Of a stretch of 64,000 nt of DNA, positions 1 through 64,000 are shown in pieces. The notes below the pieces were generated by a model. That model did no database searches, had not been told where the DNA came from, and saw only the letters and a list, made by a program, of their open reading frames with translations. The first letter of the stretch is position 1; every line of letters starts with the position of its first letter. The position numbers were made by a program, and so were the translations under genes. Origin of the DNA: Planococcus sp. SK3692 (lineage in GTDB: Bacteria; Bacillota; Bacilli; Bacillales_A; Planococcaceae); NCBI RefSeq assembly GCF_028890485.2, contig NZ_JARCHV010000002.1, positions 682,001 to 746,000 of the forward strand. The letters are read 5' to 3'.

Positions 1-552
1 CTCACCGAAACGATTCGCCAAACGATCCATCAAGTGACCCGAGATCTCGACAGTAACCCGGACAAGCAGTGCATTGCGGCAGCAGTACAACACGGCGTTC
101 CGCTCTATGGGAAAGCGGCGATTGAGCAGTTGAAAAAACAAGTCGAGCATTACCCGCTGGAATTGCAGGAAAAAGTGATTAACCAGTATAGCGACTTCGG
201 AAGCCGTTGGAACAACCGGGAAGCGCTCGTTCACCGGAAAGATTGGCTCATGTTCTATAAAGTGGTCGTTTCTGTGGAAAGCAATATCATGGGCCTGCTA
301 TTCGGTTTGAATCGCCAATTCATTCCCCATCCGGCATTTAAATGGCAGCGCAATACACTCGCGTTGATGGACATCAAACCGGACAATTGCGCCGCTCGCC
401 TGGAGAATGTGTTTTTTCAAGAGCCGTCTGAGGCGATCAAAGAACTGGAAGCGCTCATTGAAGAAATCTTTGGATTGGTCCAACAAGAACTTCCGCAGAT
501 CGATATTTCCAGCGCTGCCCGTAAAGCCTCGTTTGTCAGGCCGAAGATTTGA
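1..552 (+). CDS. DUF4037-like nucleotidyltransferase-family protein, 5' end cut by window
   Basis: The frame is open from base 1 with no start codon, so the gene begins outside the window; 183 codons plus stop are visible. The visible part looks like the C-terminal helical half of a DUF4037/nucleotidyltransferase-type protein. It has a polar run with many Trp, Arg and Lys residues, then FGLNRQFIPHPAFKWQ and a leucine- and glutamate-rich tail. The catalytic GS(x)nD part of a nucleotidyltransferase would lie upstream and cannot be checked. The family call is from recalled similarity only; the substrate is unknown. The gene is followed by a bidirectional hairpin terminator shared with the small lipoprotein gene on the other strand. 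Confidence 0.55.
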   Translation, partial: LTETIRQTIHQVTRDLDSNPDKQCIAAAVQHGVPLYGKAAIEQLKKQVEHYPLELQEKVINQYSDFGSRWNNREALVHRKDWLMFYKVVVSVESNIMGLLFGLNRQFIPHPAFKWQRNTLALMDIKPDNCAARLENVFFQEPSEAIKELEALIEEIFGLVQQELPQIDISSAARKASFVRPKI

Positions 553-583
553 AATAGCGTTTAAGTTAATATTCTCGTAGATA

Positions 584-617
584 AAAAAAGGACAAAGCAG
601 CTGCTTTGTCCTTTTTT
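584..617. terminator. bidirectional Rho-independent terminator
   Basis: A perfect 17-bp inverted repeat (AAAAAAGGACAAAGCAG and its complement) is flanked by A and T runs. It lies between the convergent ends of the nucleotidyltransferase-like gene and the small lipoprotein gene, so it can serve both strands. Confidence 0.9.
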
Positions 618-658
618 CCCGTTCGACGGCACGAATCTGAATCCCATGCCATCGAGTC

Positions 659-778
659 TTAGGCACTTGCCACAATCACCGGTTCCCCAGCTTCGTATTG
701 CGGCTTTTCGTTCTGTTCGCCGCACCCCGCGAGCAATACCACACCGGCTAGAAACAGTACAACCAATTGACACTTCAT
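659..778 (-). CDS. small lipoprotein, 39 aa
   Basis: A short reading frame encodes MKCQLVVLFLAGVVLLAGC followed by about 20 mostly polar residues ending VIVASA. It has a basic N-terminus, a hydrophobic core and a lipobox LLAGC, so Cys19 would be lipidated and the mature peptide is only about 21 residues. The start is fixed by a strong ribosome site (GAGGAGGGG) just upstream on the minus strand, and the hairpin at 584-617 closes the gene. It is not a family I recognise. It resembles the very small lipoproteins common in Bacilli. It is easily missed by annotation because it is under 60 codons. Confidence 0.7.
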   Translation of the reverse strand: MKCQLVVLFLAGVVLLAGCGEQNEKPQYEAGEPVIVASA

Positions 779-1042
779 CGGAACCCCTCCTCACAGTATA
801 TGTAAAAAAGCTAATAAGGAGGATGAGTCGATATGCATGCCTAAGATTAGTCTTTAAGTATAATAGTTTATTCCTTCATTGAATACATTATATCACTTTT
901 AGTTATCAAAAACTGAACCTTTGTACTGAATATTTGACTAAGATAAGGTACACTAGAATTAACCATATTTTCAATATAATTAGTCTAATGATATGGATGA
1001 GTGAGCACAGGAAGCCAATATTTTTTGACAAAGGGGAATTCG

Positions 1043-1753
1043 ATGATTTTACACACCGAACGTTTCGGCAAAGGGGAGCCGATTGTATTTCTCCACAGCG
1101 GGCTGCAAACCGGGCTCACCGATTTTGAATACCAACGTAATTATTTCAAAGAACATCACCATGTCATTTTGCCGGACCTTCGTGGCCATGGGAAATCCGT
1201 CAACACTGATTTAAGCGATAACTTTGAAAGCAATGCGCAGGATTTGGCCGAGACGCTGGAACACTTGGGAATCGACACAGCGCATATCGTCGGCGCGTCC
1301 TTCGGTGCTTTGGTTGCCATTGTGTTCGCGAAACGTTTCCCGTCAAAAGTGAAAAGCCTGACGATATCCGGAGTCACCGCAGAGCAGCCGACGAACTGGG
1401 CGCAATTGCGCGAACAGGAACGCCGCAACCAACAGCAGATTTTTCAATATGAAGAAACGAACGCTTATTTCGATCAACTGCATAAAGGCGATTGGCGAAA
1501 ACTTGTCCAAATGGGACAGACCGAAGAATGGTACCCATTTGAAGAAACGAACGACTTGTCTGGAATTGATGCACCGATCCTCTATATCGCAGGGGAAGGC
1601 AACCCGAACGAAACGAAAGGCGTCCTGTATTATCCAAGCAAGCATGACCATGTCCGCGTATCGGTCATTCCATTTGCCTCCCACCTGGTTCATGCCGAAC
1701 AAGCGGAATTGCATACAAAAACACTTGAACTGTTCCTAAGCCGCGTCGACTAA
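1043..1753 (+). CDS. alpha/beta hydrolase fold protein
   Basis: This 236-aa protein has the standard order of a small cytoplasmic alpha/beta hydrolase. There is an oxyanion-side FLHSG near residue 17, then LPDLRGHGKS, a nucleophile elbow GASFG with Ser86, an acid candidate in the GIDAPILYIAGEG strand and a late His in FASHLVHAEQ. The start is ATG 1043, which has AAAGGGG about 7 nt upstream; an in-frame GTG at 1001 lacks a ribosome site and would add an unrelated 14-residue tail. There is no signal peptide. The substrate cannot be told; it could be an esterase, lactonase or hydrolase of a small ester. It is followed closely by a lipoprotein gene and may be co-transcribed. Confidence 0.85.
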   Translation: MILHTERFGKGEPIVFLHSGLQTGLTDFEYQRNYFKEHHHVILPDLRGHGKSVNTDLSDNFESNAQDLAETLEHLGIDTAHIVGASFGALVAIVFAKRFPSKVKSLTISGVTAEQPTNWAQLREQERRNQQQIFQYEETNAYFDQLHKGDWRKLVQMGQTEEWYPFEETNDLSGIDAPILYIAGEGNPNETKGVLYYPSKHDHVRVSVIPFASHLVHAEQAELHTKTLELFLSRVD

Positions 1754-1775
1754 TCACGAGAGGGGTTTGTATCTC

Positions 1776-2147
1776 ATGAAAAAACTTGGTTCACTTTTGG
1801 CTGTACTGCTCATACTTAGCGGCTGTTCGGAGGCCGACCGTTACAACTTCAAAGGAAGCAGCGATAATTGGGATGTCTTCTACACCGTTGATGCGACTTC
1901 GCTAGACAGCAAAGAAGCAACCGGAAAAATTGTCTATACCGGAGAAGAGCCGCCTCCTGAGACAATCATCTACTCGATCGAATCGACAGCAGGGGCATCG
2001 AGCGGAAATGTTTCGGTCGATGAAGGTGAAGTGCTGGTTGGCAAAAGCGCCTGCGAAGGCTGTGCAGTCATTCAACAAGACGAAGAGTTGGATGTGGAGA
2101 TTAAATGGGACGGGCAAGTAGAAGAGTTTGCATTGACCACGCAATGA
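1776..2147 (+). CDS. hypothetical lipoprotein, 123 aa
   Basis: The N-terminus MKKLGSLLAVLLILSGCSEA is a lipoprotein signal with lipobox LSGC. The mature part is acidic and rich in beta-forming residues, with two further cysteines in a SACEGCAV motif that could form a disulphide or bind a metal. The start is ATG 1776, with GAGAGGGG about 11 nt upstream; an upstream in-frame TTG is too close to that site. It lies 22 nt after the hydrolase and 49 nt before a Nudix gene on the same strand. I do not recognise the family. Confidence 0.7.
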   Translation: MKKLGSLLAVLLILSGCSEADRYNFKGSSDNWDVFYTVDATSLDSKEATGKIVYTGEEPPPETIIYSIESTAGASSGNVSVDEGEVLVGKSACEGCAVIQQDEELDVEIKWDGQVEEFALTTQ

Positions 2148-2196
2148 CAATGTTCAAGGCTTTTTAAGCACAGACCATGACAGAGGAGACTAGCCG

Positions 2197-2643
2197 ATGA
2201 ACACAACAAGAAGCCATGGTTTTCAATTTCTGGACTTTCTATTTATGGAGGAACACGAGATCCATCAGTTCGAGTCAATCGCAGGTTCATTTGCGGTCAT
2301 TAAATGCGGTGGCAAAAATCTGATGGTATACAACAAATGGCGGGAACAATGGGAACTGCCGGCTGGCAAGAGAGAAGGGACGGAGACGTCGAAGCAATGC
2401 GCCATAAGGGAATTGTACGAAGAATCCGGCCAGTTGATTGAGGACTTGGAATTCAAAGGCTTGCTCAAGCTACGGCACACTGAAACTAGAGAAATCAAAT
2501 ACAATCCTGTTTTTCTTGGAACAGTAGAGAAGTTACAGCCCTTCATTCCAAACGACGAAACAACAGAAATGAAGCTATGGGATACAAAAGAGGAAATCGG
2601 CGTGCTGGATGAAATGGATATCAAAATTCTCGATTATATATAA
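2197..2643 (+). CDS. Nudix hydrolase
   Basis: This 148-aa protein carries a complete Nudix box (GX5EX7REUXEEXGU) near residues 66-88: GKREGTE, then seven residues, then RELYEESGQL. These residues bind the divalent metals and catalyse hydrolysis of a nucleoside diphosphate linked to another moiety. The beta-strand before the box (SFAVIKCGGKNLMVYNK) fits the fold. The start ATG has GAGGAG about 7 nt upstream. The substrate is unknown. A second, clearly different Nudix gene follows 30 nt later, so the two are probably co-transcribed; they share only the box and are not recent duplicates. Confidence 0.85.
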   Translation: MNTTRSHGFQFLDFLFMEEHEIHQFESIAGSFAVIKCGGKNLMVYNKWREQWELPAGKREGTETSKQCAIRELYEESGQLIEDLEFKGLLKLRHTETREIKYNPVFLGTVEKLQPFIPNDETTEMKLWDTKEEIGVLDEMDIKILDYI

Positions 2644-2673
2644 GGTACTAACCTACTGTGGAGGGGGAAGTCT

Positions 2674-3090
2674 GTGGAAGAAACCAAAAAAGTATGGCGG
2701 GGTGCAGCTGGCGTGGTCATCGATGATGACAAGATTCTTATGGTGAGATCGAAAGGATCCGGCAAATGGAGCATCCCGTCCGGAGAAATCGAAACGGGCG
2801 AATCTCCGCAACAAGCGTGTGTGAGAGAAGTATGGGAAGAAACCGGCTTTCGCGTTGAAGTGAAGAAACAGCTCCATACGAAAAATGTGCAAATCGGCAA
2901 TTACGAAGTCACCAGCCATTATTTTCTGTGCGAAGTGCTCTCAGGTAATATTTGTTTTCAGGATCCGGACAACGAAATCGAAGAAATTACATGGAAAACG
3001 GAAGTCGAACTGAAAGAACTGCTTCACGATTATCCGGAAGACCAAGAACACCTCATAGCGTTCATGAATCGGGCGGCTGCTATCCAGTAA
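2674..3090 (+). CDS. Nudix hydrolase (MutT-like)
   Basis: This 138-aa protein starts at GTG 2674 behind a GGAGGGGG ribosome site. It has a canonical Nudix box: GEIETGE, seven residues, then REVWEETGF, near residues 39-61. The strand ahead of it, AAGVVIDDDKILMVRS, and the KWSIPSGEIE segment are typical of MutT-like NTP or nucleotide-sugar pyrophosphatases. It follows another Nudix gene and precedes a lipoprotein gene on the same strand with short spacers. The specific substrate cannot be assigned from sequence. Confidence 0.87.
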   Translation: MEETKKVWRGAAGVVIDDDKILMVRSKGSGKWSIPSGEIETGESPQQACVREVWEETGFRVEVKKQLHTKNVQIGNYEVTSHYFLCEVLSGNICFQDPDNEIEEITWKTEVELKELLHDYPEDQEHLIAFMNRAAAIQ

Positions 3091-3136
3091 TCCCTTTTCA
3101 CCAATATACTGAATCTGTTGATGGAGGGGATAATTC

Positions 3137-3544
3137 GTGAGAAAACTCATAGTCATCGGCATGTTTTTGGTCACGAGCCTCATCTTAGCGGCCTGCCAGA
3201 ACGGATTACTTAACGCCGAACAACAATCCGTCGATAAGATCGTCTTGCATAAAATGAAGAGTTTTGGGCAAGTGATCGGCAACTCACAGCTTGAAGTGAC
3301 GGATAAACAAACGATCGAGGTGTTCGCCGAAGCCATTTCGCGTGCAGATAAAGTCTCCGGCATCGCCGATGTAGTGGATCCAAGTTTCAGAGTGGAGTTC
3401 GGTGAAAAGGAAATCTATTTATGGGTGTCGGCAGATCATGGGTCTGTCATGGATGAAGCAGACACCCATACGCTCTACACAATGGAAAAAAAAGATGCCG
3501 AACAGCTGTACAATTTTCTTTTCTCGAATGATTTCCTCGATTGA
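3137..3544 (+). CDS. hypothetical lipoprotein, 135 aa
   Basis: It starts at GTG 3137 behind GGAGGGG. The N-terminus MRKLIVIGMFLVTSLILAAC is a lipoprotein signal with lipobox LAAC, so the protein should be anchored outside the membrane. The mature domain is about 115 residues of mixed alpha/beta character with a C-terminal YNFLFSNDF. Similar small lipoproteins are common in Bacilli, but I cannot name the family or role. It is the last gene of a same-strand run (hydrolase, lipoprotein, Nudix, Nudix, lipoprotein) that ends at the terminator at 3602. Confidence 0.7.
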   Translation: MRKLIVIGMFLVTSLILAACQNGLLNAEQQSVDKIVLHKMKSFGQVIGNSQLEVTDKQTIEVFAEAISRADKVSGIADVVDPSFRVEFGEKEIYLWVSADHGSVMDEADTHTLYTMEKKDAEQLYNFLFSNDFLD

Positions 3545-3601
3545 CGGTGCAATCGGGTGATGAAAAACATAGCACTCGAGACAACTAAATACACTCCCAC
3601 G

Positions 3602-3626
3602 GCATCTCACAGCAGATGCTTTTTTT
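3602..3626 (+). terminator. Rho-independent terminator
   Basis: Stem GCATCT / AGATGC with a 6-nt loop, followed by seven T. It closes the run of genes ending with the lipoprotein at 3137-3544. Confidence 0.75.
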
Positions 3627-3706
3627 GTGCCGTTATTTTTCCGTCTAAAAGGAGATACAAGGAAAAGTAGCAGATTTCGTTAGCGAATTTAAAGGAGGGC
3701 GATTAT

Positions 3707-4372
3707 ATGGATAAACCAATCAAAGCGTTCGTCTTCGATGTGTATGGCACCTTGTTCGACGTTATCGCCATCAAAGAACAATGCGAAGACGTATTTCCCG
3801 GTCACGGCGAAGCGATCAGCCAGACGTGGCGCACGAAGCAAGTCGAATATTTCATGATGCGCCAGCTCATGGGGAAATACGACACCTTGTACGCCGTCAC
3901 CCGAAGCGCTCTGAAATACGCCCTTGAAGACGAGGGGCTCGAATCAACAGATGACATCGAACAGCAATTGATGGATGCTTATTTGCATCTGCCGCTCTAC
4001 GAAGAATCGGAAGTGGTATTGAAACAACTGCAAGACCACCAGCTCGTCGTGTTCTCAAACGGCTCTCACGATATGCTCGATCCCTTAATTGCAAATGCAG
4101 GAATCAAGGACTTGCTCGACAAAGCCGTCAGTGTCGACGAGATCAAGCAGTTCAAGCCGGCACCGGCCGCTTATCAATACGTCTTGGACCAATTGAACAT
4201 CGAGCGCGACGAAGTGTTATTCATGTCGTCAAACGGCTGGGACATCTCAGGTGCGAAGAATCTCGGTTTCCAAACTGCATGGATCAATCGTAAAGAAGCA
4301 CCGGTCGAACAGCTCGGCTTAGAGCCGGATTATGTTTTTTCGGACTTGAACGGCTTATTGAAATGGAAATAG
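3707..4372 (+). CDS. haloacid dehalogenase, type II (HAD superfamily)
   Basis: This 221-aa protein carries the four HAD motifs in order: nucleophile Asp11 in FVFDVYGTLFD, a Ser/Asn motif in VVFSNGSHDML, a lysine in EIKQFKPAPAAY, and the acidic motif in MSSNGWDISGAKNLGFQTAWINR. The DVYGTL form and the SSNxWD motif are the hallmarks of L-2-haloacid dehalogenases, which hydrolyse 2-haloacids to 2-hydroxyacids through an aspartyl ester. In Bacilli such proteins often have no proven haloacid role, so a phosphatase is possible. It has its own ribosome site (AAAGGAGGG) and no clear operon partner. Confidence 0.85.
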   Translation: MDKPIKAFVFDVYGTLFDVIAIKEQCEDVFPGHGEAISQTWRTKQVEYFMMRQLMGKYDTLYAVTRSALKYALEDEGLESTDDIEQQLMDAYLHLPLYEESEVVLKQLQDHQLVVFSNGSHDMLDPLIANAGIKDLLDKAVSVDEIKQFKPAPAAYQYVLDQLNIERDEVLFMSSNGWDISGAKNLGFQTAWINRKEAPVEQLGLEPDYVFSDLNGLLKWK

Positions 4373-4441
4373 AACGGTCAAAAAGATTAAAGCTTATTAT
4401 TCCGGGTAAACTAGTTGTATATAGAAAGAGGAGGAATTCAC

Positions 4442-4945
4442 TTGAATAGATTACAATTAGGGGATTTAGCCCCATCGTTTACATTGCCGCGCGCAGAAGG
4501 TGGAGACTACTCGCTACAACAGGACTTATCCGAACGCCCAGGCTGGCGCTTCGTCATTTTCTTCAGAGGTTCGTGGTGCCCAGTGTGCAACGAAGAATTG
4601 CAGGAAATCCAAGACAGCCTATCGTATTTCGAAGGCAAGGATATCCATTTCACGTTCTTGTCCACAGATAATCAGCAGGACCTCAATGAAATGAAAGAAA
4701 AACACGGCTTGACCTCTCCGATCTTGGCCGATGCCACTGAAGATATCCTGAAACAATATGGTGTCTACTATCACGGAGAAGATTCACCGTACGAAGACCA
4801 CGGGATTCACGGCGAGCCAGCTTATTACTTGCTCGATGAAGAAGGCAAAGTTATGTACCAGCAGCAGCAAACGAGCCCATTCGGCCGTCCGCACGCAAAA
4901 GAATTGCGCAAAATCGCTGCGTACATCCGTAAAAACTTGAAATAA
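4442..4945 (+). CDS. peroxiredoxin-like (AhpC/TSA) thiol protein
   Basis: This 167-aa thioredoxin-fold protein has the AhpC/TSA layout: GDLAPSFTLP at the start, then FFRGSWCPVCNEEL. Cys46 and Cys49 form a CPVC pair, and a later segment ends HGEPAYYLLDEEGKVMYQ. A CxxC at this site suggests a redoxin or BCP-like peroxidase, or a thiol reductase, rather than a typical 2-Cys AhpC, which has a single Cys there. The start is TTG 4442, with AGAGGAGGA about 7 nt upstream; an earlier in-frame TTG at 4415 has no ribosome site. There is no signal peptide, so it is cytoplasmic. It ends at a shared terminator. Confidence 0.82.
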   Translation: MNRLQLGDLAPSFTLPRAEGGDYSLQQDLSERPGWRFVIFFRGSWCPVCNEELQEIQDSLSYFEGKDIHFTFLSTDNQQDLNEMKEKHGLTSPILADATEDILKQYGVYYHGEDSPYEDHGIHGEPAYYLLDEEGKVMYQQQQTSPFGRPHAKELRKIAAYIRKNLK

Positions 4946-4956
4946 GACAGTATACA

Positions 4957-4988
4957 AAAGAGCTTGGAGATCATTCTCCAAGCTCTTT
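4957..4988. terminator. bidirectional terminator
   Basis: A perfect 14-bp stem (AAAGAGCTTGGAGA and complement) with a 4-nt loop and a T run lies between the convergent peroxiredoxin and VOC genes. Confidence 0.92.
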
Positions 4989-4997
4989 TTTCATGGC

Positions 4998-5375
4998 TCA
5001 ACCCGTCTCCAGGACCGCAAAATAATTGTCTTCCGCATCCGCAAAATTAAAGGTCCGTCCTGTCGGCATTTCGACGATATCGCCGACTGTAACGCCTTTT
5101 TCAGCTAGCTCATTGCGAAATTGCTCGAAATCATTCGCGTAAAACAACAGCGATGGAGCCTCCAAATTCAAGCCCGTATCCATCTGTTCAAGCAAGTTCC
5201 TGTCATGCAAGACGATGCTCGTTTCTGCGTCTTCACTAGGCGCAATTTCAATCCACCGCATGCCTTCGTTCTCTTTGTCATCAAGAACCGTAAAGCCCAT
5301 CTTCTCTGTCCAAAACGTGACAGCTGTGTCCTGGTCGCGGACGTACACCATGACCTGCCCGATTTTTGAAATCAT
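4998..5375 (-). CDS. VOC / glyoxalase-bleomycin resistance family protein
   Basis: This 125-aa protein has the two-module beta-alpha-beta-beta-beta layout of the vicinal oxygen chelate superfamily. The first module starts KIGQVMVYVRDQDTAVTFWTEKMGF and the second includes LLFYANDFEQFRNELAEKGV and ends FADAEDNYFAVLE. The last motif contains the typical DxxxN and glutamate metal-ligand pattern. Members include glyoxalase I, antibiotic-binding proteins and dioxygenases; the substrate here is unknown. It is a single gene that converges on the peroxiredoxin gene at the shared hairpin. Confidence 0.82.
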   Translation of the reverse strand: MISKIGQVMVYVRDQDTAVTFWTEKMGFTVLDDKENEGMRWIEIAPSEDAETSIVLHDRNLLEQMDTGLNLEAPSLLFYANDFEQFRNELAEKGVTVGDIVEMPTGRTFNFADAEDNYFAVLETG

Positions 5376-5461
5376 GGATCTTCCTCCTCCGAATAAAATG
5401 ATGATTCTCGTACCCTAAGTATTCGATGAGAAGACGGAAAACCCTTTCAGCCTCCAGTCGC

Positions 5462-5656
5462 TTAAGAAGGGTGTTTTAAGCCGAGTGGAACGATGAAATT
5501 TTTGACCAATACAAGAATACCGACAACAAAGCATGGGAAAGTGACAAGAAACACTTCAATCCAAGAAGCGCCTATGAACCGGAATAACAAGATTGAAAGA
5601 ACGCCAACGATAAAATAAACTGGGACAAATTTCTTGGATAATAATAAGTGGCTCAG
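5462..5656 (-). CDS. small two-helix membrane protein, probable CTG start
   Basis: The frame codes for two hydrophobic segments, FVPVYFIVGVLSILLFRFIGA and VFLVTFPCFVVGILVLV, ending PLGLKHPS, so a small inner-membrane protein is likely. The only good ribosome site on this strand is AAGGAG at 5665-5670. No ATG, GTG or TTG lies at a workable distance in frame, but CTG at 5656 sits 8 nt away, giving a 64-aa product beginning SHLLLSKKF. An in-frame ATG at 5710 has no ribosome site and would add a non-conserved-looking leader. Family unknown; the start is uncertain. Confidence 0.5.
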   Translation of the reverse strand: MSHLLLSKKFVPVYFIVGVLSILLFRFIGASWIEVFLVTFPCFVVGILVLVKNFIVPLGLKHPS

Positions 5657-5803
5657 ATAAATCACTCCTTGACTTGTTCTATTTCTACACACGATTGGAT
5701 AAATCGACAAATTCCATATTTACATAAAAATGGAACATTCGCAATCCAAGTTACTGACTTTTTGATACACTGATCATAGCAAGCCCAAAAGAGGAGGAGA
5801 CCG

Positions 5804-5884
5804 ATGAAAAAAACACCAAAACTCATTCTATTCTTTACGCTCGGCATCATCACCGGTTTTATCTTGTCATCTCTGTTCAGATAA
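5804..5884 (+). CDS. 26-aa single-pass membrane peptide
   Basis: ATG 5804 stands 5 nt after a strong GAGGAGGAGA ribosome site. It opens a 26-codon frame: MKKTPK, then a hydrophobic stretch LILFFTLGIITGFILSSLF, then Arg and stop. One transmembrane helix with a basic N-terminus is predicted. The GNAT gene starts 15 nt later with its own AAGGAGG site, so the two are likely co-transcribed. The function is unknown, and its size hides it from normal gene callers. Confidence 0.6.
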   Translation: MKKTPKLILFFTLGIITGFILSSLFR

Positions 5885-5899
5885 GGAGGCAATAACATA

Positions 5900-6403
5900 A
5901 TGGAAATTCGGAAAGCACGAACCGAAGACGCTGCGGGCATCCAGAAGGTCTGTGCAGACGGCAACCGCAGCACTTATCCCGGCTTATTGCCGCAACATGA
6001 GATCGAACGCGTCATTAAGAAATTTTATAACGAACAGCGCATTTTGGATGAAATCGAAAACATTAATCAGGAGTGGAATGGCTGGTTTGTCGCGGTGGAT
6101 GAAGATGAAGTGGTCGGAGCGGGAGGCGGCGGTTTCACAGGTGAAGAAGTGGCGGAAGTCTTTGTTCTCTATTTGGATCCAGCGCGCAAATACCAAGGTA
6201 TCGGCACCCAACTGCTCGAAGCGATCACCGACGACCAAAAAAACCGCGGTGCTCATACGCAGTGGGTGTCGGTCGCCAAAGACAACAGGATGGCGATTCC
6301 ATTTTACGAAGCACGTGGCTTTGTTTTCCAATATGAAGAACCGGCTTATGACATGCCGGAAGACTCGGAACACATGTCGGTCCGCTATATGCGCAAACTC
6401 TAG
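5900..6403 (+). CDS. GNAT family N-acetyltransferase
   Basis: This 167-aa protein begins with IRKARTEDAAGIQKVC, the usual first strand and helix of GNAT enzymes. Its acetyl-CoA pyrophosphate loop is RKYQGIGTQLLEAI (the R/QxxGxG/A signature) near residues 99-112, and it has the late FYEARGF motif. It would transfer an acetyl group from acetyl-CoA to a small amine or an N-terminus; the target cannot be told. An AAGGAGG ribosome site precedes the ATG. It lies between the 26-aa peptide gene and the glycolipid-binding-like gene on the same strand. Confidence 0.87.
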   Translation: MEIRKARTEDAAGIQKVCADGNRSTYPGLLPQHEIERVIKKFYNEQRILDEIENINQEWNGWFVAVDEDEVVGAGGGGFTGEEVAEVFVLYLDPARKYQGIGTQLLEAITDDQKNRGAHTQWVSVAKDNRMAIPFYEARGFVFQYEEPAYDMPEDSEHMSVRYMRKL

Positions 6404-6436
6404 ACACGTTCCGGAATCAGGAAGGAGGTGGGCGAG

Positions 6437-6985
6437 GTGGCAAAACACATGATGTGGGAGAATAACGAAACGGCAGGTTGTGAAGTGTTGGAGATCGCAA
6501 CGGAAAAGGAAGATATTCGAATTGATAGCACTATACTGGTTTTGGACGAAAAAGGGCCAGTAAAAATCCACTATCAACTAGAATTAGATGCCGCGTGGAA
6601 AACGAAACGCATCACCATCAACAGTGGAGACGGCAATGAACTCGAACTCACATCGTCAGGGGAAGGGAAATGGTACGGGCAAGATGACAAACTGCTGGAC
6701 GCGCTAACAGGAGCGATCGATATCGACATCTCCGCTACGCCGCTCTCCAATTCCTTACCGATCAACCGGCATCAATGGGTTGAAGGACAGGCCCGTAATT
6801 TTGAAATGGTCTATATCGCTGTACCTTCCATGGAAATGCAGAAAGTGAAGCAGCGCTATACTTGTGTCAAGGCGAGCCGGCCGCGGATTTTCCGCTACCA
6901 GTCTGCGAATTTCGAGTCGTTGATTGAAGTGGACGATGATGGCTTTGTACTTGATTATCCCGGATTATTTACCAGGAAATATTAA
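6437..6985 (+). CDS. putative glycolipid-binding domain protein (DUF1089-like)
   Basis: This 182-aa beta-rich protein matches my memory of the putative glycolipid-binding (DUF1089, PF06475) family. Its layout is WENNETAGCEVLEI at the N-terminus, a VLDEKGPVKIHYQLELDAAW strand pair, PLSNSLPINRH in the middle and the C-terminal PRIFRYQS...VDDDGFVLDYPGLFTR. The DYPGLF(x)R ending is characteristic. The start is GTG 6437, with AAGGAGG 8 nt upstream; the GTG at 6428 overlaps that site. It is cytoplasmic and of unknown biochemical role. It follows the GNAT gene by 33 nt and ends in a bidirectional terminator. Confidence 0.75.
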   Translation: MAKHMMWENNETAGCEVLEIATEKEDIRIDSTILVLDEKGPVKIHYQLELDAAWKTKRITINSGDGNELELTSSGEGKWYGQDDKLLDALTGAIDIDISATPLSNSLPINRHQWVEGQARNFEMVYIAVPSMEMQKVKQRYTCVKASRPRIFRYQSANFESLIEVDDDGFVLDYPGLFTRKY

Positions 6986-7016
6986 AGCAGCAGAGGCCCT
7001 TGCCTTTGCTGCTTTT
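6984..7016. terminator. bidirectional terminator
   Basis: A 14-bp stem (AAAGCAGCAGAGGC paired with GCCTTTGCTGCTTT, one G-U) with a 4-nt loop and T run lies between the convergent glycolipid-binding-like and MFS genes. Confidence 0.85.
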
Positions 7017-7021
7017 TGCGT

Positions 7022-8242
7022 TTATCTTATTTTATGATCAGAAATGGGAATGCTCTTGCTGCGCGGCAACGCCCGAACAAAATAATACAAGCCTGGCAGC
7101 ACAATGATCAACCCAATCCCAACGTAGCTATAGCGGATGTTCCAGTCAAAAAACGGCACGGAAGCAAATAAAATCCCGAGCGGCATGGTGCTGCGAAGGA
7201 AAAGCAAACGCACGGCACTCAACTGCGCGAGCCGGTCGCGTGGTGCATCACGCTGGAAGGTGGCCGCGTTTTGGGCGTTGAACAACGGAAACAATAAGCC
7301 GCCGAACGCTTCACATAGCCAGGCGAAAGGAACTGATTGAACAAAATACAACAACACAAAAGACAAACCGCCGCCGATCAAGCCGATATACATCGTCCGT
7401 TCGTTTTTCGGCAGTTTCGTGAGCAAAAGCATCCCCAGCACATACCCTATCGGAAACGCTCCTTTGAAAACTCCGTATTCCCACGCATCGCCTGCTAAGA
7501 CGCCGCGAATAAACGGCACGCTCAACACGAGTGTTGCCCCAACCGCAAATGACACCGTCGATGACAACACGGTCAATTTGAACAGCCCGGGATGGCGAAA
7601 GAAACTTGCGTATCCTTGTTTCAATTCCACCCACCAAAACTTCTTTGTCCAAGGGGCCAGTGGCTGTTCGGGGAATGAAGGCAGCTTCGATAATGCGAAG
7701 AAGCTAACGAAAAACAACAACGCCGACACTCCGTGTATCCAGTGCATCGGCAAGACAAGCAAAAACAATGCCGTAACACCCGGCGCGAGAAATCCCATCA
7801 GCCGAAGCGTCCCGTCAAGCAAGCCATTGGCGTTGGCGAGTTCGTCTTCTGTGCACACTTCAGGGAGCAGTGAAAACGACAAGCTCGCAAAAATCGGCTG
7901 CAGCAAACCGAGCACGCATTGCAAAACAACCAATCCGATAATGACGCCCGCATCGCTTCCGGTAAGAAAGCCTACTAGCGGCAACAGATAAGCGCCCGCA
8001 CGGATCAATTGAATGCGGCGCAACATGCGGTCTTTTCGCACATGATTCAAAAATGGCGCACTGACTCCCTGCAATAGGAGGGAGGGGATGAAATAAACAA
8101 GCCACAAAACGCCCATCCATTCGCGCGATCCGGTCAGTTCATACAACAATAAGCCGTTGACGATGGCGCCGGCCGCACCGCCGAATTCCGAGATGACTTC
8201 ACCAGCCCATAGCGACTTGAACGCCCGCGAATAGCCTGTCAC
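7022..8242 (-). CDS. major facilitator superfamily transporter
   Basis: This 406-aa protein has about twelve hydrophobic segments in two halves. It has the usual first-helix start (SLWAGEVISEFGGAAGAIVNGLLLYELTG split over helix 1 and loop) and the basic loop 2-3 motif NHVRKDRMLRRIQLIRAG. It belongs to the small-drug or enterobactin-exporter-like MFS branch; the substrate is not predictable. It starts at GTG 8242, overlapping the stop of the upstream ArsR-type regulator by four bases (GTGA), so the two are translationally coupled and the regulator probably controls the pump. Confidence 0.87.
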   Translation of the reverse strand: MTGYSRAFKSLWAGEVISEFGGAAGAIVNGLLLYELTGSREWMGVLWLVYFIPSLLLQGVSAPFLNHVRKDRMLRRIQLIRAGAYLLPLVGFLTGSDAGVIIGLVVLQCVLGLLQPIFASLSFSLLPEVCTEDELANANGLLDGTLRLMGFLAPGVTALFLLVLPMHWIHGVSALLFFVSFFALSKLPSFPEQPLAPWTKKFWWVELKQGYASFFRHPGLFKLTVLSSTVSFAVGATLVLSVPFIRGVLAGDAWEYGVFKGAFPIGYVLGMLLLTKLPKNERTMYIGLIGGGLSFVLLYFVQSVPFAWLCEAFGGLLFPLFNAQNAATFQRDAPRDRLAQLSAVRLLFLRSTMPLGILFASVPFFDWNIRYSYVGIGLIIVLPGLYYFVRALPRSKSIPISDHKIR

Positions 8243-9279
8243 TCAGTCAATCCCAAATACCGGTTTAATTGCCCAGAAAACGCTTGGAGTTTCTCTGGCT
8301 GAATCGAATAGACCCCTTTATCGACTTTGACAAATTTCGCCGCTTTCAACAAAGTCAGCTGATGATGCAAGGTCGTCTTGGAAATCGAGAAATGCTCGCT
8401 CAATTCCTGCAAGGAAGCGGGGCCGTGGCATAAATGATGCAATACGTTCAAACGCAGCCCGTCACCGAGCGCTTTATGCCCTTGGATCAATTCGTTCGGC
8501 GGCACTTCAGGGTCGAGCAGCTGCTGTTCGCTCACCGGATAGAAGAACAATTTCACATCAGCTGTACGGATCGTCAGCAGCCACGGCCGGTACGACACTT
8601 GTGGAATGAGCTTGACTGACCAAATGGAAGGCTCCGGTGTATATGCGACTCCCGCAACGCGTTCGATTTCTTTTACTGCATTCGCCGAGTCAAGCCCGCG
8701 ATGCTGCTGTTCTTCAAACGCCAGCGCTTTTAACCATTTTGAGACATACGGCTTTTCGGCCATCCAATCCTGCCATTCGCTTAACACCGCCATAAACAAT
8801 TCGCTTAGCTCAGCTCTTGTATGCCCGTAAAGTTGCCATACGTATCCACTCAGGTATGCATGTCCTTCAAACAAGTCAGCATAAGGAGACCACCAACCGT
8901 TGTCTTCAGGGTATTGCGCTGCCTGTTCCCGCAAAGTTTCCGCAGCACGGCTATGATAAGGGAGCAGCACATCATAAAATTGATGCTCACTTAAGCCTGC
9001 CAGTCGCTTCACGAATTCATCGACAGAGCGAGCCCCGAACTCATTTTGCAATAACAGTAGGCCATACCATAAATTTGTCTCTTCAATCTTCGTTAATGAC
9101 TCTCTCAATGAAGCATGCATCGCTTCTGCATCATTTGTCCATTCCTCATCCATCTCAAACGTATGACGCAATTGTCCGTGCGTATAGCCCGCAATCCCGA
9201 CAATCCATTCCCACACCGGCGATTGCTCCATACTGAGGTGAATCGTCTCTTCTGGCAACGCCGCATCTATGATCTTCAT
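8239..9279 (-). CDS. ArsR-type winged-helix transcriptional regulator with large N-terminal domain
   Basis: This 346-aa protein has a C-terminal ArsR-like winged helix from about residue 265. It contains HKALGDGLRLNVLHHLCHGPASLQELSEHFSI as recognition region pieces, followed by SKTTLHHQLTLLKAAKFV and a short wing. The first 250 residues are not a metal-binding ArsR domain but a helix-rich sensor region of the kind seen in DUF5937-like regulators. There are no obvious metal cysteine motifs. It is the first gene of a two-gene operon with the MFS transporter, and its promoter carries TTGAAT/ATTCAA dyads, which suggests autoregulation. Confidence 0.8.
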   Translation of the reverse strand: MKIIDAALPEETIHLSMEQSPVWEWIVGIAGYTHGQLRHTFEMDEEWTNDAEAMHASLRESLTKIEETNLWYGLLLLQNEFGARSVDEFVKRLAGLSEHQFYDVLLPYHSRAAETLREQAAQYPEDNGWWSPYADLFEGHAYLSGYVWQLYGHTRAELSELFMAVLSEWQDWMAEKPYVSKWLKALAFEEQQHRGLDSANAVKEIERVAGVAYTPEPSIWSVKLIPQVSYRPWLLTIRTADVKLFFYPVSEQQLLDPEVPPNELIQGHKALGDGLRLNVLHHLCHGPASLQELSEHFSISKTTLHHQLTLLKAAKFVKVDKGVYSIQPEKLQAFSGQLNRYLGLTE

Positions 9280-9309
9280 AATAAAAACCTCCCCCTAAGC
9301 ATTTTCTTT

Positions 9310-9350
9310 ATTCTATATGATTTGAATAAAAAATTCAATATAAATTGAAT
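9310..9350 (-). promoter_or_regulatory. sigma-A promoter with overlapping dyad operator for the ArsR/MFS operon
   Basis: On the minus strand TTGAAT (plus 9333-9338) is followed after exactly 17 nt by TAGAAT (plus 9310-9315), a near-consensus promoter. TTGAAT 9322-9327, ATTCAAT 9333-9339 and ATTGAAT 9344-9350 form two overlapping inverted repeats over the -35 and spacer. This is like ArsR-family operators, so binding of the regulator should block RNA polymerase. Confidence 0.6.
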
Positions 9351-9454
9351 TTATGGTTCGTTATATTTCGAATAAATGAAATAGCTAACAGTTTCATATA
9401 GAAGAAAGAAGAACGATCGCGCCAATCACAGGAAGATTATCTAAAAAAGCGCAT

Positions 9455-9485
9455 TAAAAAAGAGCACCCGAGATTTCGGATACTC
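9455..9485 (-). terminator. Rho-independent terminator, minus strand
   Basis: GAGTATCCGA pairs with TCGGGTGCTC in the minus-strand RNA through two G-U pairs, with a 4-nt loop and then a T run. On the plus strand the same positions would be C-A mismatches, so it works only in the direction of the NlpC/P60 gene. Confidence 0.8.
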
Positions 9486-9504
9486 CCTGAATCACATATT
9501 TAGT

Positions 9505-10245
9505 TTAGAAGCGTTTGAAGCTGTGGAATTTCTTGCCCCAGTATGGGTCGTTCAAGCTTTTCACTTCTGCTTTAGATCCGCCAGAGTGGACGAACTGGTT
9601 GTTGCCGACGTAGATCCCAACGTGTGAGATCCCTGGGCGGTAAGTGTTCGCGAAGAAGACGAGGTCTCCTGGGCGTGGGCTTGAAACTTTATAAGACTGA
9701 GCATATTGAGAAAGCGTTGTGCGTGAAACGCTTTTGCCTGCTTTTTTGAATGCATATTGTACAAATCCTGAGCAGTCAAACCCAGCTGTAGTCGTGCCGC
9801 CGAAACGGTACGGGATGCCTTTAAGCGCTAGTGCTTTAGAAACGACTGCTGAAGAAGAAACGCTTGCTGTTTTAGCAGAAGCCTGGACAACGCCAGATCC
9901 TGATGATTTTGTGACGAGTGAGCTATGTACCCATCCGTGAGTTCCGCCAGTGCGGACTTTGAACCATTTACCGCTGCCGATTGTAGCGGATTTTGTAACT
10001 GTTGCAGTTGCGCCTTTAGAAGCGACTTTGATCACGCCGTGGCTTGTGCCGGCATCTCTGCGGACGTTTGTAGCATATTTGAATTTATACGTGCTGTTAG
10101 AAACCTGAACGATCGCTGGCTCAGATGCTTTCTGTGCGACTTCTGTATGTGCTTGTTGTGCTTGTACGGTATCTTGTGCGTCTGTAGCTGAACTTGAAAA
10201 GACCAATGCGCCTGCTGCGAGTAGTGTAAAGAATGCTTTTTTCAT
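9505..10245 (-). CDS. secreted SH3b-NlpC/P60 peptidoglycan endopeptidase
   Basis: This 246-aa protein has a Sec signal peptide (MKKAFFTLLAAGALVFSSSATDAQ), one bacterial SH3 domain at about residues 52-112 (YATNVRRDAGTSHG...GWVHSSLV), a Ser/Ala linker, and a C-terminal NlpC/P60 domain from about 133. The catalytic triad is visible: Cys158 in FDCSGF, His208 in SHVGIY and His220 in FVHSG. Such enzymes cut the gamma-D-Glu to diamino acid bond of wall stem peptides. It is one SH3b domain shorter than many relatives. It is monocistronic with a GGAGG site 10 nt upstream of its ATG. Confidence 0.9.
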   Translation of the reverse strand: MKKAFFTLLAAGALVFSSSATDAQDTVQAQQAHTEVAQKASEPAIVQVSNSTYKFKYATNVRRDAGTSHGVIKVASKGATATVTKSATIGSGKWFKVRTGGTHGWVHSSLVTKSSGSGVVQASAKTASVSSSAVVSKALALKGIPYRFGGTTTAGFDCSGFVQYAFKKAGKSVSRTTLSQYAQSYKVSSPRPGDLVFFANTYRPGISHVGIYVGNNQFVHSGGSKAEVKSLNDPYWGKKFHSFKRF

Positions 10246-10740
10246 TTAGTCAGTACCTCCGAAGGATAGTTTTTTTAAATTTATGTTATGTGGATATAAG
10301 GATTATCATTAATTTGCTCTGCCACTTACTATATAGACTGCCCCCTACAAAAACAATGTCTGTGGAGTTTCAATTAGGTTACAGCAATATTACAAGTGAA
10401 TGACGGTTCATGAGCCCAGTCATAGCAAGGGTTTAGAAGGTGGTAATATTTGCAAGTAGATGTTTATTTCTTTGGAAAAGGGGAAATGCGAGTGATTTTG
10501 GTATGATTGAATACACAAAATATTACGGTCGAACAGAATTTGTTGTAAATTTTAGAGCCTTTAATTTCCAAATCGGGACAGCGAGACCTTTCGTGGCGGA
10601 TTTTCATTAAATTTAATCATATAGTTATTAGAAAAATCAAAAACTATAGCACTAAAGCTTTGTTACACAACTGTAACAATTCATTCATTGCTTTATTTTT
10701 GCGGGTTAGGGGTATATGTGGGGTAATAGGAATATTTGAG

Positions 10741-10895
10741 TGGGGGAGAGATGTCGCTTCAATCGGACGCTTTCCGCGGGCATGGCCTCAGCCGCTTCCC
10801 TCGCTCCGCTCAGTCCAGGGTCTTCAGCTCATGCTATTCCCGCAGGAGTCGCCGATTTCCGCTTCACCTCTATTTTTAGAGGAAGAAGTAGTTGT
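10741..10895. repeat. dispersed GC-rich intergenic repeat, copy 1
   Basis: The block contains CGGACGCTTTCCGCGGGCATG, then GTCTTCAGCTCATGC and TTCCCGCAGGAGTCGCCG in an otherwise AT-rich spacer. GCGGG...CCCGC and GCATG...CATGC can pair as nested inverted repeats. It shares GGGGGAGA, CGCTTC and CGGACGCTT with the block at 16880. Similar blocks are, as I recall, frequent between genes in Bacillaceae and Planococcaceae. Exact ends are uncertain. Confidence 0.55.
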
Positions 10896-11146
10896 CATAT
10901 TTCTCTTGTATGTAGTCATTACCATTGGATATTGTTTTGTGAACTTTGAACCTCTGCTTATTTAATATAGAAGAAAGTAGTTTTTAATTAATCACAACAT
11001 GATTATAGAAAACCACCCTTCACCGTTAACACAACTCACCGCGACTCAGCGTGCAGCGCTGGGAGCAGTCTCGCATTCTTCCCCTCACCACAAATTAACA
11101 ACAACGAAATCCAATTGATCCACCTATTTCACAATGAACTGACCAG

Positions 11147-11236
11147 AGCGCCGGCGCGTCCAAGGGCTAGGCGTAGTGATGAGACCGGTGATCTTCCGGG
11201 CTCATCGCGAAAGCCATGCCCAAAGCGCCAAGCGCT
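11147..11236 (+). repeat. structured 87-90-nt repeat, copy D (divergent)
   Basis: Stems nest as AGCGC/GCGCT, GGCGC/GCGCC, GGGC/GCCC, GGC/GCC, GATGAG/CTCATC and CGG/CCG around a TGATCTT apex. Almost every stem differs in sequence from copies A-C yet keeps pairing, while AC and GG bulges and CGAAAGC stay the same. It lies 100 nt upstream of the patatin gene. Confidence 0.65.
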
Positions 11237-11337
11237 GCATTGCCGGATTTCATATCCAGCATTCTCAACTCACCTATCACTCATTCATTAATCAATAGAA
11301 GAAACGCAATACATACCTATAGAAGGAGGCTGTCCAC

Positions 11338-12303
11338 ATGAAGAAGATTCTATCGATCGATGGCGGGGGCATACGGGGGATCTTGCCGGCGATGGTGCTG
11401 TGCGAGCTCGAGCGGCGGACGGGAAAACCGGTCTCTGAACAATTCGATATCTTCGTTGGCACATCGACCGGTGCGATCTTGGCACTTGGCTTGTTGGTGC
11501 CGGACGGCAAGAAGCCTCGCTATACGGCAAACGACATCCTTAAACTCTACGAAACAGAAGCGGAGCGCATGTTCCGGAAATCGTTTCTTCACCGCTCGTT
11601 CGGCCTCGTCGGGCGGTTTCTACACACTCAATATAGTCACAAGGAATTCGAGCAAGTGCTCAAGCATTATTTCAACGACTTGAAACTATCCGATCTACTT
11701 CAGCCAGCCGTCATCCCTAGCTACGACATCCACGGGCGGGATGCACATTTCTTCAAAAGCACCGTCATTAATTTAAACGACCGACAGCCCGATAGCGAAA
11801 TCCGCCACATCATCCGTGCAGCGACGGCCGCACCGAGTTATTTCGCGCCGGCAAAAGTTCCGGGTTATCCGGAAGCGGCGTTCATCGACGGCGGCGTGTT
11901 TGCCAACGACCCAGGGCTGAGCGCGTATACGGAAGGGCTTGAACTTTACGGCGACGGGGAAGAAGATTTCCTGCTTGTGTCACTCGGTACCGGGGAAGCG
12001 CAGCGCGAAGTGGAAGTGACCGGCTGGCGGGCATGGTTTCATTACGGCTGGGCACGGTCGATTTTGAAAGTCATGATGGACGGCAGTTCCGACTCGGTCG
12101 ACCATCAATTGCGCCACTTGTTGAAAGATGAAGGAATCGATCAGCGCTATTACCGCTTCCAGGAAAAATTGCCGGCGGATGATTCGGGGATTGAACAGCT
12201 TGACCGCGTAACGCCGGAAAACCTCGCACGGCTGCGGCAAGTTGCGAAGCGCATGATCGACCGGCAAAGCGCCGAACTTGATCAATTATGTCGCTTGTTA
12301 TGA
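11338..12303 (+). CDS. patatin-like phospholipase
   Basis: This 321-aa protein begins MKKILSIDGGGIRGILP. The oxyanion-hole loop GGGIRG is at residues 9-14, the nucleophile elbow GTSTG at 41-45 has Ser43, and the catalytic Asp184 lies in FIDGGVFAND, so the Ser-Asp dyad is complete. The family hydrolyses acyl esters of phospholipids. There is no signal peptide, so it acts in the cytoplasm or at the inner membrane face. Length and layout match stand-alone bacterial patatins. An AGAAGGAGG site precedes ATG 11338. No cyclic-nucleotide synthase lies nearby, so a CBASS effector role is not supported. Confidence 0.9.
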   Translation: MKKILSIDGGGIRGILPAMVLCELERRTGKPVSEQFDIFVGTSTGAILALGLLVPDGKKPRYTANDILKLYETEAERMFRKSFLHRSFGLVGRFLHTQYSHKEFEQVLKHYFNDLKLSDLLQPAVIPSYDIHGRDAHFFKSTVINLNDRQPDSEIRHIIRAATAAPSYFAPAKVPGYPEAAFIDGGVFANDPGLSAYTEGLELYGDGEEDFLLVSLGTGEAQREVEVTGWRAWFHYGWARSILKVMMDGSSDSVDHQLRHLLKDEGIDQRYYRFQEKLPADDSGIEQLDRVTPENLARLRQVAKRMIDRQSAELDQLCRLL

Positions 12304-12396
12304 CTTGTCATGGAAGTGTAATGCGTTTGTCGTGGTAATTACAGCATCGGCTCGGTTAAAATAAGCGAGGAATCATAGTGAAAAGAGGTCAACCCA

Positions 12397-13422
12397 ATGG
12401 CACGAAGATACGGCTATATGGACTGGATGCGGGTTGTCGCGATCGTTACGGTCGTCGGCGTCCACGTCGCATCGAAAATCATCAATAATTACACAACCGG
12501 CGATTGGGAATGGCATTACGCAAACGCGATCGACAGCGCACTCCGTTGGTGCGTGCCAATCTTCTTCATGTTGAGCGGCGCCTTGCTGCTGACGCGCGAC
12601 TCGAAAGAACCGATCGGTGAATTTCTCCGGAAGCGGCTCGGCAAAGTCCTATTGCCGCTCGTATTCTGGAGCGCGGTCTACATGGCCTATAATGTTTTTC
12701 AACTCGGCGAGGAATACACGCCAGGGCAAATGCTTGGTGCATTCATCTCAGACGATATATATTTCCATCTTTGGTTTCTCTACATCATTACGGGGCTGTA
12801 TTTGATGGCGCCGTTTTTGCGCATCCTTGTTAAGCATATGGACAAGACAATGTTCCATTATTTCTTCGCGTTCTGGTTCTTGTTCTCGGCCGTGGTGCCG
12901 ATTTTCACCCGGGCGACGGGGTATGAAGTTGCTTTTGCGGGGGAGATGTTCGCACCTTATATTGGCTATTTCCTGCTCGGTGCGTACCTGGTCATGTACC
13001 CATTGCCGAAGCGCTGGCTTCCAACACTCGGCGTGCTCGCAATTATTGGTTACGCCGTTACATTGTACGGAACGGTCTCTGCGAATGTGGGGCGTGAAGC
13101 AGGCGATTTCGATGACTTCTTCTACGAGCATTATTACCCGCACGCGATTTTTGTCTCCTTATTCGTTTTCGTCGCGTTCCAGCAGCTCGGCAAGAATTTG
13201 AAATCGACGCCGCTCATTACGCGCATCAGCACCGCGACATTCGGCGTCTATATTATCCACCCGCTGATCCAGACCTATTTGAACCGTTTATTGGATTTTA
13301 ACGAATCAACGATCAATGTATGGATCGGCGTGCCGTTATCGTGGATTGTCATTTTCATCTTGTCGTATATTGTCATTCGCCTCATGCAGAAGACGCCGGT
13401 CATAAGAAAGCTCGTGCCTTAG
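12397..13422 (+). CDS. membrane acyltransferase family 3 (OafA/WecH-like)
   Basis: This 341-aa protein has about ten hydrophobic segments and begins YGYMDWMRVVAIVTVVGVHVASK, the typical first helix of acyltransferase-3 proteins with the conserved His (VHVAS). CVPIFFMLSGALLL and FHLWFLYIITGLYL are the other family motifs. Members move acyl groups from CoA to sugars or peptides across the membrane. The acceptor here is unknown. It lies 93 nt after the patatin with its own GAGGT site. A 10-bp dyad follows 13 nt after its stop. Confidence 0.87.
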   Translation: MARRYGYMDWMRVVAIVTVVGVHVASKIINNYTTGDWEWHYANAIDSALRWCVPIFFMLSGALLLTRDSKEPIGEFLRKRLGKVLLPLVFWSAVYMAYNVFQLGEEYTPGQMLGAFISDDIYFHLWFLYIITGLYLMAPFLRILVKHMDKTMFHYFFAFWFLFSAVVPIFTRATGYEVAFAGEMFAPYIGYFLLGAYLVMYPLPKRWLPTLGVLAIIGYAVTLYGTVSANVGREAGDFDDFFYEHYYPHAIFVSLFVFVAFQQLGKNLKSTPLITRISTATFGVYIIHPLIQTYLNRLLDFNESTINVWIGVPLSWIVIFILSYIVIRLMQKTPVIRKLVP

Positions 13423-13434
13423 AAACGAGACTTC

Positions 13435-13463
13435 GTTATATAGGACGCATATGCCTATATAAC
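13435..13463. other. perfect 10-bp inverted repeat
   Basis: GTTATATAGG and its complement CCTATATAAC enclose a 9-nt loop that contains the palindrome GCATATGC. No T run follows, so it is a poor intrinsic terminator; it could be a processing hairpin or a protein-binding dyad between the acyltransferase and the next lipoprotein gene. Confidence 0.55.
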
Positions 13464-13627
13464 TCTAGCGGGCGATGCAGGAATAGTTACTGTGGCAGTG
13501 AGTGATTCATAGGAATGATTAAATATTTGATGAAAGTGATAGAATCAGTCGCAGTAGAGTGATTATCATGTTAAGCTGTATATAATTGTAAGTTTCGACA
13601 GGTTTATGGGTAAAAAGGGGTGATTGC

Positions 13628-14038
13628 ATCAAAAAGTCAATTTGGCTGGGAGCTATCATGGCAATGACGATTTTGCTTTCGGCATGTACACATAATGAAG
13701 TCATACGGGTCGGCGTGCCATTTACCGATGGTTTGACCGAAGGGGTTCATTTCCAAAAAGACATAAGTGATAGGGCTTCCATCGTGACACTCAGGACCAT
13801 TCTGCGAAACGAAACGGAACTCGAGTCGCTCGACCGCTTGTCGGTGGAACCGCAGGCTGTCTTTACCATTGACCGGCCGGATGACAACGTCCAGGAAATC
13901 CGCCGCTTTGTCTGGTACCGCGACAATGGCCGTGCCATCATGTCCAACGAACGGAATGTCTTGTCCCATAAAGAAAACCAAGAATTCTTCAGGCTGACAG
14001 CAGAACAGACGCAAGATCTGAAGAAAATTCTTCAATAA
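13628..14038 (+). CDS. hypothetical lipoprotein, probable ATC start
   Basis: The encoded product starting at ATC 13628 reads (M)KKSIWLGAIMAMTILLSAC, a full lipoprotein signal: two lysines, a hydrophobic core and lipobox LLSAC. The ribosome site AAAGGGGTG at 13614-13622 sits about 6 nt from that ATC. The first standard start in frame, ATG 13658, would give MAMTILLSAC without the basic region and is 35 nt from the ribosome site. The mature domain is about 115 residues, with no family I recognise. It is followed by a terminator at 14068. Confidence 0.6.
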   Translation: MKKSIWLGAIMAMTILLSACTHNEVIRVGVPFTDGLTEGVHFQKDISDRASIVTLRTILRNETELESLDRLSVEPQAVFTIDRPDDNVQEIRRFVWYRDNGRAIMSNERNVLSHKENQEFFRLTAEQTQDLKKILQ

Positions 14039-14067
14039 CTTTGTGAAGTAAATAGTATTACGTATGT

Positions 14068-14100
14068 AAAGTCTTGCCTTGAGCAGGGCTTTTTGTTTTT
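14068..14100 (+). terminator. Rho-independent terminator
   Basis: AAAGTCTTGC pairs with GCAGGGCTTT (two G-U pairs) over a 5-nt loop and runs into TTTTGTTTTT. It closes the lipoprotein gene ending at 14038. Confidence 0.8.
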
Positions 14101-14213
14101 GCATAATAACCCATATTGAACCGAAGTACCATAAATGCTAAGTTGCATCAAATAGTGGATGCTGGATACAAAACCAATTACTTATGACTATTCCTAAACA
14201 ACGAAATTTAAAA

Positions 14214-14300
14214 GCAGTTCCGCGCCAAGGGTGAAGCGAAGTAATAAGACAAGCGTTCTTCTTGGCTTAGTGCGAAAGCTCAACCCAAAGCGGACACTGC
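14214..14300 (+). repeat. structured 87-nt repeat, copy A
   Basis: Nested stems: GCAGT/ACTGC, TCCGC/GCGGA, GGGT/ACCC, AGC/GCT, AATAAG/CTTAGT (one mismatch) and AAG/CTT around CGTTCTT. It is preceded by CGAAATTTAAA and followed by GACTCCTCAAACAGAC, both nearly repeated around copy B. Same length and orientation as B and C. Confidence 0.75.
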
Positions 14301-14445
14301 GACTCCTCAAACAGACACCGCAAATCAAACCTTTCTTATGTATCAAGCACTATAGGATGAGCAGCAACAACTAAGCGATCTATACAGCGGATGCAGAATC
14401 TGAAATAAATCCAATCTGCCTTTCTAGACTCAACGAAATCTAAAA

Positions 14446-14532
14446 GCAGTTCCGCGCCAAGGGTGAAGCGAAGCAATAAGACGGGCGTTCTTCCCGGCTT
14501 ATTGTGAAAGCTCAATCCAAAGCGGACACTGC
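14446..14532 (+). repeat. structured 87-nt repeat, copy B
   Basis: Nearly identical to copy A, but the apical stem is GGG/CCC instead of AAG/CTT, a two-sided change that keeps pairing, and the lower stem AATAAG/CTTATT is perfect. Flanks resemble those of copy A. Confidence 0.75.
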
Positions 14533-14798
14533 GACTACCTAAACAGACGCCAACAACAGAACCAATCACATATTGCTATCAAACTCAGTTGTATTACAAT
14601 CCACATCCCATTTCACAAGACTAATCCATTAGCTATAACTTCCGCATGACTATTTATGCGCCAAGGTCCTTTGAAAACTTATCCAGAAAGTAAAGCTTGT
14701 TACAATTGATGCAATTTTGTGTAAACGCATTCTATTTCGAAATTCGAAGTAGTATAATAAACAAGCTTGACCATTATGAACAAAGAGGAGATGGACAG

Positions 14799-16823
14799 AT
14801 GAGCAAGAAACTATCCTTGACGCTCGCCGCTTCGGTGCTCGCGCTTGGCAGTTTAACAGCAGGAGCTCCGGCACTTGCTGCGGGGGATTATCACGACGTG
14901 GCGAAAGAAAAAGCGCCAAAAACCGTGAAAGGCAATGGGCAAAGCTACAAAGAACGCATCCAGGAATGGAAAGAGAACGGCAAACCAGGAAAACTGAAAG
15001 AAGTCGAACTACAGATTCTCGGTACTTCAGATTTACATACAAACTTCGTCAACTACGATTATTACCGCGACGCGAAATCCAATTCTCTGTCGCTTGCGAA
15101 AACTGGCGTCTTGATTGAAGATGCACGCGAAGAAAATGACAACACTTTGTTGTTCGATAACGGCGACTTGATCCAAGGCACTCCGTTCGGCGGTTATAAA
15201 GTGAGCGTTGATCCACTCGGAAAAGACGAGTTGCATCCAGCATTCGCGGCACTCGAGTCACTTGATTTCGATGCTACGACACTCGGCAACCACGAGTTCA
15301 ACTTCGGCCTCGATTATTTGGATAACGCGCTAGAAGAAGCGCCGTTCCCAGTACTCAACGCCAATGTCTACGACGCCAAAACGGGCAAAAACCGTTTCAC
15401 GCCGTACACGATCATGGATAAAGAAGTAACAGACCGCAAAGGCAAGAAACACACGATCCAAGTGGGCGTCATTGGCGTCGTAGCACCAGGCATCATGGAA
15501 TGGGACCGCGCAAATCTTGAAGGCAAAGTCATCGCGAAAGATGCTGTGGAAACCGTCGAGAAATTCATCCCACAAGTCGAGAAAGCGGGAGCGGACGTTG
15601 TTGTCGTGCTGTCCCACTCAGGGATGGGCGATGAAGTCCATACGGTCGGCGAAGAAAACGTCACGTATCAATTAACAGAAGTGGACGGCGTGGATGCAAT
15701 CATCACTGGCCACAACCACGACGTGTTCCCAGGATCTTATAGCGAACTGGCGAATGTCGACCAGGAAAACGGCACGATCAACGGTACGCCGGTTGTTATG
15801 CCAGGTAAATTCGGTAGCCATCTAGGCGTTATCGATTTGACGCTTGAGCCACGCGGCAAGAAGTGGCGCATCACAAACGGTGAAGCGGAACTGCGCGCCA
15901 TCGATTCCACGACGGATGAAGTCGCAGAACAAGTCATCGAAGCCGTAAAAGAAACGCACGAAGGCACGGTGGAATACATCCGCAGCCCTGTCGGCGAAAC
16001 GACAGCGCCGATCAACAGCTATTTCTCACTCGTTCAAGATGATCCATCCGTACAAATCGTCAACAATGCACAACTTTGGTACGCCGAGCAGCAACTCGCG
16101 GGGACACCAAATGCGGACCTCCCGTTACTTTCCGCAGCGGCACCGTTTAAAGCAGGCGGGCGAAACGGCGGCGATTATTACACGAATATCGAAACCGGCG
16201 AAATCGCCATTAAAAATGTCGCAGACTTGTATGTCTACGACAACACGGTCTTTGTCTTGAAGCTGACTGGGGCAGACCTCAAGGAATGGCTCGAAATGTC
16301 GGCTGGCCAGTTTAAGCAAATCGATCCGAACGCTACGGGCGAACAGACATTCATCAACGATAACTACCGTACGTATAACTTCGATGTCATCGACGGCGTA
16401 ACGTACGATATCGACATCACAGAGCCAGCGAAATATGACGGCGAAGGTGCGATTGTCAATGAAGGCGCAGAACGCATTGAGAATCTTCAATACGAAGGCG
16501 CGGCAATCGACCCGAACCAGGAATTCTTAGTGGTCACGAACAACTACCGTGCGAGCGGCAACTTCCCAGGCGTCCGCAATGCGACAGAAACAATCGACTT
16601 TGCGTATGAGAACCGCCAAGCGATCCAAGATTATATCGTGGAAGAGGGCACAATTGACCCGTCCGCAGACGGCAACTGGCAATTCGCGCCGGTAGAAGGC
16701 GATCCGAACCTCGTGTTCGAAACCTCGAATGCGGCGAAGAGCCTGGTAGAGCAAGAGTCAGCGATCCAGTATATCGAAGTCACGCAAAATGGCTTCGCAA
16801 AATACGGCTACACGATCCAGTAA
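14799..16823 (+). CDS. secreted bifunctional 2',3'-cyclic-nucleotide phosphodiesterase / 3'-nucleotidase
   Basis: This 674-aa protein has a Sec signal (MSKKLSLTLAASVLALGSLTAGAPALAA) and then the metallophosphatase motifs of the CpdB/5'-nucleotidase family: GTSDLHTNF, LFDNGDLIQGTPF, LGNHEFNFGLDYL, VVLSHSG and GHNHDVFPG. The C-terminal substrate domain ends with the typical NNYRASGNFPG. Such enzymes release nucleosides and phosphate from extracellular nucleotides. There is no LPxTG or wall-binding domain in the C-terminus, so it is probably secreted. The start is ATG 14799 behind GAGGAG; the longer upstream frame has no ribosome site and a non-signal N-terminus. A strong terminator follows. Confidence 0.9.
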   Translation: MSKKLSLTLAASVLALGSLTAGAPALAAGDYHDVAKEKAPKTVKGNGQSYKERIQEWKENGKPGKLKEVELQILGTSDLHTNFVNYDYYRDAKSNSLSLAKTGVLIEDAREENDNTLLFDNGDLIQGTPFGGYKVSVDPLGKDELHPAFAALESLDFDATTLGNHEFNFGLDYLDNALEEAPFPVLNANVYDAKTGKNRFTPYTIMDKEVTDRKGKKHTIQVGVIGVVAPGIMEWDRANLEGKVIAKDAVETVEKFIPQVEKAGADVVVVLSHSGMGDEVHTVGEENVTYQLTEVDGVDAIITGHNHDVFPGSYSELANVDQENGTINGTPVVMPGKFGSHLGVIDLTLEPRGKKWRITNGEAELRAIDSTTDEVAEQVIEAVKETHEGTVEYIRSPVGETTAPINSYFSLVQDDPSVQIVNNAQLWYAEQQLAGTPNADLPLLSAAAPFKAGGRNGGDYYTNIETGEIAIKNVADLYVYDNTVFVLKLTGADLKEWLEMSAGQFKQIDPNATGEQTFINDNYRTYNFDVIDGVTYDIDITEPAKYDGEGAIVNEGAERIENLQYEGAAIDPNQEFLVVTNNYRASGNFPGVRNATETIDFAYENRQAIQDYIVEEGTIDPSADGNWQFAPVEGDPNLVFETSNAAKSLVEQESAIQYIEVTQNGFAKYGYTIQ

Positions 16824-16828
16824 ACAGA

Positions 16829-16867
16829 AAACAGACCCGAGAGATTTTTTCTCGGGTCTGTTTTTTT
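16829..16867 (+). terminator. Rho-independent terminator
   Basis: A perfect 14-bp stem AAACAGACCCGAGA / TCTCGGGTCTGTTT with a 7-nt loop and T run, right after the nucleotidase stop codon. Confidence 0.93.
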
Positions 16868-16879
16868 ATAGGAATTTAT

Positions 16880-17110
16880 AATGGGGGGGAGATTGCGCTT
16901 CGGGCGGACGCTTTGGGCCCGCAGGATGCGGGTCATGCAGCTGAAGCGACAGGACGTCGCGTTTTCAGCTGCCCGGGGACGGCTTCAGCCGCTTCAAGCT
17001 CGCTTTAGAAGTAGTAGTAACTCCCGCTGCTCCAACATCTGCGAGCAGATGCGTCGCAAATGAGCAAGCTCAAGTATCTTTCGCTTACTCATTAGTCGCC
17101 GCCTACGCTA
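16880..17110. repeat. dispersed GC-rich intergenic repeat, copy 2
   Basis: It starts with GGGGGGAGATTGCGCTTC and GGCGGACGCTTTGGGCCCGC, related to the block at 10741, then diverges with GCAGCTGAAGCGAC / GTCGCG...CAGCTGC and GCATCTGCTCGC/GCGAGCAGATGC-type inverted repeats. It is GC-rich against an AT-rich spacer. Ends are approximate and homology to copy 1 is only partial. Confidence 0.45.
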
Positions 17111-17307
17111 CATCTCTAATAGTAAAGCGGTATTGAAGGTCATCACATTTCGGAATGAATGAGTAGAAATAACATAGTACATGTGCTATGTCTGCAGTGA
17201 AATAGACGAACTTTCGAAATCATTCCAACCGCTAAGTGTCGCTCCAGTCATGTGCTGGATATAGAAACGCTCACTTCTACACAAGCCAGTCACAATGAAA
17301 TCTCAAA

Positions 17308-17394
17308 GCAGTTCCGCGCCACGGGTGAAGCGAAGCAATAAGACAAGTGTTCTTCTTGGCTTATTGCGAAAGCTCAACCCTAAGCGGCGACTGC
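17308..17394 (+). repeat. structured 87-nt repeat, copy C
   Basis: Same layout as A and B: GCAGT/ACTGC, CCGC/GCGG, GGGT/ACCC, AGC/GCT, AATAAG/CTTATT and AAG/CTT around TGTTCTT. It is found on the other side of the nucleotidase gene, in the same orientation. Confidence 0.75.
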
Positions 17395-17477
17395 GAATAT
17401 TTATAGATACATTAGCCAATCCAATCTCCAGCTACTATGACCTAAATGAGGTGAGAGTTATAAAGTTCATAAATCGC

Positions 17478-17747
17478 CTAACGAGACATAGACCCTTCAA
17501 CTTTCAACTTCCGAAACGCCGCAATCCCAAAGAACAGATAGATCACAAACACCGTCGTAGCAAGCGATATGGAGATATTGGCTAAGCTGAACAGCTGATA
17601 GGCAAACCAGAGAAGAGACAGTGTGCCCACAAATAGTCCAGCGCGTTTGTTTTTCCGGTAGATATTCATGAAAATAATGGCAGCTAGTGCCCCCATAATG
17701 AGCGCAGCGCCTACGAAAAGAATATACATAACAATCGATAACTCCAT
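17478..17747 (-). CDS. small three-helix membrane protein
   Basis: This 89-aa protein starts MELSIVMYILFVGAALIMGALAA when read from ATG 17747, which has GGGAGATGAGG close upstream; an earlier in-frame ATG at 17774 lacks a good site. Hydrophobic segments cover about residues 3-27, 37-55 and 58-78, with the basic NIYRKNKRA loop between the first two, so it is likely an integral membrane protein with the loop inside. No family was recognised. It is a single gene facing the nucleotidase. Confidence 0.6.
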   Translation of the reverse strand: MELSIVMYILFVGAALIMGALAAIIFMNIYRKNKRAGLFVGTLSLLWFAYQLFSLANISISLATTVFVIYLFFGIAAFRKLKVEGSMSR

Positions 17748-18161
17748 TGCCTCATCTCCCTTCATTTCGTCCATCCTATCATACCCGGTTTCAAGTTTCT
17801 TCTATATAAATGCAATTCAAACCATAACCAACTCCTTCGTACTATTTATCCAAAATAACAGTAAAAAGTTCAACAACAATAACATTATAAGAAAAGTATA
17901 GTGGGGTAATCCTATAAAGTTGCATTTATCGCTCGTAAATTGGATAATATCTTGAAATAACTAAAACTATAGTCTTTTAAAATTTACAAAATGTGTTCCA
18001 TAATACCTAAATCAACTGTATAATAAAACCATTATTTAAAATACAAGTTTAACTTGTTTTTAACTTCTAGCCGATACAGTAGAGAAAACGGCAGAAGAGG
18101 TGGGGGCATCATGGGAATGGTTTCAAAAATCCAGCTCAACGGGAAGGAGGGCCAGCTTAGT
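17748..18161. other. AT-rich divergent promoter region
   Basis: 414 nt lie between the divergent membrane protein and epimerase genes. It is very AT-rich up to about 18060. A possible in-frame ATG at 18111 for the epimerase exists, but the better ribosome site is at 18143-18150. No other feature was seen. Confidence 0.4.
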
Positions 18162-19184
18162 ATGAGAACAATTTTAGTTACAGGCTGCAACGGCTTTTTA
18201 GGCTCGCGCTTTATCCATGAACTATTGATCAAATACCCGGGCTACCAAGTTGTGGCAATTGATGAGGAAGCGGAGAATGTGCCGGAATTGCTGCGGCCGT
18301 TAGCGGCATGCAAGCGCTATGCGTTTCATCAAGTCGATATCCGCAATAGCGAGGCCGTTGCTCAAGTATTCGAGCATTACGAAATTAGCGACGTCGTCCA
18401 TTTTGCGGCGAAAACGCATGTCGGCGAATCAATCCGCAACCCGGGAATCTTTGCGGAAACCAATGTGCTCGGCACGTTCCATGTGCTCGATGCTGCGCGC
18501 AAGCAATGGATGGACGGGCCATTTGAATCGAAAGAGGTCTATGCAGATTCGCGCTTTTTGCATATTTCGACCGATCAAGTATACGGGCCGACAGCAAACG
18601 GCTTCGCGGATGAAACGATGAAATACGACCCCATCAGCCCGTACGCGGCGAGCAAAGCGAGTTCGGATTTGATGGTCTCGGGATTCCACGAAAGCTATGG
18701 GATGGATACGGTCATTTTGCAGGCATCGAATGTCTTTGGCCCGCACCAGCAAAGCGACAAGCTTATCCCGATTATTTTGCAAAAAGCGCTGTCTGGCAGC
18801 ACGATTCCGGTGTATTCGGGTGGCGAAGATGTACACGACTGGCTTTATATCGATGACTTCTGGCGCGCCGCAGACACGGTGTTTCATTTGGGTGATGCGG
18901 GGGAAACTTATCTTGCAGGCGGCAACGCGCCACTCAAAACGCTTGAAATCGTGGAGCGGATCTGCGAATCGCTCGACCGGCATTTCCCGGGAAATGACAG
19001 CTATCACAGCCACATTCGTTTTGTGGAACAAGCAGGGGGCGTTAAAGCGCCTCACCGTTTTGCTGTTTCCGCTGAAAAACTGAAACAGCAGCTTGATTTT
19101 GTCCCCGAGACAGATTTTGAGCGAGGCATCAATGAAACCATCGAATGGACGCTATCGAAAAAGCGGCTATGGGAAGTTGTATAA
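18162..19184 (+). CDS. NAD-dependent epimerase/dehydratase (RmlB-like extended SDR)
   Basis: This 340-aa extended short-chain dehydrogenase has the nucleotide-binding TGCNGFLGS at residues 7-15, HFAAKTHVGESIRNP in the dTDP-glucose 4,6-dehydratase style, and catalytic YAASK (Tyr161, Lys165). The active-site STDEVYG of true RmlB enzymes reads STDQVYG here (Asp138-Gln139), so the acid/base glutamate is missing and dehydratase activity is doubtful; an epimerase or decarboxylase-like role is possible. The start ATG has GAAGGAGGG upstream. A glycosyltransferase gene follows after 36 nt, so the pair probably modifies a surface sugar. Confidence 0.8.
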   Translation: MRTILVTGCNGFLGSRFIHELLIKYPGYQVVAIDEEAENVPELLRPLAACKRYAFHQVDIRNSEAVAQVFEHYEISDVVHFAAKTHVGESIRNPGIFAETNVLGTFHVLDAARKQWMDGPFESKEVYADSRFLHISTDQVYGPTANGFADETMKYDPISPYAASKASSDLMVSGFHESYGMDTVILQASNVFGPHQQSDKLIPIILQKALSGSTIPVYSGGEDVHDWLYIDDFWRAADTVFHLGDAGETYLAGGNAPLKTLEIVERICESLDRHFPGNDSYHSHIRFVEQAGGVKAPHRFAVSAEKLKQQLDFVPETDFERGINETIEWTLSKKRLWEVV

Positions 19185-19220
19185 CACGTAAACCAAACGA
19201 CAGTTGCCACGAGGTGTCCC

Positions 19221-20372
19221 ATGATCCCATTTGAAACGATTCAAAATAAAAACCATCCCAAGACGAAGGGGGAGATCCGTAAAATCGCCCTCGTTCATAA
19301 ACATATGAAAGCAGGCGGCGTCGAAGCCTTGATCGTCCGCATGTCGCGCTGGCTCGTCGACAACGGCTATCAAGTGAGCGTTTATCTCTATAGCGGCGGC
19401 GGTCCGCTGCTCAATCATCTCCGGCAAGTCAATGGGCTTAAGCTCATCGCCCGTAACGACGATAAAGAATCGGCGCTCGACTTGTCGGTATTGAACAAAT
19501 TGGTGCGGTCGGATAAATACGATTTGGCTTATTCATTTAGTCCATCCGGCTTATTGCTGTCGTATGCACTCCCAGCACATGTGCGCTTGTCCGGTGTCTA
19601 CCAGCCGGAACTATACAAACTCGAGCGCAACAAGAAAATCATCCGCGCCTTAAAGACGATCGATAAAGAATTCCACCAGAAATTGGTGTTCATGAACCCG
19701 ACCGTCCGGCGCTATACGGCGCGGGCGCTTGAGACGGAAATGCCGGAACAATTCATGCCGCCGCCAATTGAGCAAGCGAAACTGGCGACTGACTATGGCA
19801 GCCCCCACTCAAGGCGCATCGTCTCGGTCGGGGCGATCCAATCGTTCACGACCCATTACGCGCAAGTCATTGAATTGATGGAAGAGTTGATTCAAATCGA
19901 CCCGGCGTTTACCTATCACATCTACGGGGAAGGACCGGACGAAGCGCGCTTGCATAAGAGCATCCAGGAATCCGACGCAAAAGACCATATCTTCCTCCAT
20001 CCGACGCCAAAAGGCGGACGGATGGAAGACGTCTTGAAAGACAGCTTTTGCTTTATCGGCTCCGGGGCGGTGATGATCCAAGCGTGCGGTTCCGGTGTTC
20101 CGGGCATCACGTCGCGTGCGAACGATGCCGAAGCTTTATCGGAAGGCTATTTTCACGAGCTTCCTCCGTACGAAGTGGGGGAGTCTTACTGGGAAGCGCC
20201 GGAGACGTATGAGATCGGTGAGTTGGTGAAGAATTTGCTGGTGTCTGAGAATGCGTACCGGAAAGTGGCGCAGCGTTGCAAGCACAAAGCGCGTAAATTC
20301 GAAATCGATGCTGTGATGAACGAGTTTCTCTTGTTGGCTAACAGCAAGTTGCAGCAGTCAAAAAGCCTATGA
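19221..20372 (+). CDS. GT4-type glycosyltransferase
   Basis: This 383-aa protein has a GT-B layout. The N-terminal domain starts KIALVHKHMKAGGVEALIVRMSRWLVDNGY, the usual glycine-rich loop of GT4 enzymes. The C-terminal domain has VSVGAIQSFTTHY, YHIYGEGPDEARL, and GSGAVMIQACGSGVPGITSRAND, where the usual EA(x)GxP motif is replaced by QACGSGVP. It lacks transmembrane helices. It probably transfers a hexose to a lipid- or wall-linked glycan. It forms a pair with the SDR enzyme upstream and is separate from the large exopolysaccharide operon at 23.3 kb. Confidence 0.82.
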   Translation: MIPFETIQNKNHPKTKGEIRKIALVHKHMKAGGVEALIVRMSRWLVDNGYQVSVYLYSGGGPLLNHLRQVNGLKLIARNDDKESALDLSVLNKLVRSDKYDLAYSFSPSGLLLSYALPAHVRLSGVYQPELYKLERNKKIIRALKTIDKEFHQKLVFMNPTVRRYTARALETEMPEQFMPPPIEQAKLATDYGSPHSRRIVSVGAIQSFTTHYAQVIELMEELIQIDPAFTYHIYGEGPDEARLHKSIQESDAKDHIFLHPTPKGGRMEDVLKDSFCFIGSGAVMIQACGSGVPGITSRANDAEALSEGYFHELPPYEVGESYWEAPETYEIGELVKNLLVSENAYRKVAQRCKHKARKFEIDAVMNEFLLLANSKLQQSKSL

Positions 20373-20400
20373 CCATTAGATGTTAAGTCGTCTGAAAGTT

Positions 20401-20455
20401 CCCTTAAATTCACTTTCGGTATTATTTCTAGAGAAAGTTAAAGGGATATTTTGTT
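20401..20455 (+). terminator. probable Rho-independent terminator
   Basis: Nested stems CCCTT/AAGGG and ACTTTC/GAAAGT with a 15-nt loop run into ATATTTTGTT, 29 nt after the glycosyltransferase stop. Confidence 0.55.
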
Positions 20456-20569
20456 ATCTTGTGTCATTTGGTCTAGGAATTGAAGGGAATATTTTGTATA
20501 ATAAAAATTAGATAAAAACAGGAAGGGACTCCAGTCACTCCCTTATTAAGCAGAAAGCAGGTGAGCCAG

Positions 20570-20764
20570 ATGGAATTCGCTGAATACCAACACCGCTTAG
20601 AAAAACAACACGGGCAGCCGCTCGAACAAATCATGCGCAAGGTTTACATTGAGAAAGATTACGGCCCTGCCACTGGTGCGCAGGAACTTGGAATCCCGAG
20701 ACAAGTGTTCATGCATTTCGTACATCAATTCAATTTGAAACCCGACAAACTGCAACGCCTATAA
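20570..20764 (+). CDS. small HTH-like protein, 64 aa (intact paralogue)
   Basis: The protein starts MEFAEYQHRLEKQHGQPLEQIM and continues with VYIEKDYGPATGAQELGIPRQ, then VFMHFVHQFNL. The GAQELGIPRQVFMHFVHQF stretch looks like a helix-turn-helix, in the style of resolvase or sigma-4-like tails. ATG 20570 and GTG 20561 are both possible; an AGCAGGTG site suits ATG 20570. A broken paralogue lies 260 nt downstream. I do not recognise a named family; a DNA-binding role is inferred only from the pattern. Confidence 0.65.
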   Translation: MEFAEYQHRLEKQHGQPLEQIMRKVYIEKDYGPATGAQELGIPRQVFMHFVHQFNLKPDKLQRL

Positions 20765-20770
20765 TTAGGC

Positions 20771-20802
20771 AAACCGCCCATTTCCAAATGGTGCGGTTTT
20801 TT
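20771..20802 (+). terminator. Rho-independent terminator
   Basis: AAACCGC-CCATTT pairs with AAATGG-(T)-GCGGTTT over a 2-nt loop (one bulged T) and ends in a T run. Confidence 0.8.
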
Positions 20803-21024
20803 ATTTACGATTTTTTTGTTAAGAGAGCAACAAATCGGAGGAGTTTAAAGGCATAAAAGGGATGAATGAACCGGTTTAAAATATTTTTCTTTATTTTTTC
20901 TTAATAAGTAGGTACAAATATTCAAAAAATGGCTAGTCAAAAGGATACAAAAGGAATATAATAAGTACATCTTATAAAAACAAACCGCATCTAAACGAAC
21001 TACACAGGAGGAGTGTCCGCGCGC

Positions 21025-21264
21025 ATGAAAGATTATGAATTGGTACAGAAGCAATTGGAGAGAGAGCATTAACAAACGATTGATGACATTATGTACAATT
21101 ACTACATTGAGAAAGATCTGGGACCGGCTATGGGTGCGAAAGAACTCGGGATCCCACGCCGTGCGTTCGTCCACTTCATCCAGCAATGCCAGCTGCAAAC
21201 GGCCAAGTTCGATCTCATTAAAAAAAAAGCACTAAACTCCGGTGAATTGATGGCCGCCCTTTGA
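21025..21264 (+). pseudogene. paralogue of the small HTH-like gene, interrupted by an in-frame TAA
   Basis: From ATG 21025 the frame reads MKDYELVQKQLEREH, then TAA at 21070-21072, then QTIDDIMYNYYIEKDLGPAMG and AKELGIPRRAFVHFIQQCQL through to TGA at 21262. The segments on both sides of the stop align without gaps to the intact protein at 20570 (LEKQHGQPLEQIM against LEREH*QTIDDIM), where the stop replaces a glycine. AGGAGGAG lies 12-18 nt upstream. A shorter product could start at ATG 21091, but no ribosome site is near it. A sequencing error or true nonsense mutation is possible. Confidence 0.7.
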
Positions 21265-21280
21265 GGGTGGCTATTTTTTG
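21254..21280 (+). terminator. Rho-independent terminator overlapping the stop codon
   Basis: GCCGCCCT pairs with AGGGTGGC (one G-U) over TTG and is followed by a T run. The TGA of the broken small gene lies in the loop. Confidence 0.75.
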
Positions 21281-21374
21281 TTGTTGGTAGTAAGTCAGAA
21301 CTTCAGTTTTGCAGAGTAGGGCTAGGGTTGTATCTTGACTCGATAAATTTAAAGTTAACAGCATAGCACAAATA

Positions 21375-21413
21375 AAAAGACAGCTGCACTGACGATTAGT
21401 GCAGCTGTCTTTT
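21375..21413 (-). terminator. Rho-independent terminator, minus strand
   Basis: A perfect 16-bp stem AAAAGACAGCTGCACT / AGTGCAGCTGTCTTTT with a 7-nt loop and flanking T tracts, just past the LCP gene stop. Confidence 0.92.
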
Positions 21414-21416
21414 ATG

Positions 21417-22337
21417 TTATTCCGTTGCTTCTTCCAACTCCAAATGCTCTTTCAAGGTAGACTGGATTTCCGCAAGTTCTGCGTCGTCCATCATGTAATA
21501 CCAGATGCCGTTGATCGTTTCGCCGTAGCCGTCTTCGACGATCATTTGGTCGACATTGGTGACGGCGTCTTGGTAATTGCGCTGTACGTCAACCATTTCG
21601 TCGAAAGTCATGTTCGTGCGGACGTTTTTCCCGAGGGCGTCAAAGATGTCTTTGTAGTTCCATAGGCTGTTGATGGAGGCGCCTTTTCTTATAACACCTT
21701 GGATAACTTGTTTCTGGCGGTCTTGGCGTCCGAAGTCTCCACGAGGATCTTCATATCGCATACGAACATATTCCAAAGCTTCTTCGCCATTCAAGTGAAT
21801 ATCTCCCTCTGCGAAGTTGTCAAAAGCCAATGTGTTGTTAACATCAACTCCATCAACTGCATCGACGATATCTTCAAAACCTTCCATATTCACTTGCACC
21901 ACGTAATCGATGGGAATGTCCAAGAGATTTTCTGTGGTGTCCATTGACATTTCAATGCCGCCGAATGCATAAGCGTGGTTAATCTTATCTGTCGTGCCGC
22001 GCCCGATGATTTCGGTGTAAGTGTCACGCGGGATGGAGACCATTTTTGTCGACTGTGTTTCCGGATTGACGGTCATGACGACCATCGTGTCAGAACGGCC
22101 GCGATCATCTTCGCGTTCGTCGACGCCGAGCAATAACACAGAGAATGGGTCTTGCTGGTCGAATTCAACGATTTCAGTCCGTTCAACAGACGGTTGTTCG
22201 CGTTCGACTGGTTCGTGCATTGTATCAAGTGTCGTCGTGAAGTTTGAGTAGACGCTATAAGCGTAGATGCCGCCAGCGATAACTGCCAAAAGCAATGCGA
22301 TGAGCACATACTTGGGCCATTTTCTTTTCTTTTTCAT
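21417..22337 (-). CDS. LytR-CpsA-Psr (LCP) family wall glycopolymer ligase
   Basis: This 306-aa protein has a basic cytoplasmic tip (MKKKRKWPKY), one transmembrane segment (about 11-29) and an extracellular LCP domain with VLLLGVDERED, GRSDTMVVMTVN, SIPRDTYTEI, KINHAYAFGG and EALEYVRMRYEDPRGDFGRQDRQ. The Arg and Asp residues in these motifs bind the polyprenyl-pyrophosphate substrate and metal. LCP proteins move teichoic acid or capsule from the lipid carrier to peptidoglycan. It is transcribed away from the exopolysaccharide operon, 12 nt after an SGNH-like gene, which suggests that it anchors that polymer. Confidence 0.9.
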   Translation of the reverse strand: MKKKRKWPKYVLIALLLAVIAGGIYAYSVYSNFTTTLDTMHEPVEREQPSVERTEIVEFDQQDPFSVLLLGVDEREDDRGRSDTMVVMTVNPETQSTKMVSIPRDTYTEIIGRGTTDKINHAYAFGGIEMSMDTTENLLDIPIDYVVQVNMEGFEDIVDAVDGVDVNNTLAFDNFAEGDIHLNGEEALEYVRMRYEDPRGDFGRQDRQKQVIQGVIRKGASINSLWNYKDIFDALGKNVRTNMTFDEMVDVQRNYQDAVTNVDQMIVEDGYGETINGIWYYMMDDAELAEIQSTLKEHLELEEATE

Positions 22338-22349
22338 GTCGATCCTCCG

Positions 22350-23141
22350 TTAGTTCGCGATAAAATAATTGCTTAATTCAGATGCCCAAATTTCAGCGCC
22401 CTTATCATTAGGGACGGCATCTTCAGTCAAATGTTCCTTCAAAGCGATATCGTCCGTGTCGGGCCATGCATCCCAGTGCTCAATATACGGATAGCCGTAG
22501 ATATTGGCGAATTCACCGAGTGCCTGGACTTGTGCGAGGTAATAACCAGCGCCGTAAATTGGTTGTGGGGCGTGCAAGATGATCAGCACGTCCGGATTCT
22601 CTTGTTCCAACCGATCAGTGAAGCCGAGAATATCCTGACGTTCATCTTCAATGGAGATGCGGTCGTTGTTCATCAACGTAAGTGGCTCAAGCAAAGCTAG
22701 GTCATATCCAGCCGACAGGTCGACAGATTGAAGTGCGTCGGAAGTGCCATCGACTGCTTCGATCGTCACTTCGATCGATTCACCGTACGCATCTTCCAGA
22801 GAAGTCTTCAAGCGTTCTGCGTAACCCGGGTCTCCGGATTCAAGTGCATCCGATCCCGCAATCAACAATTGCAGCGTTTCGCCTTCAGAACTTTTCTGTA
22901 GGAATAGCTCCTGCACTTGTTCATCCATATTGGCGAAGAGTTCTATGTTCACAGAAACGTCACCAGTTGACTCAGTTTGGGTGGTTTGAGTTTTGGAATC
23001 AGTGTTTTCGGTTTCAGCGTTGGCAGTTTGTTCTGGCGTGCCTGCACCTTGCAATTTGTCCTGCCAAGATAAGTAAGAATAGACAAGGATTCCTAGGCAG
23101 GCAAGGACTGCGATGAGCCCTCCTAATTTATACAATTTCAT
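22350..23141 (-). CDS. membrane-anchored SGNH-hydrolase-like protein
   Basis: This 263-aa protein has an N-terminal anchor (LGGLIAVLACLGILVYSYLSW), a Thr/Gln/Glu-rich linker to about residue 65, and a domain with LLIAGSDALESGDPGYAERL, VTIEAVDGTSDAL, LALLEPLTLMNNDRI and a late HLTEDAVPNDKGAEIWA. This order resembles SGNH/GDSL proteins found in capsule loci, but the canonical GDS reads GSDAL and the final DxxH reads DAVPNDKG, so catalytic residues are not clearly conserved. It could remove or add acyl groups on the polymer, or be inactive. It lies directly upstream of the LCP gene, in one operon. Confidence 0.65.
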   Translation of the reverse strand: MKLYKLGGLIAVLACLGILVYSYLSWQDKLQGAGTPEQTANAETENTDSKTQTTQTESTGDVSVNIELFANMDEQVQELFLQKSSEGETLQLLIAGSDALESGDPGYAERLKTSLEDAYGESIEVTIEAVDGTSDALQSVDLSAGYDLALLEPLTLMNNDRISIEDERQDILGFTDRLEQENPDVLIILHAPQPIYGAGYYLAQVQALGEFANIYGYPYIEHWDAWPDTDDIALKEHLTEDAVPNDKGAEIWASELSNYFIAN

Positions 23142-23318
23142 ACTTTACTCCTTTCAAAAAAAGCCATTTATATAAATTAAAGATAGCATAAATCCATCCT
23201 TGTTCCTATATAACTTTTTAAAATTGGAAGTCCAAATGGTATATTCCTGTGATATACTGTCTTATGTTGTTTAAATTTGTCTATTATTTAAATTGAAATA
23301 GAAGGAGCCATCTACTAC

Positions 23319-24086
23319 ATGGAAGAGACTATTAGCTTACAGGATTTATTCAAGACATTAAAGAAGAACCTCGGAATTATTGCCCTGACAACGATCCTAG
23401 CGATCACGATTGCAGGAGCAGTTTCGTTCTTGTTCCTGACGCCGATTTATGAGAACTCAACACAAATTCTTGTCAATCAAGAACAAACTGAAGCAAATCA
23501 ATTGATGAATCAAAATATTCAAGCGGATTTACAACTCATTAATACTTATTCAGTTATCATTAAAAGTCCAGCAGTATTGGATCAAGTAATAGCTGAATTG
23601 AATCTTAATGAGACTGCAGAAGAATTAAACGAGAAAATCATCGTGAATAATGCTGAAAATTCTCAAGTAGTAAATGTTGTTGTCCGTGATGAAAATCCGG
23701 GATTAGCGGTCGAAATTGCCAATACTACAGCTCGAGTATTTGAAAAAGATATTAAAGAATTAATGAATGTTGATAATGTCTCAATCCTATCAGCAGCGGT
23801 ATTAAAAGATAATCCAATTCCTGTAGAACCCAATCCTATTGTCTATATGGCAATTGCAGCAGTGGTCGGCTTGATACTTGGTGTTGGTATTGCATTCTTG
23901 CGTGAATACCTCGACACATCAATGAAGACCGAACAAGACATCGAAGATATTCTAGGCGTACCGTTACTAGGCATCATCTCGCCAATCAAAGAAGAAGCGA
24001 AAATGGAATCGTCTCCAACTACTAATAGAAGAAAGCGAGGAACTGTGAATGGCCAAGAAGAAACAGCTACAGGAAACCGCGCGTAA
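23319..24086 (+). CDS. Wzz-type chain-length regulator / BY-kinase modulator
   Basis: This 255-aa protein has two transmembrane segments, about residues 20-41 and 172-192, flanking an extracellular alpha-helical domain. It starts ISLQDLFKTLKKNLGIIALTTIL and has the proline-rich lead into helix two (NPIPVEPNPIVYMAIAAVVG). After it comes a cytoplasmic tail with EYLDTSMKTEQDIEDILGVPLLG, which activates the partner kinase. It is the first gene of the exopolysaccharide operon and overlaps the kinase gene by 38 nt. It controls polymer length with the kinase and phosphatase that follow. Confidence 0.9.
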   Translation: MEETISLQDLFKTLKKNLGIIALTTILAITIAGAVSFLFLTPIYENSTQILVNQEQTEANQLMNQNIQADLQLINTYSVIIKSPAVLDQVIAELNLNETAEELNEKIIVNNAENSQVVNVVVRDENPGLAVEIANTTARVFEKDIKELMNVDNVSILSAAVLKDNPIPVEPNPIVYMAIAAVVGLILGVGIAFLREYLDTSMKTEQDIEDILGVPLLGIISPIKEEAKMESSPTTNRRKRGTVNGQEETATGNRA

Positions 24087-24747
24087 AGTTGTTACGCATA
24101 CAACGCCTCGTTCTGTCGTTTCCGAGCAATTCCGCACTTTGAGAACAAATGTCAACTTCGCATCGCCTGATAAGGAACTTCGTTCTATTGTTGTTACTTC
24201 TGCAGCGCCGGGGGAAGGGAAATCGACTACATCTGCAAATTTAGCGACTGTGTTCGCGCAAGAAGGAAAAACTGTCTTATTAGTTGATGGCGATATGCGT
24301 AAACCGACAACTCATTACACATTTCATATGCCAAATACCATCGGTCTATCGAACGTGTTGACGCGTCAAACATCGGTGGAAGAGGCAATCCGTCCAACGA
24401 CAATTGAACGTCTGGATTTGATGACGTGTGGCCCGATTCCGCCAAACCCAGCAGAATTGTTAGCATCTAACGCAATGGAGATGCTCATCTCTGATTTGAA
24501 GAAACGATACGACGTCGTGATTTTTGATGCGCCTCCTGTATTGTCTGTAACGGATGGTCAGGTACTGGCGAATAAATGCGACGGTGCCATTTTGGTTGTC
24601 AATTCCGGAAGCACGGAAAAAGAAATGGCCGCCAAAGCCAAAGAAGCAATCGAAGCGTCCAATAGCAAATTGATCGGCGCCGTATTGAACAATTTTGAGC
24701 TGGCAAAAGACAGCTATTATTACCAATACTACGGTAACGCTGAGTAA
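24049..24747 (+). CDS. CpsD/CapB family bacterial tyrosine kinase
   Basis: This 232-aa BY-kinase has a Walker A motif APGEGKST, Walker A' LLVDGDMRKPT and Walker B DVVIFDAPPVLSVTD. The C-terminal tyrosine cluster is DSYYYQYYG, the site of autophosphorylation. It is the separate cytoplasmic kinase of the Gram-positive type, needing the Wzz-like protein encoded just upstream for activation, and its phosphorylation cycle is reversed by the PHP phosphatase downstream. Its start lies inside the previous gene. A hairpin with a T-rich tail overlaps its stop codon, so expression of the downstream genes may be partly attenuated. Confidence 0.93.
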   Translation: MAKKKQLQETARKVVTHTTPRSVVSEQFRTLRTNVNFASPDKELRSIVVTSAAPGEGKSTTSANLATVFAQEGKTVLLVDGDMRKPTTHYTFHMPNTIGLSNVLTRQTSVEEAIRPTTIERLDLMTCGPIPPNPAELLASNAMEMLISDLKKRYDVVIFDAPPVLSVTDGQVLANKCDGAILVVNSGSTEKEMAAKAKEAIEASNSKLIGAVLNNFELAKDSYYYQYYGNAE

Positions 24748-24775
24748 AAGGGGATTTTGCCCCTTTTGCTTTTTA
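24746..24775 (+). terminator. internal terminator/attenuator after the kinase gene
   Basis: AAAAGGGG pairs with CCCCTTTT over a 6-nt loop and is followed by GCTTTTTATTTT. It starts within the kinase stop codon and lies 160 nt before the phosphatase gene of the same operon. Confidence 0.7.
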
Positions 24776-24927
24776 TTTTAAATATGAAATCCAGTTTTTT
24801 AAGTAAGAAATAACACTTGCTACAATTGGTAACTTATCATCCCAAAATGAATACATAGAGAATGTAAAAAAAATTATGAAAGCTAGAACTTTATTAATGA
24901 TTAACTAGCAACAGGAGGGAACTAGAA

Positions 24928-25695
24928 ATGGTCGATACACACTCACACATTTTACCTGCGCTTGACGATGGTGCAGAAACGATGGAACATACAAAAAGGT
25001 TGTTGGATATTGCAGTCGATGAGCAATTGACAGGAATAATTGCTACACCTCACGGTCATCACCCAAATTTCAAAACGGATATCGAAGCTCTTCATATGCA
25101 GTTGAAAGTAGTAAAAGACTACGTGAAAGACACTCATCTTCCGCTCGAAATATATAGTGGACAAGAATGCCGGCTGTCGGATAAATTGCCAGAGCGCCTC
25201 GCAAATGGTGAAGCCTTAACCTTAGCTGAGTCGCGTTATGTATTACTGGAATTACCTTCATCCGGAATTCCAGCTTATACAGTTCCTGTTATCCAACGGT
25301 TAATCACAAACGGTTTTATTCCAATCATCGCCCATGCTGAGCGCAATCAAGGAATCATTCAAAAGCCAGAACGTTTGAAAAAGTTATTGATCCACGGCGC
25401 CATGGCGCAGGTAACTGCTGGCTCATTAGCAGGTAGCTTTGGTAAAAGCATCCAAAAGACGGCTCTACAGCTAATTGATGCGAATATGATCCACGTTTAC
25501 GGTTCGGATGTCCACAGTGAAGATGTGCGACCGTATCATTTTAATGCGGGTCTAGACGTGTTGGAAAAAAAGAATCATCATCAGATGATCGACATACTAC
25601 TCGAGAACAATGACCGCATCCTTCTTAATCAAGACTTGTACGTTCTTGAGCCACAAGACATAGAAAAGGGTAAATGGTGGAATATCTTTGCTTAA
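24928..25695 (+). CDS. CpsB/CapC family tyrosine-protein phosphatase (PHP fold)
   Basis: This 255-aa metal-dependent phosphatase of the PHP superfamily has metal ligands in VDTHSHILPALDDG, IATPHGHHPNF, GQECRLSD, IIAHAERNQ and YGSDVHSED, the full set for a trinuclear centre. It removes phosphate from the tyrosine cluster of the BY-kinase. The start has an AGGAGGGA ribosome site. It follows the kinase after the attenuator-like hairpin and is the last gene with regional base composition; the genes after it are more AT-rich. Confidence 0.92.
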   Translation: MVDTHSHILPALDDGAETMEHTKRLLDIAVDEQLTGIIATPHGHHPNFKTDIEALHMQLKVVKDYVKDTHLPLEIYSGQECRLSDKLPERLANGEALTLAESRYVLLELPSSGIPAYTVPVIQRLITNGFIPIIAHAERNQGIIQKPERLKKLLIHGAMAQVTAGSLAGSFGKSIQKTALQLIDANMIHVYGSDVHSEDVRPYHFNAGLDVLEKKNHHQMIDILLENNDRILLNQDLYVLEPQDIEKGKWWNIFA

Positions 25696-25940
25696 ATTGC
25701 AATATTATAGTATTAATTTTACATTTAATCTCTATCTTTATAGGTGGATACATGATAAAATTAGCAACGTATTTCCATTATTAGTATTAAAGGTGGGAAT
25801 GTGGAATCTCGAAGGTGGTATATAAATCACATTTAATGTATAAAGAAGTGATTTATTACAAAATATGGTATAAAAGCGAGGGTTCCGAATATTATTTTTT
25901 TTAATTTTAAAAGCCAATTATGTTTTGGAGGAGATACTTT

Positions 25941-26828
25941 ATGAAAAAAGTGACAAAAGCTATTATACCGGCTGCTGGATTAGGCACAAGATTTTTGCCG
26001 GCAACAAAAGCTATGCCTAAAGAGATGTTGCCAATTCTCGATAAACCTACTATTCAGTATATTATTGAAGAAGCAGTAGCTTCTGGTATAGAGGATATTA
26101 TCATAGTTACAGGAAAAGGAAAAAGGGCTATTGAAGATCATTTTGATAATAATTTCGAACTTGAAGCGAACTTACTCGAAAAAGGAAAATTAGATTTATT
26201 GGAGAAGGTACAGCAAACTGCAAAGGTTGAAATACATTATATAAGACAAAAAGAACCTAAAGGTCTTGGTCATGCGGTTTGGAGTGCGAGAAAATTTATT
26301 GGTAATGAACCTTTCGCCGTGTTGCTAGGAGATGATATTGTTCAAGCACAAAAACCAGGTTTGAAACAATTAATCGAACAATATAATAAAACTCAAAGGT
26401 CAATAATTGGTGTTCAAACAGTTCCAAAAGAAAGTACTCATCGTTACGGTATCATCGACCCGATTTCAAAGGAAAATCGATTATACCAAGTAAACAAATT
26501 TGTAGAGAAACCTATACAAGGAACAGCACCTTCTAATTTAGCAATTATGGGGAGATATATACTAACTCCAGAAATTTTCGAATTTCTAAATAAGCAAGAG
26601 ACTGGAGCGGGTGGAGAAATACAACTTACCGATGCAATTCAAAAATTGAATGAACTTCAAAGTGTCTATGCTTACGACTTTGAGGGGAAACGCTACGATG
26701 TTGGAGAAATGCTTGGATTTATAAAGACTACTATGGATTTCGCCTTGCAGAGTGAAGAGTTTGGGGTTGAAGTAGAAAGAATCATGAAAGACCTTTTAGA
26801 AGAAAAAACCAGCGTTTTTTCGCGCTGA
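25941..26828 (+). CDS. galU: UTP-glucose-1-phosphate uridylyltransferase
   Basis: This 295-aa protein contains the nucleotidyltransferase signature [20 protein letters not shown] at residues 9-28 (approximately), the Asp-containing LLGDDIVQ, and FVEKP near the middle. This is the standard GalU/GtaB length and order. It makes UDP-glucose, the precursor for Ugd and GalE in this cluster. The start is ATG 25941 with TGGAGGAG upstream; an earlier in-frame ATG overlaps the ribosome site. A 245-nt AT-rich spacer before it may hold a promoter. Base composition is markedly AT-rich from here to the flippase gene, suggesting horizontal exchange of the core. Confidence 0.93.
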
Positions 26829-26845
26829 ATATGGAGATGGAAATA

Positions 26846-28171
26846 ATGAATATTGCAGTTGTAGGAACGGGATATGTAGGGTTAGTAACTGGTGTAAGCT
26901 TAGCTGAAATCGGCCACACAGTGACTTGTATTGACATAGAGCAGTCGAAAGTTGAAAAAATGAGAAAAGGGATCTCTCCAATCTACGAGCCAGGATTAGC
27001 TGAATTGATGAAAAAAAACATTTCGAATGGAAGACTATTCTTTACAACCAACCATGAAGAAGGGTTTAGAGAGGCTAAAGTAATATATATTGCTGTTGGA
27101 ACTCCTGAAAATGCCGATGGTTCTGCTAATTTGAAATTTATAGATCAAGTTGCAAAAGATATTGCTCAAAATATTGTTCAAGATACAGTGGTAGTTACTA
27201 AGAGTACTGTACCTGTGGGAACTAATAAAAGAATATATCAAATCATTAAGAGAGAGTTACTAAACGATGTAAGGATTGATACGGTTTCGAACCCTGAATT
27301 TTTAAAGGAAGGTTCTGCTATCTATGATTCTTTTAACGGGGATCGAATCGTTATTGGATCCGATAATGATGACGCCAGTTTAGTTATTGAAGAAATTAAC
27401 AAGCCATTTGGGGTGCCTGTTTATAAAACGGATCTGAAAAGCGCAGAAATGATTAAATATGCTTCAAATGCATTTCTTGCAACTAAGATTAGTTTTATAA
27501 ATGAAATTTCAAATATTTGTGAGTTATTAGGTGCAAATATAGAAGATGTAGCAAAAGGCATGGGGATGGATCAAAGAATTGGAAGTCAGTTTTTAAAAGC
27601 CGGCATAGGTTACGGAGGATCTTGTTTCCCTAAAGATACAAAAGCTCTTATTCAAATTGCAGGCAACGTAAACTATGACTTTGAGTTGTTAAAGGGAGTA
27701 GTTAATGTTAATAGAAAGCAACAAGCACTCTTAATTAACAAGCTTATGGATCGGATGCCAAGTATAGAGAACAAAAAGATAGCTGTGCTCGGCTTAGCAT
27801 TTAAACCGAATACTGATGATATGAGAGAGGCAGCCTCAATTATTATTACTGATGAATTGATTAAAGGTGGAGCAACAGTAGTAGCCTACGATCCAATCGC
27901 GATAGAAAATGCAAAAGGCATTTTAAATCCTGAGATTCAATACACGCTTTCACTTGAGGAAGCAATTCGGGATAGCGAGGCTGTGCTCATACTTACTGAA
28001 TGGGATGAGATAAAAAATATTTCTTTAGACGTTTTTAATACTATGAAATACCCATTGGTAATCGATGGAAGAAATTGTTTCGACATAGATGATATGAAAG
28101 AAAAATTAATTGAATATCATTCAGTTGGAAGACCATCAGCATTTAGAGAAAATAAGATTTTAACAATGTGA
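26846..28171 (+). CDS. ugd: UDP-glucose 6-dehydrogenase
   Basis: This 441-aa protein starts MNIAVVGTGYVGLVTGVSLAEIGH with the NAD-binding GxGxxG. It has the catalytic cysteine motif GIGYGGSCFPKDTKAL and a C-terminal UDP-binding domain with LGLAFKPNTDDMREAAS. It oxidises UDP-glucose to UDP-glucuronate, so the polymer very likely contains glucuronic acid or a derivative. The start ATG 26846 has GGAGATGG about 5 nt upstream; the ATG at 26831 is part of that site. It follows galU by 17 nt. Confidence 0.93.
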   Translation: MNIAVVGTGYVGLVTGVSLAEIGHTVTCIDIEQSKVEKMRKGISPIYEPGLAELMKKNISNGRLFFTTNHEEGFREAKVIYIAVGTPENADGSANLKFIDQVAKDIAQNIVQDTVVVTKSTVPVGTNKRIYQIIKRELLNDVRIDTVSNPEFLKEGSAIYDSFNGDRIVIGSDNDDASLVIEEINKPFGVPVYKTDLKSAEMIKYASNAFLATKISFINEISNICELLGANIEDVAKGMGMDQRIGSQFLKAGIGYGGSCFPKDTKALIQIAGNVNYDFELLKGVVNVNRKQQALLINKLMDRMPSIENKKIAVLGLAFKPNTDDMREAASIIITDELIKGGATVVAYDPIAIENAKGILNPEIQYTLSLEEAIRDSEAVLILTEWDEIKNISLDVFNTMKYPLVIDGRNCFDIDDMKEKLIEYHSVGRPSAFRENKILTM

Positions 28172-28206
28172 GTCTAAACTATTTATAACTGAAAGTGGTG
28201 AAAGTT

Positions 28207-28896
28207 TTGACATTATCAAACACTGGCAATCAGCCTCTTGAGAGAGAAAGCGAGAGGGGGTATTTTGAAAAAGTTAATGCTAATAATAATGTAATTTACT
28301 TAACCCTAAAGCGTCTGATAGATGTTTTAGGTGCTATGTTAGGGATTATTCTGCTATCTCCGCTATTCATTATAATAGCTATTTTAATCAAAATAGAGGA
28401 TCCAAAGGGATCAGTTTTTTTTAACCAAAAAAGAGCTGGAAAAGATAATGTGGAGTTTCGTATGCACAAATTTAGATCGATGGTTACTAATGCAGAAGAG
28501 TTAAAGCTTACCTTAATGAAACAAAATGAAGCGTCGGGGCCAGTTTTCAAAATTAAAAAAGATCCTCGAGTAACGAAACTTGGTCAATTTATTCGCAAGA
28601 CTAGCATTGACGAATTACCACAATTGTTTAATGTATTAAAAGGTGAAATGAGTCTGGTAGGCCCACGTCCACCTTTACCAGAAGAGGTTTCACAATACTC
28701 TCAGTATGAAAACCAAAGATTATCTGTTAAGCCAGGTTTGACTTGTTATTGGCAAGTCAGTGGGAGAAGTAATATAGGTTTTTCAGAGTGGATTGAATTG
28801 GATTTGAAATACATCAATAACAGAAATACTTTAGTAGATATTACTTTAATTTTAAGAACGGTACTGGTATTGTTTGGTTCAAAAAATGCATATTAA
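28207..28896 (+). CDS. initiating undecaprenyl-phosphate sugar transferase (WbaP/WcaJ C-terminal type)
   Basis: This roughly 229-aa polyprenol phosphohexose transferase has one N-terminal membrane helix (LGIILLSPLFIIIAILIKI), the RAGKDNVEFRMHKFRSM motif, KTSIDELPQLFNVLKGEMSLVG with the catalytic Asp-Glu pair, GPRPPLPEE, and KPGLTCYWQVSGRSNIGF. It moves a sugar-1-phosphate to undecaprenyl phosphate as the first step of repeat-unit assembly. The start is uncertain: TTG 28207 fits the AAAGTGGTG ribosome site, while GTG 28195 and 28198 lie inside it. Confidence 0.9.
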   Translation: MTLSNTGNQPLERESERGYFEKVNANNNVIYLTLKRLIDVLGAMLGIILLSPLFIIIAILIKIEDPKGSVFFNQKRAGKDNVEFRMHKFRSMVTNAEELKLTLMKQNEASGPVFKIKKDPRVTKLGQFIRKTSIDELPQLFNVLKGEMSLVGPRPPLPEEVSQYSQYENQRLSVKPGLTCYWQVSGRSNIGFSEWIELDLKYINNRNTLVDITLILRTVLVLFGSKNAY

Positions 28897-28925
28897 AATG
28901 TAATTAAAGAAAGAGTGAGTTATCA

Positions 28926-29381
28926 ATGAAAGTTTGTTTTACGGCTTCATCCGGTGGACATTTTGAACAACTGATGATGCTTTTTCCTTTAATGTCTGAG
29001 TTTGATGGCTTTTTGATTACTGAAAAAACTTCTTACAGTAGCCCCAAAGAAGATTTAAAAACATATTATGTGCCGCAAGTGAACAGAAAAGAACTATTTT
29101 TTTCCGTGAAAATATTAATTGTTTTTTTGAAAACAATAAGAATTCTCATGAAAGAAAAGCCTGATGTAATTATATCAACAGGAGCTTTAGCTACGATTCC
29201 AGCACTAGTATTGGGGAAAGCTTTGCGGAAAAAAGTGATTTTTATTGAATCATTTTCAAAGATCCATTCGCCTACTATTACTGGGAAAATTGTTTATAAA
29301 TTTGCTGATGTCTTTATTGTACAATGGGAAGAAATGAAAATCTTTTATCCAAAAGCAATTTATGCAGGAGGGATATATTGA
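28926..29381 (+). CDS. PssD/Cps14F-type glycosyltransferase subunit (Alg14-like)
   Basis: This 151-aa protein starts MKVCFTASSGGHFEQLMMLFPLM, the SSGGH motif of Alg14-like membrane partners. It has a hydrophobic stretch SVKILIVFLKTIRILM, PDVIISTGALATIPALVLGKALRKKVIFIESF, and the C-terminal VQWEEMKIFYPKAIYAGG. It forms the acceptor-binding and membrane half of a split GT-B transferase whose other half is encoded next, with a 4-nt overlap. In known systems this pair adds the second sugar to the lipid-linked initiating sugar. Confidence 0.9.
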   Translation: MKVCFTASSGGHFEQLMMLFPLMSEFDGFLITEKTSYSSPKEDLKTYYVPQVNRKELFFSVKILIVFLKTIRILMKEKPDVIISTGALATIPALVLGKALRKKVIFIESFSKIHSPTITGKIVYKFADVFIVQWEEMKIFYPKAIYAGGIY

Positions 29382-29866
29382 TATTTATCACAGTTGGTAC
29401 ACAAAAATTTCAATTTAATCGATTGTTAAAAGAAATGGATAAATTAGTAGAAGAAGGATTTATTATAGCTGAAAATGTTTTTGCGCAGACAGGTTCCTCA
29501 ACTTACATTCCCCAAAATTACTCTTTCAAAGCTTTTTTAACAAAGGAAGAATTAAATAAACAAATAGAAGCGAATGACCTTATAATTACACACGCCGGTA
29601 CAGGCTCAATTATCAATAGTATAAAATCTCGAAAAAAAGTTATAGGAATCCCAAGGGATGTTAAATTTGGTGAACACGTTGACAACCACCAATATGAAAT
29701 AGTTGAGCAATTTGAAAACTCTTCAATGATATTGGCTGTTAAGAATATTCAAGAATTGAAAAGTGCTATAAGAGATAGTGAGAATTTTAAATTCAAAAAA
29801 TATATATCGAACTCAGAAAAATTTAATGAGACTTTGAATGAAATTTTAAATAGATGGAAGAAATGA
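29378..29866 (+). CDS. PssE/Cps14G-type glycosyltransferase subunit (Alg13-like)
   Basis: This 162-aa protein starts at TTG 29378 with GGAGGGA 5-11 nt upstream, and its start overlaps the stop of the PssD-like gene (TTGA), so the two are translationally coupled. It reads MIFITVGTQKFQFNRLLKEMD, the Alg13-like N-terminus, and has ITHAGTGSIINSIKSRKKVIGIPR, the nucleotide-sugar binding motif, then FGEHVDNHQYEIV. It is the catalytic, donor-binding half of the split transferase. An upstream in-frame ATG inside the previous gene has no ribosome site. Confidence 0.9.
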   Translation: MIFITVGTQKFQFNRLLKEMDKLVEEGFIIAENVFAQTGSSTYIPQNYSFKAFLTKEELNKQIEANDLIITHAGTGSIINSIKSRKKVIGIPRDVKFGEHVDNHQYEIVEQFENSSMILAVKNIQELKSAIRDSENFKFKKYISNSEKFNETLNEILNRWKK

Positions 29867-29895
29867 AATTACTTTAGTATGAGAAAGGTGTTTCT

Positions 29896-30954
29896 ATGAA
29901 AGTACTTATGATAGGATCAAAGATTAGTGTGCCAGGCGGTATTACTAGGGTGGTCAAGAACTATATTCAAGCAGGTATAAAAGAGAAAGTAGAGTTTGAA
30001 TATTTTCCTACGTATTTAGGGAAGTCCAACTTTGCTAATATTTTATATTTCATTAAGCAATATACTACTCTTTATATAAGGTTTTTTCTATTCAATAAAA
30101 ATTATGACGCGGCACATATACATATGTCTTATAAGGGAAGTTTTCTGAGAAAAAAACAAATAATTAAAATGTTAAAAAGGAAAAATATACCTGTAGTTCT
30201 TCATATGCATGGCTCACAGTTTAAGGATTTCTATTATAATGGTTCAAATGAAAAGAAGAAGGAAATTACTGAAACCTTAGATAATACTAATACAATAATT
30301 GCTTTAGGAAAAGAATGGAAAGAATTCTATGAAACGATCAGTAAAACTAAAGTCATTTCTCTAGATAACGCCGTTTTTCCTAAACCAATTTTAGATGACA
30401 ACAATAAAACTTATATTACATCGATGGGAATTCTATCTAAAAGAAAAGGTACGTATGATCTTATTGATGTGGTTCGGAAACTGGATAGTAAAATTGATAA
30501 AAGATACAAATTTGTGTTAGCGGGTAATGGTGAAGTAGAAAATTCTAAAAAGCAAATTAAGGAATTTGAGCTTGAAGATAGATTTATTCTGACAGGCTGG
30601 ATTTCAGATGAAGAATTGATTGAAAAGATATATCGGAAGAGTTTAATTTATATTTTGCCATCTTATAATGAAGGCATGCCTATGTCTATACTAGAAGCTA
30701 TGAGTTATGGAATCCCAGTAGTTTCTACTGTAGTTGGTTCAATACCTTCTGTGATAACAGATGAAGAGAATGGTTTTTTAGTTGAGCCTGGTGATATTAA
30801 AAATTTAGAAGAAAAAATTAAACATTTAATTGATAATGATGAAATAAGAAGACAAATGGGTGAAAATAATAAATTGAAAATAGATAATGAGTTTAACATT
30901 TTTGAAAATATGGATAAACTTCTTGGAATTTACAAAGAAGTTAATAATCAATAG
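29896..30954 (+). CDS. GT4 family glycosyltransferase
   Basis: This 352-aa GT-B enzyme has SVPGGITRVVKNYIQAG at its N-terminus (the glycine-rich GT4 loop), then HMHGSQFKDFY, and a C-terminal domain with SMGILSKRKGTYDLI, VLAGNGEVENSKKQI, ILTGWISDEEL, and ILPSYNEGMPMSILEAMSYGIPVVSTVVG, the E(x)7E signature. It is a retaining transferase, cytoplasmic or membrane-peripheral. It probably adds an internal sugar of the repeat unit. It is part of the AT-rich core of the operon. Confidence 0.9.
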   Translation: MKVLMIGSKISVPGGITRVVKNYIQAGIKEKVEFEYFPTYLGKSNFANILYFIKQYTTLYIRFFLFNKNYDAAHIHMSYKGSFLRKKQIIKMLKRKNIPVVLHMHGSQFKDFYYNGSNEKKKEITETLDNTNTIIALGKEWKEFYETISKTKVISLDNAVFPKPILDDNNKTYITSMGILSKRKGTYDLIDVVRKLDSKIDKRYKFVLAGNGEVENSKKQIKEFELEDRFILTGWISDEELIEKIYRKSLIYILPSYNEGMPMSILEAMSYGIPVVSTVVGSIPSVITDEENGFLVEPGDIKNLEEKIKHLIDNDEIRRQMGENNKLKIDNEFNIFENMDKLLGIYKEVNNQ

Positions 30955-30981
30955 TTTTTTAAGATATGAGAATCAGTTAGG

Positions 30982-32253
30982 GTGAGTCCAATAATTACGT
31001 CTCCATATAGATTTAAGCAACTGAATAATAAAGCAGCTAATAGATCGGAAACCTATATATTTATATTTTTAGTAATTTATATATTTGCTTATTCTAATTT
31101 ATTTCGAGTTTTGTTAGAAGTAAATACTTCACTACCTTTTACATATTCTTTTATACCTTGGTTATTTTATTTTGCCTATATTTATGTAACTAAAAAACCA
31201 TTTAATTTATTTGCTTTAATACTATCATTTGTTTTTTTAAGTCTAAGCATCATAAGTATGATAAATTATGGGTTCGGTGTTTTCGCTCTTTACCGGTTTT
31301 TGTTTAATAGTTTATTTCCTTTGTTAATTATATTTACAAAAATTAATAATGAAAAAGAGTATTTCATTAAATTTGTGAAAGTATTAAATATTATAATAGT
31401 AATCAATATAACATATGGAATAATTGATTTTGTAAGTGATAAAAGCTTACAACTTTTTTTGGGCAATCTCCTTCAAGGTTCTCATTATGCACAAAGTATA
31501 TCTAACGACGTTAAAAGTGGAGTATATAGACTTTTTTCACCTTTTGGACACCCATTGGTAAATATGGGGTTAATATTAATTTTTTTAATGTCGAACCTGA
31601 TCCTTAATCATTATAAGAATATCAAAGTATATTTTTCTCTCAATACTATTATAGTTCTTAGTGTTATAGGTGCTTTTTTGTGTAATAGTAAATTTGGGAT
31701 TTTCATACTTGCTTTGACTCTATGTACACTGTTATTTTTCGCTAAGAAAAAACTTCTAAATTTATCAATATTGGCAATAATTACTATATTTGCTGTAAAT
31801 AGTTCTTATTTTATTGATAATGTTTTAAAAAGATTCTTGATAGCAAGTGAAAGAGGAGATTTAAGTAATGGAAGAGTAGCAGCTCTAAAACAAGTATTTA
31901 ACGATTTTTCAGAAAAACCTTCATTTTTTTTGGGGGGAGGAATGGGTTACTCAGATAATCTATTAAGAGAAGTGAGTTCATTAAATAATATTGAAGTACC
32001 ACTAGTAATCTTTATGTTCGATTATGGAATATTAATATCAATATTAATAATCGCAGTTTCTTATATTTATCCCGTTCTGTACTTTTTGAAAAATAAAACA
32101 TTCTATATCTTAATTCTATATACACTTATATTTATCTTTTTTAACTCATTTAATGGATTAGCAGCGAATATTGGTATGTTCCTAATCCTTACATTTTTTG
32201 CCATGTTACTAATTAATTTTAGTAATAGTATAAGGAGAGAGAAAAATGTCTAA
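30982..32253 (+). CDS. O-antigen polymerase/ligase-like protein (Wzy type)
   Basis: This 423-aa protein has about ten to twelve hydrophobic segments and a large loop containing SVSDKSLQLFLGNLLQGS-like residues and RLFSPFGHPLVNMG, matching Wzy/WaaL-type polymerases. The late ERGDLSNGRVAALKQVFNDF and LGGGMGYSDNLLREVSSLNNIEVPLV match the conserved region of such proteins. It would link flipped repeat units outside the membrane. GTG 30982 overlaps its only ribosome-like site, so the true start may be slightly later. It overlaps the next gene by 8 nt. Confidence 0.82.
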   Translation: MSPIITSPYRFKQLNNKAANRSETYIFIFLVIYIFAYSNLFRVLLEVNTSLPFTYSFIPWLFYFAYIYVTKKPFNLFALILSFVFLSLSIISMINYGFGVFALYRFLFNSLFPLLIIFTKINNEKEYFIKFVKVLNIIIVINITYGIIDFVSDKSLQLFLGNLLQGSHYAQSISNDVKSGVYRLFSPFGHPLVNMGLILIFLMSNLILNHYKNIKVYFSLNTIIVLSVIGAFLCNSKFGIFILALTLCTLLFFAKKKLLNLSILAIITIFAVNSSYFIDNVLKRFLIASERGDLSNGRVAALKQVFNDFSEKPSFFLGGGMGYSDNLLREVSSLNNIEVPLVIFMFDYGILISILIIAVSYIYPVLYFLKNKTFYILILYTLIFIFFNSFNGLAANIGMFLILTFFAMLLINFSNSIRREKNV

Positions 32254-33400
32254 TATAGCTTTTATTATACCCACATTATCTAAAGGTGGAGCTGAACGAG
32301 TTGTAACTACACTAACCAACTCACAGAATGAAGATATAGATATTTTAGTCTATCATAGAGTTGAAAATGAATATAAAACTAAGGGAAATATTATAAATCT
32401 TGAAATCGATCCATCGCCTAAAATTTCGGGGAAGTTAGTTAATGTGGTTAAAAAAGTTATTAAATTAAAAAGTATTAAGAGAAAGAACAAATACAAAACT
32501 CTTATTTCCTTTCTAGATAATCCTAACTTAATAAATATTCTAACGATGTCTAAGTCGTGCAAGACTATTGTGTCGATTAGAAATAAACAGTCTATGGAAT
32601 ACAGAGGCATTGCTAAAATAATTCATAGAAATGTGGTTCGTTATTTCTATAGTAAAGCCGATACTATTGTTGCAATTTCAGAAGGTGTAAAAAAAGATCT
32701 TATAGATAACTTTGGGATTCCAAAAGAAAAAGTTAAAGTAATATACAATCCTATAGATTTAAAGGAGATACAAAAACTAGCTAAATTAGAGTCAAGTATT
32801 AATATTAATAGAGACTCAAAATTAGAAATAGTAACTTTAGGAAGATTGGTCGAACAAAAAGGTCATACTTACTTGATTAAAGCTCTTAGTGAATACATAT
32901 TAAATGTAGATAAAAGTATTCATCTTACTATTTTAGGCGATGGCCCTAAGAATCAAGAAATTCTTTATCTTATTGAAAATCTTAAGATGGAAAATTATGT
33001 AACGATAATTCCTTTTCAACAGAATCCATTTTCGATTATAAAGGATGCAGATTTGTTTGTTTTATCATCAATTTATGAAGGATTTGGTAATGTGATAGTT
33101 GAAGCTGTAGCACTTGGGCTTCCTATAATCTCTACAGACTGTGAAGCGGGTCCTCGTGAAATCTTGGCGCCAGAATTATCCTTAAATTCAAAAATAGAGT
33201 ATCCATACAATAATGAAAACGGCGTATTAATTTCGCCTCCCAATATTGACGAAGATGCTTTCAAAAAAGAGTTAATTGAAGCAATTGAAATGAAGACAAA
33301 TGAAATAAAATCTATTAAAGATAAAGAAAAAACAGTGAATTCAAAGTTATTAGCGAGATTTAATAATAAAGAAATTTTCGGAGAGTGGCTAAAGTTATGA
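32246..33400 (+). CDS. GT4 family glycosyltransferase
   Basis: This 384-aa GT-B protein starts MSNIAFIIPTLSKGGAERVVTTL, the standard GT4 N-terminus. It has IVAISEGVKKDL, VTLGRLVEQKGHTYLIKAL, LTILGDGPKNQEI, and LSSIYEGFGNVIVEAVALGLPIISTDCEAGPREIL with the E(x)7E pair. The AGPREIL ending is typical of enzymes that use UDP-GlcNAc, UDP-Glc or UDP-GalNAc. Its start overlaps the polymerase gene and its stop overlaps the acetyltransferase start, so the three are coupled. Confidence 0.9.
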   Translation: MSNIAFIIPTLSKGGAERVVTTLTNSQNEDIDILVYHRVENEYKTKGNIINLEIDPSPKISGKLVNVVKKVIKLKSIKRKNKYKTLISFLDNPNLINILTMSKSCKTIVSIRNKQSMEYRGIAKIIHRNVVRYFYSKADTIVAISEGVKKDLIDNFGIPKEKVKVIYNPIDLKEIQKLAKLESSININRDSKLEIVTLGRLVEQKGHTYLIKALSEYILNVDKSIHLTILGDGPKNQEILYLIENLKMENYVTIIPFQQNPFSIIKDADLFVLSSIYEGFGNVIVEAVALGLPIISTDCEAGPREILAPELSLNSKIEYPYNNENGVLISPPNIDEDAFKKELIEAIEMKTNEIKSIKDKEKTVNSKLLARFNNKEIFGEWLKL

Positions 33401-33954
33401 ATATCAATAAAATACTGTCCCGATATCACAAGTATCTAGGGAATAAAGAAAAATACTACTATAAGTATGCAGTTGCTGAAGCTAAACAAATGGGAGTTAA
33501 AGTAGGGGAAGGTTGTCGTTTTTTTTCCACTAATTTTTCTTCAGAGCCCTATCTGATAACAATAGGAAATAATGTAACCATAACAGTCGGAGTTAGATTT
33601 ATAACACATGATGGTGGAATGTGGACGGTGCGTAAGGCTAGACCAGAGTATGAATATGCCAATATAGTAGGCAAAATTGTAATAGGTGATAATGTTTTTG
33701 TGGGTATGGATAGCCTCTTGCTCCCTGGGATAAGCATTGGCGACAATTCAATAGTTGCAGCAGGAAGTGTCGTAACGAAAAGTTTTCCTAGTAACTCTGT
33801 AATAGGGGGGAATCCAGCTAGGCTAATCACCGATTTAGACACTTATATCGACCGTAATAAAAACTTATATGTAAATACTTTGAACTTATCTGAAGATAAA
33901 AAAAATGAGTATATTAAAAAAGAAGTTCACAATATACCATTTAGGAAAAAGTGA
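33397..33954 (+). CDS. hexapeptide-repeat acetyltransferase
   Basis: This 185-aa left-handed beta-helix protein carries ITIGNNVTITVGVRFITHDGGMW with the catalytic-type His, then IVIGDNVFVGMDSLLLPGISIGDNSIVAAGSVVTKSFPSNSVIGGNPARLI, the standard xenobiotic or capsule acetyltransferase C-terminus. It would O-acetylate a sugar of the repeat unit with acetyl-CoA. ATG 33397 overlaps the stop of the preceding glycosyltransferase (ATGA) and has GGAGAG upstream; GTG 33385 lies within that site. The next gene starts two nt after the stop. Confidence 0.88.
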   Translation: MNINKILSRYHKYLGNKEKYYYKYAVAEAKQMGVKVGEGCRFFSTNFSSEPYLITIGNNVTITVGVRFITHDGGMWTVRKARPEYEYANIVGKIVIGDNVFVGMDSLLLPGISIGDNSIVAAGSVVTKSFPSNSVIGGNPARLITDLDTYIDRNKNLYVNTLNLSEDKKNEYIKKEVHNIPFRKK

Positions 33955-33955
33955 A

Positions 33956-35359
33956 ATGAAATCAAAGTCTGTTCATTACATTATTTCTACAATTATTTCT
34001 GGTATTTCTGGATTCTTTTTAATTGCTATTTTAACAAAAAGTTTTGATCCTATTTCTTTTGGTGAGTATTCTCTGGTTATAATTACTGTTGGTTTATTAA
34101 ATACTGTACTTATTAGCTGGATGACGCAGTCAATAATCAGGATGTACAAAAAAGACCATGATACTAGTTTAATGTTAAGTACCTCTACTTTGATGTTACT
34201 CTCAACATTGTTTATATACATAATCCTAAGCAGTTTAATATATGTTATTACAGATAGTAAAACAATTTTAATTGCAGTTGGAATTTTATTTATTGCCGAG
34301 AGTCTATTTTTATATGCAACCTCTTTTTTACGTGCTTTAAATAATGCGAAGTTATATAATATGAGTCTTTCTTCAAATTGGATTCTGAAAATTGCTCTCG
34401 TCTATCTATCTCTAAATTATGGAGTTGAAAATATATTTTCAGTTATTTCTGTACTATCCCTACCACCGTTATTTATAGGATTTAGTATTGTAATCTATTT
34501 GTTCTCAAACAGTTATAATAAGTTTGATTTTTTTTCTAAACAGATTTTTAAAGATTTTTTTAAGTATGGTTCTTCATTAATAGGCCTAGCATCCATGCAA
34601 TGGATAATGGCATCTTCTGATAGATATATCCTAAGGATTTATAATATGGATTATGAACTAGGTATTTATTCTCTTGGCTATTCTTTATCTTCAAATATTT
34701 ACAATGTCTTCATAACATTTCTGTTATTAATATCATATCCTTTAATCATAAAAGCTTATGATGAAGGTGGTAAAGTCAGTGCGGAAAGTAGTATTAAGAC
34801 ACAATATACGTTTTATCTTTTAATAATACTTCCTGTTTCTATTGGACTTACATTTTTAGGAAAAGAAACTATTCTACTAATAAGTTCTGAAGATTATCTA
34901 GAAAGTTATTGGATATTAATTATTACTAATGTAGGTATGATAATTTATGGAACAATATTTTACATAAATAAATGTTGGGAACTTACCAAGAATACAGCAA
35001 TGATATTTATGAATAGTATATATAGCGCTGTCATAAATATTGTTTTCACCATTATTTTGGTGCCTGTTATTGGAGGCCTAGGCGCTGCTATTGGAACATT
35101 AGCTGGCTATACATTCTTTTTAGCAATAGCCTACTCAAAATCTAAAGTTGTAATGAAAATAAGCCTCGATTTTGTCATGCTGAAAAAAATTAGTATTGCT
35201 ACAGGTGTAATGGGACTAACTGTTCTTTTAATTAAGCTTTTACTCCCATTTACAATATATAGTTATGTAATTGTGATTTTTTTGGGTATAGCAACTTACT
35301 TAATAATGTTAAAAGTTCTCGGCATATCTTATCTTTTAAAAAGACTGTTAAAAAACTAA
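33956..35359 (+). CDS. Wzx-type polysaccharide flippase
   Basis: This 467-aa protein has about twelve to fourteen hydrophobic segments, the first being YIISTIISGISGFFLIAILTK with GEYSLV after it. This is the usual start of polysaccharide-transporter (PST/MATE-like) flippases. It would turn the lipid-linked repeat unit over to the outer face for the polymerase. ATG 33956 follows the acetyltransferase stop directly; a longer frame from 33905 overlaps that gene and lacks a ribosome site. It is the last gene of the AT-rich core before a 178-nt gap and galE. Confidence 0.88.
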   Translation: MKSKSVHYIISTIISGISGFFLIAILTKSFDPISFGEYSLVIITVGLLNTVLISWMTQSIIRMYKKDHDTSLMLSTSTLMLLSTLFIYIILSSLIYVITDSKTILIAVGILFIAESLFLYATSFLRALNNAKLYNMSLSSNWILKIALVYLSLNYGVENIFSVISVLSLPPLFIGFSIVIYLFSNSYNKFDFFSKQIFKDFFKYGSSLIGLASMQWIMASSDRYILRIYNMDYELGIYSLGYSLSSNIYNVFITFLLLISYPLIIKAYDEGGKVSAESSIKTQYTFYLLIILPVSIGLTFLGKETILLISSEDYLESYWILIITNVGMIIYGTIFYINKCWELTKNTAMIFMNSIYSAVINIVFTIILVPVIGGLGAAIGTLAGYTFFLAIAYSKSKVVMKISLDFVMLKKISIATGVMGLTVLLIKLLLPFTIYSYVIVIFLGIATYLIMLKVLGISYLLKRLLKN

Positions 35360-35537
35360 TTTTTTACTAACCTGTTCTTTTGATAGTAGTATTTATTTAA
35401 TTGATATAATCATTTGATTTAACATTATATTACGAAAAATTTAAAAATAAACGGAGTTAATTAAGATTATAATAAATAAGCGCTTATAAAACTTAATATG
35501 TTCATTTTAATATGGATATTATAAAAGGAGTTAATTT

Positions 35538-36518
35538 ATGTCAGTTTTAGTTTGTGGTGGTGCAGGTTATATTGGAAGCCATACTGTAAAAGAATTGGTT
35601 AGGAAATATGAAGTAATTGTACTTGATAACTTGTCTACAGGTTTTACTTTTTTATTAGATGATCAAGTTACCTTTATAAAAGGAGATTTAGGAGATTCGG
35701 TTATTTTAGATAAAATTTTTACTGATTATCAAATTGATGCGGTTTTTCACTTTGCTGCTAATAGTTTAGTTAGTGAATCGGTTCAAAATCCTTTAAAGTA
35801 TTATATTAATAATGTTCAATCAACAATTACTCTTCTTGATAAGATGGTTGAATATAAAGTGAACAAATTTATTTTTTCTTCTACTGCAGCGACATATGGA
35901 AAACCAGATAAGGATTTAATTGTTGAAGAAACAACAACAAATCCAATAAACCCTTATGGGCTCTCAAAATTAATGGTAGAACAAATACTAACAAGTTTAG
36001 CATTAGTATATGATTTTAAATACGTAGTTCTACGCTACTTCAATGCAGCAGGAGCTCATAAATCGGGTGAAATTGGGGAATGCCACAATCCAGAAACGCA
36101 CTTAATCCCTATTATTTTGAAACATCTTTTGGGAGATGTAGATAAGATTTCTATTTATGGAACAGATTATGAAACTAAAGATGGTACATGCATACGAGAC
36201 TATATTCATGTTACAGACTTAGCTAATGCTCATATGGCAGCCTATGAAAGTCTTATAAAAAATCGGATTTCAAATGAAGTTTACAATCTTGGTAATGGAG
36301 CCGGATATTCTGTAAAAGAAATTATCGAAGTATGCGAATCGGTGTCTGGGAAGGAGGCTACTGTAGAAATTGTACCTAGAAGGAATGGAGATCCTGCTGT
36401 TTTGGTAGCCTCATCGGAAAAGGCAAAAAGAGATTTAGCGTGGGAACCGCAAAATGACCTTCATACGATTATAAAAACTGCATGGGAATGGCATAAAAAA
36501 GAAAAATTTAAACGATAA
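35538..36518 (+). CDS. galE: UDP-glucose 4-epimerase
   Basis: This 326-aa extended SDR protein has the NAD loop GGAGYIGSHT at residues 7-16, the FHFAANSLVSESV motif, FSSTAATYG and the catalytic YGLSK. Further GalE marks are LRYFNAAGA, DGTCIRDYIHV, and YNLGNGAGYSV. It interconverts UDP-glucose and UDP-galactose, giving a galactose donor for the polymer. It has an AAAAGGAG ribosome site and a 178-nt AT-rich leader that may hold its own promoter. A strong terminator 160 nt downstream ends the locus. Confidence 0.93.
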   Translation: MSVLVCGGAGYIGSHTVKELVRKYEVIVLDNLSTGFTFLLDDQVTFIKGDLGDSVILDKIFTDYQIDAVFHFAANSLVSESVQNPLKYYINNVQSTITLLDKMVEYKVNKFIFSSTAATYGKPDKDLIVEETTTNPINPYGLSKLMVEQILTSLALVYDFKYVVLRYFNAAGAHKSGEIGECHNPETHLIPIILKHLLGDVDKISIYGTDYETKDGTCIRDYIHVTDLANAHMAAYESLIKNRISNEVYNLGNGAGYSVKEIIEVCESVSGKEATVEIVPRRNGDPAVLVASSEKAKRDLAWEPQNDLHTIIKTAWEWHKKEKFKR

Positions 36519-36939
36519 TTGCAAAAAATCGAAGTATGCATTGTTTTTCTTTCCTCAAATAGTAGCTGCCAATTTCTAGATGCATACTATGGTTGTCATA
36601 AAAACTTAGAGAAAAAAGTATCGAAAATTGAAGTTACTAAATTTCATCCATTAAGATATCTTTTTACTTGATTAAGAACTGAGTGTACTAATGCTTTGTA
36701 AGCATTAGTACACTCAGTTTTTTAAATTCAAATTTTATTGTAAAATAAATAATATTTTGTTAATTTTGGAATTAAAATACATTAAATTGAATTTAAATAA
36801 TTGTTTATTAATAGAATTGCTTGATTTTTAAAAAAACAATGTACATATATACCTAAAAGTATTATGATAATTTATGAGTATTCAGAATTATTAGTTTATT
36901 TTTCATGCTTGAAAAAGAATTGTAGAAAGGGGCTTTAAT
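36519..36939. other. terminator and AT-rich promoter region
   Basis: 421 nt that hold the long hairpin terminator at 36677-36724, followed by an extremely AT-rich stretch before the lyase-like gene. The ribosome site AGAAAGGGG lies at about 36925. No other coding or repeat signal was seen. Confidence 0.5.
36677..36724 (+). terminator. 20-bp perfect-stem terminator of the exopolysaccharide operon
   Basis: AACTGAGTGTACTAATGCTT and its exact complement enclose a 3-nt loop, followed by five T. The preceding A-rich side makes it possibly active on both strands. Confidence 0.93.
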
Positions 36940-39045
36940 ATGGAACTAAAGAAGAAAGTGATGTTTTTTTGCTTTTTGTTTTTATTCCTTTTTTTAGCAT
37001 CTTCGAGTCCAAAGGCGGATTATTCTTTAGGTTTTGAAAACGTGACTATTTCTTCTGGATTATTGTTTGATCGTACTATGAAGTATGAGCTCCATAAAGA
37101 AATAAGTGGACGTTGGTTTGTACCAAATAAAGAGGATATTTGGATTGATAGCAATATTTCAAAAAGTGGGAGAAATTCAATAGGATTTAAATTGAATCCG
37201 ATGGAAAGTAGGGTAGAACTCAAAGTAGGGGACATGAAAAATAATCAAACAAAATTTGTTAAGTTTAGCATATTTGTACCGTCTGATTATGAACCACCTA
37301 CAGATTGGAATTTATTTGCTCAATGGTGGCAAGGAGCACCTGCCTCGCCTCCTGTAGCATTTGAGTTTGTTCCTAATTTAAAACCTTTACAATTTAAAAT
37401 TCTAACAAGAGAGGGCAATTCAGAAAAGAGTAATATAATCACTCACTATACCAATACGATAAAAACAAACGATTGGACAGATTTTATTATAAAATTGAAA
37501 ATCGATAATAGCGCAGAAAACGCTGGAATATTAAAAGTTTGGCAAAACGATAATGTCATAGTTGATTACCAAGGAAAAGTCGGTTATTCAGATCTATACA
37601 AATATACTAACTTTAGATTTGGAGTTTATCGTTCGGAAAGAAATAATTCACTCGTGAAGTTGTATTTTGACGAAGTGAAAATGGGTAGCTCTTATGTGGA
37701 TGAAGTGAATGATCAGTCGGTTAAAGTTACTGGTAAAGCAGAGCCCTATTCTATAATTAATATTAATGTAGAAAAGATGGTTATTGGTACTGCAACAGTT
37801 GCACAAGATGGCCAATTTTCGGTTTCAATTCCTAAGCAAAAAGCAGAAACGAAACTAAGTGTGATTGCTACTGATAGTGCGGTAAATAACAGCCATGTAA
37901 CAACTGTGTTAGTAAATGATGTTACTCCACCACCTGCCCCAGTGGTAAATCATTTGACGGAAAAAACAACTAGTATTAATGGTGCTGCCGAAGCGGACAG
38001 CGAAATTGTTATTAAAGCGGGAACAAAAGAATTAATTCGTGGAAAAGCTGATTTTAGTGGAAAATTCAACTTCACTATTGAACGGCAACCTGTTGGTACA
38101 ATTATAGTTTTAGTCGCAAAGGATAGTGCTGGAAATAGAAGTGTTGAAACCATAACAATAGTAGCCAAAGATGCAGTTCAGATAGATCGTATTGCGGGTA
38201 CTGATCGTTTAACAACTGCGCTTGCAATCTCTAAAAGCGGTTGGCATACTGCTCATACTATAGTGCTTGCCACAGCAAGTGACTTTCCTGATGCATTAGC
38301 AGGTGGACCACTCGCATACCAGGAAGACGCCCCCATTCTTCTGACGCGAAACAAATCATTAAATGTTGAAACCAAACAAGAAATTAAACGCCTCAGTGCT
38401 AAAAAGGTACTAATTCTTGGCAGCGAAAGCGCAGTTTCCAAAGAAGTGGAAGCCGAGCTGAAGCAAATGAATTTGGTTGTGGAGCGAATCGGTGGACAAA
38501 CGCGCTTTGAAACGGCGGCTTTGATTGCAGGAAAAATGAAATCAGATAAAGTGGTTGTGGCCAATGGATTAAACTTCTCAGATGTCTTATCTGTGTCTTC
38601 CTACGCAGCGAAGAATGGAGTACCGATTCTTTTAACACGTAAGGACCATTTGCCGGAAGAAACGCAAATAGCACTGAAGAACAAATCATCTAGCTATGTA
38701 ATTGGCAACACTGGTGCTGTAAGCGAAAGAGTCTTAAAGGATTTGCCGAAACCGACACGACTTGGTGGAAAAGACCGTTACGAAACGGGCTATGTCGTAG
38801 CAACGACACTAGCACTTGGTACGAATAAAGCGTATATCGCAACAGGGATGAAATTTCCAGATGCGTTAGCGGGATCTGTCCTAGCAGCAAAAAACGATGC
38901 GCCAATCTTACTCGTTCGTCCTGCTGCCATTCCAGAAGCTACGAGCAAACAGTTGTTCGCGTATAGTGGTTTCTCAATTTTTGGAGGTACAGGTGCTGTG
39001 ACTGATAGTGTGGTGATTTTACTGGATGAAGCGTTAAAAAAATAA
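36940..39045 (+). CDS. secreted polysaccharide-lyase-like protein with Ig-like and CWB2 wall-binding repeats
   Basis: This 701-aa protein has a signal peptide (about 1-27). Residues 30-250 are a concanavalin-like jelly-roll resembling the heparin-lyase-like PL20/Polysacc_lyase family, with KFSIFVPSDYEPPTDWNLFAQWW, a WTDFIIKLKID strand and a FRFGVYRSER strand. Two bacterial Ig-like repeats follow (about 258-410; KVTGKAEPYSIININV and SINGAAEADSEIVIKAG). Three CWB2 repeats from 416 have RIAGTDRLTTALAIS, RIGGQTRFETAALIA and RLGGKDRYETGYVVA, which hold it to secondary wall polymers. The N-terminal half is AT-rich like the neighbouring cluster, while the CWB2 part has the composition of the resident genome. 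Confidence 0.82.
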   Translation: MELKKKVMFFCFLFLFLFLASSSPKADYSLGFENVTISSGLLFDRTMKYELHKEISGRWFVPNKEDIWIDSNISKSGRNSIGFKLNPMESRVELKVGDMKNNQTKFVKFSIFVPSDYEPPTDWNLFAQWWQGAPASPPVAFEFVPNLKPLQFKILTREGNSEKSNIITHYTNTIKTNDWTDFIIKLKIDNSAENAGILKVWQNDNVIVDYQGKVGYSDLYKYTNFRFGVYRSERNNSLVKLYFDEVKMGSSYVDEVNDQSVKVTGKAEPYSIININVEKMVIGTATVAQDGQFSVSIPKQKAETKLSVIATDSAVNNSHVTTVLVNDVTPPPAPVVNHLTEKTTSINGAAEADSEIVIKAGTKELIRGKADFSGKFNFTIERQPVGTIIVLVAKDSAGNRSVETITIVAKDAVQIDRIAGTDRLTTALAISKSGWHTAHTIVLATASDFPDALAGGPLAYQEDAPILLTRNKSLNVETKQEIKRLSAKKVLILGSESAVSKEVEAELKQMNLVVERIGGQTRFETAALIAGKMKSDKVVVANGLNFSDVLSVSSYAAKNGVPILLTRKDHLPEETQIALKNKSSSYVIGNTGAVSERVLKDLPKPTRLGGKDRYETGYVVATTLALGTNKAYIATGMKFPDALAGSVLAAKNDAPILLVRPAAIPEATSKQLFAYSGFSIFGGTGAVTDSVVILLDEALKK

Positions 39046-39118
39046 TAATGAGGAGACTAGAGGGGGAGATGAAGAATACACTATGATTTTTTTCTCTGTG
39101 CGTGAAACAATTTATGTC

Positions 39119-39158
39119 AAAAGCCAGTAGTCGGTTCATTGAACTAATTGCTGGCTTT
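39119..39158. terminator. probable bidirectional terminator
   Basis: AAAAGCCAG pairs with CTGGCTTT, with an inner GTTCA/TGAAC dyad in the loop. It lies between the convergent lyase-like and YrhK-like genes. Confidence 0.65.
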
Positions 39159-39243
39159 ATCTATTCCTTTTATACAGTTGAAAAAGGTAATTAGAAAGTA
39201 AATCATGCAGTATTCTATAAAAATCATCCGTGCCGACTGTTCA

Positions 39244-39541
39244 TTAAGCGCTTTTGTTCCCAGAGTCAACTTTTCCTGATTGAATATTCTTCAAGTGAAC
39301 TTCGCTGAATATCCGCATCAGTGGGCGAACTAACAGCTCGATGCTTCCCAAGAGGAAAAACCAAATTGCTATCGTTTCGGTTTCCTTCCAAAAGAACAAA
39401 ATACTGCCGATTATAAACCAAACGGCGATCAGTACATCGTTTAAATTGTAGTAAAACTTATATTGGTTGCGAATAAAGAGTTCATGGTTTTTTTGAACTA
39501 ATATCAATTTCCGAACGATCATTTTCATCTTTTTGTGTCAT
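39244..39541 (-). CDS. YrhK-family membrane protein with probable one-base frameshift
   Basis: The main frame gives NHELFIRNQYKFYYNLNDVLIAVWFIIGSILFF and a second helix IAIWFFLLGSIELLVRPLMR, the YrhK-domain pattern of two helices. The only good ribosome site (AAGGAGGTG, plus 39551-39559) serves ATG 39541 nine nt away. That start reads MTQKDENDRSEIDISSKK in another frame and stops within a run of seven A (plus 39488-39494). One A fewer would join it to NHELFIRN. The alternative ATG 39528 in the main frame has no ribosome site and gives an odd basic leader. Either a disrupted gene, slippage, or a sequence error. Confidence 0.6.
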
Positions 39542-39857
39542 TAGTGAATGCACCTCCTTAAAAAATTCTTCAAATCTTTTTCTTCATATATAAGTATGTC
39601 TCGCTTCAATTGTTGTCTACGACAAATTCAAAAGGGTTAATAGATTTTCGATTCATCAGTGGTCGGGCAATTGGTAAAAGAACAGCTGCTAGCGATTTTG
39701 GCGAGAGTGATTCTTACGGGAACGCTTCTTTACATGCATAATTGCTATGTCAGTAAGTAACCGCTTACTTTATTTCGTTATTTTCAAAATTGGTATAGAC
39801 AACTATACCTTTGAAAGATATAGTAATCTTAAGAATACATAAAGGGGTGGAAATTTT
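39542..39857. other. divergent regulatory region between the YrhK-like gene and the nag operon
   Basis: 316 nt containing the YrhK ribosome site, a stretch with no clear feature, and the nag operator candidate at 39792-39809 followed by a GGGGTGG ribosome site for nagE. Confidence 0.5.
39792..39809. promoter_or_regulatory. dyad operator candidate for NagR, upstream of nagE
   Basis: GGTATAG and CTATACC form perfect 7-bp arms around ACAA. It resembles the GGTNTAGACNA-type operators known for GntR/HutC-family amino-sugar regulators, and a HutC-type regulator is encoded in the same operon. It lies about 50 nt before the nagE start codon, where it would overlap or follow a promoter. Confidence 0.65.
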
Positions 39858-41771
39858 ATGTTAGGTTTTCTGCAGAAAATAGGGAAGTCGTTGATGTTCC
39901 CGATTGCGACATTGCCAGCGGCGGCTTTGCTGCTGCGTTTTGGACAGGATGATTTGCTTGGGATTCCGTTCATGTCGGCGGCGGGTGCGGGGATTATCGA
40001 TAACTTGCCGATCATTTTTGCCATCGGGATCGCGATGGGGCTTGCGCACGATGGCAGCGGGGGAGCGGCGTTGGCTGGTGCCATTGCGTATCTGGTGTTA
40101 ACGTCCGCGATTGTCACGATTAACGAGACCATCGATATGGGCGTCTTTGCCGGGATTATCTCTGGGATTGTCGCAGGGCTGTTATACAATAAATTCTATA
40201 ATGTGAAATTTCCGCAATGGCTGGCCTTTTTCGGCGGCAGGCGTTTTGTGCCGATTATCACCGCTGCGGCCATGACGATTTTGGCGGGTGTGCTCGGCAT
40301 TGCCTGGCCGCCGATTCAGCAAGCTATTGACGGTGCGGGTGAGTGGATTTTGAATGCGGGGATGTTCGGTGTTGGCGCTTACGGTTTCTTGAATCGTCTG
40401 TTGTTGCCGACAGGGCTTCACCACGTTATCAACACGATTGTCTGGTTTGATTTTGGTACGTTCACGACAGCCAGTGGAGAAGTGGTACGAGGAGAAATTA
40501 ACCGTTTCTTGCGTGGCGACCCAACGGCAGGGCCATTCCTGTCCGGGTTCTTCCCAATCATGATGTTCGGGCTTCCGGCTGCGTGTCTTGCGATGTTCGC
40601 GGCAGCGAAAAAAGAACGCAAAGCTTTGGTCGGCGGGATGTTCTTCAGTATCGGCTTTACGTCGTTCTTAACAGGGATCACGGAACCGATTGAATTTACG
40701 TTCATGTTCTTGTCACCTGTGTTGTATGTCGTCCACGCGTTATTGACGGGTGTGTCGATGATGGTCGCGTATGCGTTGGACATTCATCACGGGTTCGGTT
40801 TTTCTGCCGGCGCGATTGACTATGTGCTGAATTTCGGGCTTGCCACCAACCCGCTCATTTTATTGGTGATGGGACTCGCTTTTGGTGTCATTTACTTTTT
40901 CATCTTCTACTTCTTGATTATCAAACTGGATTTGAAAACACCTGGACGTGAAGACGAAGATCCGGATGCAGAAAATGTGAGTTCAAGCGATAACGAACTG
41001 GATGTCCGTGCGTATCATACGATTGAAGCGTTAGGCGGCGCAGATAATATTGTCGCGACTGAATATTGCACAACGCGTTTACGCATGACCTTGAAAGATA
41101 CAGATCTTGTCGATGAAAAAGCCTTAAAGCGCCACGGTGCGATGGGCGTCATGAAAATCAATAAGACCAATGTGCAAGTCGTCATCGGAACCGCAGTTGA
41201 ATTTTTAGGAGATGCGATGAAACCACGTGTCGCTAGCGGCAACCCGGCACCTGAGGCGGGAACAGAAACAGCAGTGGTTGAAGATATATCGAACGAAGAA
41301 CCGGCGATGAAAGAAATCATCCCAAAAGATTTCGAAATGCCGATTGACGGGAAAATCATGCCGCTCTCAGAAGTGCCGGATGAAGTATTTGCCAAAGGAA
41401 TGATGGGACCTGGATTTGCCATCATGCCATCTGGAGATGTGCTTTATTCACCAGTGGACGGACGTGTCGTCAGTGTCTTCCCGACAAAGCATGCAATCGG
41501 CATCGAGACCGATACAGGCATTGAAATTTTGATCCACGTCGGCTTGGATACGGTGAAACTGGACGGCGAAGGCTTTGAACTATTTGTTGAACAAGGACAG
41601 CTCGTACAGCGCGGCGATAAATTGTTGAAGCTGGATCTGGCATTCCTGGACGCTCATGCGCCGTCTCTTGCGACGCCAATTATTTTCACCAACCTGGCGG
41701 GCCAAAAAGTCACGGTCTTAAAAGATGGCGATCAATCACAAGGAACTCATTCCATCTTGAAAGTTGAATAG
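39858..41771 (+). CDS. nagE: PTS N-acetylglucosamine transporter subunit IICBA
   Basis: This 637-aa protein has EIIC as the first 365 residues, about ten hydrophobic segments starting MLGFLQKIGKSLMFPIATLPAAALLLR, with GITEPIEFTFMFLSPVLYVVHALL. EIIB follows at about 385-455 with phosphocysteine Cys404 in ATEYCTTRLR, then EIIA at 490-637 with phosphohistidine His560 in ILIHVGLDTV. All three phosphotransfer parts are intact in one chain. It takes up N-acetylglucosamine and phosphorylates it. It leads an operon with nagA, nagB, nagR, HPr and a SIS protein; a hairpin after its stop may reduce downstream transcripts. Confidence 0.93.
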   Translation: MLGFLQKIGKSLMFPIATLPAAALLLRFGQDDLLGIPFMSAAGAGIIDNLPIIFAIGIAMGLAHDGSGGAALAGAIAYLVLTSAIVTINETIDMGVFAGIISGIVAGLLYNKFYNVKFPQWLAFFGGRRFVPIITAAAMTILAGVLGIAWPPIQQAIDGAGEWILNAGMFGVGAYGFLNRLLLPTGLHHVINTIVWFDFGTFTTASGEVVRGEINRFLRGDPTAGPFLSGFFPIMMFGLPAACLAMFAAAKKERKALVGGMFFSIGFTSFLTGITEPIEFTFMFLSPVLYVVHALLTGVSMMVAYALDIHHGFGFSAGAIDYVLNFGLATNPLILLVMGLAFGVIYFFIFYFLIIKLDLKTPGREDEDPDAENVSSSDNELDVRAYHTIEALGGADNIVATEYCTTRLRMTLKDTDLVDEKALKRHGAMGVMKINKTNVQVVIGTAVEFLGDAMKPRVASGNPAPEAGTETAVVEDISNEEPAMKEIIPKDFEMPIDGKIMPLSEVPDEVFAKGMMGPGFAIMPSGDVLYSPVDGRVVSVFPTKHAIGIETDTGIEILIHVGLDTVKLDGEGFELFVEQGQLVQRGDKLLKLDLAFLDAHAPSLATPIIFTNLAGQKVTVLKDGDQSQGTHSILKVE

Positions 41772-41780
41772 GAAAAGCAG

Positions 41781-41820
41781 AAAAACCAGGACATCCATCG
41801 TGATTTTCCTGGTTTTTCGT
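41781..41820 (+). terminator. partial terminator/attenuator between nagE and nagA
   Basis: An 11-bp stem AAAAACCAGGA / TCCTGGTTTTT with a 15-nt loop and short T tail, 10 nt after nagE and 15 nt before nagA. Because the operon clearly continues, it probably lowers rather than stops transcription. Confidence 0.7.
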
Positions 41821-41834
41821 AAGGAGGGATCAAC

Positions 41835-42995
41835 GTGAAACATAGTGTATTGATTTCAGGCATCACCATTGCAGATGCTATGGAACAGAGCTTTATAGGC
41901 GATATCTTGATTGAAGAAGGAAAAATAAGCCGCGTGGCCGAACAACTCGATGTGGAGTCGGATGTTCAGATTGATGCAAGCGGCAAAAGTTGGACCGCGT
42001 TTCCAGGATTTATCGACATCCATATTCACGGAGCTGCCGGATATGATGCGATGGATGCGACACCGGAAGCGCTCGCTGGCATCGCAGGAGCTTTGCCGAA
42101 AGAAGGCACGACCAGTTTTCTCGCGACGACGATGACGCAAACGGATGAAGCCATTTCAAAAGCGCTGCACACAATCGGTGAGCTCCAAGCGAGTGATGGG
42201 CAGGCGGAAATGCTCGGTGTTCATTTGGAAGGTCCGTTCATTTCGGCCAAGCGGGCAGGGGCGCAGCCAGTTGAACATATTATAGAAGCGTCTTATCCTT
42301 TGTTTCGTGAATGGCAAAAAAAGAGCGGCAACCAAATCCGCTTGGTGACGATAGCGCCGGAAACGGCTAACGCGCTGGCGTTTATCAACAAGCTGACAGA
42401 AGACGGCGTCATCGCTTCCATCGGCCATTCGGATGCGACGTTTGAAGAAGTGCAAGCAGCCGTCCGTTCAGGCGCCAGTCATGTGACGCATCTGTACAAC
42501 CAAATGAGCCCGTTCCATCACCGCAAACCGGGTGTGGTGGGCGCGGCGTTGATAGAAGATGAGTTGATGGTCGAACTCATTGCCGATTTCATTCACAGCC
42601 ACCCGGCATCTGTCGAACTGGCGTACCGGCAAAAAGGAGCCGAGCGCTTAGTGTTGATCACCGATGCGATGCGCGCGAAAGGCTTGCCGCCGGGCGTCTA
42701 TGATTTGGGTGGGCAAGACGTGCAAGTCACGAACAAAGACGCTCGGCTCGCCGCTGGAAATTTGGCTGGCAGTATCTTGACGATGGATGGAGCGATGCGC
42801 AATATCCAGTCGGTCACGAACTGCAGCGTGAATGAACTGGTCGCGATGACGTCTTTCAATGCGGCGAATGAATTGGGCTTGGCCCATAAAGGCAAAATCG
42901 CGAGTGGTGCGGATGCAGACATCGCGATTTTGGATCAGGATTTGAATGTTCAACTGACTATTTGCAGAGGAACCATTGCCTACAGGAAGGAATGA
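41835..42995 (+). CDS. nagA: N-acetylglucosamine-6-phosphate deacetylase
   Basis: This 386-aa amidohydrolase carries PGFIDIHIHGAAGYDAMDA, GVHLEGPFISAKRAGA with the conserved metal-ligand Glu, IASIGHSDATFEEV, HVTHLYNQMSPFHHRKPG, LITDAMRAKG with the catalytic Asp, and the C-terminal GKIASGADADIAIL. It removes acetate from GlcNAc-6-phosphate. It starts at GTG 41835 behind AAGGAGGGA. The next gene starts 5 nt after its stop. Confidence 0.93.
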   Translation: MKHSVLISGITIADAMEQSFIGDILIEEGKISRVAEQLDVESDVQIDASGKSWTAFPGFIDIHIHGAAGYDAMDATPEALAGIAGALPKEGTTSFLATTMTQTDEAISKALHTIGELQASDGQAEMLGVHLEGPFISAKRAGAQPVEHIIEASYPLFREWQKKSGNQIRLVTIAPETANALAFINKLTEDGVIASIGHSDATFEEVQAAVRSGASHVTHLYNQMSPFHHRKPGVVGAALIEDELMVELIADFIHSHPASVELAYRQKGAERLVLITDAMRAKGLPPGVYDLGGQDVQVTNKDARLAAGNLAGSILTMDGAMRNIQSVTNCSVNELVAMTSFNAANELGLAHKGKIASGADADIAILDQDLNVQLTICRGTIAYRKE

Positions 42996-43000
42996 CTGTG

Positions 43001-43741
43001 ATGAAACTGATACGCGTCGAAAACTACGAAGAGATGAGCAGCTATGCGGCAAGGTTAGTGGAACAGCAGATTCTGGACAACAGCCATTCGGTACTCGGAC
43101 TCGCTACCGGCTCGACACCGCTCGGGCTTTACGGGGAGTTGATCCAAGGCGTCCGTGAGCGAAATATAACTTACCGGGATATCCAGACGATCAGCTTGGA
43201 TGAATACTGCGGGCTGTCTTCAGATCATCCGAACAGCTACCGCTATTTCATGAACGATAAACTGTTCCGCCAAATTGATATTCCACTCGAAAATACGCAT
43301 ATTCCGGACGGCACGGCGGTGTCTGTGGAAGCGGAATGCGAGCGTTATGAGGCCTTGATTGACGAAATCGGCCCGCCAGATCTGCAGATTCTGGGACTCG
43401 GGACCAATGGCCATATCGGATTCAACGAACCCGGCACACCTGAAACAAGTGTGACGCATTGTGTCGAGCTAGAACAATCAACACGTACAAGCAATGCACG
43501 TTTTTTCAAAGACTTGGACAGTGTGCCGACGCATGCCATTACGATGGGCATTCAGTCGATTTTAAAGAGTGAAGAAATTCTTGTACTCGCTTCCGGTAAA
43601 AAGAAAGCGCCGGCAGTGAAGCGGCTGTTGGCGGGTACGGTCAGCGAAGATTTTCCAGCCTCGTATTTATGGCAACACAATCGTGTTACACTCATAGTAG
43701 ATAAAGAGGCGTATAGCCTGGCGATGGCAGAGAAGGAGTGA
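43001..43741 (+). CDS. nagB: glucosamine-6-phosphate deaminase
   Basis: This 246-aa protein has LGLATGSTPLGLYGELI, ISLDEYCGL with the catalytic Asp, ILGLGTNGHIGFNEPG with the His proton carrier region, and ATYLWQHN-like NagB end features (SYLWQHNRVTLIVD). It converts glucosamine-6-phosphate to fructose-6-phosphate and ammonia. ATG 43001 has AAGGAA about 9 nt upstream; ATG 42992 is too close to that site. It overlaps nothing but lies within the tight nagA-nagB-nagR run. Confidence 0.93.
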   Translation: MKLIRVENYEEMSSYAARLVEQQILDNSHSVLGLATGSTPLGLYGELIQGVRERNITYRDIQTISLDEYCGLSSDHPNSYRYFMNDKLFRQIDIPLENTHIPDGTAVSVEAECERYEALIDEIGPPDLQILGLGTNGHIGFNEPGTPETSVTHCVELEQSTRTSNARFFKDLDSVPTHAITMGIQSILKSEEILVLASGKKKAPAVKRLLAGTVSEDFPASYLWQHNRVTLIVDKEAYSLAMAEKE

Positions 43742-43746
43742 AGGCT

Positions 43747-44469
43747 GTGCTGGATAAACAATCGCCGATTCCCATCTACATTCAAATAGAGCAACAGCTG
43801 AAAGAGCAAATTCAGCAAGGCGACTTTCCCGTCGGCACGTCGATTCCTTCCGAACGCGAACTGTCTGAGCGCTTCGGTGTCAGCCGCATGACCGTGCGCC
43901 AATCGATCACCAATTTGGTCAATGACGGTTTGTTGTACCGGGAAAAAGGGCGTGGCACGTTTGTCGCTTCCCCGAAAGTGGAGCAGCCGCTCAACGGCTT
44001 GACCAGTTTCACGGAAGACATGGAGTCGCGTGGCATGGTGCCGAGCAGCAAACTGATCGGCTTTGATATTCTGGAGCCGGAAGCTGACGTGGCTGAGGAA
44101 CTGCAGCTGAACGAAGGCGACAAGGTGTATTTTGTCGAACGTATCCGGTTTGCGGACGCCAAGCCGATGGCCATCGAACGCACCTTTTTACCGGTGGATC
44201 GATTTCCGAATTTAACGGAAGAGTCGTTTGGAGGCTCGCTTTATGCCGTCATCGAGAACGAGCAACAGCTGAAAATCAGTCATGCGACGCAGCGCATGGA
44301 AGCGGGATTGGTGAAAAAAGAAGATGCAGATTTATTGCAGATCCAACCGCCCGCAGCTGTTTTGTTGATCGAACGCATCAGCTACCTAGAAGGCGATTTG
44401 CCATTCGAAGTCGTCCGCAGCACGTACCGGGCCGACCGTTATAAATTCACGACCGAAATTCAGAGATAA
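43747..44469 (+). CDS. nagR: GntR/HutC-family amino-sugar regulator
   Basis: This 240-aa regulator has an N-terminal winged helix (PIPIYIQIEQQLKEQIQQGDFPVG, then PSERELSERFGVSRMTVRQSI) and a C-terminal UTRA effector domain beginning about residue 85, with EELQLNEGDKVYFVERIRFAD and IERTFLPVDRFP. NagR/YvoA regulators release DNA on binding GlcN-6-P or GlcNAc-6-P. It starts at GTG 43747 with AAGGAG 9 nt upstream; GTG 43738 overlaps the nagB stop but is too near the ribosome site. Its probable target is the dyad at 39792. Confidence 0.9.
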   Translation: MLDKQSPIPIYIQIEQQLKEQIQQGDFPVGTSIPSERELSERFGVSRMTVRQSITNLVNDGLLYREKGRGTFVASPKVEQPLNGLTSFTEDMESRGMVPSSKLIGFDILEPEADVAEELQLNEGDKVYFVERIRFADAKPMAIERTFLPVDRFPNLTEESFGGSLYAVIENEQQLKISHATQRMEAGLVKKEDADLLQIQPPAAVLLIERISYLEGDLPFEVVRSTYRADRYKFTTEIQR

Positions 44470-44488
44470 TCCAAAAGGAGACATGGAC

Positions 44489-44758
44489 ATGATTGAAAAA
44501 ACGTACACAATTACGAGCGACGAAGGGCTTCACGCACGACCAGCATCAAAATTAGTAGCGGCGGTATCGCCGTTTTCGGCGGATGTTAAAATGCTGTATA
44601 AAGAAAGAGAAGTGAATTTGAAGTCCATTATGGGCGTCATGTCATTAGGTGTCTCAAAGGGCCACACGATTACAATCACAGCCGATGGCAGCGATGAGGA
44701 ATCGCTTATGGCCAAAGTCGATGAATTGATCGTGGCGGAAGGACTTGGACAAGCGTAA
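44489..44758 (+). CDS. HPr-family phosphocarrier
   Basis: This 89-aa HPr has His15 in EGLHARPASKLV, the PEP-dependent phosphorylation site, and Ser46 in VNLKSIMGVMSLG, the HPr-kinase site used in catabolite control. It therefore looks like an active HPr, not the His-less Crh. It lies in the nag operon away from a ptsI gene, which suggests either a second, dedicated HPr for NagE or the only HPr gene relocated. ATG 44489 is 8 nt after AAAAGGAG; ATG 44483 is too close. Confidence 0.9.
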   Translation: MIEKTYTITSDEGLHARPASKLVAAVSPFSADVKMLYKEREVNLKSIMGVMSLGVSKGHTITITADGSDEESLMAKVDELIVAEGLGQA

Positions 44759-44782
44759 AACGCAGTTTGGAGTGGATGTCTG

Positions 44783-45514
44783 ATGTTAAGCGATTATTTT
44801 AAAAGCGTACAAGAACGTTTGGCGCTTGTGGAAAATCATGAAGGTCCGGCGATGCTTATGGCTGCGGAAAAAGTAGCGGAAGCGATTCAAGCAGGCGGCA
44901 TCATTCAATTATTCGGCTGCGGCCATTCGCATTTGTTGACGGAAGAAGTGTTTTACCGTGCGGGAGGCTTGGTGCCAGTCAAGCCGATTTTCGTCGAGCC
45001 GCTTATGCTTCATGAAGGCGCCGTTCAATCGTCTCAGCTCGAGCGGAAAAATGGCTACGCTTCAGAATTCTTGGACGAACAGGATTTCCGTTCTGGCGAT
45101 GTGGTCTTTGTGATCTCGACTTCGGGGCGAAACCCGGTGCCGGTGGACGTGGCACTGGCGGCTCGTGAGAAAGGCGCATTTGTTATTGGCATTACGTCAC
45201 TCGAATATTCGGGGAGCCAAACATCGCGCCATGACACCGGCAAGTACTTGTCTGATGCGGTGGATTTGGTCATCGATAACCATTCGGTGTTAGGCGATGC
45301 GATTTTATCGTACGAAAAAGTCGAAGTTCCGTTTGGGCCAACTTCCACTGTGGTCGGCTCGACGATGTTGAACGCGATTTTTGCATCCGCCATCAAGATG
45401 ATGGCGGATGCGGGGTTTGCGCCGCCGATCTTTTTAAGCGGCAATATCGACGGGGCGGATGCGCATAATGCGCGGTTAATCGAGAAGTATCGGGAGCGGA
45501 TTTCTTTGTTGTAG
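44783..45514 (+). CDS. SIS-domain sugar-phosphate-binding protein (UPF0309-like)
   Basis: This 243-aa protein contains one SIS domain: GGIIQLFGCGHSHLLTEEVFYRAGG with the phosphosugar-binding loop, VVFVISTSGRNPVPVDVAL, and AFVIGITSLEYS. The C-terminal half has GPTSTVVGSTMLNAIFASA. SIS proteins isomerise or sense phosphosugars; this subgroup (UPF0309) has no proven reaction that I can recall. Its place at the end of the nag operon points to an amino-sugar phosphate, for example MurNAc-6-P or GlcNAc-6-P derivatives, but this is inference. A terminator follows. Confidence 0.85.
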   Translation: MLSDYFKSVQERLALVENHEGPAMLMAAEKVAEAIQAGGIIQLFGCGHSHLLTEEVFYRAGGLVPVKPIFVEPLMLHEGAVQSSQLERKNGYASEFLDEQDFRSGDVVFVISTSGRNPVPVDVALAAREKGAFVIGITSLEYSGSQTSRHDTGKYLSDAVDLVIDNHSVLGDAILSYEKVEVPFGPTSTVVGSTMLNAIFASAIKMMADAGFAPPIFLSGNIDGADAHNARLIEKYRERISLL

Positions 45515-45628
45515 TGGTTAGTGTCCCTGTGCACGGAAAGATTCTGACAACAGAAATACTGTCGGATGAGGATTTTTTGAGGTATTCGGCTGTTTTTGTC
45601 GCTGTGCACGATACAATTTGAAACGATG

Positions 45629-45657
45629 AAAGCCTATCAATGGATAGGCTTTTTTTG
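45629..45657 (+). terminator. Rho-independent terminator of the nag operon
   Basis: AAAGCCTATC / GATAGGCTTT, 10 bp with a 4-nt loop, followed by a T run. Confidence 0.9.
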
Positions 45658-45728
45658 TTGATCAGGTAGTTGTTTCTATATAATAGAAGAAACAGCATTA
45701 GCGTAGCTAGTAGGGAAGGGGTAAAAGG

Positions 45729-46430
45729 ATGCTCAAAATATATGCGTGCGATATTAGTAGGAAATTAACAGAAGCTGAAAACGACTCTTCCCACCAATAC
45801 ATATCGCTTCAAAGAATCAAAAAAATAAAGAGAATGAAGTTTTTGGAAGACAGGCTGCGTAGTCTGCATGCTGAGTTATTGTTGAGATTTGCGTTGGTTC
45901 GGGATTTTGGGTACCACAACGATAATATCCATTTAAGCACAAGCAGTTCTGGAAAACCGGTGCTGGCAGATCAAGACATGCTGCACTTCAATTTGTCTCA
46001 CTCGGGTTCTTGGGTTTTTTGTGCACTCAGTGACCAGGCCGTTGGAATTGATATTGAGAAAATCAGCGAAGGCGATAATGGATTTATGGAAATGATTTTG
46101 CATCCTGCTGAAATTTTATGGCTGCAAGAAAGTCAGGAACAAGAAAAAAACACCAACTATTATAAGTTATGGTGTTTAAAGGAAGCGTATGGGAAATTTT
46201 TAGGGGTGGGCTTAAACTATGATCTGCAAAAGACTCGTTGTGAAGTGCAAGACGGCATTTGGTCATTGGCTCCACAACACGAGGCTGATCTTGGTCCGTG
46301 CCACTCGTCGGTCCGAACATTCACTACTGGCTATATCATTGCAGTTTGTTCTGTCCATAAGATTCCATCTGACATTCACAAAATTCAGCCTGAAGAACTG
46401 GAAAATGCGTTAAGAAAGGCCAGCAGATGA
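45729..46430 (+). CDS. 4'-phosphopantetheinyl transferase, Sfp type
   Basis: This 233-aa protein has the Sfp motifs: FNLSHSGSWVFCAL, AVGIDIEKI with the Mg-binding Asp-x-Glu, and YKLWCLKEAYGKFLGVGL with WxxKEA(x)xK. It attaches the CoA phosphopantetheine arm to the serine of NRPS carrier domains and thus activates the three synthetases encoded 5 kb downstream. It is larger than AcpS and of the Sfp length. It lies between the nag terminator and the divergent ABC operon, with TATAAT about 47 nt upstream and an AAGGGG-type ribosome site. Confidence 0.9.
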   Translation: MLKIYACDISRKLTEAENDSSHQYISLQRIKKIKRMKFLEDRLRSLHAELLLRFALVRDFGYHNDNIHLSTSSSGKPVLADQDMLHFNLSHSGSWVFCALSDQAVGIDIEKISEGDNGFMEMILHPAEILWLQESQEQEKNTNYYKLWCLKEAYGKFLGVGLNYDLQKTRCEVQDGIWSLAPQHEADLGPCHSSVRTFTTGYIIAVCSVHKIPSDIHKIQPEELENALRKASR

Positions 46431-46486
46431 ACTGAGTTTCTACTATTATATGCATTTATCGCTACCCAGACTGTCCAGCTTGTTTC

Positions 46487-48037
46487 TCATTCCAAAACGA
46501 GCGAACTATCTTTTAATTTATAAATTAGCCAAGCAATGACACAAATATTAATCAATAGAAGAAGTGGAAACGTCAAATCAAAGGCGAAGATAGTCAAAGC
46601 CGAAATGGCTGAAATGAGTACCATACTAATCATAGCTGTTAGGATTGTGGACTTCCCTTGTTTGATGACTTCCATTTCGCTTGACCAATTATAATTCGGG
46701 AATTTCAGGTTGATGAAAAATCCGATAATACTGATCAATAGCAGACTGGACACTGTGAACGAAATGAATAAAAGTGATTCAGTGGCAGATGAGCTGAAGC
46801 TGCGTACATATACCGTAATGGCGCACGCTAACCCCGGCAAAAACAACAATATATTCAGCGCAATCTTGGCTTTCGCCAATTCTATTAATGAAAGTGGCGA
46901 GGTCAATACAATCCAAATGCTGCGGCCTTCGAACGATAGGCTGGAAGAAGTTGTCGTTGTCAAAAGAATACATACCGTCGTAAACAAAATAAAAATGTAT
47001 TTACTGGATAAGCTGATGAATGACAATTCAAGCGTGTAATTGGTCAATAGCGGCGAGAGCTCGAACAAATAGGCCAGGCTGCCGATCAACAATAGCGCGG
47101 GCGTCAAAATAGTGTTGCTTACATAAGTGATGGACGATAAGTAAAGTTGCAATTCTTTCGAGAAGAGCGATTTGAATAGATTGTTTGACGACACGGTTCG
47201 ACTGTCGCGGGCTTTCGTCTTGCGGGATGTGGAATAAGCAGCTATAAGGAAATCATATTGTTTGATGAACACATAACAGGCAATCAAAACAATGAGAATA
47301 CTAATGGCAAGGAAGCTCAATACCTGTGGAAATTCTGGTTGTGGTTGCGCGTTGATGAAACCGAACAAATTGAGTGGAGAACTGCTGTAGAAAATTTCTT
47401 TGTAATTGAGTGAAGAAGCGTTCGCTGCGAAATACAACAGAGGCGATAGAAATAAGGTGATGGTCAACAGCGCTTCGATAATATTGCTGTGGACTTTCAG
47501 CAAGTTCAACAGCGTTTTCACGGCCAGGGAAATAAGAAATGTGGCAGCAATCACAACTGCAGGCAAGGTGCTGATGAGAATCAAAGCGCTCAGCAGCACA
47601 AAACCTAAAGAAGGCAAGATGAAAAGGTGCAGCACAACGCCAGCAAAGATAGTCATTGCGACAATGAGGAAATACAAAATCAGCAATTTTCCGGCATTGA
47701 AGAGTTTTGCTTGCCAGGAGGGAAGCGGCATGCTGAAAATCAAGTCAGTGTCCGACGAAAAGACCAATTTTTGGATGCCGCTCAAAATCGTCCAAATACC
47801 AAGACCCCAAAACAAAATTGACGAAAGGATTGGAAAGAAAAGGGCGGATTGATTGTTCATGTACAGGTCAAAGGCAATATAGACAATATACCCTAACGCC
47901 ATTACGATGGCTGCGCAATAGCCAGCCAGTGTAAGAGCAGCATGTTTTCGGTCATCCGGATGATTGGCTGCAGCCAATCTGGAAAACTGGAAATCGTTTT
48001 TGAGGATATACTTTTGCAATTGAAGAAACTTACTCAT
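46487..48037 (-). CDS. ABC exporter permease (two-half type, ~516 aa)
   Basis: This 516-aa protein has about twelve to fourteen hydrophobic segments. It begins MSKFLQLQKYILKNDFQFSRLAAANHPDDRKHAAL, a cytoplasmic leader, and then membrane segments separated by polar loops such as QYDFLIAAYSTSRKTKARD. It resembles the putative ABC-exporter permeases paired with YxlF/EcsA-like ATPases. Its start overlaps the ATPase gene upstream by 8 nt, so the two make one transporter. It is the last gene of a five-gene operon that diverges from the NRPS genes, likely for export or self-protection. Confidence 0.82.
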   Translation of the reverse strand: MSKFLQLQKYILKNDFQFSRLAAANHPDDRKHAALTLAGYCAAIVMALGYIVYIAFDLYMNNQSALFFPILSSILFWGLGIWTILSGIQKLVFSSDTDLIFSMPLPSWQAKLFNAGKLLILYFLIVAMTIFAGVVLHLFILPSLGFVLLSALILISTLPAVVIAATFLISLAVKTLLNLLKVHSNIIEALLTITLFLSPLLYFAANASSLNYKEIFYSSSPLNLFGFINAQPQPEFPQVLSFLAISILIVLIACYVFIKQYDFLIAAYSTSRKTKARDSRTVSSNNLFKSLFSKELQLYLSSITYVSNTILTPALLLIGSLAYLFELSPLLTNYTLELSFISLSSKYIFILFTTVCILLTTTTSSSLSFEGRSIWIVLTSPLSLIELAKAKIALNILLFLPGLACAITVYVRSFSSSATESLLFISFTVSSLLLISIIGFFINLKFPNYNWSSEMEVIKQGKSTILTAMISMVLISAISALTIFAFDLTFPLLLLINICVIAWLIYKLKDSSLVLE

Positions 48038-48743
48038 GGGCAGTAATGCTCCTGAATTTTTCGCCCAAGCTGCTTTCGGATAATAAATTGATCATCGTGT
48101 CATTGACTACGACTTCCCCGTCATGGATCATTACGACTTTATTACAAAGTTTTTCTGCCACTTCCAGTACGTGCGTTGAATAAAGGACGATTGATCCTTC
48201 AGCTGCACGTTTTTTCATTTCTTCCTGTAAAAAATAGGTGGCGTTCGGATCCAAACCGACAAAAGGTTCATCCAAAATAATCAGCTTCGGATTGTGCATG
48301 AGAATGGAGATCAAGACGAGTCTTTGTTTCATGCCGTGTGAATATGTCGAAATCAGATCGTGGATAGCGTCCCCAAAATTCAACTTTTTGAGCAAAGTAT
48401 TCAATTGCTCGTTGATGGTCTCATTGTCTATTTGATAGATGCTGCCAATGAGCTCCAAATAAGAGTAACCGGTCATATTGCCATAAAGTACTGGAGTGTC
48501 AGGGGAATAGCCGATCATTTGCTTAAACTCTTGCGGATTGTTGGCAATGTTGACACTGTCCAATTCAATATCGCCTCGATCAAATCGATGAATTCCGACG
48601 ATTGATTTGATGGAGGTGGTTTTCCCTGCTCCATTCATTCCGATAAAGGCACAAATATCTCCTGGTGCCAAATCGAGCGTCAAGTTCCTGATGCCTTTCT
48701 CGGATCCCTTATAGACTTTGGTCAAGTTATTTATCGATAACAT
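48030..48743 (-). CDS. ABC transporter ATPase
   Basis: This 237-aa ATPase has Walker A GMNGAGKTTSIKS, Walker B PKLIILDEPFVGLDP and the H-loop VLYSTHVLEV. The signature motif is unusual: YSHGMKQR in place of LSGGQ, which is common in the EcsA-like and YxlF-like exporters. It pairs with the 516-aa permease downstream through an 8-nt overlap. There is a 18-nt spacer from the permease gene upstream. It has a weak ribosome site (AGG). Confidence 0.88.
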   Translation of the reverse strand: MLSINNLTKVYKGSEKGIRNLTLDLAPGDICAFIGMNGAGKTTSIKSIVGIHRFDRGDIELDSVNIANNPQEFKQMIGYSPDTPVLYGNMTGYSYLELIGSIYQIDNETINEQLNTLLKKLNFGDAIHDLISTYSHGMKQRLVLISILMHNPKLIILDEPFVGLDPNATYFLQEEMKKRAAEGSIVLYSTHVLEVAEKLCNKVVMIHDGEVVVNDTMINLLSESSLGEKFRSITAHE

Positions 48744-48761
48744 ATGGATTGGCCTCCTAAA

Positions 48762-49529
48762 TTAAGACTTTCTGAGATTGGCGTTCGCCCAAGCAAGATT
48801 TAGTAGAATGAACAATATACAACTGGCAATGCTGAAATAATTCAACTCACCGACTGGCAGCAATTGGTTTTCCGCCAAGTTTAAGATGCCGCCTGGTGAC
48901 AATTGAAACAATATATTGTTAAAGCCTTTGATCAGGATGAAGAAAATCGAAATGGCGATTGTCGTCACCGCAATAAGGATAGGCCCTTTAATGAACGTGC
49001 TAATCAGGATTGCAAGACTGACGACGTAGAGGATCCATAAACTGTACATCAACAAAAATAATAAGAAACTGGAGAAAGAAAACGAACCGAATAAGAATAT
49101 TGTGTAGCCGTAGGAAACGATGGCTCCAATGGCAATGGCAAACATGCTGATGAGCCAGTGGCCGGTGAGCTTTGAGAGCAGGTAGGAGCGAAGCGAGACT
49201 GGACGGGTCAGAATAAAATCCTGCATGCCGTTATTACGGTCAGCGGCGATCAGTCCCATAAAACTAATGATTAAAATAATGAGTCCGATTTGATTGAACT
49301 GGCCGGAAATGGTCGATAGAAGAACTTCGCCAGAACTTGGCACCGGCCGGTTCGGGTCGATTGTGATGCCGTCTGCACCCCCCACATTCTCGAGGATGAC
49401 ATTCATGTATTTATTAATCAGTGGCTGTGTAACACCCAGTATGACGAAAAATAGCGTTAGCCAAATGAATTTAAATTCTTTTGCGGCTTCCAATAACTCG
49501 GTCCGCGTCAGTGTATAAAAGTTTGTCAT
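48762..49529 (-). CDS. ABC-2 type permease (YxlG-like)
   Basis: This 255-aa protein has six hydrophobic segments in the ABC-2 membrane layout, beginning MTNFYTLTRTELLEAAKEFKFIWLTLFFVILGVTQPLI. A large extracellular loop has VGGADGITIDPNRPVPSSGEVL. The third segment is preceded by ADRNNGMQDFILTRPVSLRSYLLSKL, the family motif. It overlaps the preceding ATPase stop by four bases (ATGA), giving a first complete transporter. The order PLDc_N-like, ATPase, permease matches the Bacillus yxlE-yxlF-yxlG set. Confidence 0.87.
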   Translation of the reverse strand: MTNFYTLTRTELLEAAKEFKFIWLTLFFVILGVTQPLINKYMNVILENVGGADGITIDPNRPVPSSGEVLLSTISGQFNQIGLIILIISFMGLIAADRNNGMQDFILTRPVSLRSYLLSKLTGHWLISMFAIAIGAIVSYGYTIFLFGSFSFSSFLLFLLMYSLWILYVVSLAILISTFIKGPILIAVTTIAISIFFILIKGFNNILFQLSPGGILNLAENQLLPVGELNYFSIASCILFILLNLAWANANLRKS

Positions 49530-50416
49530 GTGTCAGACACCATCTCCAGGAAAATTTCCTCGATTCCTTTTTCATAGAACTCGATGGACGTGATGTCCAT
49601 TTCTTTTTCTGCAAAGTCGTTGACAACTTTTTTTAAATTCAGTTCTCCTGTGCCCGTCAGCAAGAACGTATTTGGAGAGAGGCTGTCAATCCGATCAATT
49701 TCAGCGCTTGCCACAGGCTCTGCCATTTGAGGGGATTTTTCAACTTTAACTACAATCCGTTTGCGATCAGAGATATGCAAATCGTCATCAATGTTTCCGA
49801 CGATGCGGCCATTTTTGATAATGATATAGCGATCGCAGAATTCGCTGGCATCATCCAATATATGTGTTGAAATGATAATGGTCGTCCGCTTTTTTAAGCG
49901 GGCGATCAATTTTTTTACTTCGTTTCGGCCGATCGGGTCTAACGCTGAAACCGGTTCATCCAAAATAAGCAGGAGCGGGCGGTGCAAAATGGCCTGGGCG
50001 ATTCCTAAGCGCTGCTTCATGCCTCCTGATAGTTGTTCTACTTTGTAATGCCCGCGGTCTTTCAAGCCCACTTCTTCCAATACAGCTGGGATGTTCTCGG
50101 TAAGAAATGCTGAATCCAAGCCAGAAAGTTTACCGAAAAACCGAAGTGACTCATCACAAGACATCCAAGGTTTAAAATCCGTGTGCTGAGACAAATAACC
50201 AATGCTCTTCTTATGCTCCACGATGGGTTTGGAGTAAAACCTAATATCACCTTGCTCGTGTTGCAAAATGCCGGTCATGCATTTGATGAGCGTCGTTTTG
50301 CCGGCACCGTTAGGTCCTAGTAAACCGACGCATTCCCCTTCGGCGATAGTGAAGGAAACATCGCTCAGGATTTTTCGTTTTTTGATCGTTTTATGAAGCT
50401 TCTCGACTGTAATCAC
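49526..50416 (-). CDS. ABC transporter ATPase (YxlF-like)
   Basis: This 296-aa ATPase has Walker A GLLGPNGAGKTTLIKC, signature LSGGMKQRLGIAQ, Walker B LLLILDEPVSALDP and an H-loop IIISTHILDD. A C-terminal extension of about 80 residues ends FYEKGIEEIFLEMVSD, as in CcmA/NatA-like drug and lantibiotic immunity ATPases. It starts at GTG 50416 within the PLDc_N-like gene (26-nt overlap) and overlaps the next permease, so all are coupled. It is probably part of a resistance or export pump for the NRPS product. Confidence 0.9.
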   Translation of the reverse strand: MITVEKLHKTIKKRKILSDVSFTIAEGECVGLLGPNGAGKTTLIKCMTGILQHEQGDIRFYSKPIVEHKKSIGYLSQHTDFKPWMSCDESLRFFGKLSGLDSAFLTENIPAVLEEVGLKDRGHYKVEQLSGGMKQRLGIAQAILHRPLLLILDEPVSALDPIGRNEVKKLIARLKKRTTIIISTHILDDASEFCDRYIIIKNGRIVGNIDDDLHISDRKRIVVKVEKSPQMAEPVASAEIDRIDSLSPNTFLLTGTGELNLKKVVNDFAEKEMDITSIEFYEKGIEEIFLEMVSDT

Positions 50417-50642
50417 TTCTAATCATTCTCCTTCCGATTACCAAATACAAAATCGGGCCAAGCGATTGAATCAATATGATTGCCACTAGCCAAATGTATG
50501 GGGCAGCAATCAGTTCTCTTCTTTTGACCCAGTCGTAAAGGGCAATGCCGATCAACAAAAGATTAAAGAAAATAATCGGCAGGGCAAAAGGGAGGATCTG
50601 TGCCCAGTCGATTTCAAGAAGGGCCGTAATGTCTGTATTCAT
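50391..50642 (-). CDS. PLDc_N-domain small membrane protein (YxlE-like)
   Basis: This 83-aa protein starts at ATG 50642 with GAGGTGAG just upstream. It has two hydrophobic segments, ILPFALPIIFFNLLLIGIALYDW and IWLVAIILIQSLGPILYLVIG, joined by a short basic loop (VKRREL), and the tail RRMIRSDYSR. This matches the phospholipase-D N-terminal (PLDc_N) fold of YxlE, a regulator of the YxlFG transporter operon in Bacillus. It is the first gene of the five-gene ABC operon. A longer upstream frame has no ribosome site. Confidence 0.8.
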   Translation of the reverse strand: MNTDITALLEIDWAQILPFALPIIFFNLLLIGIALYDWVKRRELIAAPYIWLVAIILIQSLGPILYLVIGRRMIRSDYSREAS

Positions 50643-51234
50643 CAACTCACCTCTTTCTATTACCATTATCGATAATGAAAATGTATAAGTCAACCAGTTT
50701 GATAAATTTGGGAATATGTAAAGAGCGTTAAAGAAAAAGCTAAAAAAAAGTGGCTTTGTATGATTCAAAAGATACGATAGATAGCTGTTTGAAATTAAAA
50801 AAACAATTTCTATTGTAAAAAAATGCAGTTTTATTAGCAGAAGAAAAGAAATTGAATAGAATTTAACGAATAATAAAGTATTTTCTAAAAAATCTTAATA
50901 ATTAATTAATTAATTTTTTAAAAATATTTTTTCAATTATAAAGCTCCGAATATGAGTTTATACAAAAATAATTAATCTCTTCAGCTATTCCCTTTAGAAA
51001 TCGAGTGATTCCTCATAAAAGGGACTTAAATCTGATATATTAAAAAAACTTATTTATATTGAACTATGTAAAAATACCTATGTTGACTTACTGAAATTGG
51101 AGGGACTTTTTGAATTTTAGAGGCTTGCAAGTTTTTTTAGGATATGTGTAATATGTAATCGAGAAATATTTTGGTAGCGAATTACCAAATTTAGAGGAAA
51201 AAAATTACTTAAATACGAAATGGAGGAAATGGAG
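50643..51234. other. AT-rich divergent promoter region between the ABC operon and the NRPS genes
   Basis: 592 nt, very AT-rich, with TAATTAATTAATTAAT-like runs at about 50899-50915. A GGAGGG site at 51099-51104 stands before a 13-codon frame from TTG 51110 (MNFRGLQVFLGYV) that could be a leader peptide, but this is weak. The real NRPS ribosome site is GGAGG at 51222. A shared bidirectional promoter region would link pump and synthetase expression. Confidence 0.45.
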
Positions 51235-54200
51235 ATGGGGAAATTATTGACGGAAAGTTCTTCCCGAGTTACAGAATTTGAATACCAATTGTATTTTTTG
51301 TGGAGGAAACTTGGGGTGACAGATCTGTACACGGAGACTTGGGCCTTCAAACTGGCCGATCATGTTGAAATTGCAAAATTCCAGGAAGCTATTTCACTTG
51401 TAATTGAGCAAAATACGGAAATACATAGCAATTATTTTCTTTCGGATGATTCTTTAATCAAGAAAGAAATCCGGAAAGATTCCCTCATCCATCTAATCGA
51501 TAGCGATCATTATCAATTATCGGCCCTTATCGAAGACCTGAAGAAACAGTGCTTTGATTTGGAAAAAGATCCACTCATCCAATTCTACTTATTCACAAAT
51601 TCAGCCTCTCAAGAACATTACCTTCTCATTAACTCTCACCATATTCTGACTGATTCCATAACGAAAAACGTTTTATTAAAGCAATTGTTTGATGCCTATG
51701 AAACTGGCAGCTTGCCATTAAAAACTGAGATGACTCACAGCCAGCAACCAAAAGCTGGTGTTGATCGCTCAGTACTGGAAAAGTATAAGGCGTATTTAGA
51801 AGACATGATGCACTACCCAGACCGATCAAATCTCTACGGCGCTATTCAAGAGAAAAATGGCGGCGTGACGCTGCAAATCGACTTTAGCCAAGAGTTCGTG
51901 ACAAGTACAGAGCAACTTTGCAGAAGCAAGAGAGTCACACCTTTTGCTTTTTACTTAACGGCTTTTTACAGCTTTCTTTGTTCTCAACTGAATACACACA
52001 GATTTCGAATGGGCATTCCGTTTTCCAGTAGAACCAATGCGGCTGAAGCTCAGGCGATTGGCTATTATGTCAACACCTTGCCTTTTGGCATGGACTTGGA
52101 ACCTATAAGCGGCTACGATGAACTTTTGAAAAAAATACAGATGGAAATCTTCAAGCTGGATCAATTCAAATCAATCTCACCTGCCCAGATATCCGATATT
52201 ACGACTTCACAAAACGGCAGTTTGTATAAAACTGTGTTTAGTTACCAAGAAACGCATTCCCAACAAGGAATCGATTATGAGATTAATACATCTCAAAACG
52301 GAGCCAAGTTCGAATTAACCGCTAATTTTAAAAAGCTTCAGAACAAACTGGTTTGTGAACTGGAGTTTTCCGACGAGACCTGGACGACTGAAGAATCCAA
52401 CCATTTTAAGATGGCTTTCGAAAATTGGGTGCTCCAGCTTGCTAACGGCGGAATCTCCTGGGAAGACGCCATCAAGCAAAGTGAAAACGATCGATTGGTA
52501 TTTAAACAAGACTCATACATATTGAGCGGTGAACAAACTGTTTCAAGTAATAGCAGCATTTACGGGCTATTCAATGCATTCGCCGCCCAGTCACCGTACC
52601 AACAGGCAATTATACATAATGAATCCAGTATCAGTTATAAGGAATTGAACGACCGGGTTTTGTCCTATTCCAGAAAATTGGCGTGCTTGGATATCACAAG
52701 TTCCGACATCGTTGCGCTCAGGTTGAAACGATCAATCGACACCATCGCACTTATCCTTGCATTGGCGAAAAATCATATTACCCATGTCCATCTGAGCGAC
52801 ATGTATCCAGCAGAAAGAACGTCTTATATTTTAAAAGACTCCCAGGCACAATTGCTGATTTTTGATGAGGAGATACTGGGTGACGAAAAGTTGCCTGTAA
52901 AGAAAATGGCATTTTCGGATTTTCAGCAGGTAGATTTAGCGGACTCAGAAAAAATGGTGAAAGAGCCCATTAATCAAGTATTCAGCCTAATCTATACTTC
53001 TGGCACCACTGGGACACCTAAAGGCGTAAAAATCAAAACAGAAAATATCCAGAATTTCTCGGAAAATTACACAAAGTTTGGAGCTGGAGAAAGCGATATC
53101 TTCACTCACTTAAGCACCTATACTTTTGACGCTTGGTTCTTTGAAGTCATGCTGCCTATATTGAATGGAAAATGCATTGTCATTGTGGACTCTCCAATTT
53201 CCGATGAACAAAACTGGCAATTTGCAGAGCTGGCAACAAAGCCGACTATTGCCTTCTTGACGACATCCCTTTTTAATTCGTTTACCGATAGCCGCACAAT
53301 TGAAAAAATCAATTACTTGAACAAAATCGTTATTGGCGGAGAAACCGCCTCCCCAAAGCATATTGAAGCTGCCTTTAAGCAAAATTCGAAGTTGCGGATT
53401 TTCAACGGCTACGGGCCGACAGAGAATACGACTTTCACTACGGTACACGAGGTCACCCATCAAAGCCCTGCTATGATCCCGATCGGAACACCTTTGACGA
53501 ACATGGACGTAATCATTGTGGGTCCTAACGGGGAAGTCCTGCCGAAAAATTGCTATGGTGAAATTTTCATTGCCGGAAGGAGCTTGATGGCAGGCTATTT
53601 GGGAAGAGGCAAAGACAAGCTCATTGCTCATCATGCGGGCGATAAAGCCAAATTGTATTATCAAACAGGCGATATTGGAAAAGTTGGCCTGGACAATCAA
53701 CTGAATTATTTATACCGCAAAGACCGCCAAGTAAAGATAAGGGGATTCAGGATTGAACTTTCTGAAATTGAACATAAATTATCACAGCTCAATGGGCTGA
53801 CAAAATGCGTGGCGCAGGTGGAAGTGGAAAATGCCATCAAAAGATTGGTTGTGTATTATACAGGACCGCTAAGCAAGGAAAAAGTAAAACTCCAGGCAGA
53901 GAGTATATTACCGGCTTATATGATGCCAAACCAATTTATTAAAGTGAATGAAATCAAATTGACGCTAAACGGAAAAATGGATAAAAGCTCAATCCAAATA
54001 GCCGAACGCATCATTGAAACAAAAGACGTGGCATGGAGCGATACTGAAAAAATTGTCCTGGAATGCATCACGAAAGCGACAAGTCTCGATTGCACAGATA
54101 AAAATGAAAACTTTTACACATTGGGCATAGACTCAATTTCTTCTCTTCAAGTCTGCTCGATTTTAAGATCGAAAGGAATTCCAATAAGCGTTTCCGATTT

Positions 54201-57200
54201 TTTTCAGCACCAAACAATTGAGTCACTGGCATATTTCATTGAAAATCAGCCTGCAAATGGAATAGTGGAGCAGTTGCCTATAGAAAAATGGGAATCCAAC
54301 GCATTATCGCCTATTCAAAAGTGGTTTTTTGACACACAACCATCTGCTCCATCCCATTGGAATCAATCCATCTTATTGAAAATGAATGTAGAAGATGAGT
54401 TGCTCCTGCTTAAGAATAGTTTACGTTCACTCATCGATCATTTTGAAATCTTAAAATCAGTTTTCGAATGCGATGGTGAAAACTGGCGGCAAGTCGTGAA
54501 GCCTAACCATTCTTACTCGATACATCACGAAACCAACTTATCTGAATCAGAACTTGCCAAAATATTAGCGTTCAATCAACAGCAATTAGATTTGAAGAAA
54601 CAGCTATATCGTTTCTCCATTTTGGAGACTGAAAGCAGCTGCTATGTTCAAATGGTTATCCATCATTTGATCATTGACGGTGTTTCCTGGAGAATGCTGC
54701 TCACTCAATTTTCTAATTATTTGGAAAAAAATGGTGAGCTTGTGAACGAGCAAAAGCGTTTTAATCAATGGATTGACTATCTGAGTAGTCATACGCCAAG
54801 CGAAACAGCATACAGGTATTGGAATCAGCATTCGATTGACGAAGCGAAAGCGCCTCTTGTCAAGTATACAAATATTGAGTCGCTGGCGATCGATTTCAAC
54901 CTGTATGAAACAAAAGAATTTAAGGAAAAAATCATGAAAAATTTTATGGGTGATATGGAAGCTGCCTTGATTTCAATGTCGGCAATGGCCATTCAGAAAA
55001 CCCTTCCAGCAATGGATCCGCATATGACGATTCAAATGGAAGGGCATGGAAGGCCAACTGCGGCTTCCGATTTCTCATCGACACTTGGATGGTTCACGAC
55101 GATTTATCCGATTGGTTTAAGAGTTGAAACTTCACTTCAGAATACTATTTTAAAAACAAGAGAAATCTTGAGTGAAGTACCGAATAAAGGATTCGATTTT
55201 TCACTTGCCCATTCTATGCAAATGAAATCCGATTGGACTTTTAACTTCATGGGAGACTTCAATTCCACTGCATACAAAGGGTTTGAGGTTGCAGAAATGT
55301 TTCGAGATGACGATTTCTCAGAGGCAAGTTTTGTCTCTTATAACTTGCAGCTTGTTCCGATTATTATAGATGAAACCTTGTCGTTTAAAGTTTTCTACAA
55401 TAATGAAATGTACGATGAGTTCGAAATGAGCCAGTTGCTTGGGCAGATAAAAGAACAGTTTAGCCAATTCATTCAAATGACGCCAGACCGTTTTTTGCCC
55501 CTATCTGGAACGAGAGAAGGCATGTTGATCCAACAGGAAAAATCAAGCACTTCCGGAAACTATGTTGTGCAGTGGAAACTGAATACCCCTCAACTGGATA
55601 TCAATCAATTCCAGCTGGCTGTTCAACGGCTGATTTACCAAGTGGAAGCTCTGCGATCTACTTTCCGCACCGTTGCAGGTAAAGGAATCGAATCGGTAAA
55701 AGAACCGGAAGAGATTATCCAAAACTCAGAGATTCGCGTTCTGGATTGGTCGAAGGTTTCTGCGGAACGTCTTGATTCCTGGACAGAGCGTTACTTAACG
55801 GTGCAGCGTGCAACCGAATTCGATTTTGAAGAGGGCCCTTTGTTCCGGTTTACTGTGATTAAAACGTCTGCGAATTACTTGGTAATCTTCGAGTTTCATC
55901 ACATCATTTTAGACGGTTGGAGCATGTCGCTGCTCTTTAATGCTTTGACGGCGGCATATGAAGACAGCGGTGAAAAAGAACTCAATAGCTACGTGAAATC
56001 CCGCATGAACTTAGAGTCCATCAAAACCCATGTGAATTATGAACCGTGGCAGCAGGTACTTGCCGATTACCAGGCCATCGAGTTTTTTGGAAATGATAGC
56101 GAGCATTCATCAGAACGGATTAAGGCCACCAATAAATTAGCTGTCACGCCAGCGGTCAACGATTTCCTGAAAAAGCAAAACATCACTATGAATGAGTTTT
56201 ACCTTTTGGCGTGGAGTCTTACAGTGGCTGAGACATTCGGCAAAAAAGATGTACTGTTCGGTATGACGGTCTCGGGCAGAAATACATTTTCTATGCACGA
56301 GCTGGATACGATTGGCATGTTTATCTCCACTTTGCCAGTGCGAATAAAAAACTTTGATACAGTCCGCAGCGTGAAAGAATTGCTGGATAGCATCAAAGAA
56401 AATGTTAAACGCATCCAAGATCATGATTATGTGTCGTGGCTGGATATAGCACAGCATTTCAACGAAAATAGCGAAATCCAAATTGGATACGTTTTTGAGA
56501 ACTATCCCATCTTGGATGATGAAGGTATTTTTTCAATAAAGAATTTCCAAGGGAAAGAACAAGTGGAATTTCCGCTTGCCTTGTCAGTCACTCAACAATC
56601 AGATTTCGTCACTTACGAGCTCAATGCCAGACAAAAAGATGTCAGCGAAGACTTGTTGATGGCGACGGAGCGGATTTTCAAGAACATTGTTGAGCACTTG
56701 CCGTTATATAGTGATGACTATCTGAAATTTATTGAAACGATTCGTCAAGACCATCGTACAACGGCTCGGTCTTCAAGTCCGAAAATAACAGAACAGCCTT
56801 TGCAGCAGACACTGTCTAAAACATTCTCTGCATTTGGCGAAAATATATTTGTCCGCTACGAGAACCGTTCGTACAGCTATTTGCAAATACAGGACATCAT
56901 CGCAAAAGTGATCGGCACCACCGCTTTGTGTTCTGAGGATACCGTCCTCGTCGCGACCGAAAACCGATTCAAAAAAACTATCTATTTGCTTGCTTGTTTG
57001 GTGTCAGGTGCGACGTACGTGCCAGTTTCAAAAGAATTCAATCAAAAAAGAGTCGAATTCATTGCAGCAGACTCTGGAGCTAACTGCTTGTTTGACGAAA
57101 GCGGCAAGTTTAAAAGAAACGGCGAACCAACCGCACACCATGATGCTGCCTATATCATCTATACGTCTGGAACTACAGGAGCGCCAAAAGGAGTTGTCGT

Positions 57201-58428
57201 AACTGCCGACAACTTGGCAAACTTCATCAGTTCGATGAGTCAGTATTCATTTATCACAGAGGCCGATATCTACTACCAAAATATTGCCATGACATTTGAT
57301 CCTTCGATTATGGACATTCTATTGCCGTTTCAAGCAGGTGCGTCCATTTATATACCTGCAGAGAAATTATTCGGAAAGGAAATTGAAGACTGTTTCAACG
57401 AGCAGAGGATTACTATAGCTACCTTCACGCCTTCGCTAGTGAAAAATATTAGCTTTTTGCAATCTACGAGTATCAAAACGCTATTTGTTGGCGGGGAAGC
57501 GTTGAAGCAAATGGACATTAACCATGTACCGGATCACATCGTCATTGTAAATATGTATGGGCCTACAGAAGCGACTATTACGAGCACGCTATTCGAAATC
57601 AATCAATTGAATAAACGGGAGCACGCGTACTACCCGATTGGCAAGCCTCTAAAAAATATGGAGTTCGCGATCCGTTCTGAGGAAGGCATCGAGTTGCCTG
57701 TTGGCTCTCCGGGACTCTTGTATTTGAAAGGGCCGATGGTAGCGAAAGCTTATACTGACCCCAAATTGACGGATGATTATTTTTCCGTCGTGACTCATGA
57801 GAGAGAGTATAATACGGGCGATATTGTGTACCAATCAAATGATGGCAACCTCCATTATGTTTGTAGGAAGGACCAGCAAATCAAACTGCGCGGCTACCGA
57901 ATTGAACTAAAAGAAATCGAGGGTGCGCTAGCGAATATTCAGGGGATTACAAGGTTCCACTTGGCCACCGTGAATCAGGGCACAGCCTTGGCTTTGTTCT
58001 ATTCAGGTGATGTGAATGCATCCCATATGAAAGCAAACTTGCAAGAGCAATTGCCAGCATATATGGTTCCGACGATTATTAAGCCGGTGGCCGATTTTCC
58101 GCTAAGTATCAATGGAAAAATAGACGTCAAGCAATTGCAGGACAGTGTTCGTGCTACAACATATGCAGCCCATACAGAAAACCGAAATAGCCCGTTTTAT
58201 GAACAAATCAAGGATATCTGGGGGCAAGTATTGGAACTGGAAGGCATCTCGAAAACGGACAATTTTTTCGAGTTGGGAGGCAATTCTCTGTTAGCCATTC
58301 AAGCGATCAAAAAAGTGAATGAAGTGACAGGGGCTAATGTTTCCATCAAAACATTATTTGAATATCAAGTAATCGGGGAATTCGTTGAGCAACTTCGGAA
58401 AGGAGAAAGCTATGCCGTCGCAAAATAA
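51235..58428 (+). CDS. nonribosomal peptide synthetase, C-A-T-E-C-A-T
   Basis: This 2397-aa synthetase has two modules. Module 1: C (HHILTD at His135; the usual Gly is Ser), A (YTSGTTGTPKG at 587, FDAWFFE near 630, YGPTENTT, RGFRIE, NGKMD), T (LGIDSI, Ser967) and an epimerase domain (HHLIIDGVSW at 1143, EGHGR at 1269, GWFTTIYP, FNFMGDF). Module 2: C (HHIILDGWSM at 1555), A (YTSGTTGAPKG at 1976, FDPSIMD) and T (LGGNSL, Ser2351). By pocket alignment the first A domain reads D-A-F-F-V-G-G-T-F-K, close to Val/Ile codes. ATG 51235 is 8 nt from GGAGG. Being first with a C domain, it may start by acylation. Confidence 0.92.
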   Translation: MGKLLTESSSRVTEFEYQLYFLWRKLGVTDLYTETWAFKLADHVEIAKFQEAISLVIEQNTEIHSNYFLSDDSLIKKEIRKDSLIHLIDSDHYQLSALIEDLKKQCFDLEKDPLIQFYLFTNSASQEHYLLINSHHILTDSITKNVLLKQLFDAYETGSLPLKTEMTHSQQPKAGVDRSVLEKYKAYLEDMMHYPDRSNLYGAIQEKNGGVTLQIDFSQEFVTSTEQLCRSKRVTPFAFYLTAFYSFLCSQLNTHRFRMGIPFSSRTNAAEAQAIGYYVNTLPFGMDLEPISGYDELLKKIQMEIFKLDQFKSISPAQISDITTSQNGSLYKTVFSYQETHSQQGIDYEINTSQNGAKFELTANFKKLQNKLVCELEFSDETWTTEESNHFKMAFENWVLQLANGGISWEDAIKQSENDRLVFKQDSYILSGEQTVSSNSSIYGLFNAFAAQSPYQQAIIHNESSISYKELNDRVLSYSRKLACLDITSSDIVALRLKRSIDTIALILALAKNHITHVHLSDMYPAERTSYILKDSQAQLLIFDEEILGDEKLPVKKMAFSDFQQVDLADSEKMVKEPINQVFSLIYTSGTTGTPKGVKIKTENIQNFSENYTKFGAGESDIFTHLSTYTFDAWFFEVMLPILNGKCIVIVDSPISDEQNWQFAELATKPTIAFLTTSLFNSFTDSRTIEKINYLNKIVIGGETASPKHIEAAFKQNSKLRIFNGYGPTENTTFTTVHEVTHQSPAMIPIGTPLTNMDVIIVGPNGEVLPKNCYGEIFIAGRSLMAGYLGRGKDKLIAHHAGDKAKLYYQTGDIGKVGLDNQLNYLYRKDRQVKIRGFRIELSEIEHKLSQLNGLTKCVAQVEVENAIKRLVVYYTGPLSKEKVKLQAESILPAYMMPNQFIKVNEIKLTLNGKMDKSSIQIAERIIETKDVAWSDTEKIVLECITKATSLDCTDKNENFYTLGIDSISSLQVCSILRSKGIPISVSDFFQHQTIESLAYFIENQPANGIVEQLPIEKWESNALSPIQKWFFDTQPSAPSHWNQSILLKMNVEDELLLLKNSLRSLIDHFEILKSVFECDGENWRQVVKPNHSYSIHHETNLSESELAKILAFNQQQLDLKKQLYRFSILETESSCYVQMVIHHLIIDGVSWRMLLTQFSNYLEKNGELVNEQKRFNQWIDYLSSHTPSETAYRYWNQHSIDEAKAPLVKYTNIESLAIDFNLYETKEFKEKIMKNFMGDMEAALISMSAMAIQKTLPAMDPHMTIQMEGHGRPTAASDFSSTLGWFTTIYPIGLRVETSLQNTILKTREILSEVPNKGFDFSLAHSMQMKSDWTFNFMGDFNSTAYKGFEVAEMFRDDDFSEASFVSYNLQLVPIIIDETLSFKVFYNNEMYDEFEMSQLLGQIKEQFSQFIQMTPDRFLPLSGTREGMLIQQEKSSTSGNYVVQWKLNTPQLDINQFQLAVQRLIYQVEALRSTFRTVAGKGIESVKEPEEIIQNSEIRVLDWSKVSAERLDSWTERYLTVQRATEFDFEEGPLFRFTVIKTSANYLVIFEFHHIILDGWSMSLLFNALTAAYEDSGEKELNSYVKSRMNLESIKTHVNYEPWQQVLADYQAIEFFGNDSEHSSERIKATNKLAVTPAVNDFLKKQNITMNEFYLLAWSLTVAETFGKKDVLFGMTVSGRNTFSMHELDTIGMFISTLPVRIKNFDTVRSVKELLDSIKENVKRIQDHDYVSWLDIAQHFNENSEIQIGYVFENYPILDDEGIFSIKNFQGKEQVEFPLALSVTQQSDFVTYELNARQKDVSEDLLMATERIFKNIVEHLPLYSDDYLKFIETIRQDHRTTARSSSPKITEQPLQQTLSKTFSAFGENIFVRYENRSYSYLQIQDIIAKVIGTTALCSEDTVLVATENRFKKTIYLLACLVSGATYVPVSKEFNQKRVEFIAADSGANCLFDESGKFKRNGEPTAHHDAAYIIYTSGTTGAPKGVVVTADNLANFISSMSQYSFITEADIYYQNIAMTFDPSIMDILLPFQAGASIYIPAEKLFGKEIEDCFNEQRITIATFTPSLVKNISFLQSTSIKTLFVGGEALKQMDINHVPDHIVIVNMYGPTEATITSTLFEINQLNKREHAYYPIGKPLKNMEFAIRSEEGIELPVGSPGLLYLKGPMVAKAYTDPKLTDDYFSVVTHEREYNTGDIVYQSNDGNLHYVCRKDQQIKLRGYRIELKEIEGALANIQGITRFHLATVNQGTALALFYSGDVNASHMKANLQEQLPAYMVPTIIKPVADFPLSINGKIDVKQLQDSVRATTYAAHTENRNSPFYEQIKDIWGQVLELEGISKTDNFFELGGNSLLAIQAIKKVNEVTGANVSIKTLFEYQVIGEFVEQLRKGESYAVAK

Positions 58429-61400
58429 CGCATTGACACCGAACCAATTGGGTATTTGGACAAGAACTAAAGTATATGGGGAAAATAACGAATACTTGAT
58501 TCCGTTAGTATTGCCAGTGCCCGGACATATCGGCAAGGCAACGATTGAAAATGCATTGAACGAAACAATTCGATGCCATGGAGCTTTAAGAACGGTGGTG
58601 GTCGACGGAGATCCAGTTCATCAACGAATCGATCATTTTCATCCTGTAACACTGCCCATAATCCAAGGAGAGCATGAAGTAATCGAAAGTTCGATGAAAA
58701 AGTATTTAGAAGAGGGGATATCGCTTGATGTCCCTCTGGCCCAGTATCATTTATTTATTGCGCAGGATGTCCAGTACCTTGTTTGCAAATTCCATCACAT
58801 CATTTTCGATGCCCATTCAGCTCAACTGTTTCAACAAGACTTTGAGAAATGCCTAAGGATTGGGAAATTGCATAAAGAAGAGTCGCTTTACACGCAATAT
58901 CTGGAGGACTCAAGTGAAGAGAATCAAAATGAGCGGATATTTTGGGAACGATATCTCAGCCAACAGATCAATAAGCTCACAAGCAGCCACAAGCTTTCGG
59001 CAAGCAGCGAGGCGAGAGACCAAGAAAGAATCGTTGTGCGTAACAGGTTGAACTGCAGCCTGGATGAATTTAAGCAATATTCAACGGCTGTGGGAGGAAC
59101 CTTGTTTTCTGCTGGTCTTGCCGCGTTTCAATTATTCACGGGCCGATATTTCGACTTGGATGCTGTAGCTACTGCGATTCCCATATCCATCCGGCGCACT
59201 GCTTCAGAAAGTGAGACAATCGGATTTTTGGCAAATGTACTACCCGTCATAACGGTTCTTGACCGGAACAGCACAGCTTATGAAATGCATAAGAATATTC
59301 AATCCACGATTATTACTTTAATTGAAAATGGCAGTATTTCAAATAGTGATATTCATCGCATCGTTCAGGCAGATGCCATCAATCGTTACGAAGACCTTTA
59401 TCAAATGGTGTTCGATCTTAAATTGGATGACGAGTCGTTTGAATCGGCATTGATTTACTCGTCAAGCGTCAATTCGGAGTATGGCTTTTTGGCGAACCTG
59501 GTCATTAAAGGCGAAGCTGTTTATTTGGAAACCAACGTAGATGCCTCTGTCTATAGTAAAAGCTTGATCGACAGCCTCCATGACTCGTTCTCTGCCTTCT
59601 TCACGAGTTTAGTAAACAGCGTCCACAGTCCTGTCGGAGACCATCATGTGATTTCTGATAAGCAGCAGGAATCATTGATGGAAAAACACAGCGATCTGAG
59701 CAAATCACCTGATAATAGTGAAGGACTTATTTTTCAAACTGGAATACCTGGAGCAGTTGCCATTTCGTATAACGATTATGAACTTTCATACGGCGAATTG
59801 GAGCGGTACACGAGAGATTTCAAAAAGAAACTGGAGATGTTCGGGGTAGGCCAAGGCGCGAAGTTCGCGGTCGTCGTCGAAAATAAGCTATTGGCCGCAG
59901 TGCTGTTTTACTGCATACAACAAACTGGCCATTGCTATATCCCGATTTCGCCTAAAAGCCCTGAAAAAAGAATTCAAAAAATCATCGAAGAAGCCAAGCC
60001 GCTGCTTGTGTTTTCAGATTGCTTGGACTCCCAGATGGACAATTTGATCGAAGTTTATCCCGACAAAATCTTCGACGGATTGACTGAGGCAAAATTAACG
60101 CATCGCGATGATAAGGCGCGTTACGAAAAAGGGATTTCTTATATTATTTTCACTTCGGGCTCGACAGGAAAGCCAAAAGGTGTTCCTATTTCGGTCGAAA
60201 ACATCGCAAGTCTTGCCGCTGCGTATCCGGAATTTGATATTCACTCACACAACGTGGTTGCGCAAATTGCCAGTCTGTCATTTGATGCCAGCATCTTTGA
60301 ATACACTTTGGCGTTTTGCAATGGGGCGGAACTTGCCGTGTTCGATGATCAAAAAGGCTATGAACAATTCCCGCGATTCACCTGCGAACGCAAGGTCACT
60401 CATTTCCTTATGACGCCAGAATATTATGCGGTTTTGGACTTCAGCAAATGCGCGAGTTTGAAAACGGTATTAGTGGGGGGAGCGCCGTATCGTGAAAACA
60501 AAACGGTTCCAGCGGGAGTGGCTGTATTAAATGCATACGGGCCAAGCGAATGTTCCATCATTACGTCTTTCAAAGCCATGAATGCCGGCACAAGCGTCGC
60601 AAACATCGGACAACCATTGGGGCAAGTGCATTATTTAATTCTGGATTCATCTGATCAAATTGTTCCGAAGGGGCAGCAAGGGCAATTATGCATTGCGGGC
60701 CCGGGTGTCTTTAACGGCTATCTTGCCGGAGAAGAGTCGCCTTTTGTCACGCTTCGCATAGGTCACGTAGATGTTAGCTATTTCAAGACAGGCGATATCG
60801 TTTATCAAGATGAAATTAACGACATTCATTTTGTGACAAGAAATGCGGAGCTTGTAAAGCTTAGAGGGAACCGGATAAACCCTGAAGAAATTACCCAATT
60901 AATCTTGAAGCACACCACAGTCACCAATTCGGCAACGGTTTTCCATTGCGATCAGCTGTATAGCTTTTTTGTCGGCAATGCATCTGTAGAAGAGCTCCGC
61001 GATTTATGCAAGCTCCACTTGCCGGATTACATGGTGCCGAAAAAAATAATCGAACTGGATGCTATCCCCATGACGATTAATGGAAAAACAGATTTGCAGT
61101 ACTTGAAAAACCATATCGATCGCGATAAATCTTCTGGTCAACAAGTTGATGAAGCACCGATTTCAGCAAGTTTGGACGAACGGATATTAACGGTTTTTCG
61201 AATTGTATTGGATGACGCGGAACTCACAAAAGATGCAAACTTTTTTGAAGTGGGTGGCGATTCAATTAAAAGCATCCAGCTTGCCAACGAATTCCAGAAA
61301 AAAGGTATACACATTACATCGATCGATATTATGAATTCGGAAACGCTTGGGGAGCTCTCTGAAAAAGCACTGAAAACCAAACCGATATTCAACCAACAAC

Positions 61401-62704
61401 CGTTGAACGGTTCTTGTGAATTGCTGCCGATACAGCAATGGTTTTTCTCACATGAATTTACGAATATGCATCAATGGAATCAATCGATTGAGTTTCAGGT
61501 AGAGGGCGAACTGGCAGAAAAAGACATTATGAATATTTACGCTGGAATCAGGAACAAGCACGATGCCTTAAGAAGCAACTTCGTTGATGTGGGTGGCAAA
61601 AGAGAAATTGTCATAAAATCAAATGCATCGAAAGACGTGGCGGATGAGATGGAGTTCTTCAATATGTCGACTGCCACGGAACTGGAAATAGCGGAATTGA
61701 AAACGAGAATGTTCAATACATTGCAACTGGGGCTGGACGTGGAAAAAGGAAGTTTGTCCAAATTGGCCGTTATCCAAACAAGCAACCGAAGTTTCACGAT
61801 CATGTGGGTAATGCATCATTTAATCTGCGACAATGTCAGCTGGATGATCCTGCGAAATGATTTTGAGACCGCAGTTGATCAACTTAGCAACAAAGAATTA
61901 CTGTGTTTAAGTGAAAAAACAACGAATATCCGGGAGTTCTCTGCTTTCGTCAATTCCGAAATAATCCCTGAGGGCATTGCTGCGAATTGGGAAGAGGCGT
62001 TGGAAAGTGCCCATGCCGGTCAGTTTTCCAATAAACTAACGCCTGCGCCAGTTTCAAGCCGCTATCAAACAGCGGTATTTGAATTGAGCGAGGAAGAATC
62101 CGCCAGCCTCCAACTATATGCAAAGAAAAAATACTATACGCCTGACTTGCTGCTGTTGCTGCTGTTCGGAAAAGCTTTAGCCGAAGAAATCGAGTTGGAC
62201 AAAGTATGGATTACACGTGAATTGAACGGAAGAAGCGGATTTGGAGAAAATCTATTATTGCATCAAACTGTCGGATGGCTAACTTCACTTCATCCTGTAT
62301 CAATCCGCAATAGCCCGAAATTGCATGAATTCATTTCGGCTAATTATTTCGAAATTGAACGCCTCGGCAAGCATGCGAAATATTACCAGCGCTTGAGCGA
62401 CAAGATGACCTTGCCGAATATTTCCTATAATTATCTTGGTGATTTAGACCAGTTGCCAAGTGTAGATGAGAAGCAGAATATCGGCAGCTACGATTTCTTT
62501 GATGAGATTGCCTTAAATGCCGGTTTTGTGAATGGCCGACTTAGCTTCATCTTCCTATTCCAGGAGAATAGGGAGCAAATGATTCATGAATTGTTTTGGA
62601 AGCTCAAGGAATTGATGAAACTGCTCGATGGGGAAGATGGTGTCAATGTGTTCGGTCTCGATCAAGATACTTTGTTGAATTTAGATGAACTGTTCAAAAT
62701 TTGA
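58412..62704 (+). CDS. nonribosomal peptide synthetase, C-A-T-E
   Basis: This 1430-aa, single-module synthetase has C (LTPNQLGIW at the start, HHIIFDAHS at His128, with Ala where Gly is usual), A (FTSGSTGKPKG at 580, FDASIFE, AYGPSECS, RGNRINPEE, NGKTD), T (VGGDSI, Ser951) and a terminal epimerase domain (HHLICDNVSW at 1135, ELNGRSG in place of EGHGR, GWLTSLHP, YNYLGDL). The third residue is therefore probably presented as D. The A-domain pocket reads about D-A-F-L-L-G-A-I-I-K by eye, aliphatic but unassigned. It overlaps the previous gene by 17 nt (ATG 58412, AAAGGAG upstream), so stoichiometry is coupled. Confidence 0.92.
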   Translation: MPSQNNALTPNQLGIWTRTKVYGENNEYLIPLVLPVPGHIGKATIENALNETIRCHGALRTVVVDGDPVHQRIDHFHPVTLPIIQGEHEVIESSMKKYLEEGISLDVPLAQYHLFIAQDVQYLVCKFHHIIFDAHSAQLFQQDFEKCLRIGKLHKEESLYTQYLEDSSEENQNERIFWERYLSQQINKLTSSHKLSASSEARDQERIVVRNRLNCSLDEFKQYSTAVGGTLFSAGLAAFQLFTGRYFDLDAVATAIPISIRRTASESETIGFLANVLPVITVLDRNSTAYEMHKNIQSTIITLIENGSISNSDIHRIVQADAINRYEDLYQMVFDLKLDDESFESALIYSSSVNSEYGFLANLVIKGEAVYLETNVDASVYSKSLIDSLHDSFSAFFTSLVNSVHSPVGDHHVISDKQQESLMEKHSDLSKSPDNSEGLIFQTGIPGAVAISYNDYELSYGELERYTRDFKKKLEMFGVGQGAKFAVVVENKLLAAVLFYCIQQTGHCYIPISPKSPEKRIQKIIEEAKPLLVFSDCLDSQMDNLIEVYPDKIFDGLTEAKLTHRDDKARYEKGISYIIFTSGSTGKPKGVPISVENIASLAAAYPEFDIHSHNVVAQIASLSFDASIFEYTLAFCNGAELAVFDDQKGYEQFPRFTCERKVTHFLMTPEYYAVLDFSKCASLKTVLVGGAPYRENKTVPAGVAVLNAYGPSECSIITSFKAMNAGTSVANIGQPLGQVHYLILDSSDQIVPKGQQGQLCIAGPGVFNGYLAGEESPFVTLRIGHVDVSYFKTGDIVYQDEINDIHFVTRNAELVKLRGNRINPEEITQLILKHTTVTNSATVFHCDQLYSFFVGNASVEELRDLCKLHLPDYMVPKKIIELDAIPMTINGKTDLQYLKNHIDRDKSSGQQVDEAPISASLDERILTVFRIVLDDAELTKDANFFEVGGDSIKSIQLANEFQKKGIHITSIDIMNSETLGELSEKALKTKPIFNQQPLNGSCELLPIQQWFFSHEFTNMHQWNQSIEFQVEGELAEKDIMNIYAGIRNKHDALRSNFVDVGGKREIVIKSNASKDVADEMEFFNMSTATELEIAELKTRMFNTLQLGLDVEKGSLSKLAVIQTSNRSFTIMWVMHHLICDNVSWMILRNDFETAVDQLSNKELLCLSEKTTNIREFSAFVNSEIIPEGIAANWEEALESAHAGQFSNKLTPAPVSSRYQTAVFELSEEESASLQLYAKKKYYTPDLLLLLLFGKALAEEIELDKVWITRELNGRSGFGENLLLHQTVGWLTSLHPVSIRNSPKLHEFISANYFEIERLGKHAKYYQRLSDKMTLPNISYNYLGDLDQLPSVDEKQNIGSYDFFDEIALNAGFVNGRLSFIFLFQENREQMIHELFWKLKELMKLLDGEDGVNVFGLDQDTLLNLDELFKI

Positions 62705-62724
62705 AAGAGTTGAGGTGAGTCATG

Positions 62725-64000
62725 ATGAAAGTAGTAGCTGTTTACCCGATGACGGAGATGCAAAAAGGCATCGCTTATGAATGTGCATTGTATGATGCCA
62801 CAAACGCTTATGTCAGCCAAGCCGTAATTGAGATTGAATACCCTGACTTGGCAAAGTACCGGAATGCTTGGGAAGCAGTGTTGAACAAGTACGAAATATT
62901 CCGGACGAAATTTGTGTTCGGCCATTTGAAAGATGATGTGCAAGTAGTGATGGACAGCGCTAATTACAACTGGGAAGAGCAGGAATGCCGAATAGAAGAG
63001 CTTCACAATCTGGCTGACGCTCTAAAGACATTGCATGTGAATGACTTGCCGCTTATCAAATTGAATATCTTTAAAACAGAGGATAAAACCTTTTTGGTGT
63101 GGACTTTCCATCATTTGCTCTTGGATGGATGGAGTATGAGCACCACTTTGGCTAAAGTGGACGACGCATATCAAGAGTCTAGTTCTTTTCTTGAGCCAGA
63201 TTATACGTACAGCCGTTATATCAAAGAGGTGCTGAGCAGGGATTCCGCAAATGCCAATATGTTTTGGAAGGGATATCTAGAAGGGTTCTCGGGAGAGCGT
63301 TTTCCTGTGATCACCCGGCACCGATCAATAGCGGGATTTGATGAAATCCATCGAAGCTTGTCCGTTTCACAAGACTCGATTGCGCAATATTGCAAGCAGC
63401 ACAAAATATCCTTAGCCGTGTTCTTTCAAGCGGCCTGGGCCATCGTTTTGAAATTGTACACAGGGAAAAATGACGTTCTCTTTAATGTCATCGAATCAGG
63501 CAGGAATTCGCCGGCGGCTCAATCCACTGATTTGATTGGCATGACAATCGAGAGGCATCCTAAAAGAATACACTTGGAGATGACGCAGACGATTGGGGAA
63601 TTGCTCGAGGCCATCAAAATGGATGATTTGAATTTGCAACATCAAAGCGCCTTGTCGGTAAGGGAAGAAAAGAAGATTCTGTCCACAGAAGCAGGAAAAG
63701 AATTATCCAATACCAGCTTTGTGTTCGAAAATTATCCTTCGGCCGCCAAGCCAAAAAGCTATAAAATCAGCCAAGGAAGTGAATTGTCTACATCGGACAT
63801 GACTGTTTCAATCGGCGTTTTGGACCACCAAGTGCATATGAAGTTGATGTTCTCCAAAGATATTATCGACAACCAACAAGGACGGGACATCCTTTCCTAT
63901 TTGGAGTCCGTAGTTGAGCAGCTCATTGGATTGGAAGGGGAGCAGTCGGTTCAAACCGTGCTCAATGCGCAAGACTTGAGCACTATCGTTAGCAGCTCTT
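62725..64000 (+). CDS. nonribosomal peptide synthetase, N-terminal condensation domain, cut by window end
   Basis: The frame is open to the last base with no stop, so the gene continues past the window. The visible 425 residues are one condensation domain: VAVYPMTEMQKGIAYEC at the start, HHLLLDGWSM at His129, then NVIESGRNSPAA and TDLIGMTIERHP. The EGI/EGML-like first motif and the HHxLLDGWSM form resemble condensation domains that take a D-configured donor, which fits the epimerase domain ending the protein before. GAGGTGAG lies 5 nt upstream of ATG 62725 (62722 is the alternative). It should carry the fourth module, and perhaps the thioesterase. Confidence 0.9.
   Translation, partial: MKVVAVYPMTEMQKGIAYECALYDATNAYVSQAVIEIEYPDLAKYRNAWEAVLNKYEIFRTKFVFGHLKDDVQVVMDSANYNWEEQECRIEELHNLADALKTLHVNDLPLIKLNIFKTEDKTFLVWTFHHLLLDGWSMSTTLAKVDDAYQESSSFLEPDYTYSRYIKEVLSRDSANANMFWKGYLEGFSGERFPVITRHRSIAGFDEIHRSLSVSQDSIAQYCKQHKISLAVFFQAAWAIVLKLYTGKNDVLFNVIESGRNSPAAQSTDLIGMTIERHPKRIHLEMTQTIGELLEAIKMDDLNLQHQSALSVREEKKILSTEAGKELSNTSFVFENYPSAAKPKSYKISQGSELSTSDMTVSIGVLDHQVHMKLMFSKDIIDNQQGRDILSYLESVVEQLIGLEGEQSVQTVLNAQDLSTIVSSS

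Follow-up and report, generated by a model that had tools for sequence, protein, structure and literature searches.

The window, a stretch of 64,000 nucleotides from Planococcus sp. SK3692 (genome G000), ends within a locus in which non-ribosomal peptide synthetases (NRPS) adjoin ABC pumps, and the question is what this locus makes and whether the product is of a known kind. A sequence-only reading of the window had proposed a new peptide system; this holds for the member but not for the kind, because the layout, the starter code, the domain order, the reductase that releases the product, the pumps, the LugJ-like regulator and its operator match the published lugdunin cluster. Very probably, this part of the Planococcus chromosome holds a complete gene cluster of the fibupeptide (lugdunin) type, with genes for biosynthesis, export and immunity. 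The defining product feature of this class is a thiazolidine-containing cyclic peptide, and the predicted product here is a Cys-started heptapeptide aldehyde with alternating D and L residues that would close to a thiazolidine ring. It is apparently not lugdunin itself because the codes for residues 3 and 6 differ and module 6 keeps an adenylation (A) domain that is missing from LugC.

Lugdunin is an anti-staphylococcal lead that so far has been described from nasal Staphylococcus, S. lugdunensis being the only known producer according to a 2021 review (PMC8210680).

Layout of the locus and its lugdunin counterpart

The locus runs past the window end at 64000, and its last gene ends at C5:757653 (Table 1). 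Homologs of LugZ, LugI-E-F-G-H, LugA-B-C-T-D and LugJ are all present, with 25-63% identity to the S. lugdunensis cluster (lugRABCTDZ, lugIEFGH, lugJ, lugM). The two clusters have in common the LugD starter and the LugA-B-C module order, the type II thioesterase, the PPTase and reductase release, as well as the five-gene pump set with its gene order, LugJ and the LugJ operator. The features from which the sequence-only reading started, namely, intact C, A, T and E domains over three collinear genes, a dedicated Sfp-type PPTase upstream, and a divergent operon of five genes with two ABC pumps sharing an AT-rich region, were all recovered. The gene arrangement differs: in S. lugdunensis, the pumps lie upstream of and codirectional with the synthesis genes, whereas in Planococcus they are divergent, with the PPTase upstream of the pumps and the LugJ counterpart as the last gene of the synthesis operon, and counterparts of LugR and LugM were not found.

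Table 1. Features of the locus (window positions; C5 positions lie beyond the window end)
Feature	Position	Strand	Basis or remark
~100-bp direct repeat, left copy	45516..45618	.	flanks 30-kb insertion; alignment with G020 empty site
Sfp-type 4'-phosphopantetheinyl transferase (PPTase), LugZ counterpart	45729..46430	+	Pfam ACPS + AASDHPPT_N; 25% identity to LugZ-position protein
LugH-like ABC permease, 516 aa	46487..48037	-	39% identity to S. lugdunensis LugH-position protein
LugG-like ABC ATPase	48030..48743	-	Pfam ABC_tran; 63% identity to LugG-position protein
LugF-like ABC permease	48762..49529	-	Pfam ABC2_membrane_2; 52% identity
LugE-like ABC ATPase	49526..50416	-	Pfam ABC_tran; 53% identity
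LugI-like small membrane protein, 83 aa	50391..50642	-	weak PLDc_N match; 47% identity to LugI-position protein
LugJ-type operator	50659..50682	.	3 mismatches to 24-bp core of S. lugdunensis lugI palindrome
Candidate pump-operon promoter TTGACT-17-GATAAT	50665..50693	-	consensus scan, 10/12; overlaps operator
Inverted repeat, 9-bp arms	51168..51191	.	just upstream of NRPS1; seen in G000, G042, G019
NRPS1, LugA counterpart, C-A-T-E-C-A-T	51220..58428	+	36% identity to LugA
NRPS2, LugB counterpart, C-A-T-E	58385..62704	+	36% identity to LugB
NRPS3, LugC counterpart, 5' part (first C domain)	62722..64000, on to C5:754654	+	35% identity to LugC
LugT counterpart, type II thioesterase	C5:754621-755373		downstream of NRPS3
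LugD counterpart, stand-alone A-T protein	C5:755327-757105		downstream of LugT counterpart
LugJ counterpart, LugJ-like regulator	C5:757123-757653		57% identity to LugJ
~100-bp direct repeat, right copy	C5:757663-757765		beyond window

Several observations count against the lugdunin-type assignment: the identity of the NRPS to LugA-C is only about 35-36%, there is no open reading frame of at least 90 aa between 50768 and 51220 that could be a counterpart of LugR (TetR), no LugM-like monooxygenase was found among the five downstream genes scanned, and the operator is degenerate, with 3 of 24 positions mismatched. The low NRPS identity and the missing LugR would fit an unrelated NRPS, for example, one for a siderophore, located beside a general drug pump and resembling the lug genes through shared NRPS logic; however, nine C/E domains are orthologous position by position, the operator is present, and so are the I-E-F-G-H order and LugJ at 57% identity, so that we consider this explanation exceedingly improbable. 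LugR controls the lugdunin synthesis operon; the lugdunin biology used for comparison here is that of PMC7927808, PMC11980582 and PMC8210680. The place of LugR at the head of that operon is peculiar to the S. lugdunensis cluster and does not characterize the compound class.

The neighbors of the inserted cluster are a sugar isomerase gene on one side and a prpR-type gene on the other; at this place, genome G020 has ~250 bp and, by alignment, represents the empty site. The left copy of the flanking direct repeat contains an internal motif repeated at 45523 and 45598.

The assembly line and its predicted product

All nine condensation-family matches in the genome fall within the NRPS locus. Beyond 64000, where the sequence-only reading had proposed to look for the last modules and a thioesterase, the modules are indeed found: NRPS3 is 3310 aa long in full, with the order C-A-T-C-A-T-E-C-T-R. 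The domain search detected no thioesterase domain in it; the chain ends in a reductase, and the thioesterase is a separate type II protein. The domain map and the C/E tree together indicate seven carriers, with E domains at predicted residues 2, 4 and 6 followed by DCL domains. In the tree of 41 domains, the E, LCL and DCL domains are each set apart from the rest by a branch, and all nine positions group across clusters, including that of lugdunin. What the sequence shows is this domain orthology, together with gene content and order, the order of domains, the A-domain codes, the operator-like sequence and the active-site residues, of which the carrier Ser, the S/Y/K of the reductase and the His/Glu of the E domains are all kept. 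The reductase matches NAD_binding_4 above the cut-off and TIGR01746 (thioester-reductase) below it, its motifs being conserved with LugC.

Most likely, the downstream A-T protein loads the starter, in which case the first C-A-T-E module would add residue 2 rather than residue 1. The proposed D-residue-containing peptide stands as a prediction, and the D-aa1, L-aa2, D-aa3 reading retains its D/L order, with the numbering shifted by one because the Cys starter comes first. The starter code, DLFNLSLIWK, is the same in S. lugdunensis, Paenibacillus, S. salivarius, G311, G042 and G000, and we take it to specify Cys, an assignment that leans on the known Cys of lugdunin. All codes were read at positions set by motif anchors, not by structure, with the numbering of the GrsA scheme and the LugB code read by eye. 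In NRPS1, the C-A-T-E module (residue 2) has a Val-like code near-identical to that in the lugdunin cluster, and the C-A-T module (residue 3) has DPMTFGMITK, compared with DPFSIGMIIK in LugA. The single C-A-T-E module of NRPS2 (residue 4) has a Leu-like code, similar to its lugdunin counterpart; the first start codon of NRPS2 lies in the overlap with NRPS1, and translation may in fact begin elsewhere. In NRPS3, the residue-5 code DAFWFGGTFK is exactly that of the only A domain of LugC (Val), module 6 carries its own A domain with the code DAFVVGGVCK, and module 7, which has none, needs another A domain to charge the last carrier. The shared Cys and Val codes and the likeness at residues 2 and 4 would be expected if the product were lugdunin itself, but the residue-3 code and the additional module-6 domain make this highly improbable. 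The use of a single LugC A domain for residues 5, 6 and 7 is a trait of lugdunin, not of the class. In place of the module-6 A domain, LugC has a stretch of ~150 aa; that this is what remains of an A domain was not supported, the best match other than itself having E = 0.038.

From these features, we infer the product, its stereochemistry and its ring closure as follows. The PPTase would arm the seven carrier domains, after which the LugD-like A-T protein would load L-Cys; NRPS1 would then add D-Val followed by an L-residue, NRPS2 one D-Leu-like residue, and NRPS3 three more, namely, L-Val, a D-residue and a final residue charged by another A domain. The terminal reductase would release the heptapeptide aldehyde, on which the amine and thiol of Cys would close to yield a thiazolidine macrocycle, as in lugdunin. 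Stalled carriers would be cleared by the type II thioesterase. The cluster PPTase is one of two ACPS-family matches in the genome, the other being a 141-aa frame elsewhere.

Conceivably, a pathway of the same family might end differently, in a linear aldehyde, an alcohol or a cyclic imine of the aureusimine/koranimine type, without a thiazolidine. AusA and AusB rank among the best NCBIfam matches, although neither reaches its cut-off (AusB being the best match of the cluster PPTase), but AusA is a two-module enzyme, whereas the locus is colinear with LugD-A-B-C over seven modules and has the Cys starter code as well as the LugIEFGH/LugJ set, all of which fit lugdunin. Reductase-ended NRPSs do yield C-terminal aldehydes (PMC7586950); in lugdunin, however, the Cys closes on the aldehyde (PMC8210680). 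On balance, a different end product appears unlikely.

Pumps, regulator and control region

The divergent pump operon, from 46487 to about 50642 on the minus strand, encodes two ATPases and two permeases, together with one small membrane protein. The latter, LugI-like, matches PLDc_N at 21.5 bits, below the cut-off of 23.3; its frame is open to 50768, and the ATG at 50642 was chosen because the homologs measure 81-101 aa. The LugH-like protein is strongly hydrophobic and, having no Pfam match, is called a permease because it is homologous to LugH. A crude hydropathy scan gave 12 segments for it and 10 for the LugF-like permease, in both cases overlapping and not reliable as segment numbers.

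The intergenic region between the pumps and NRPS1 (50643-51219) has a GC content of 24.3%. The core of the S. lugdunensis LugJ-type operator occurs, with 3 mismatches, at one place in the window, both strands considered, and at none in 100 shuffles; the exact 24-bp core is found in S. lugdunensis and in six pump-only islands described below. The call of the overlapping promoter is weak because the region contains five promoter-like sites compared with a shuffle average of 3.6. Regulation and membrane activity are likewise inferred: LugE-F, LugG-H and LugI would serve in export of the product and in self-protection, and the LugJ-like repressor would hold the pump promoter until the product binds it. 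The inverted repeat upstream of NRPS1 is a possible second control site. G000, G042 and G019, in which it is seen, are near-identical in that stretch.

Sister clusters and pump-only islands

Among the 46 genomes of the genus Planococcus, two have the whole cluster, one (G019) has a deleted copy in which most of the NRPS sequence is lost and the pumps are kept, and six have the pumps and LugJ alone. The expectation that such loci are rare is supported: condensation domains occur in 3 of the 46 genomes, and close homologs of the large permease in nine of 261 family genomes, all nine within the genus, the five remaining matches being 22-25% identical. The deleted copy and the six relatives might suggest a decaying, silent cluster retained for its pumps alone. 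This is very unlikely, given that the G000 genes have no internal stop (the sequence-only reading had named premature stops in the remaining modules as grounds for refutation), that the frames in G042 are full-length, and that dN/dS between these two intact copies is 0.16-0.24 for NRPS1-3 (0.02-0.24 over the 10 genes compared).

Outside the family, G311, from another family of Bacilli, shows full synteny with the Planococcus cluster at 39-81% protein identity. The cluster of Paenibacillus sp. OK003 (L069, L074, L075) has the order A-B-C-T-G-H-D-I-E-F, and the sequence stretch examined there gave no PPTase match; the Streptococcus salivarius plasmid pSsal-NU10 (L037, L076) carries a TetR gene, LugA-like sequence spread over two frames, homologs of B, C, T, G, H, D, E and F, and a PPTase. 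All three have the Cys code and a two-A-domain counterpart of NRPS3. The plasmid was retrieved by both plasmid searches, as the one record found with the permease query and among five found with the A-T protein query (E 1e-80), the other four being NRPS matches of 32-34%. The Planococcus and sister clusters make fibupeptides a family with variable, comparable chemistry, offer natural congeners to isolate and reveal what LugC lacks.

A 2020 transporter paper reports lugIEFGH homologs without biosynthesis genes in Planococcus and a few other genera (PMC7927808). Among the matches listed in a literature search of titles and abstract beginnings, with subscription journals and bioRxiv outside its scope, there was no fibupeptide synthesis cluster outside S. 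lugdunensis, and an NRPS cluster is not among the items that three papers with Planococcus genomes give for their Planococcus strains.

The pump-only islands contain the same pumps and LugJ as the Planococcus cluster, without synthesis genes, and their proteins are 93-94% (G), 86-88% (F), 81-83% (E), 73-77% (I), 74-77% (J) and 70-72% (H) identical to those of the SK3692 cluster. Five of the six islands are flanked by two dif-like sites in the same orientation, 5187-5196 bp apart, with 0-3 mismatches; the sixth has the right site alone, with three mismatches. A single dif-like chromosomal site per genome was found in 33 of the 46 genomes, and the reversed pattern in none of the 46. Single weak sites mean little because shuffled sequences (one mononucleotide shuffle per sequence) gave 0-5 matches at up to five mismatches; the boundaries are supported by the spacing of site pairs at 0-3 mismatches, together with the reversed-pattern control. 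The window and the G000, G042 and G019 loci contain no such site at up to five mismatches, so the cluster itself is not supported as a dif module.

A remnant of the lugD 3' end upstream of lugJ would have implied descent of the islands from a full cluster. This was not supported: when each of the six islands was aligned locally with two references (G311 being left out as reference), 11 of the 12 scores were reached by 5-173 of 200 shuffles, the G042/G021 alignment alone beating all 200.

In all 15 pairs of islands, the long alignment is a block of 5.1-5.3 kb in different contexts, so far as compared (the G003 contig ends about 60 bp beyond the right site, leaving the right flank outside the comparison). 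Judging from these boundaries, the islands look like small movable cassettes, with a bearing on the possible movement of fibupeptide immunity between species. A still wider scenario, to which we give even chances, is that fibupeptides are a bacterial class spanning Planococcus, another family of Bacilli, Paenibacillus and an oral Streptococcus plasmid; that in Planococcus the immunity genes have split into Xer-mobile, self-regulated 5.2-kb cassettes passing among non-producers, a trace left in the genes by an arms race over a single peptide family; and that the ancestral synthetase, with the module-6 A domain, was kept outside Staphylococcus. In the dif modules described in Acinetobacter, adaptive genes likewise lie between two dif-like sites in varied contexts (PMC6449649); the Planococcus islands differ in their Gram-positive host, in the same orientation of the sites and in their cargo of peptide-antibiotic immunity, with Xer-dependence putative. 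Three pairs (G021/G040, G021/G034 and G017/G040) have further, shorter matches outside the block.

Domain architecture and assignment of the locus

The PPTase, the minus-strand five-gene operon and the three NRPS genes claimed in the sequence-only reading of the window (G000:C5:682001-746000, in a 3.54-Mb Planococcus genome of six contigs) are all present and intact. That reading left the last modules and a thioesterase to be sought past position 64000; the modules are indeed there, but chain release falls to a thioester reductase domain instead of a thioesterase. NRPS1 has the order C-A-T-E-C-A-T, NRPS2 is C-A-T-E, and NRPS3, which has 3310 aa and extends beyond the window end, is C-A-T-C-A-T-E-C-T-R, with a final module that lacks an A domain. 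The carrier serines, the HH and E-x-x-x-R motifs of the E domains, and the glycine-rich motif and S/Y/K residues of the reductase are kept in aligned homologs. Downstream of NRPS3 lie, in this order, genes for a 250-aa type II thioesterase, a 592-aa stand-alone A-T protein and a 176-aa LugJ-like protein that has no Pfam match and shows 57% identity to the LugJ-position protein of Staphylococcus lugdunensis; an unrelated prpR/kdgT-type operon adjoins downstream. All nine condensation-family matches in the genome fall within the NRPS locus.

Features with coordinates (window positions unless a sequence handle is given)
Feature	Position	Strand	Remark
Low-GC stretch	26000-38000		GC 27-36%
Copy of ~100-bp repeat	45516-45618		paired CCTGTGCAC-type motifs
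Sfp-type PPTase gene	45729-46430		intact
Five-gene operon	46487 to about 50642	minus	intact
Match to lugI palindrome core	50659-50682		3 mismatches
Inverted repeat	51168-51191		immediately 5' of NRPS1
LugC, S. lugdunensis	L071:2480-11290	minus

The code of the A-T protein, DLFNLSLIWK, is the same in S. lugdunensis LugD, the product of the lugdunin starter-unit gene (PMC7927808), and in the relatives from Paenibacillus, S. salivarius and G311, a genome of another Bacilli family. With this identity, its domain order, reductase release, pumps and LugJ-like regulator, the locus, once put forward as a candidate new peptide system, is assigned to an already known kind, the lugdunin (fibupeptide) type; we file it as a new member, from Planococcus, of the lugdunin-type clusters, whose product is predicted from sequence to be a thiazolidine peptide. 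Among the literature matches listed (titles and starts of abstracts, with many journals and bioRxiv outside coverage), we saw none that describes fibupeptide synthesis genes in a species other than S. lugdunensis.

Predicted residues and comparison with related clusters

The codes of modules 2, 3 and 4 are DAFFVGGTFK, DPMTFGMITK and DAFLLGAIIK versus DAFFFGGTFK and DPFSIGMIIK in the first and second A domains of LugA and DAFLIGAVMK, read by eye, in LugB; the module 5 code, DAFWFGGTFK, is identical to that of LugC, and module 6 (DAFVVGGVCK) has no LugC counterpart. The lugdunin residues at the counterparts of modules 2-5 are Val-Trp-Leu-Val. The published sequence VWLVVVt (PMC8163882) agrees with this assignment. 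When 41 C and E domains of five clusters were placed in a maximum-likelihood tree, the E domains (14), the C domains following an E (14) and the other C domains (13) were each set apart from the rest by a single branch (support 100/99, 94/96 and 97/95, respectively), and all nine domain positions clustered across loci, position by position. Such a pattern would be expected for a chain that starts with L-Cys and continues D, L, D, L, D to the last residue.

LugC of S. lugdunensis has no A domain in module 6, where about 150 aa of unassignable sequence stand instead, whereas the counterparts in Planococcus, G311, Paenibacillus and S. salivarius all possess a second A domain; this distribution suggests that LugC may have lost it. 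Domain scoring of LugC revealed three PP-binding stretches, four condensation-family stretches and one A domain, against the two T and three C domains given in a review (PMC8210680), which may treat the E domain separately. With three carriers, a single A domain would be enough for three Val without module re-use.

The S. salivarius plasmid pSsal-NU10 (NZ_MN480762.1) carries a rearranged lug-type cluster that comprises, in order, a TetR gene, a LugA-like stretch spread over two frames, then B, C, T, G, H, D, E, F and the PPTase. In Paenibacillus sp. OK003, the order is A-B-C-T-G-H-D-I-E-F, at about 30-61% identity, and the LugC counterpart contains two A domains.

Distribution, insertion and regulation

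A LugH-like permease is encoded in nine of the 46 genus genomes, in 14 of 261 family genomes (the nine genus members and five distant forms at 22-25%) and in 28 of 398 genomes drawn from the class, with one close form outside the genus (G311, 53%). Among the nine, two (G000 and G042) have the whole cluster, G019 has its NRPS sequence mostly deleted and the A-T gene split in two frames, and six have, in the stretch read, only I-E-F-G-H and a divergent lugJ (the G003 contig stops shortly after this gene). Three of the 46 genomes contain condensation domains (nine each in G000 and G042, all in the cluster; one in the G019 remnant), so that the pump-only genomes show none at the search sensitivity used. 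Planococcus and a few other Bacillales have been described as having lugIEFGH homologs but lacking the biosynthesis genes (PMC7927808); G000 and G042 are exceptions to this pattern. The dN/dS values were 0.02-0.24 for 10 genes between G000 and G042 (omitting the PPTase, of unequal length, and LugI) and 0.06-0.21 for five genes between the pump-only islands of G003 and G038.

In genome G020, an isomerase gene and a prpR-type gene are separated by ~250 bp; the distance between the two is some 30 kb in G000 and G042. The G000 insert is bordered by a ~100-bp direct repeat, present as a single copy in the G020 stretch, and the GC content of the cluster is 42.3% versus 48.5-50.6% in the flanks read. 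Three motif pairs like that of the repeat copy in the table were seen within 39 kb read of G042, which suggests a dispersed repeat. Separately, the low-GC stretch of the window, at whose end lie genes for a polysaccharide flippase-type protein, an epimerase and a CWB2 protein that includes a polysaccharide lyase domain, is perhaps an acquired surface-polysaccharide island.

The 24-bp core ATTATCATTATCAATAATGATAAT of the published lugI palindrome is exact in S. lugdunensis and all six pump-only islands; in the window, it matches at a single place, with 3 mismatches, and in none of 100 shuffles of the window. This place is overlapped by a -10/-35 pair that is a candidate promoter of the pump operon, of a kind also expected by chance. 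Because the window cluster lacks a LugR counterpart and its synthesis operon closes with the lugJ homolog, a single LugJ-like repressor may control transcription in both directions. The inverted repeat next to NRPS1, kept in three close relatives, is a possible operator or 5' RNA hairpin.

Pump cassettes and dif-like sites

In five of the six pump-only islands (G003, L028; G017, L029; G034, L033; G038, L035; G040, L031), a block of 5187-5196 bp, comprising LugJ and LugIEFGH (5.19 kb), lies between two same-orientation sites resembling AGTTTACATAT-N6/7-TTATCGGAAG (0-3 mismatches); the sixth island, that of G021, shows a right site alone, which is degenerate. The blocks are 99.5% identical between G003 and G040 and 99.7% between G017 and G034, with no further alignment over the stretches compared (the G003 right flank is beyond the contig end); in three other island pairs, shorter stretches beyond the block align as well. 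The exact site pattern is found in 43 of the 46 genus genomes and the reversed control pattern in none. At two mismatches or fewer, a near relative of the site occurs once each in 33 genomes, never twice, and is absent from 13; this once-per-genome site resembles the Bacillus dif site.

The multiplicity and spacing of dif-like sites suggest a wider system of Xer-type cassettes in the genus. The simplest reading is a mobility of the pump cassettes like that of the dif modules described in Acinetobacter (PMC6449649), and the near-identical LugJ-LugIEFGH units in differing flanks are candidate Xer-mobile immunity modules in Planococcus. The dif-like sites have conserved arms and a variable centre, mostly of 6-7 bp, and number up to 21 per genome (G045); in G002, G011 and G028, the listed sites are often a few kb apart.
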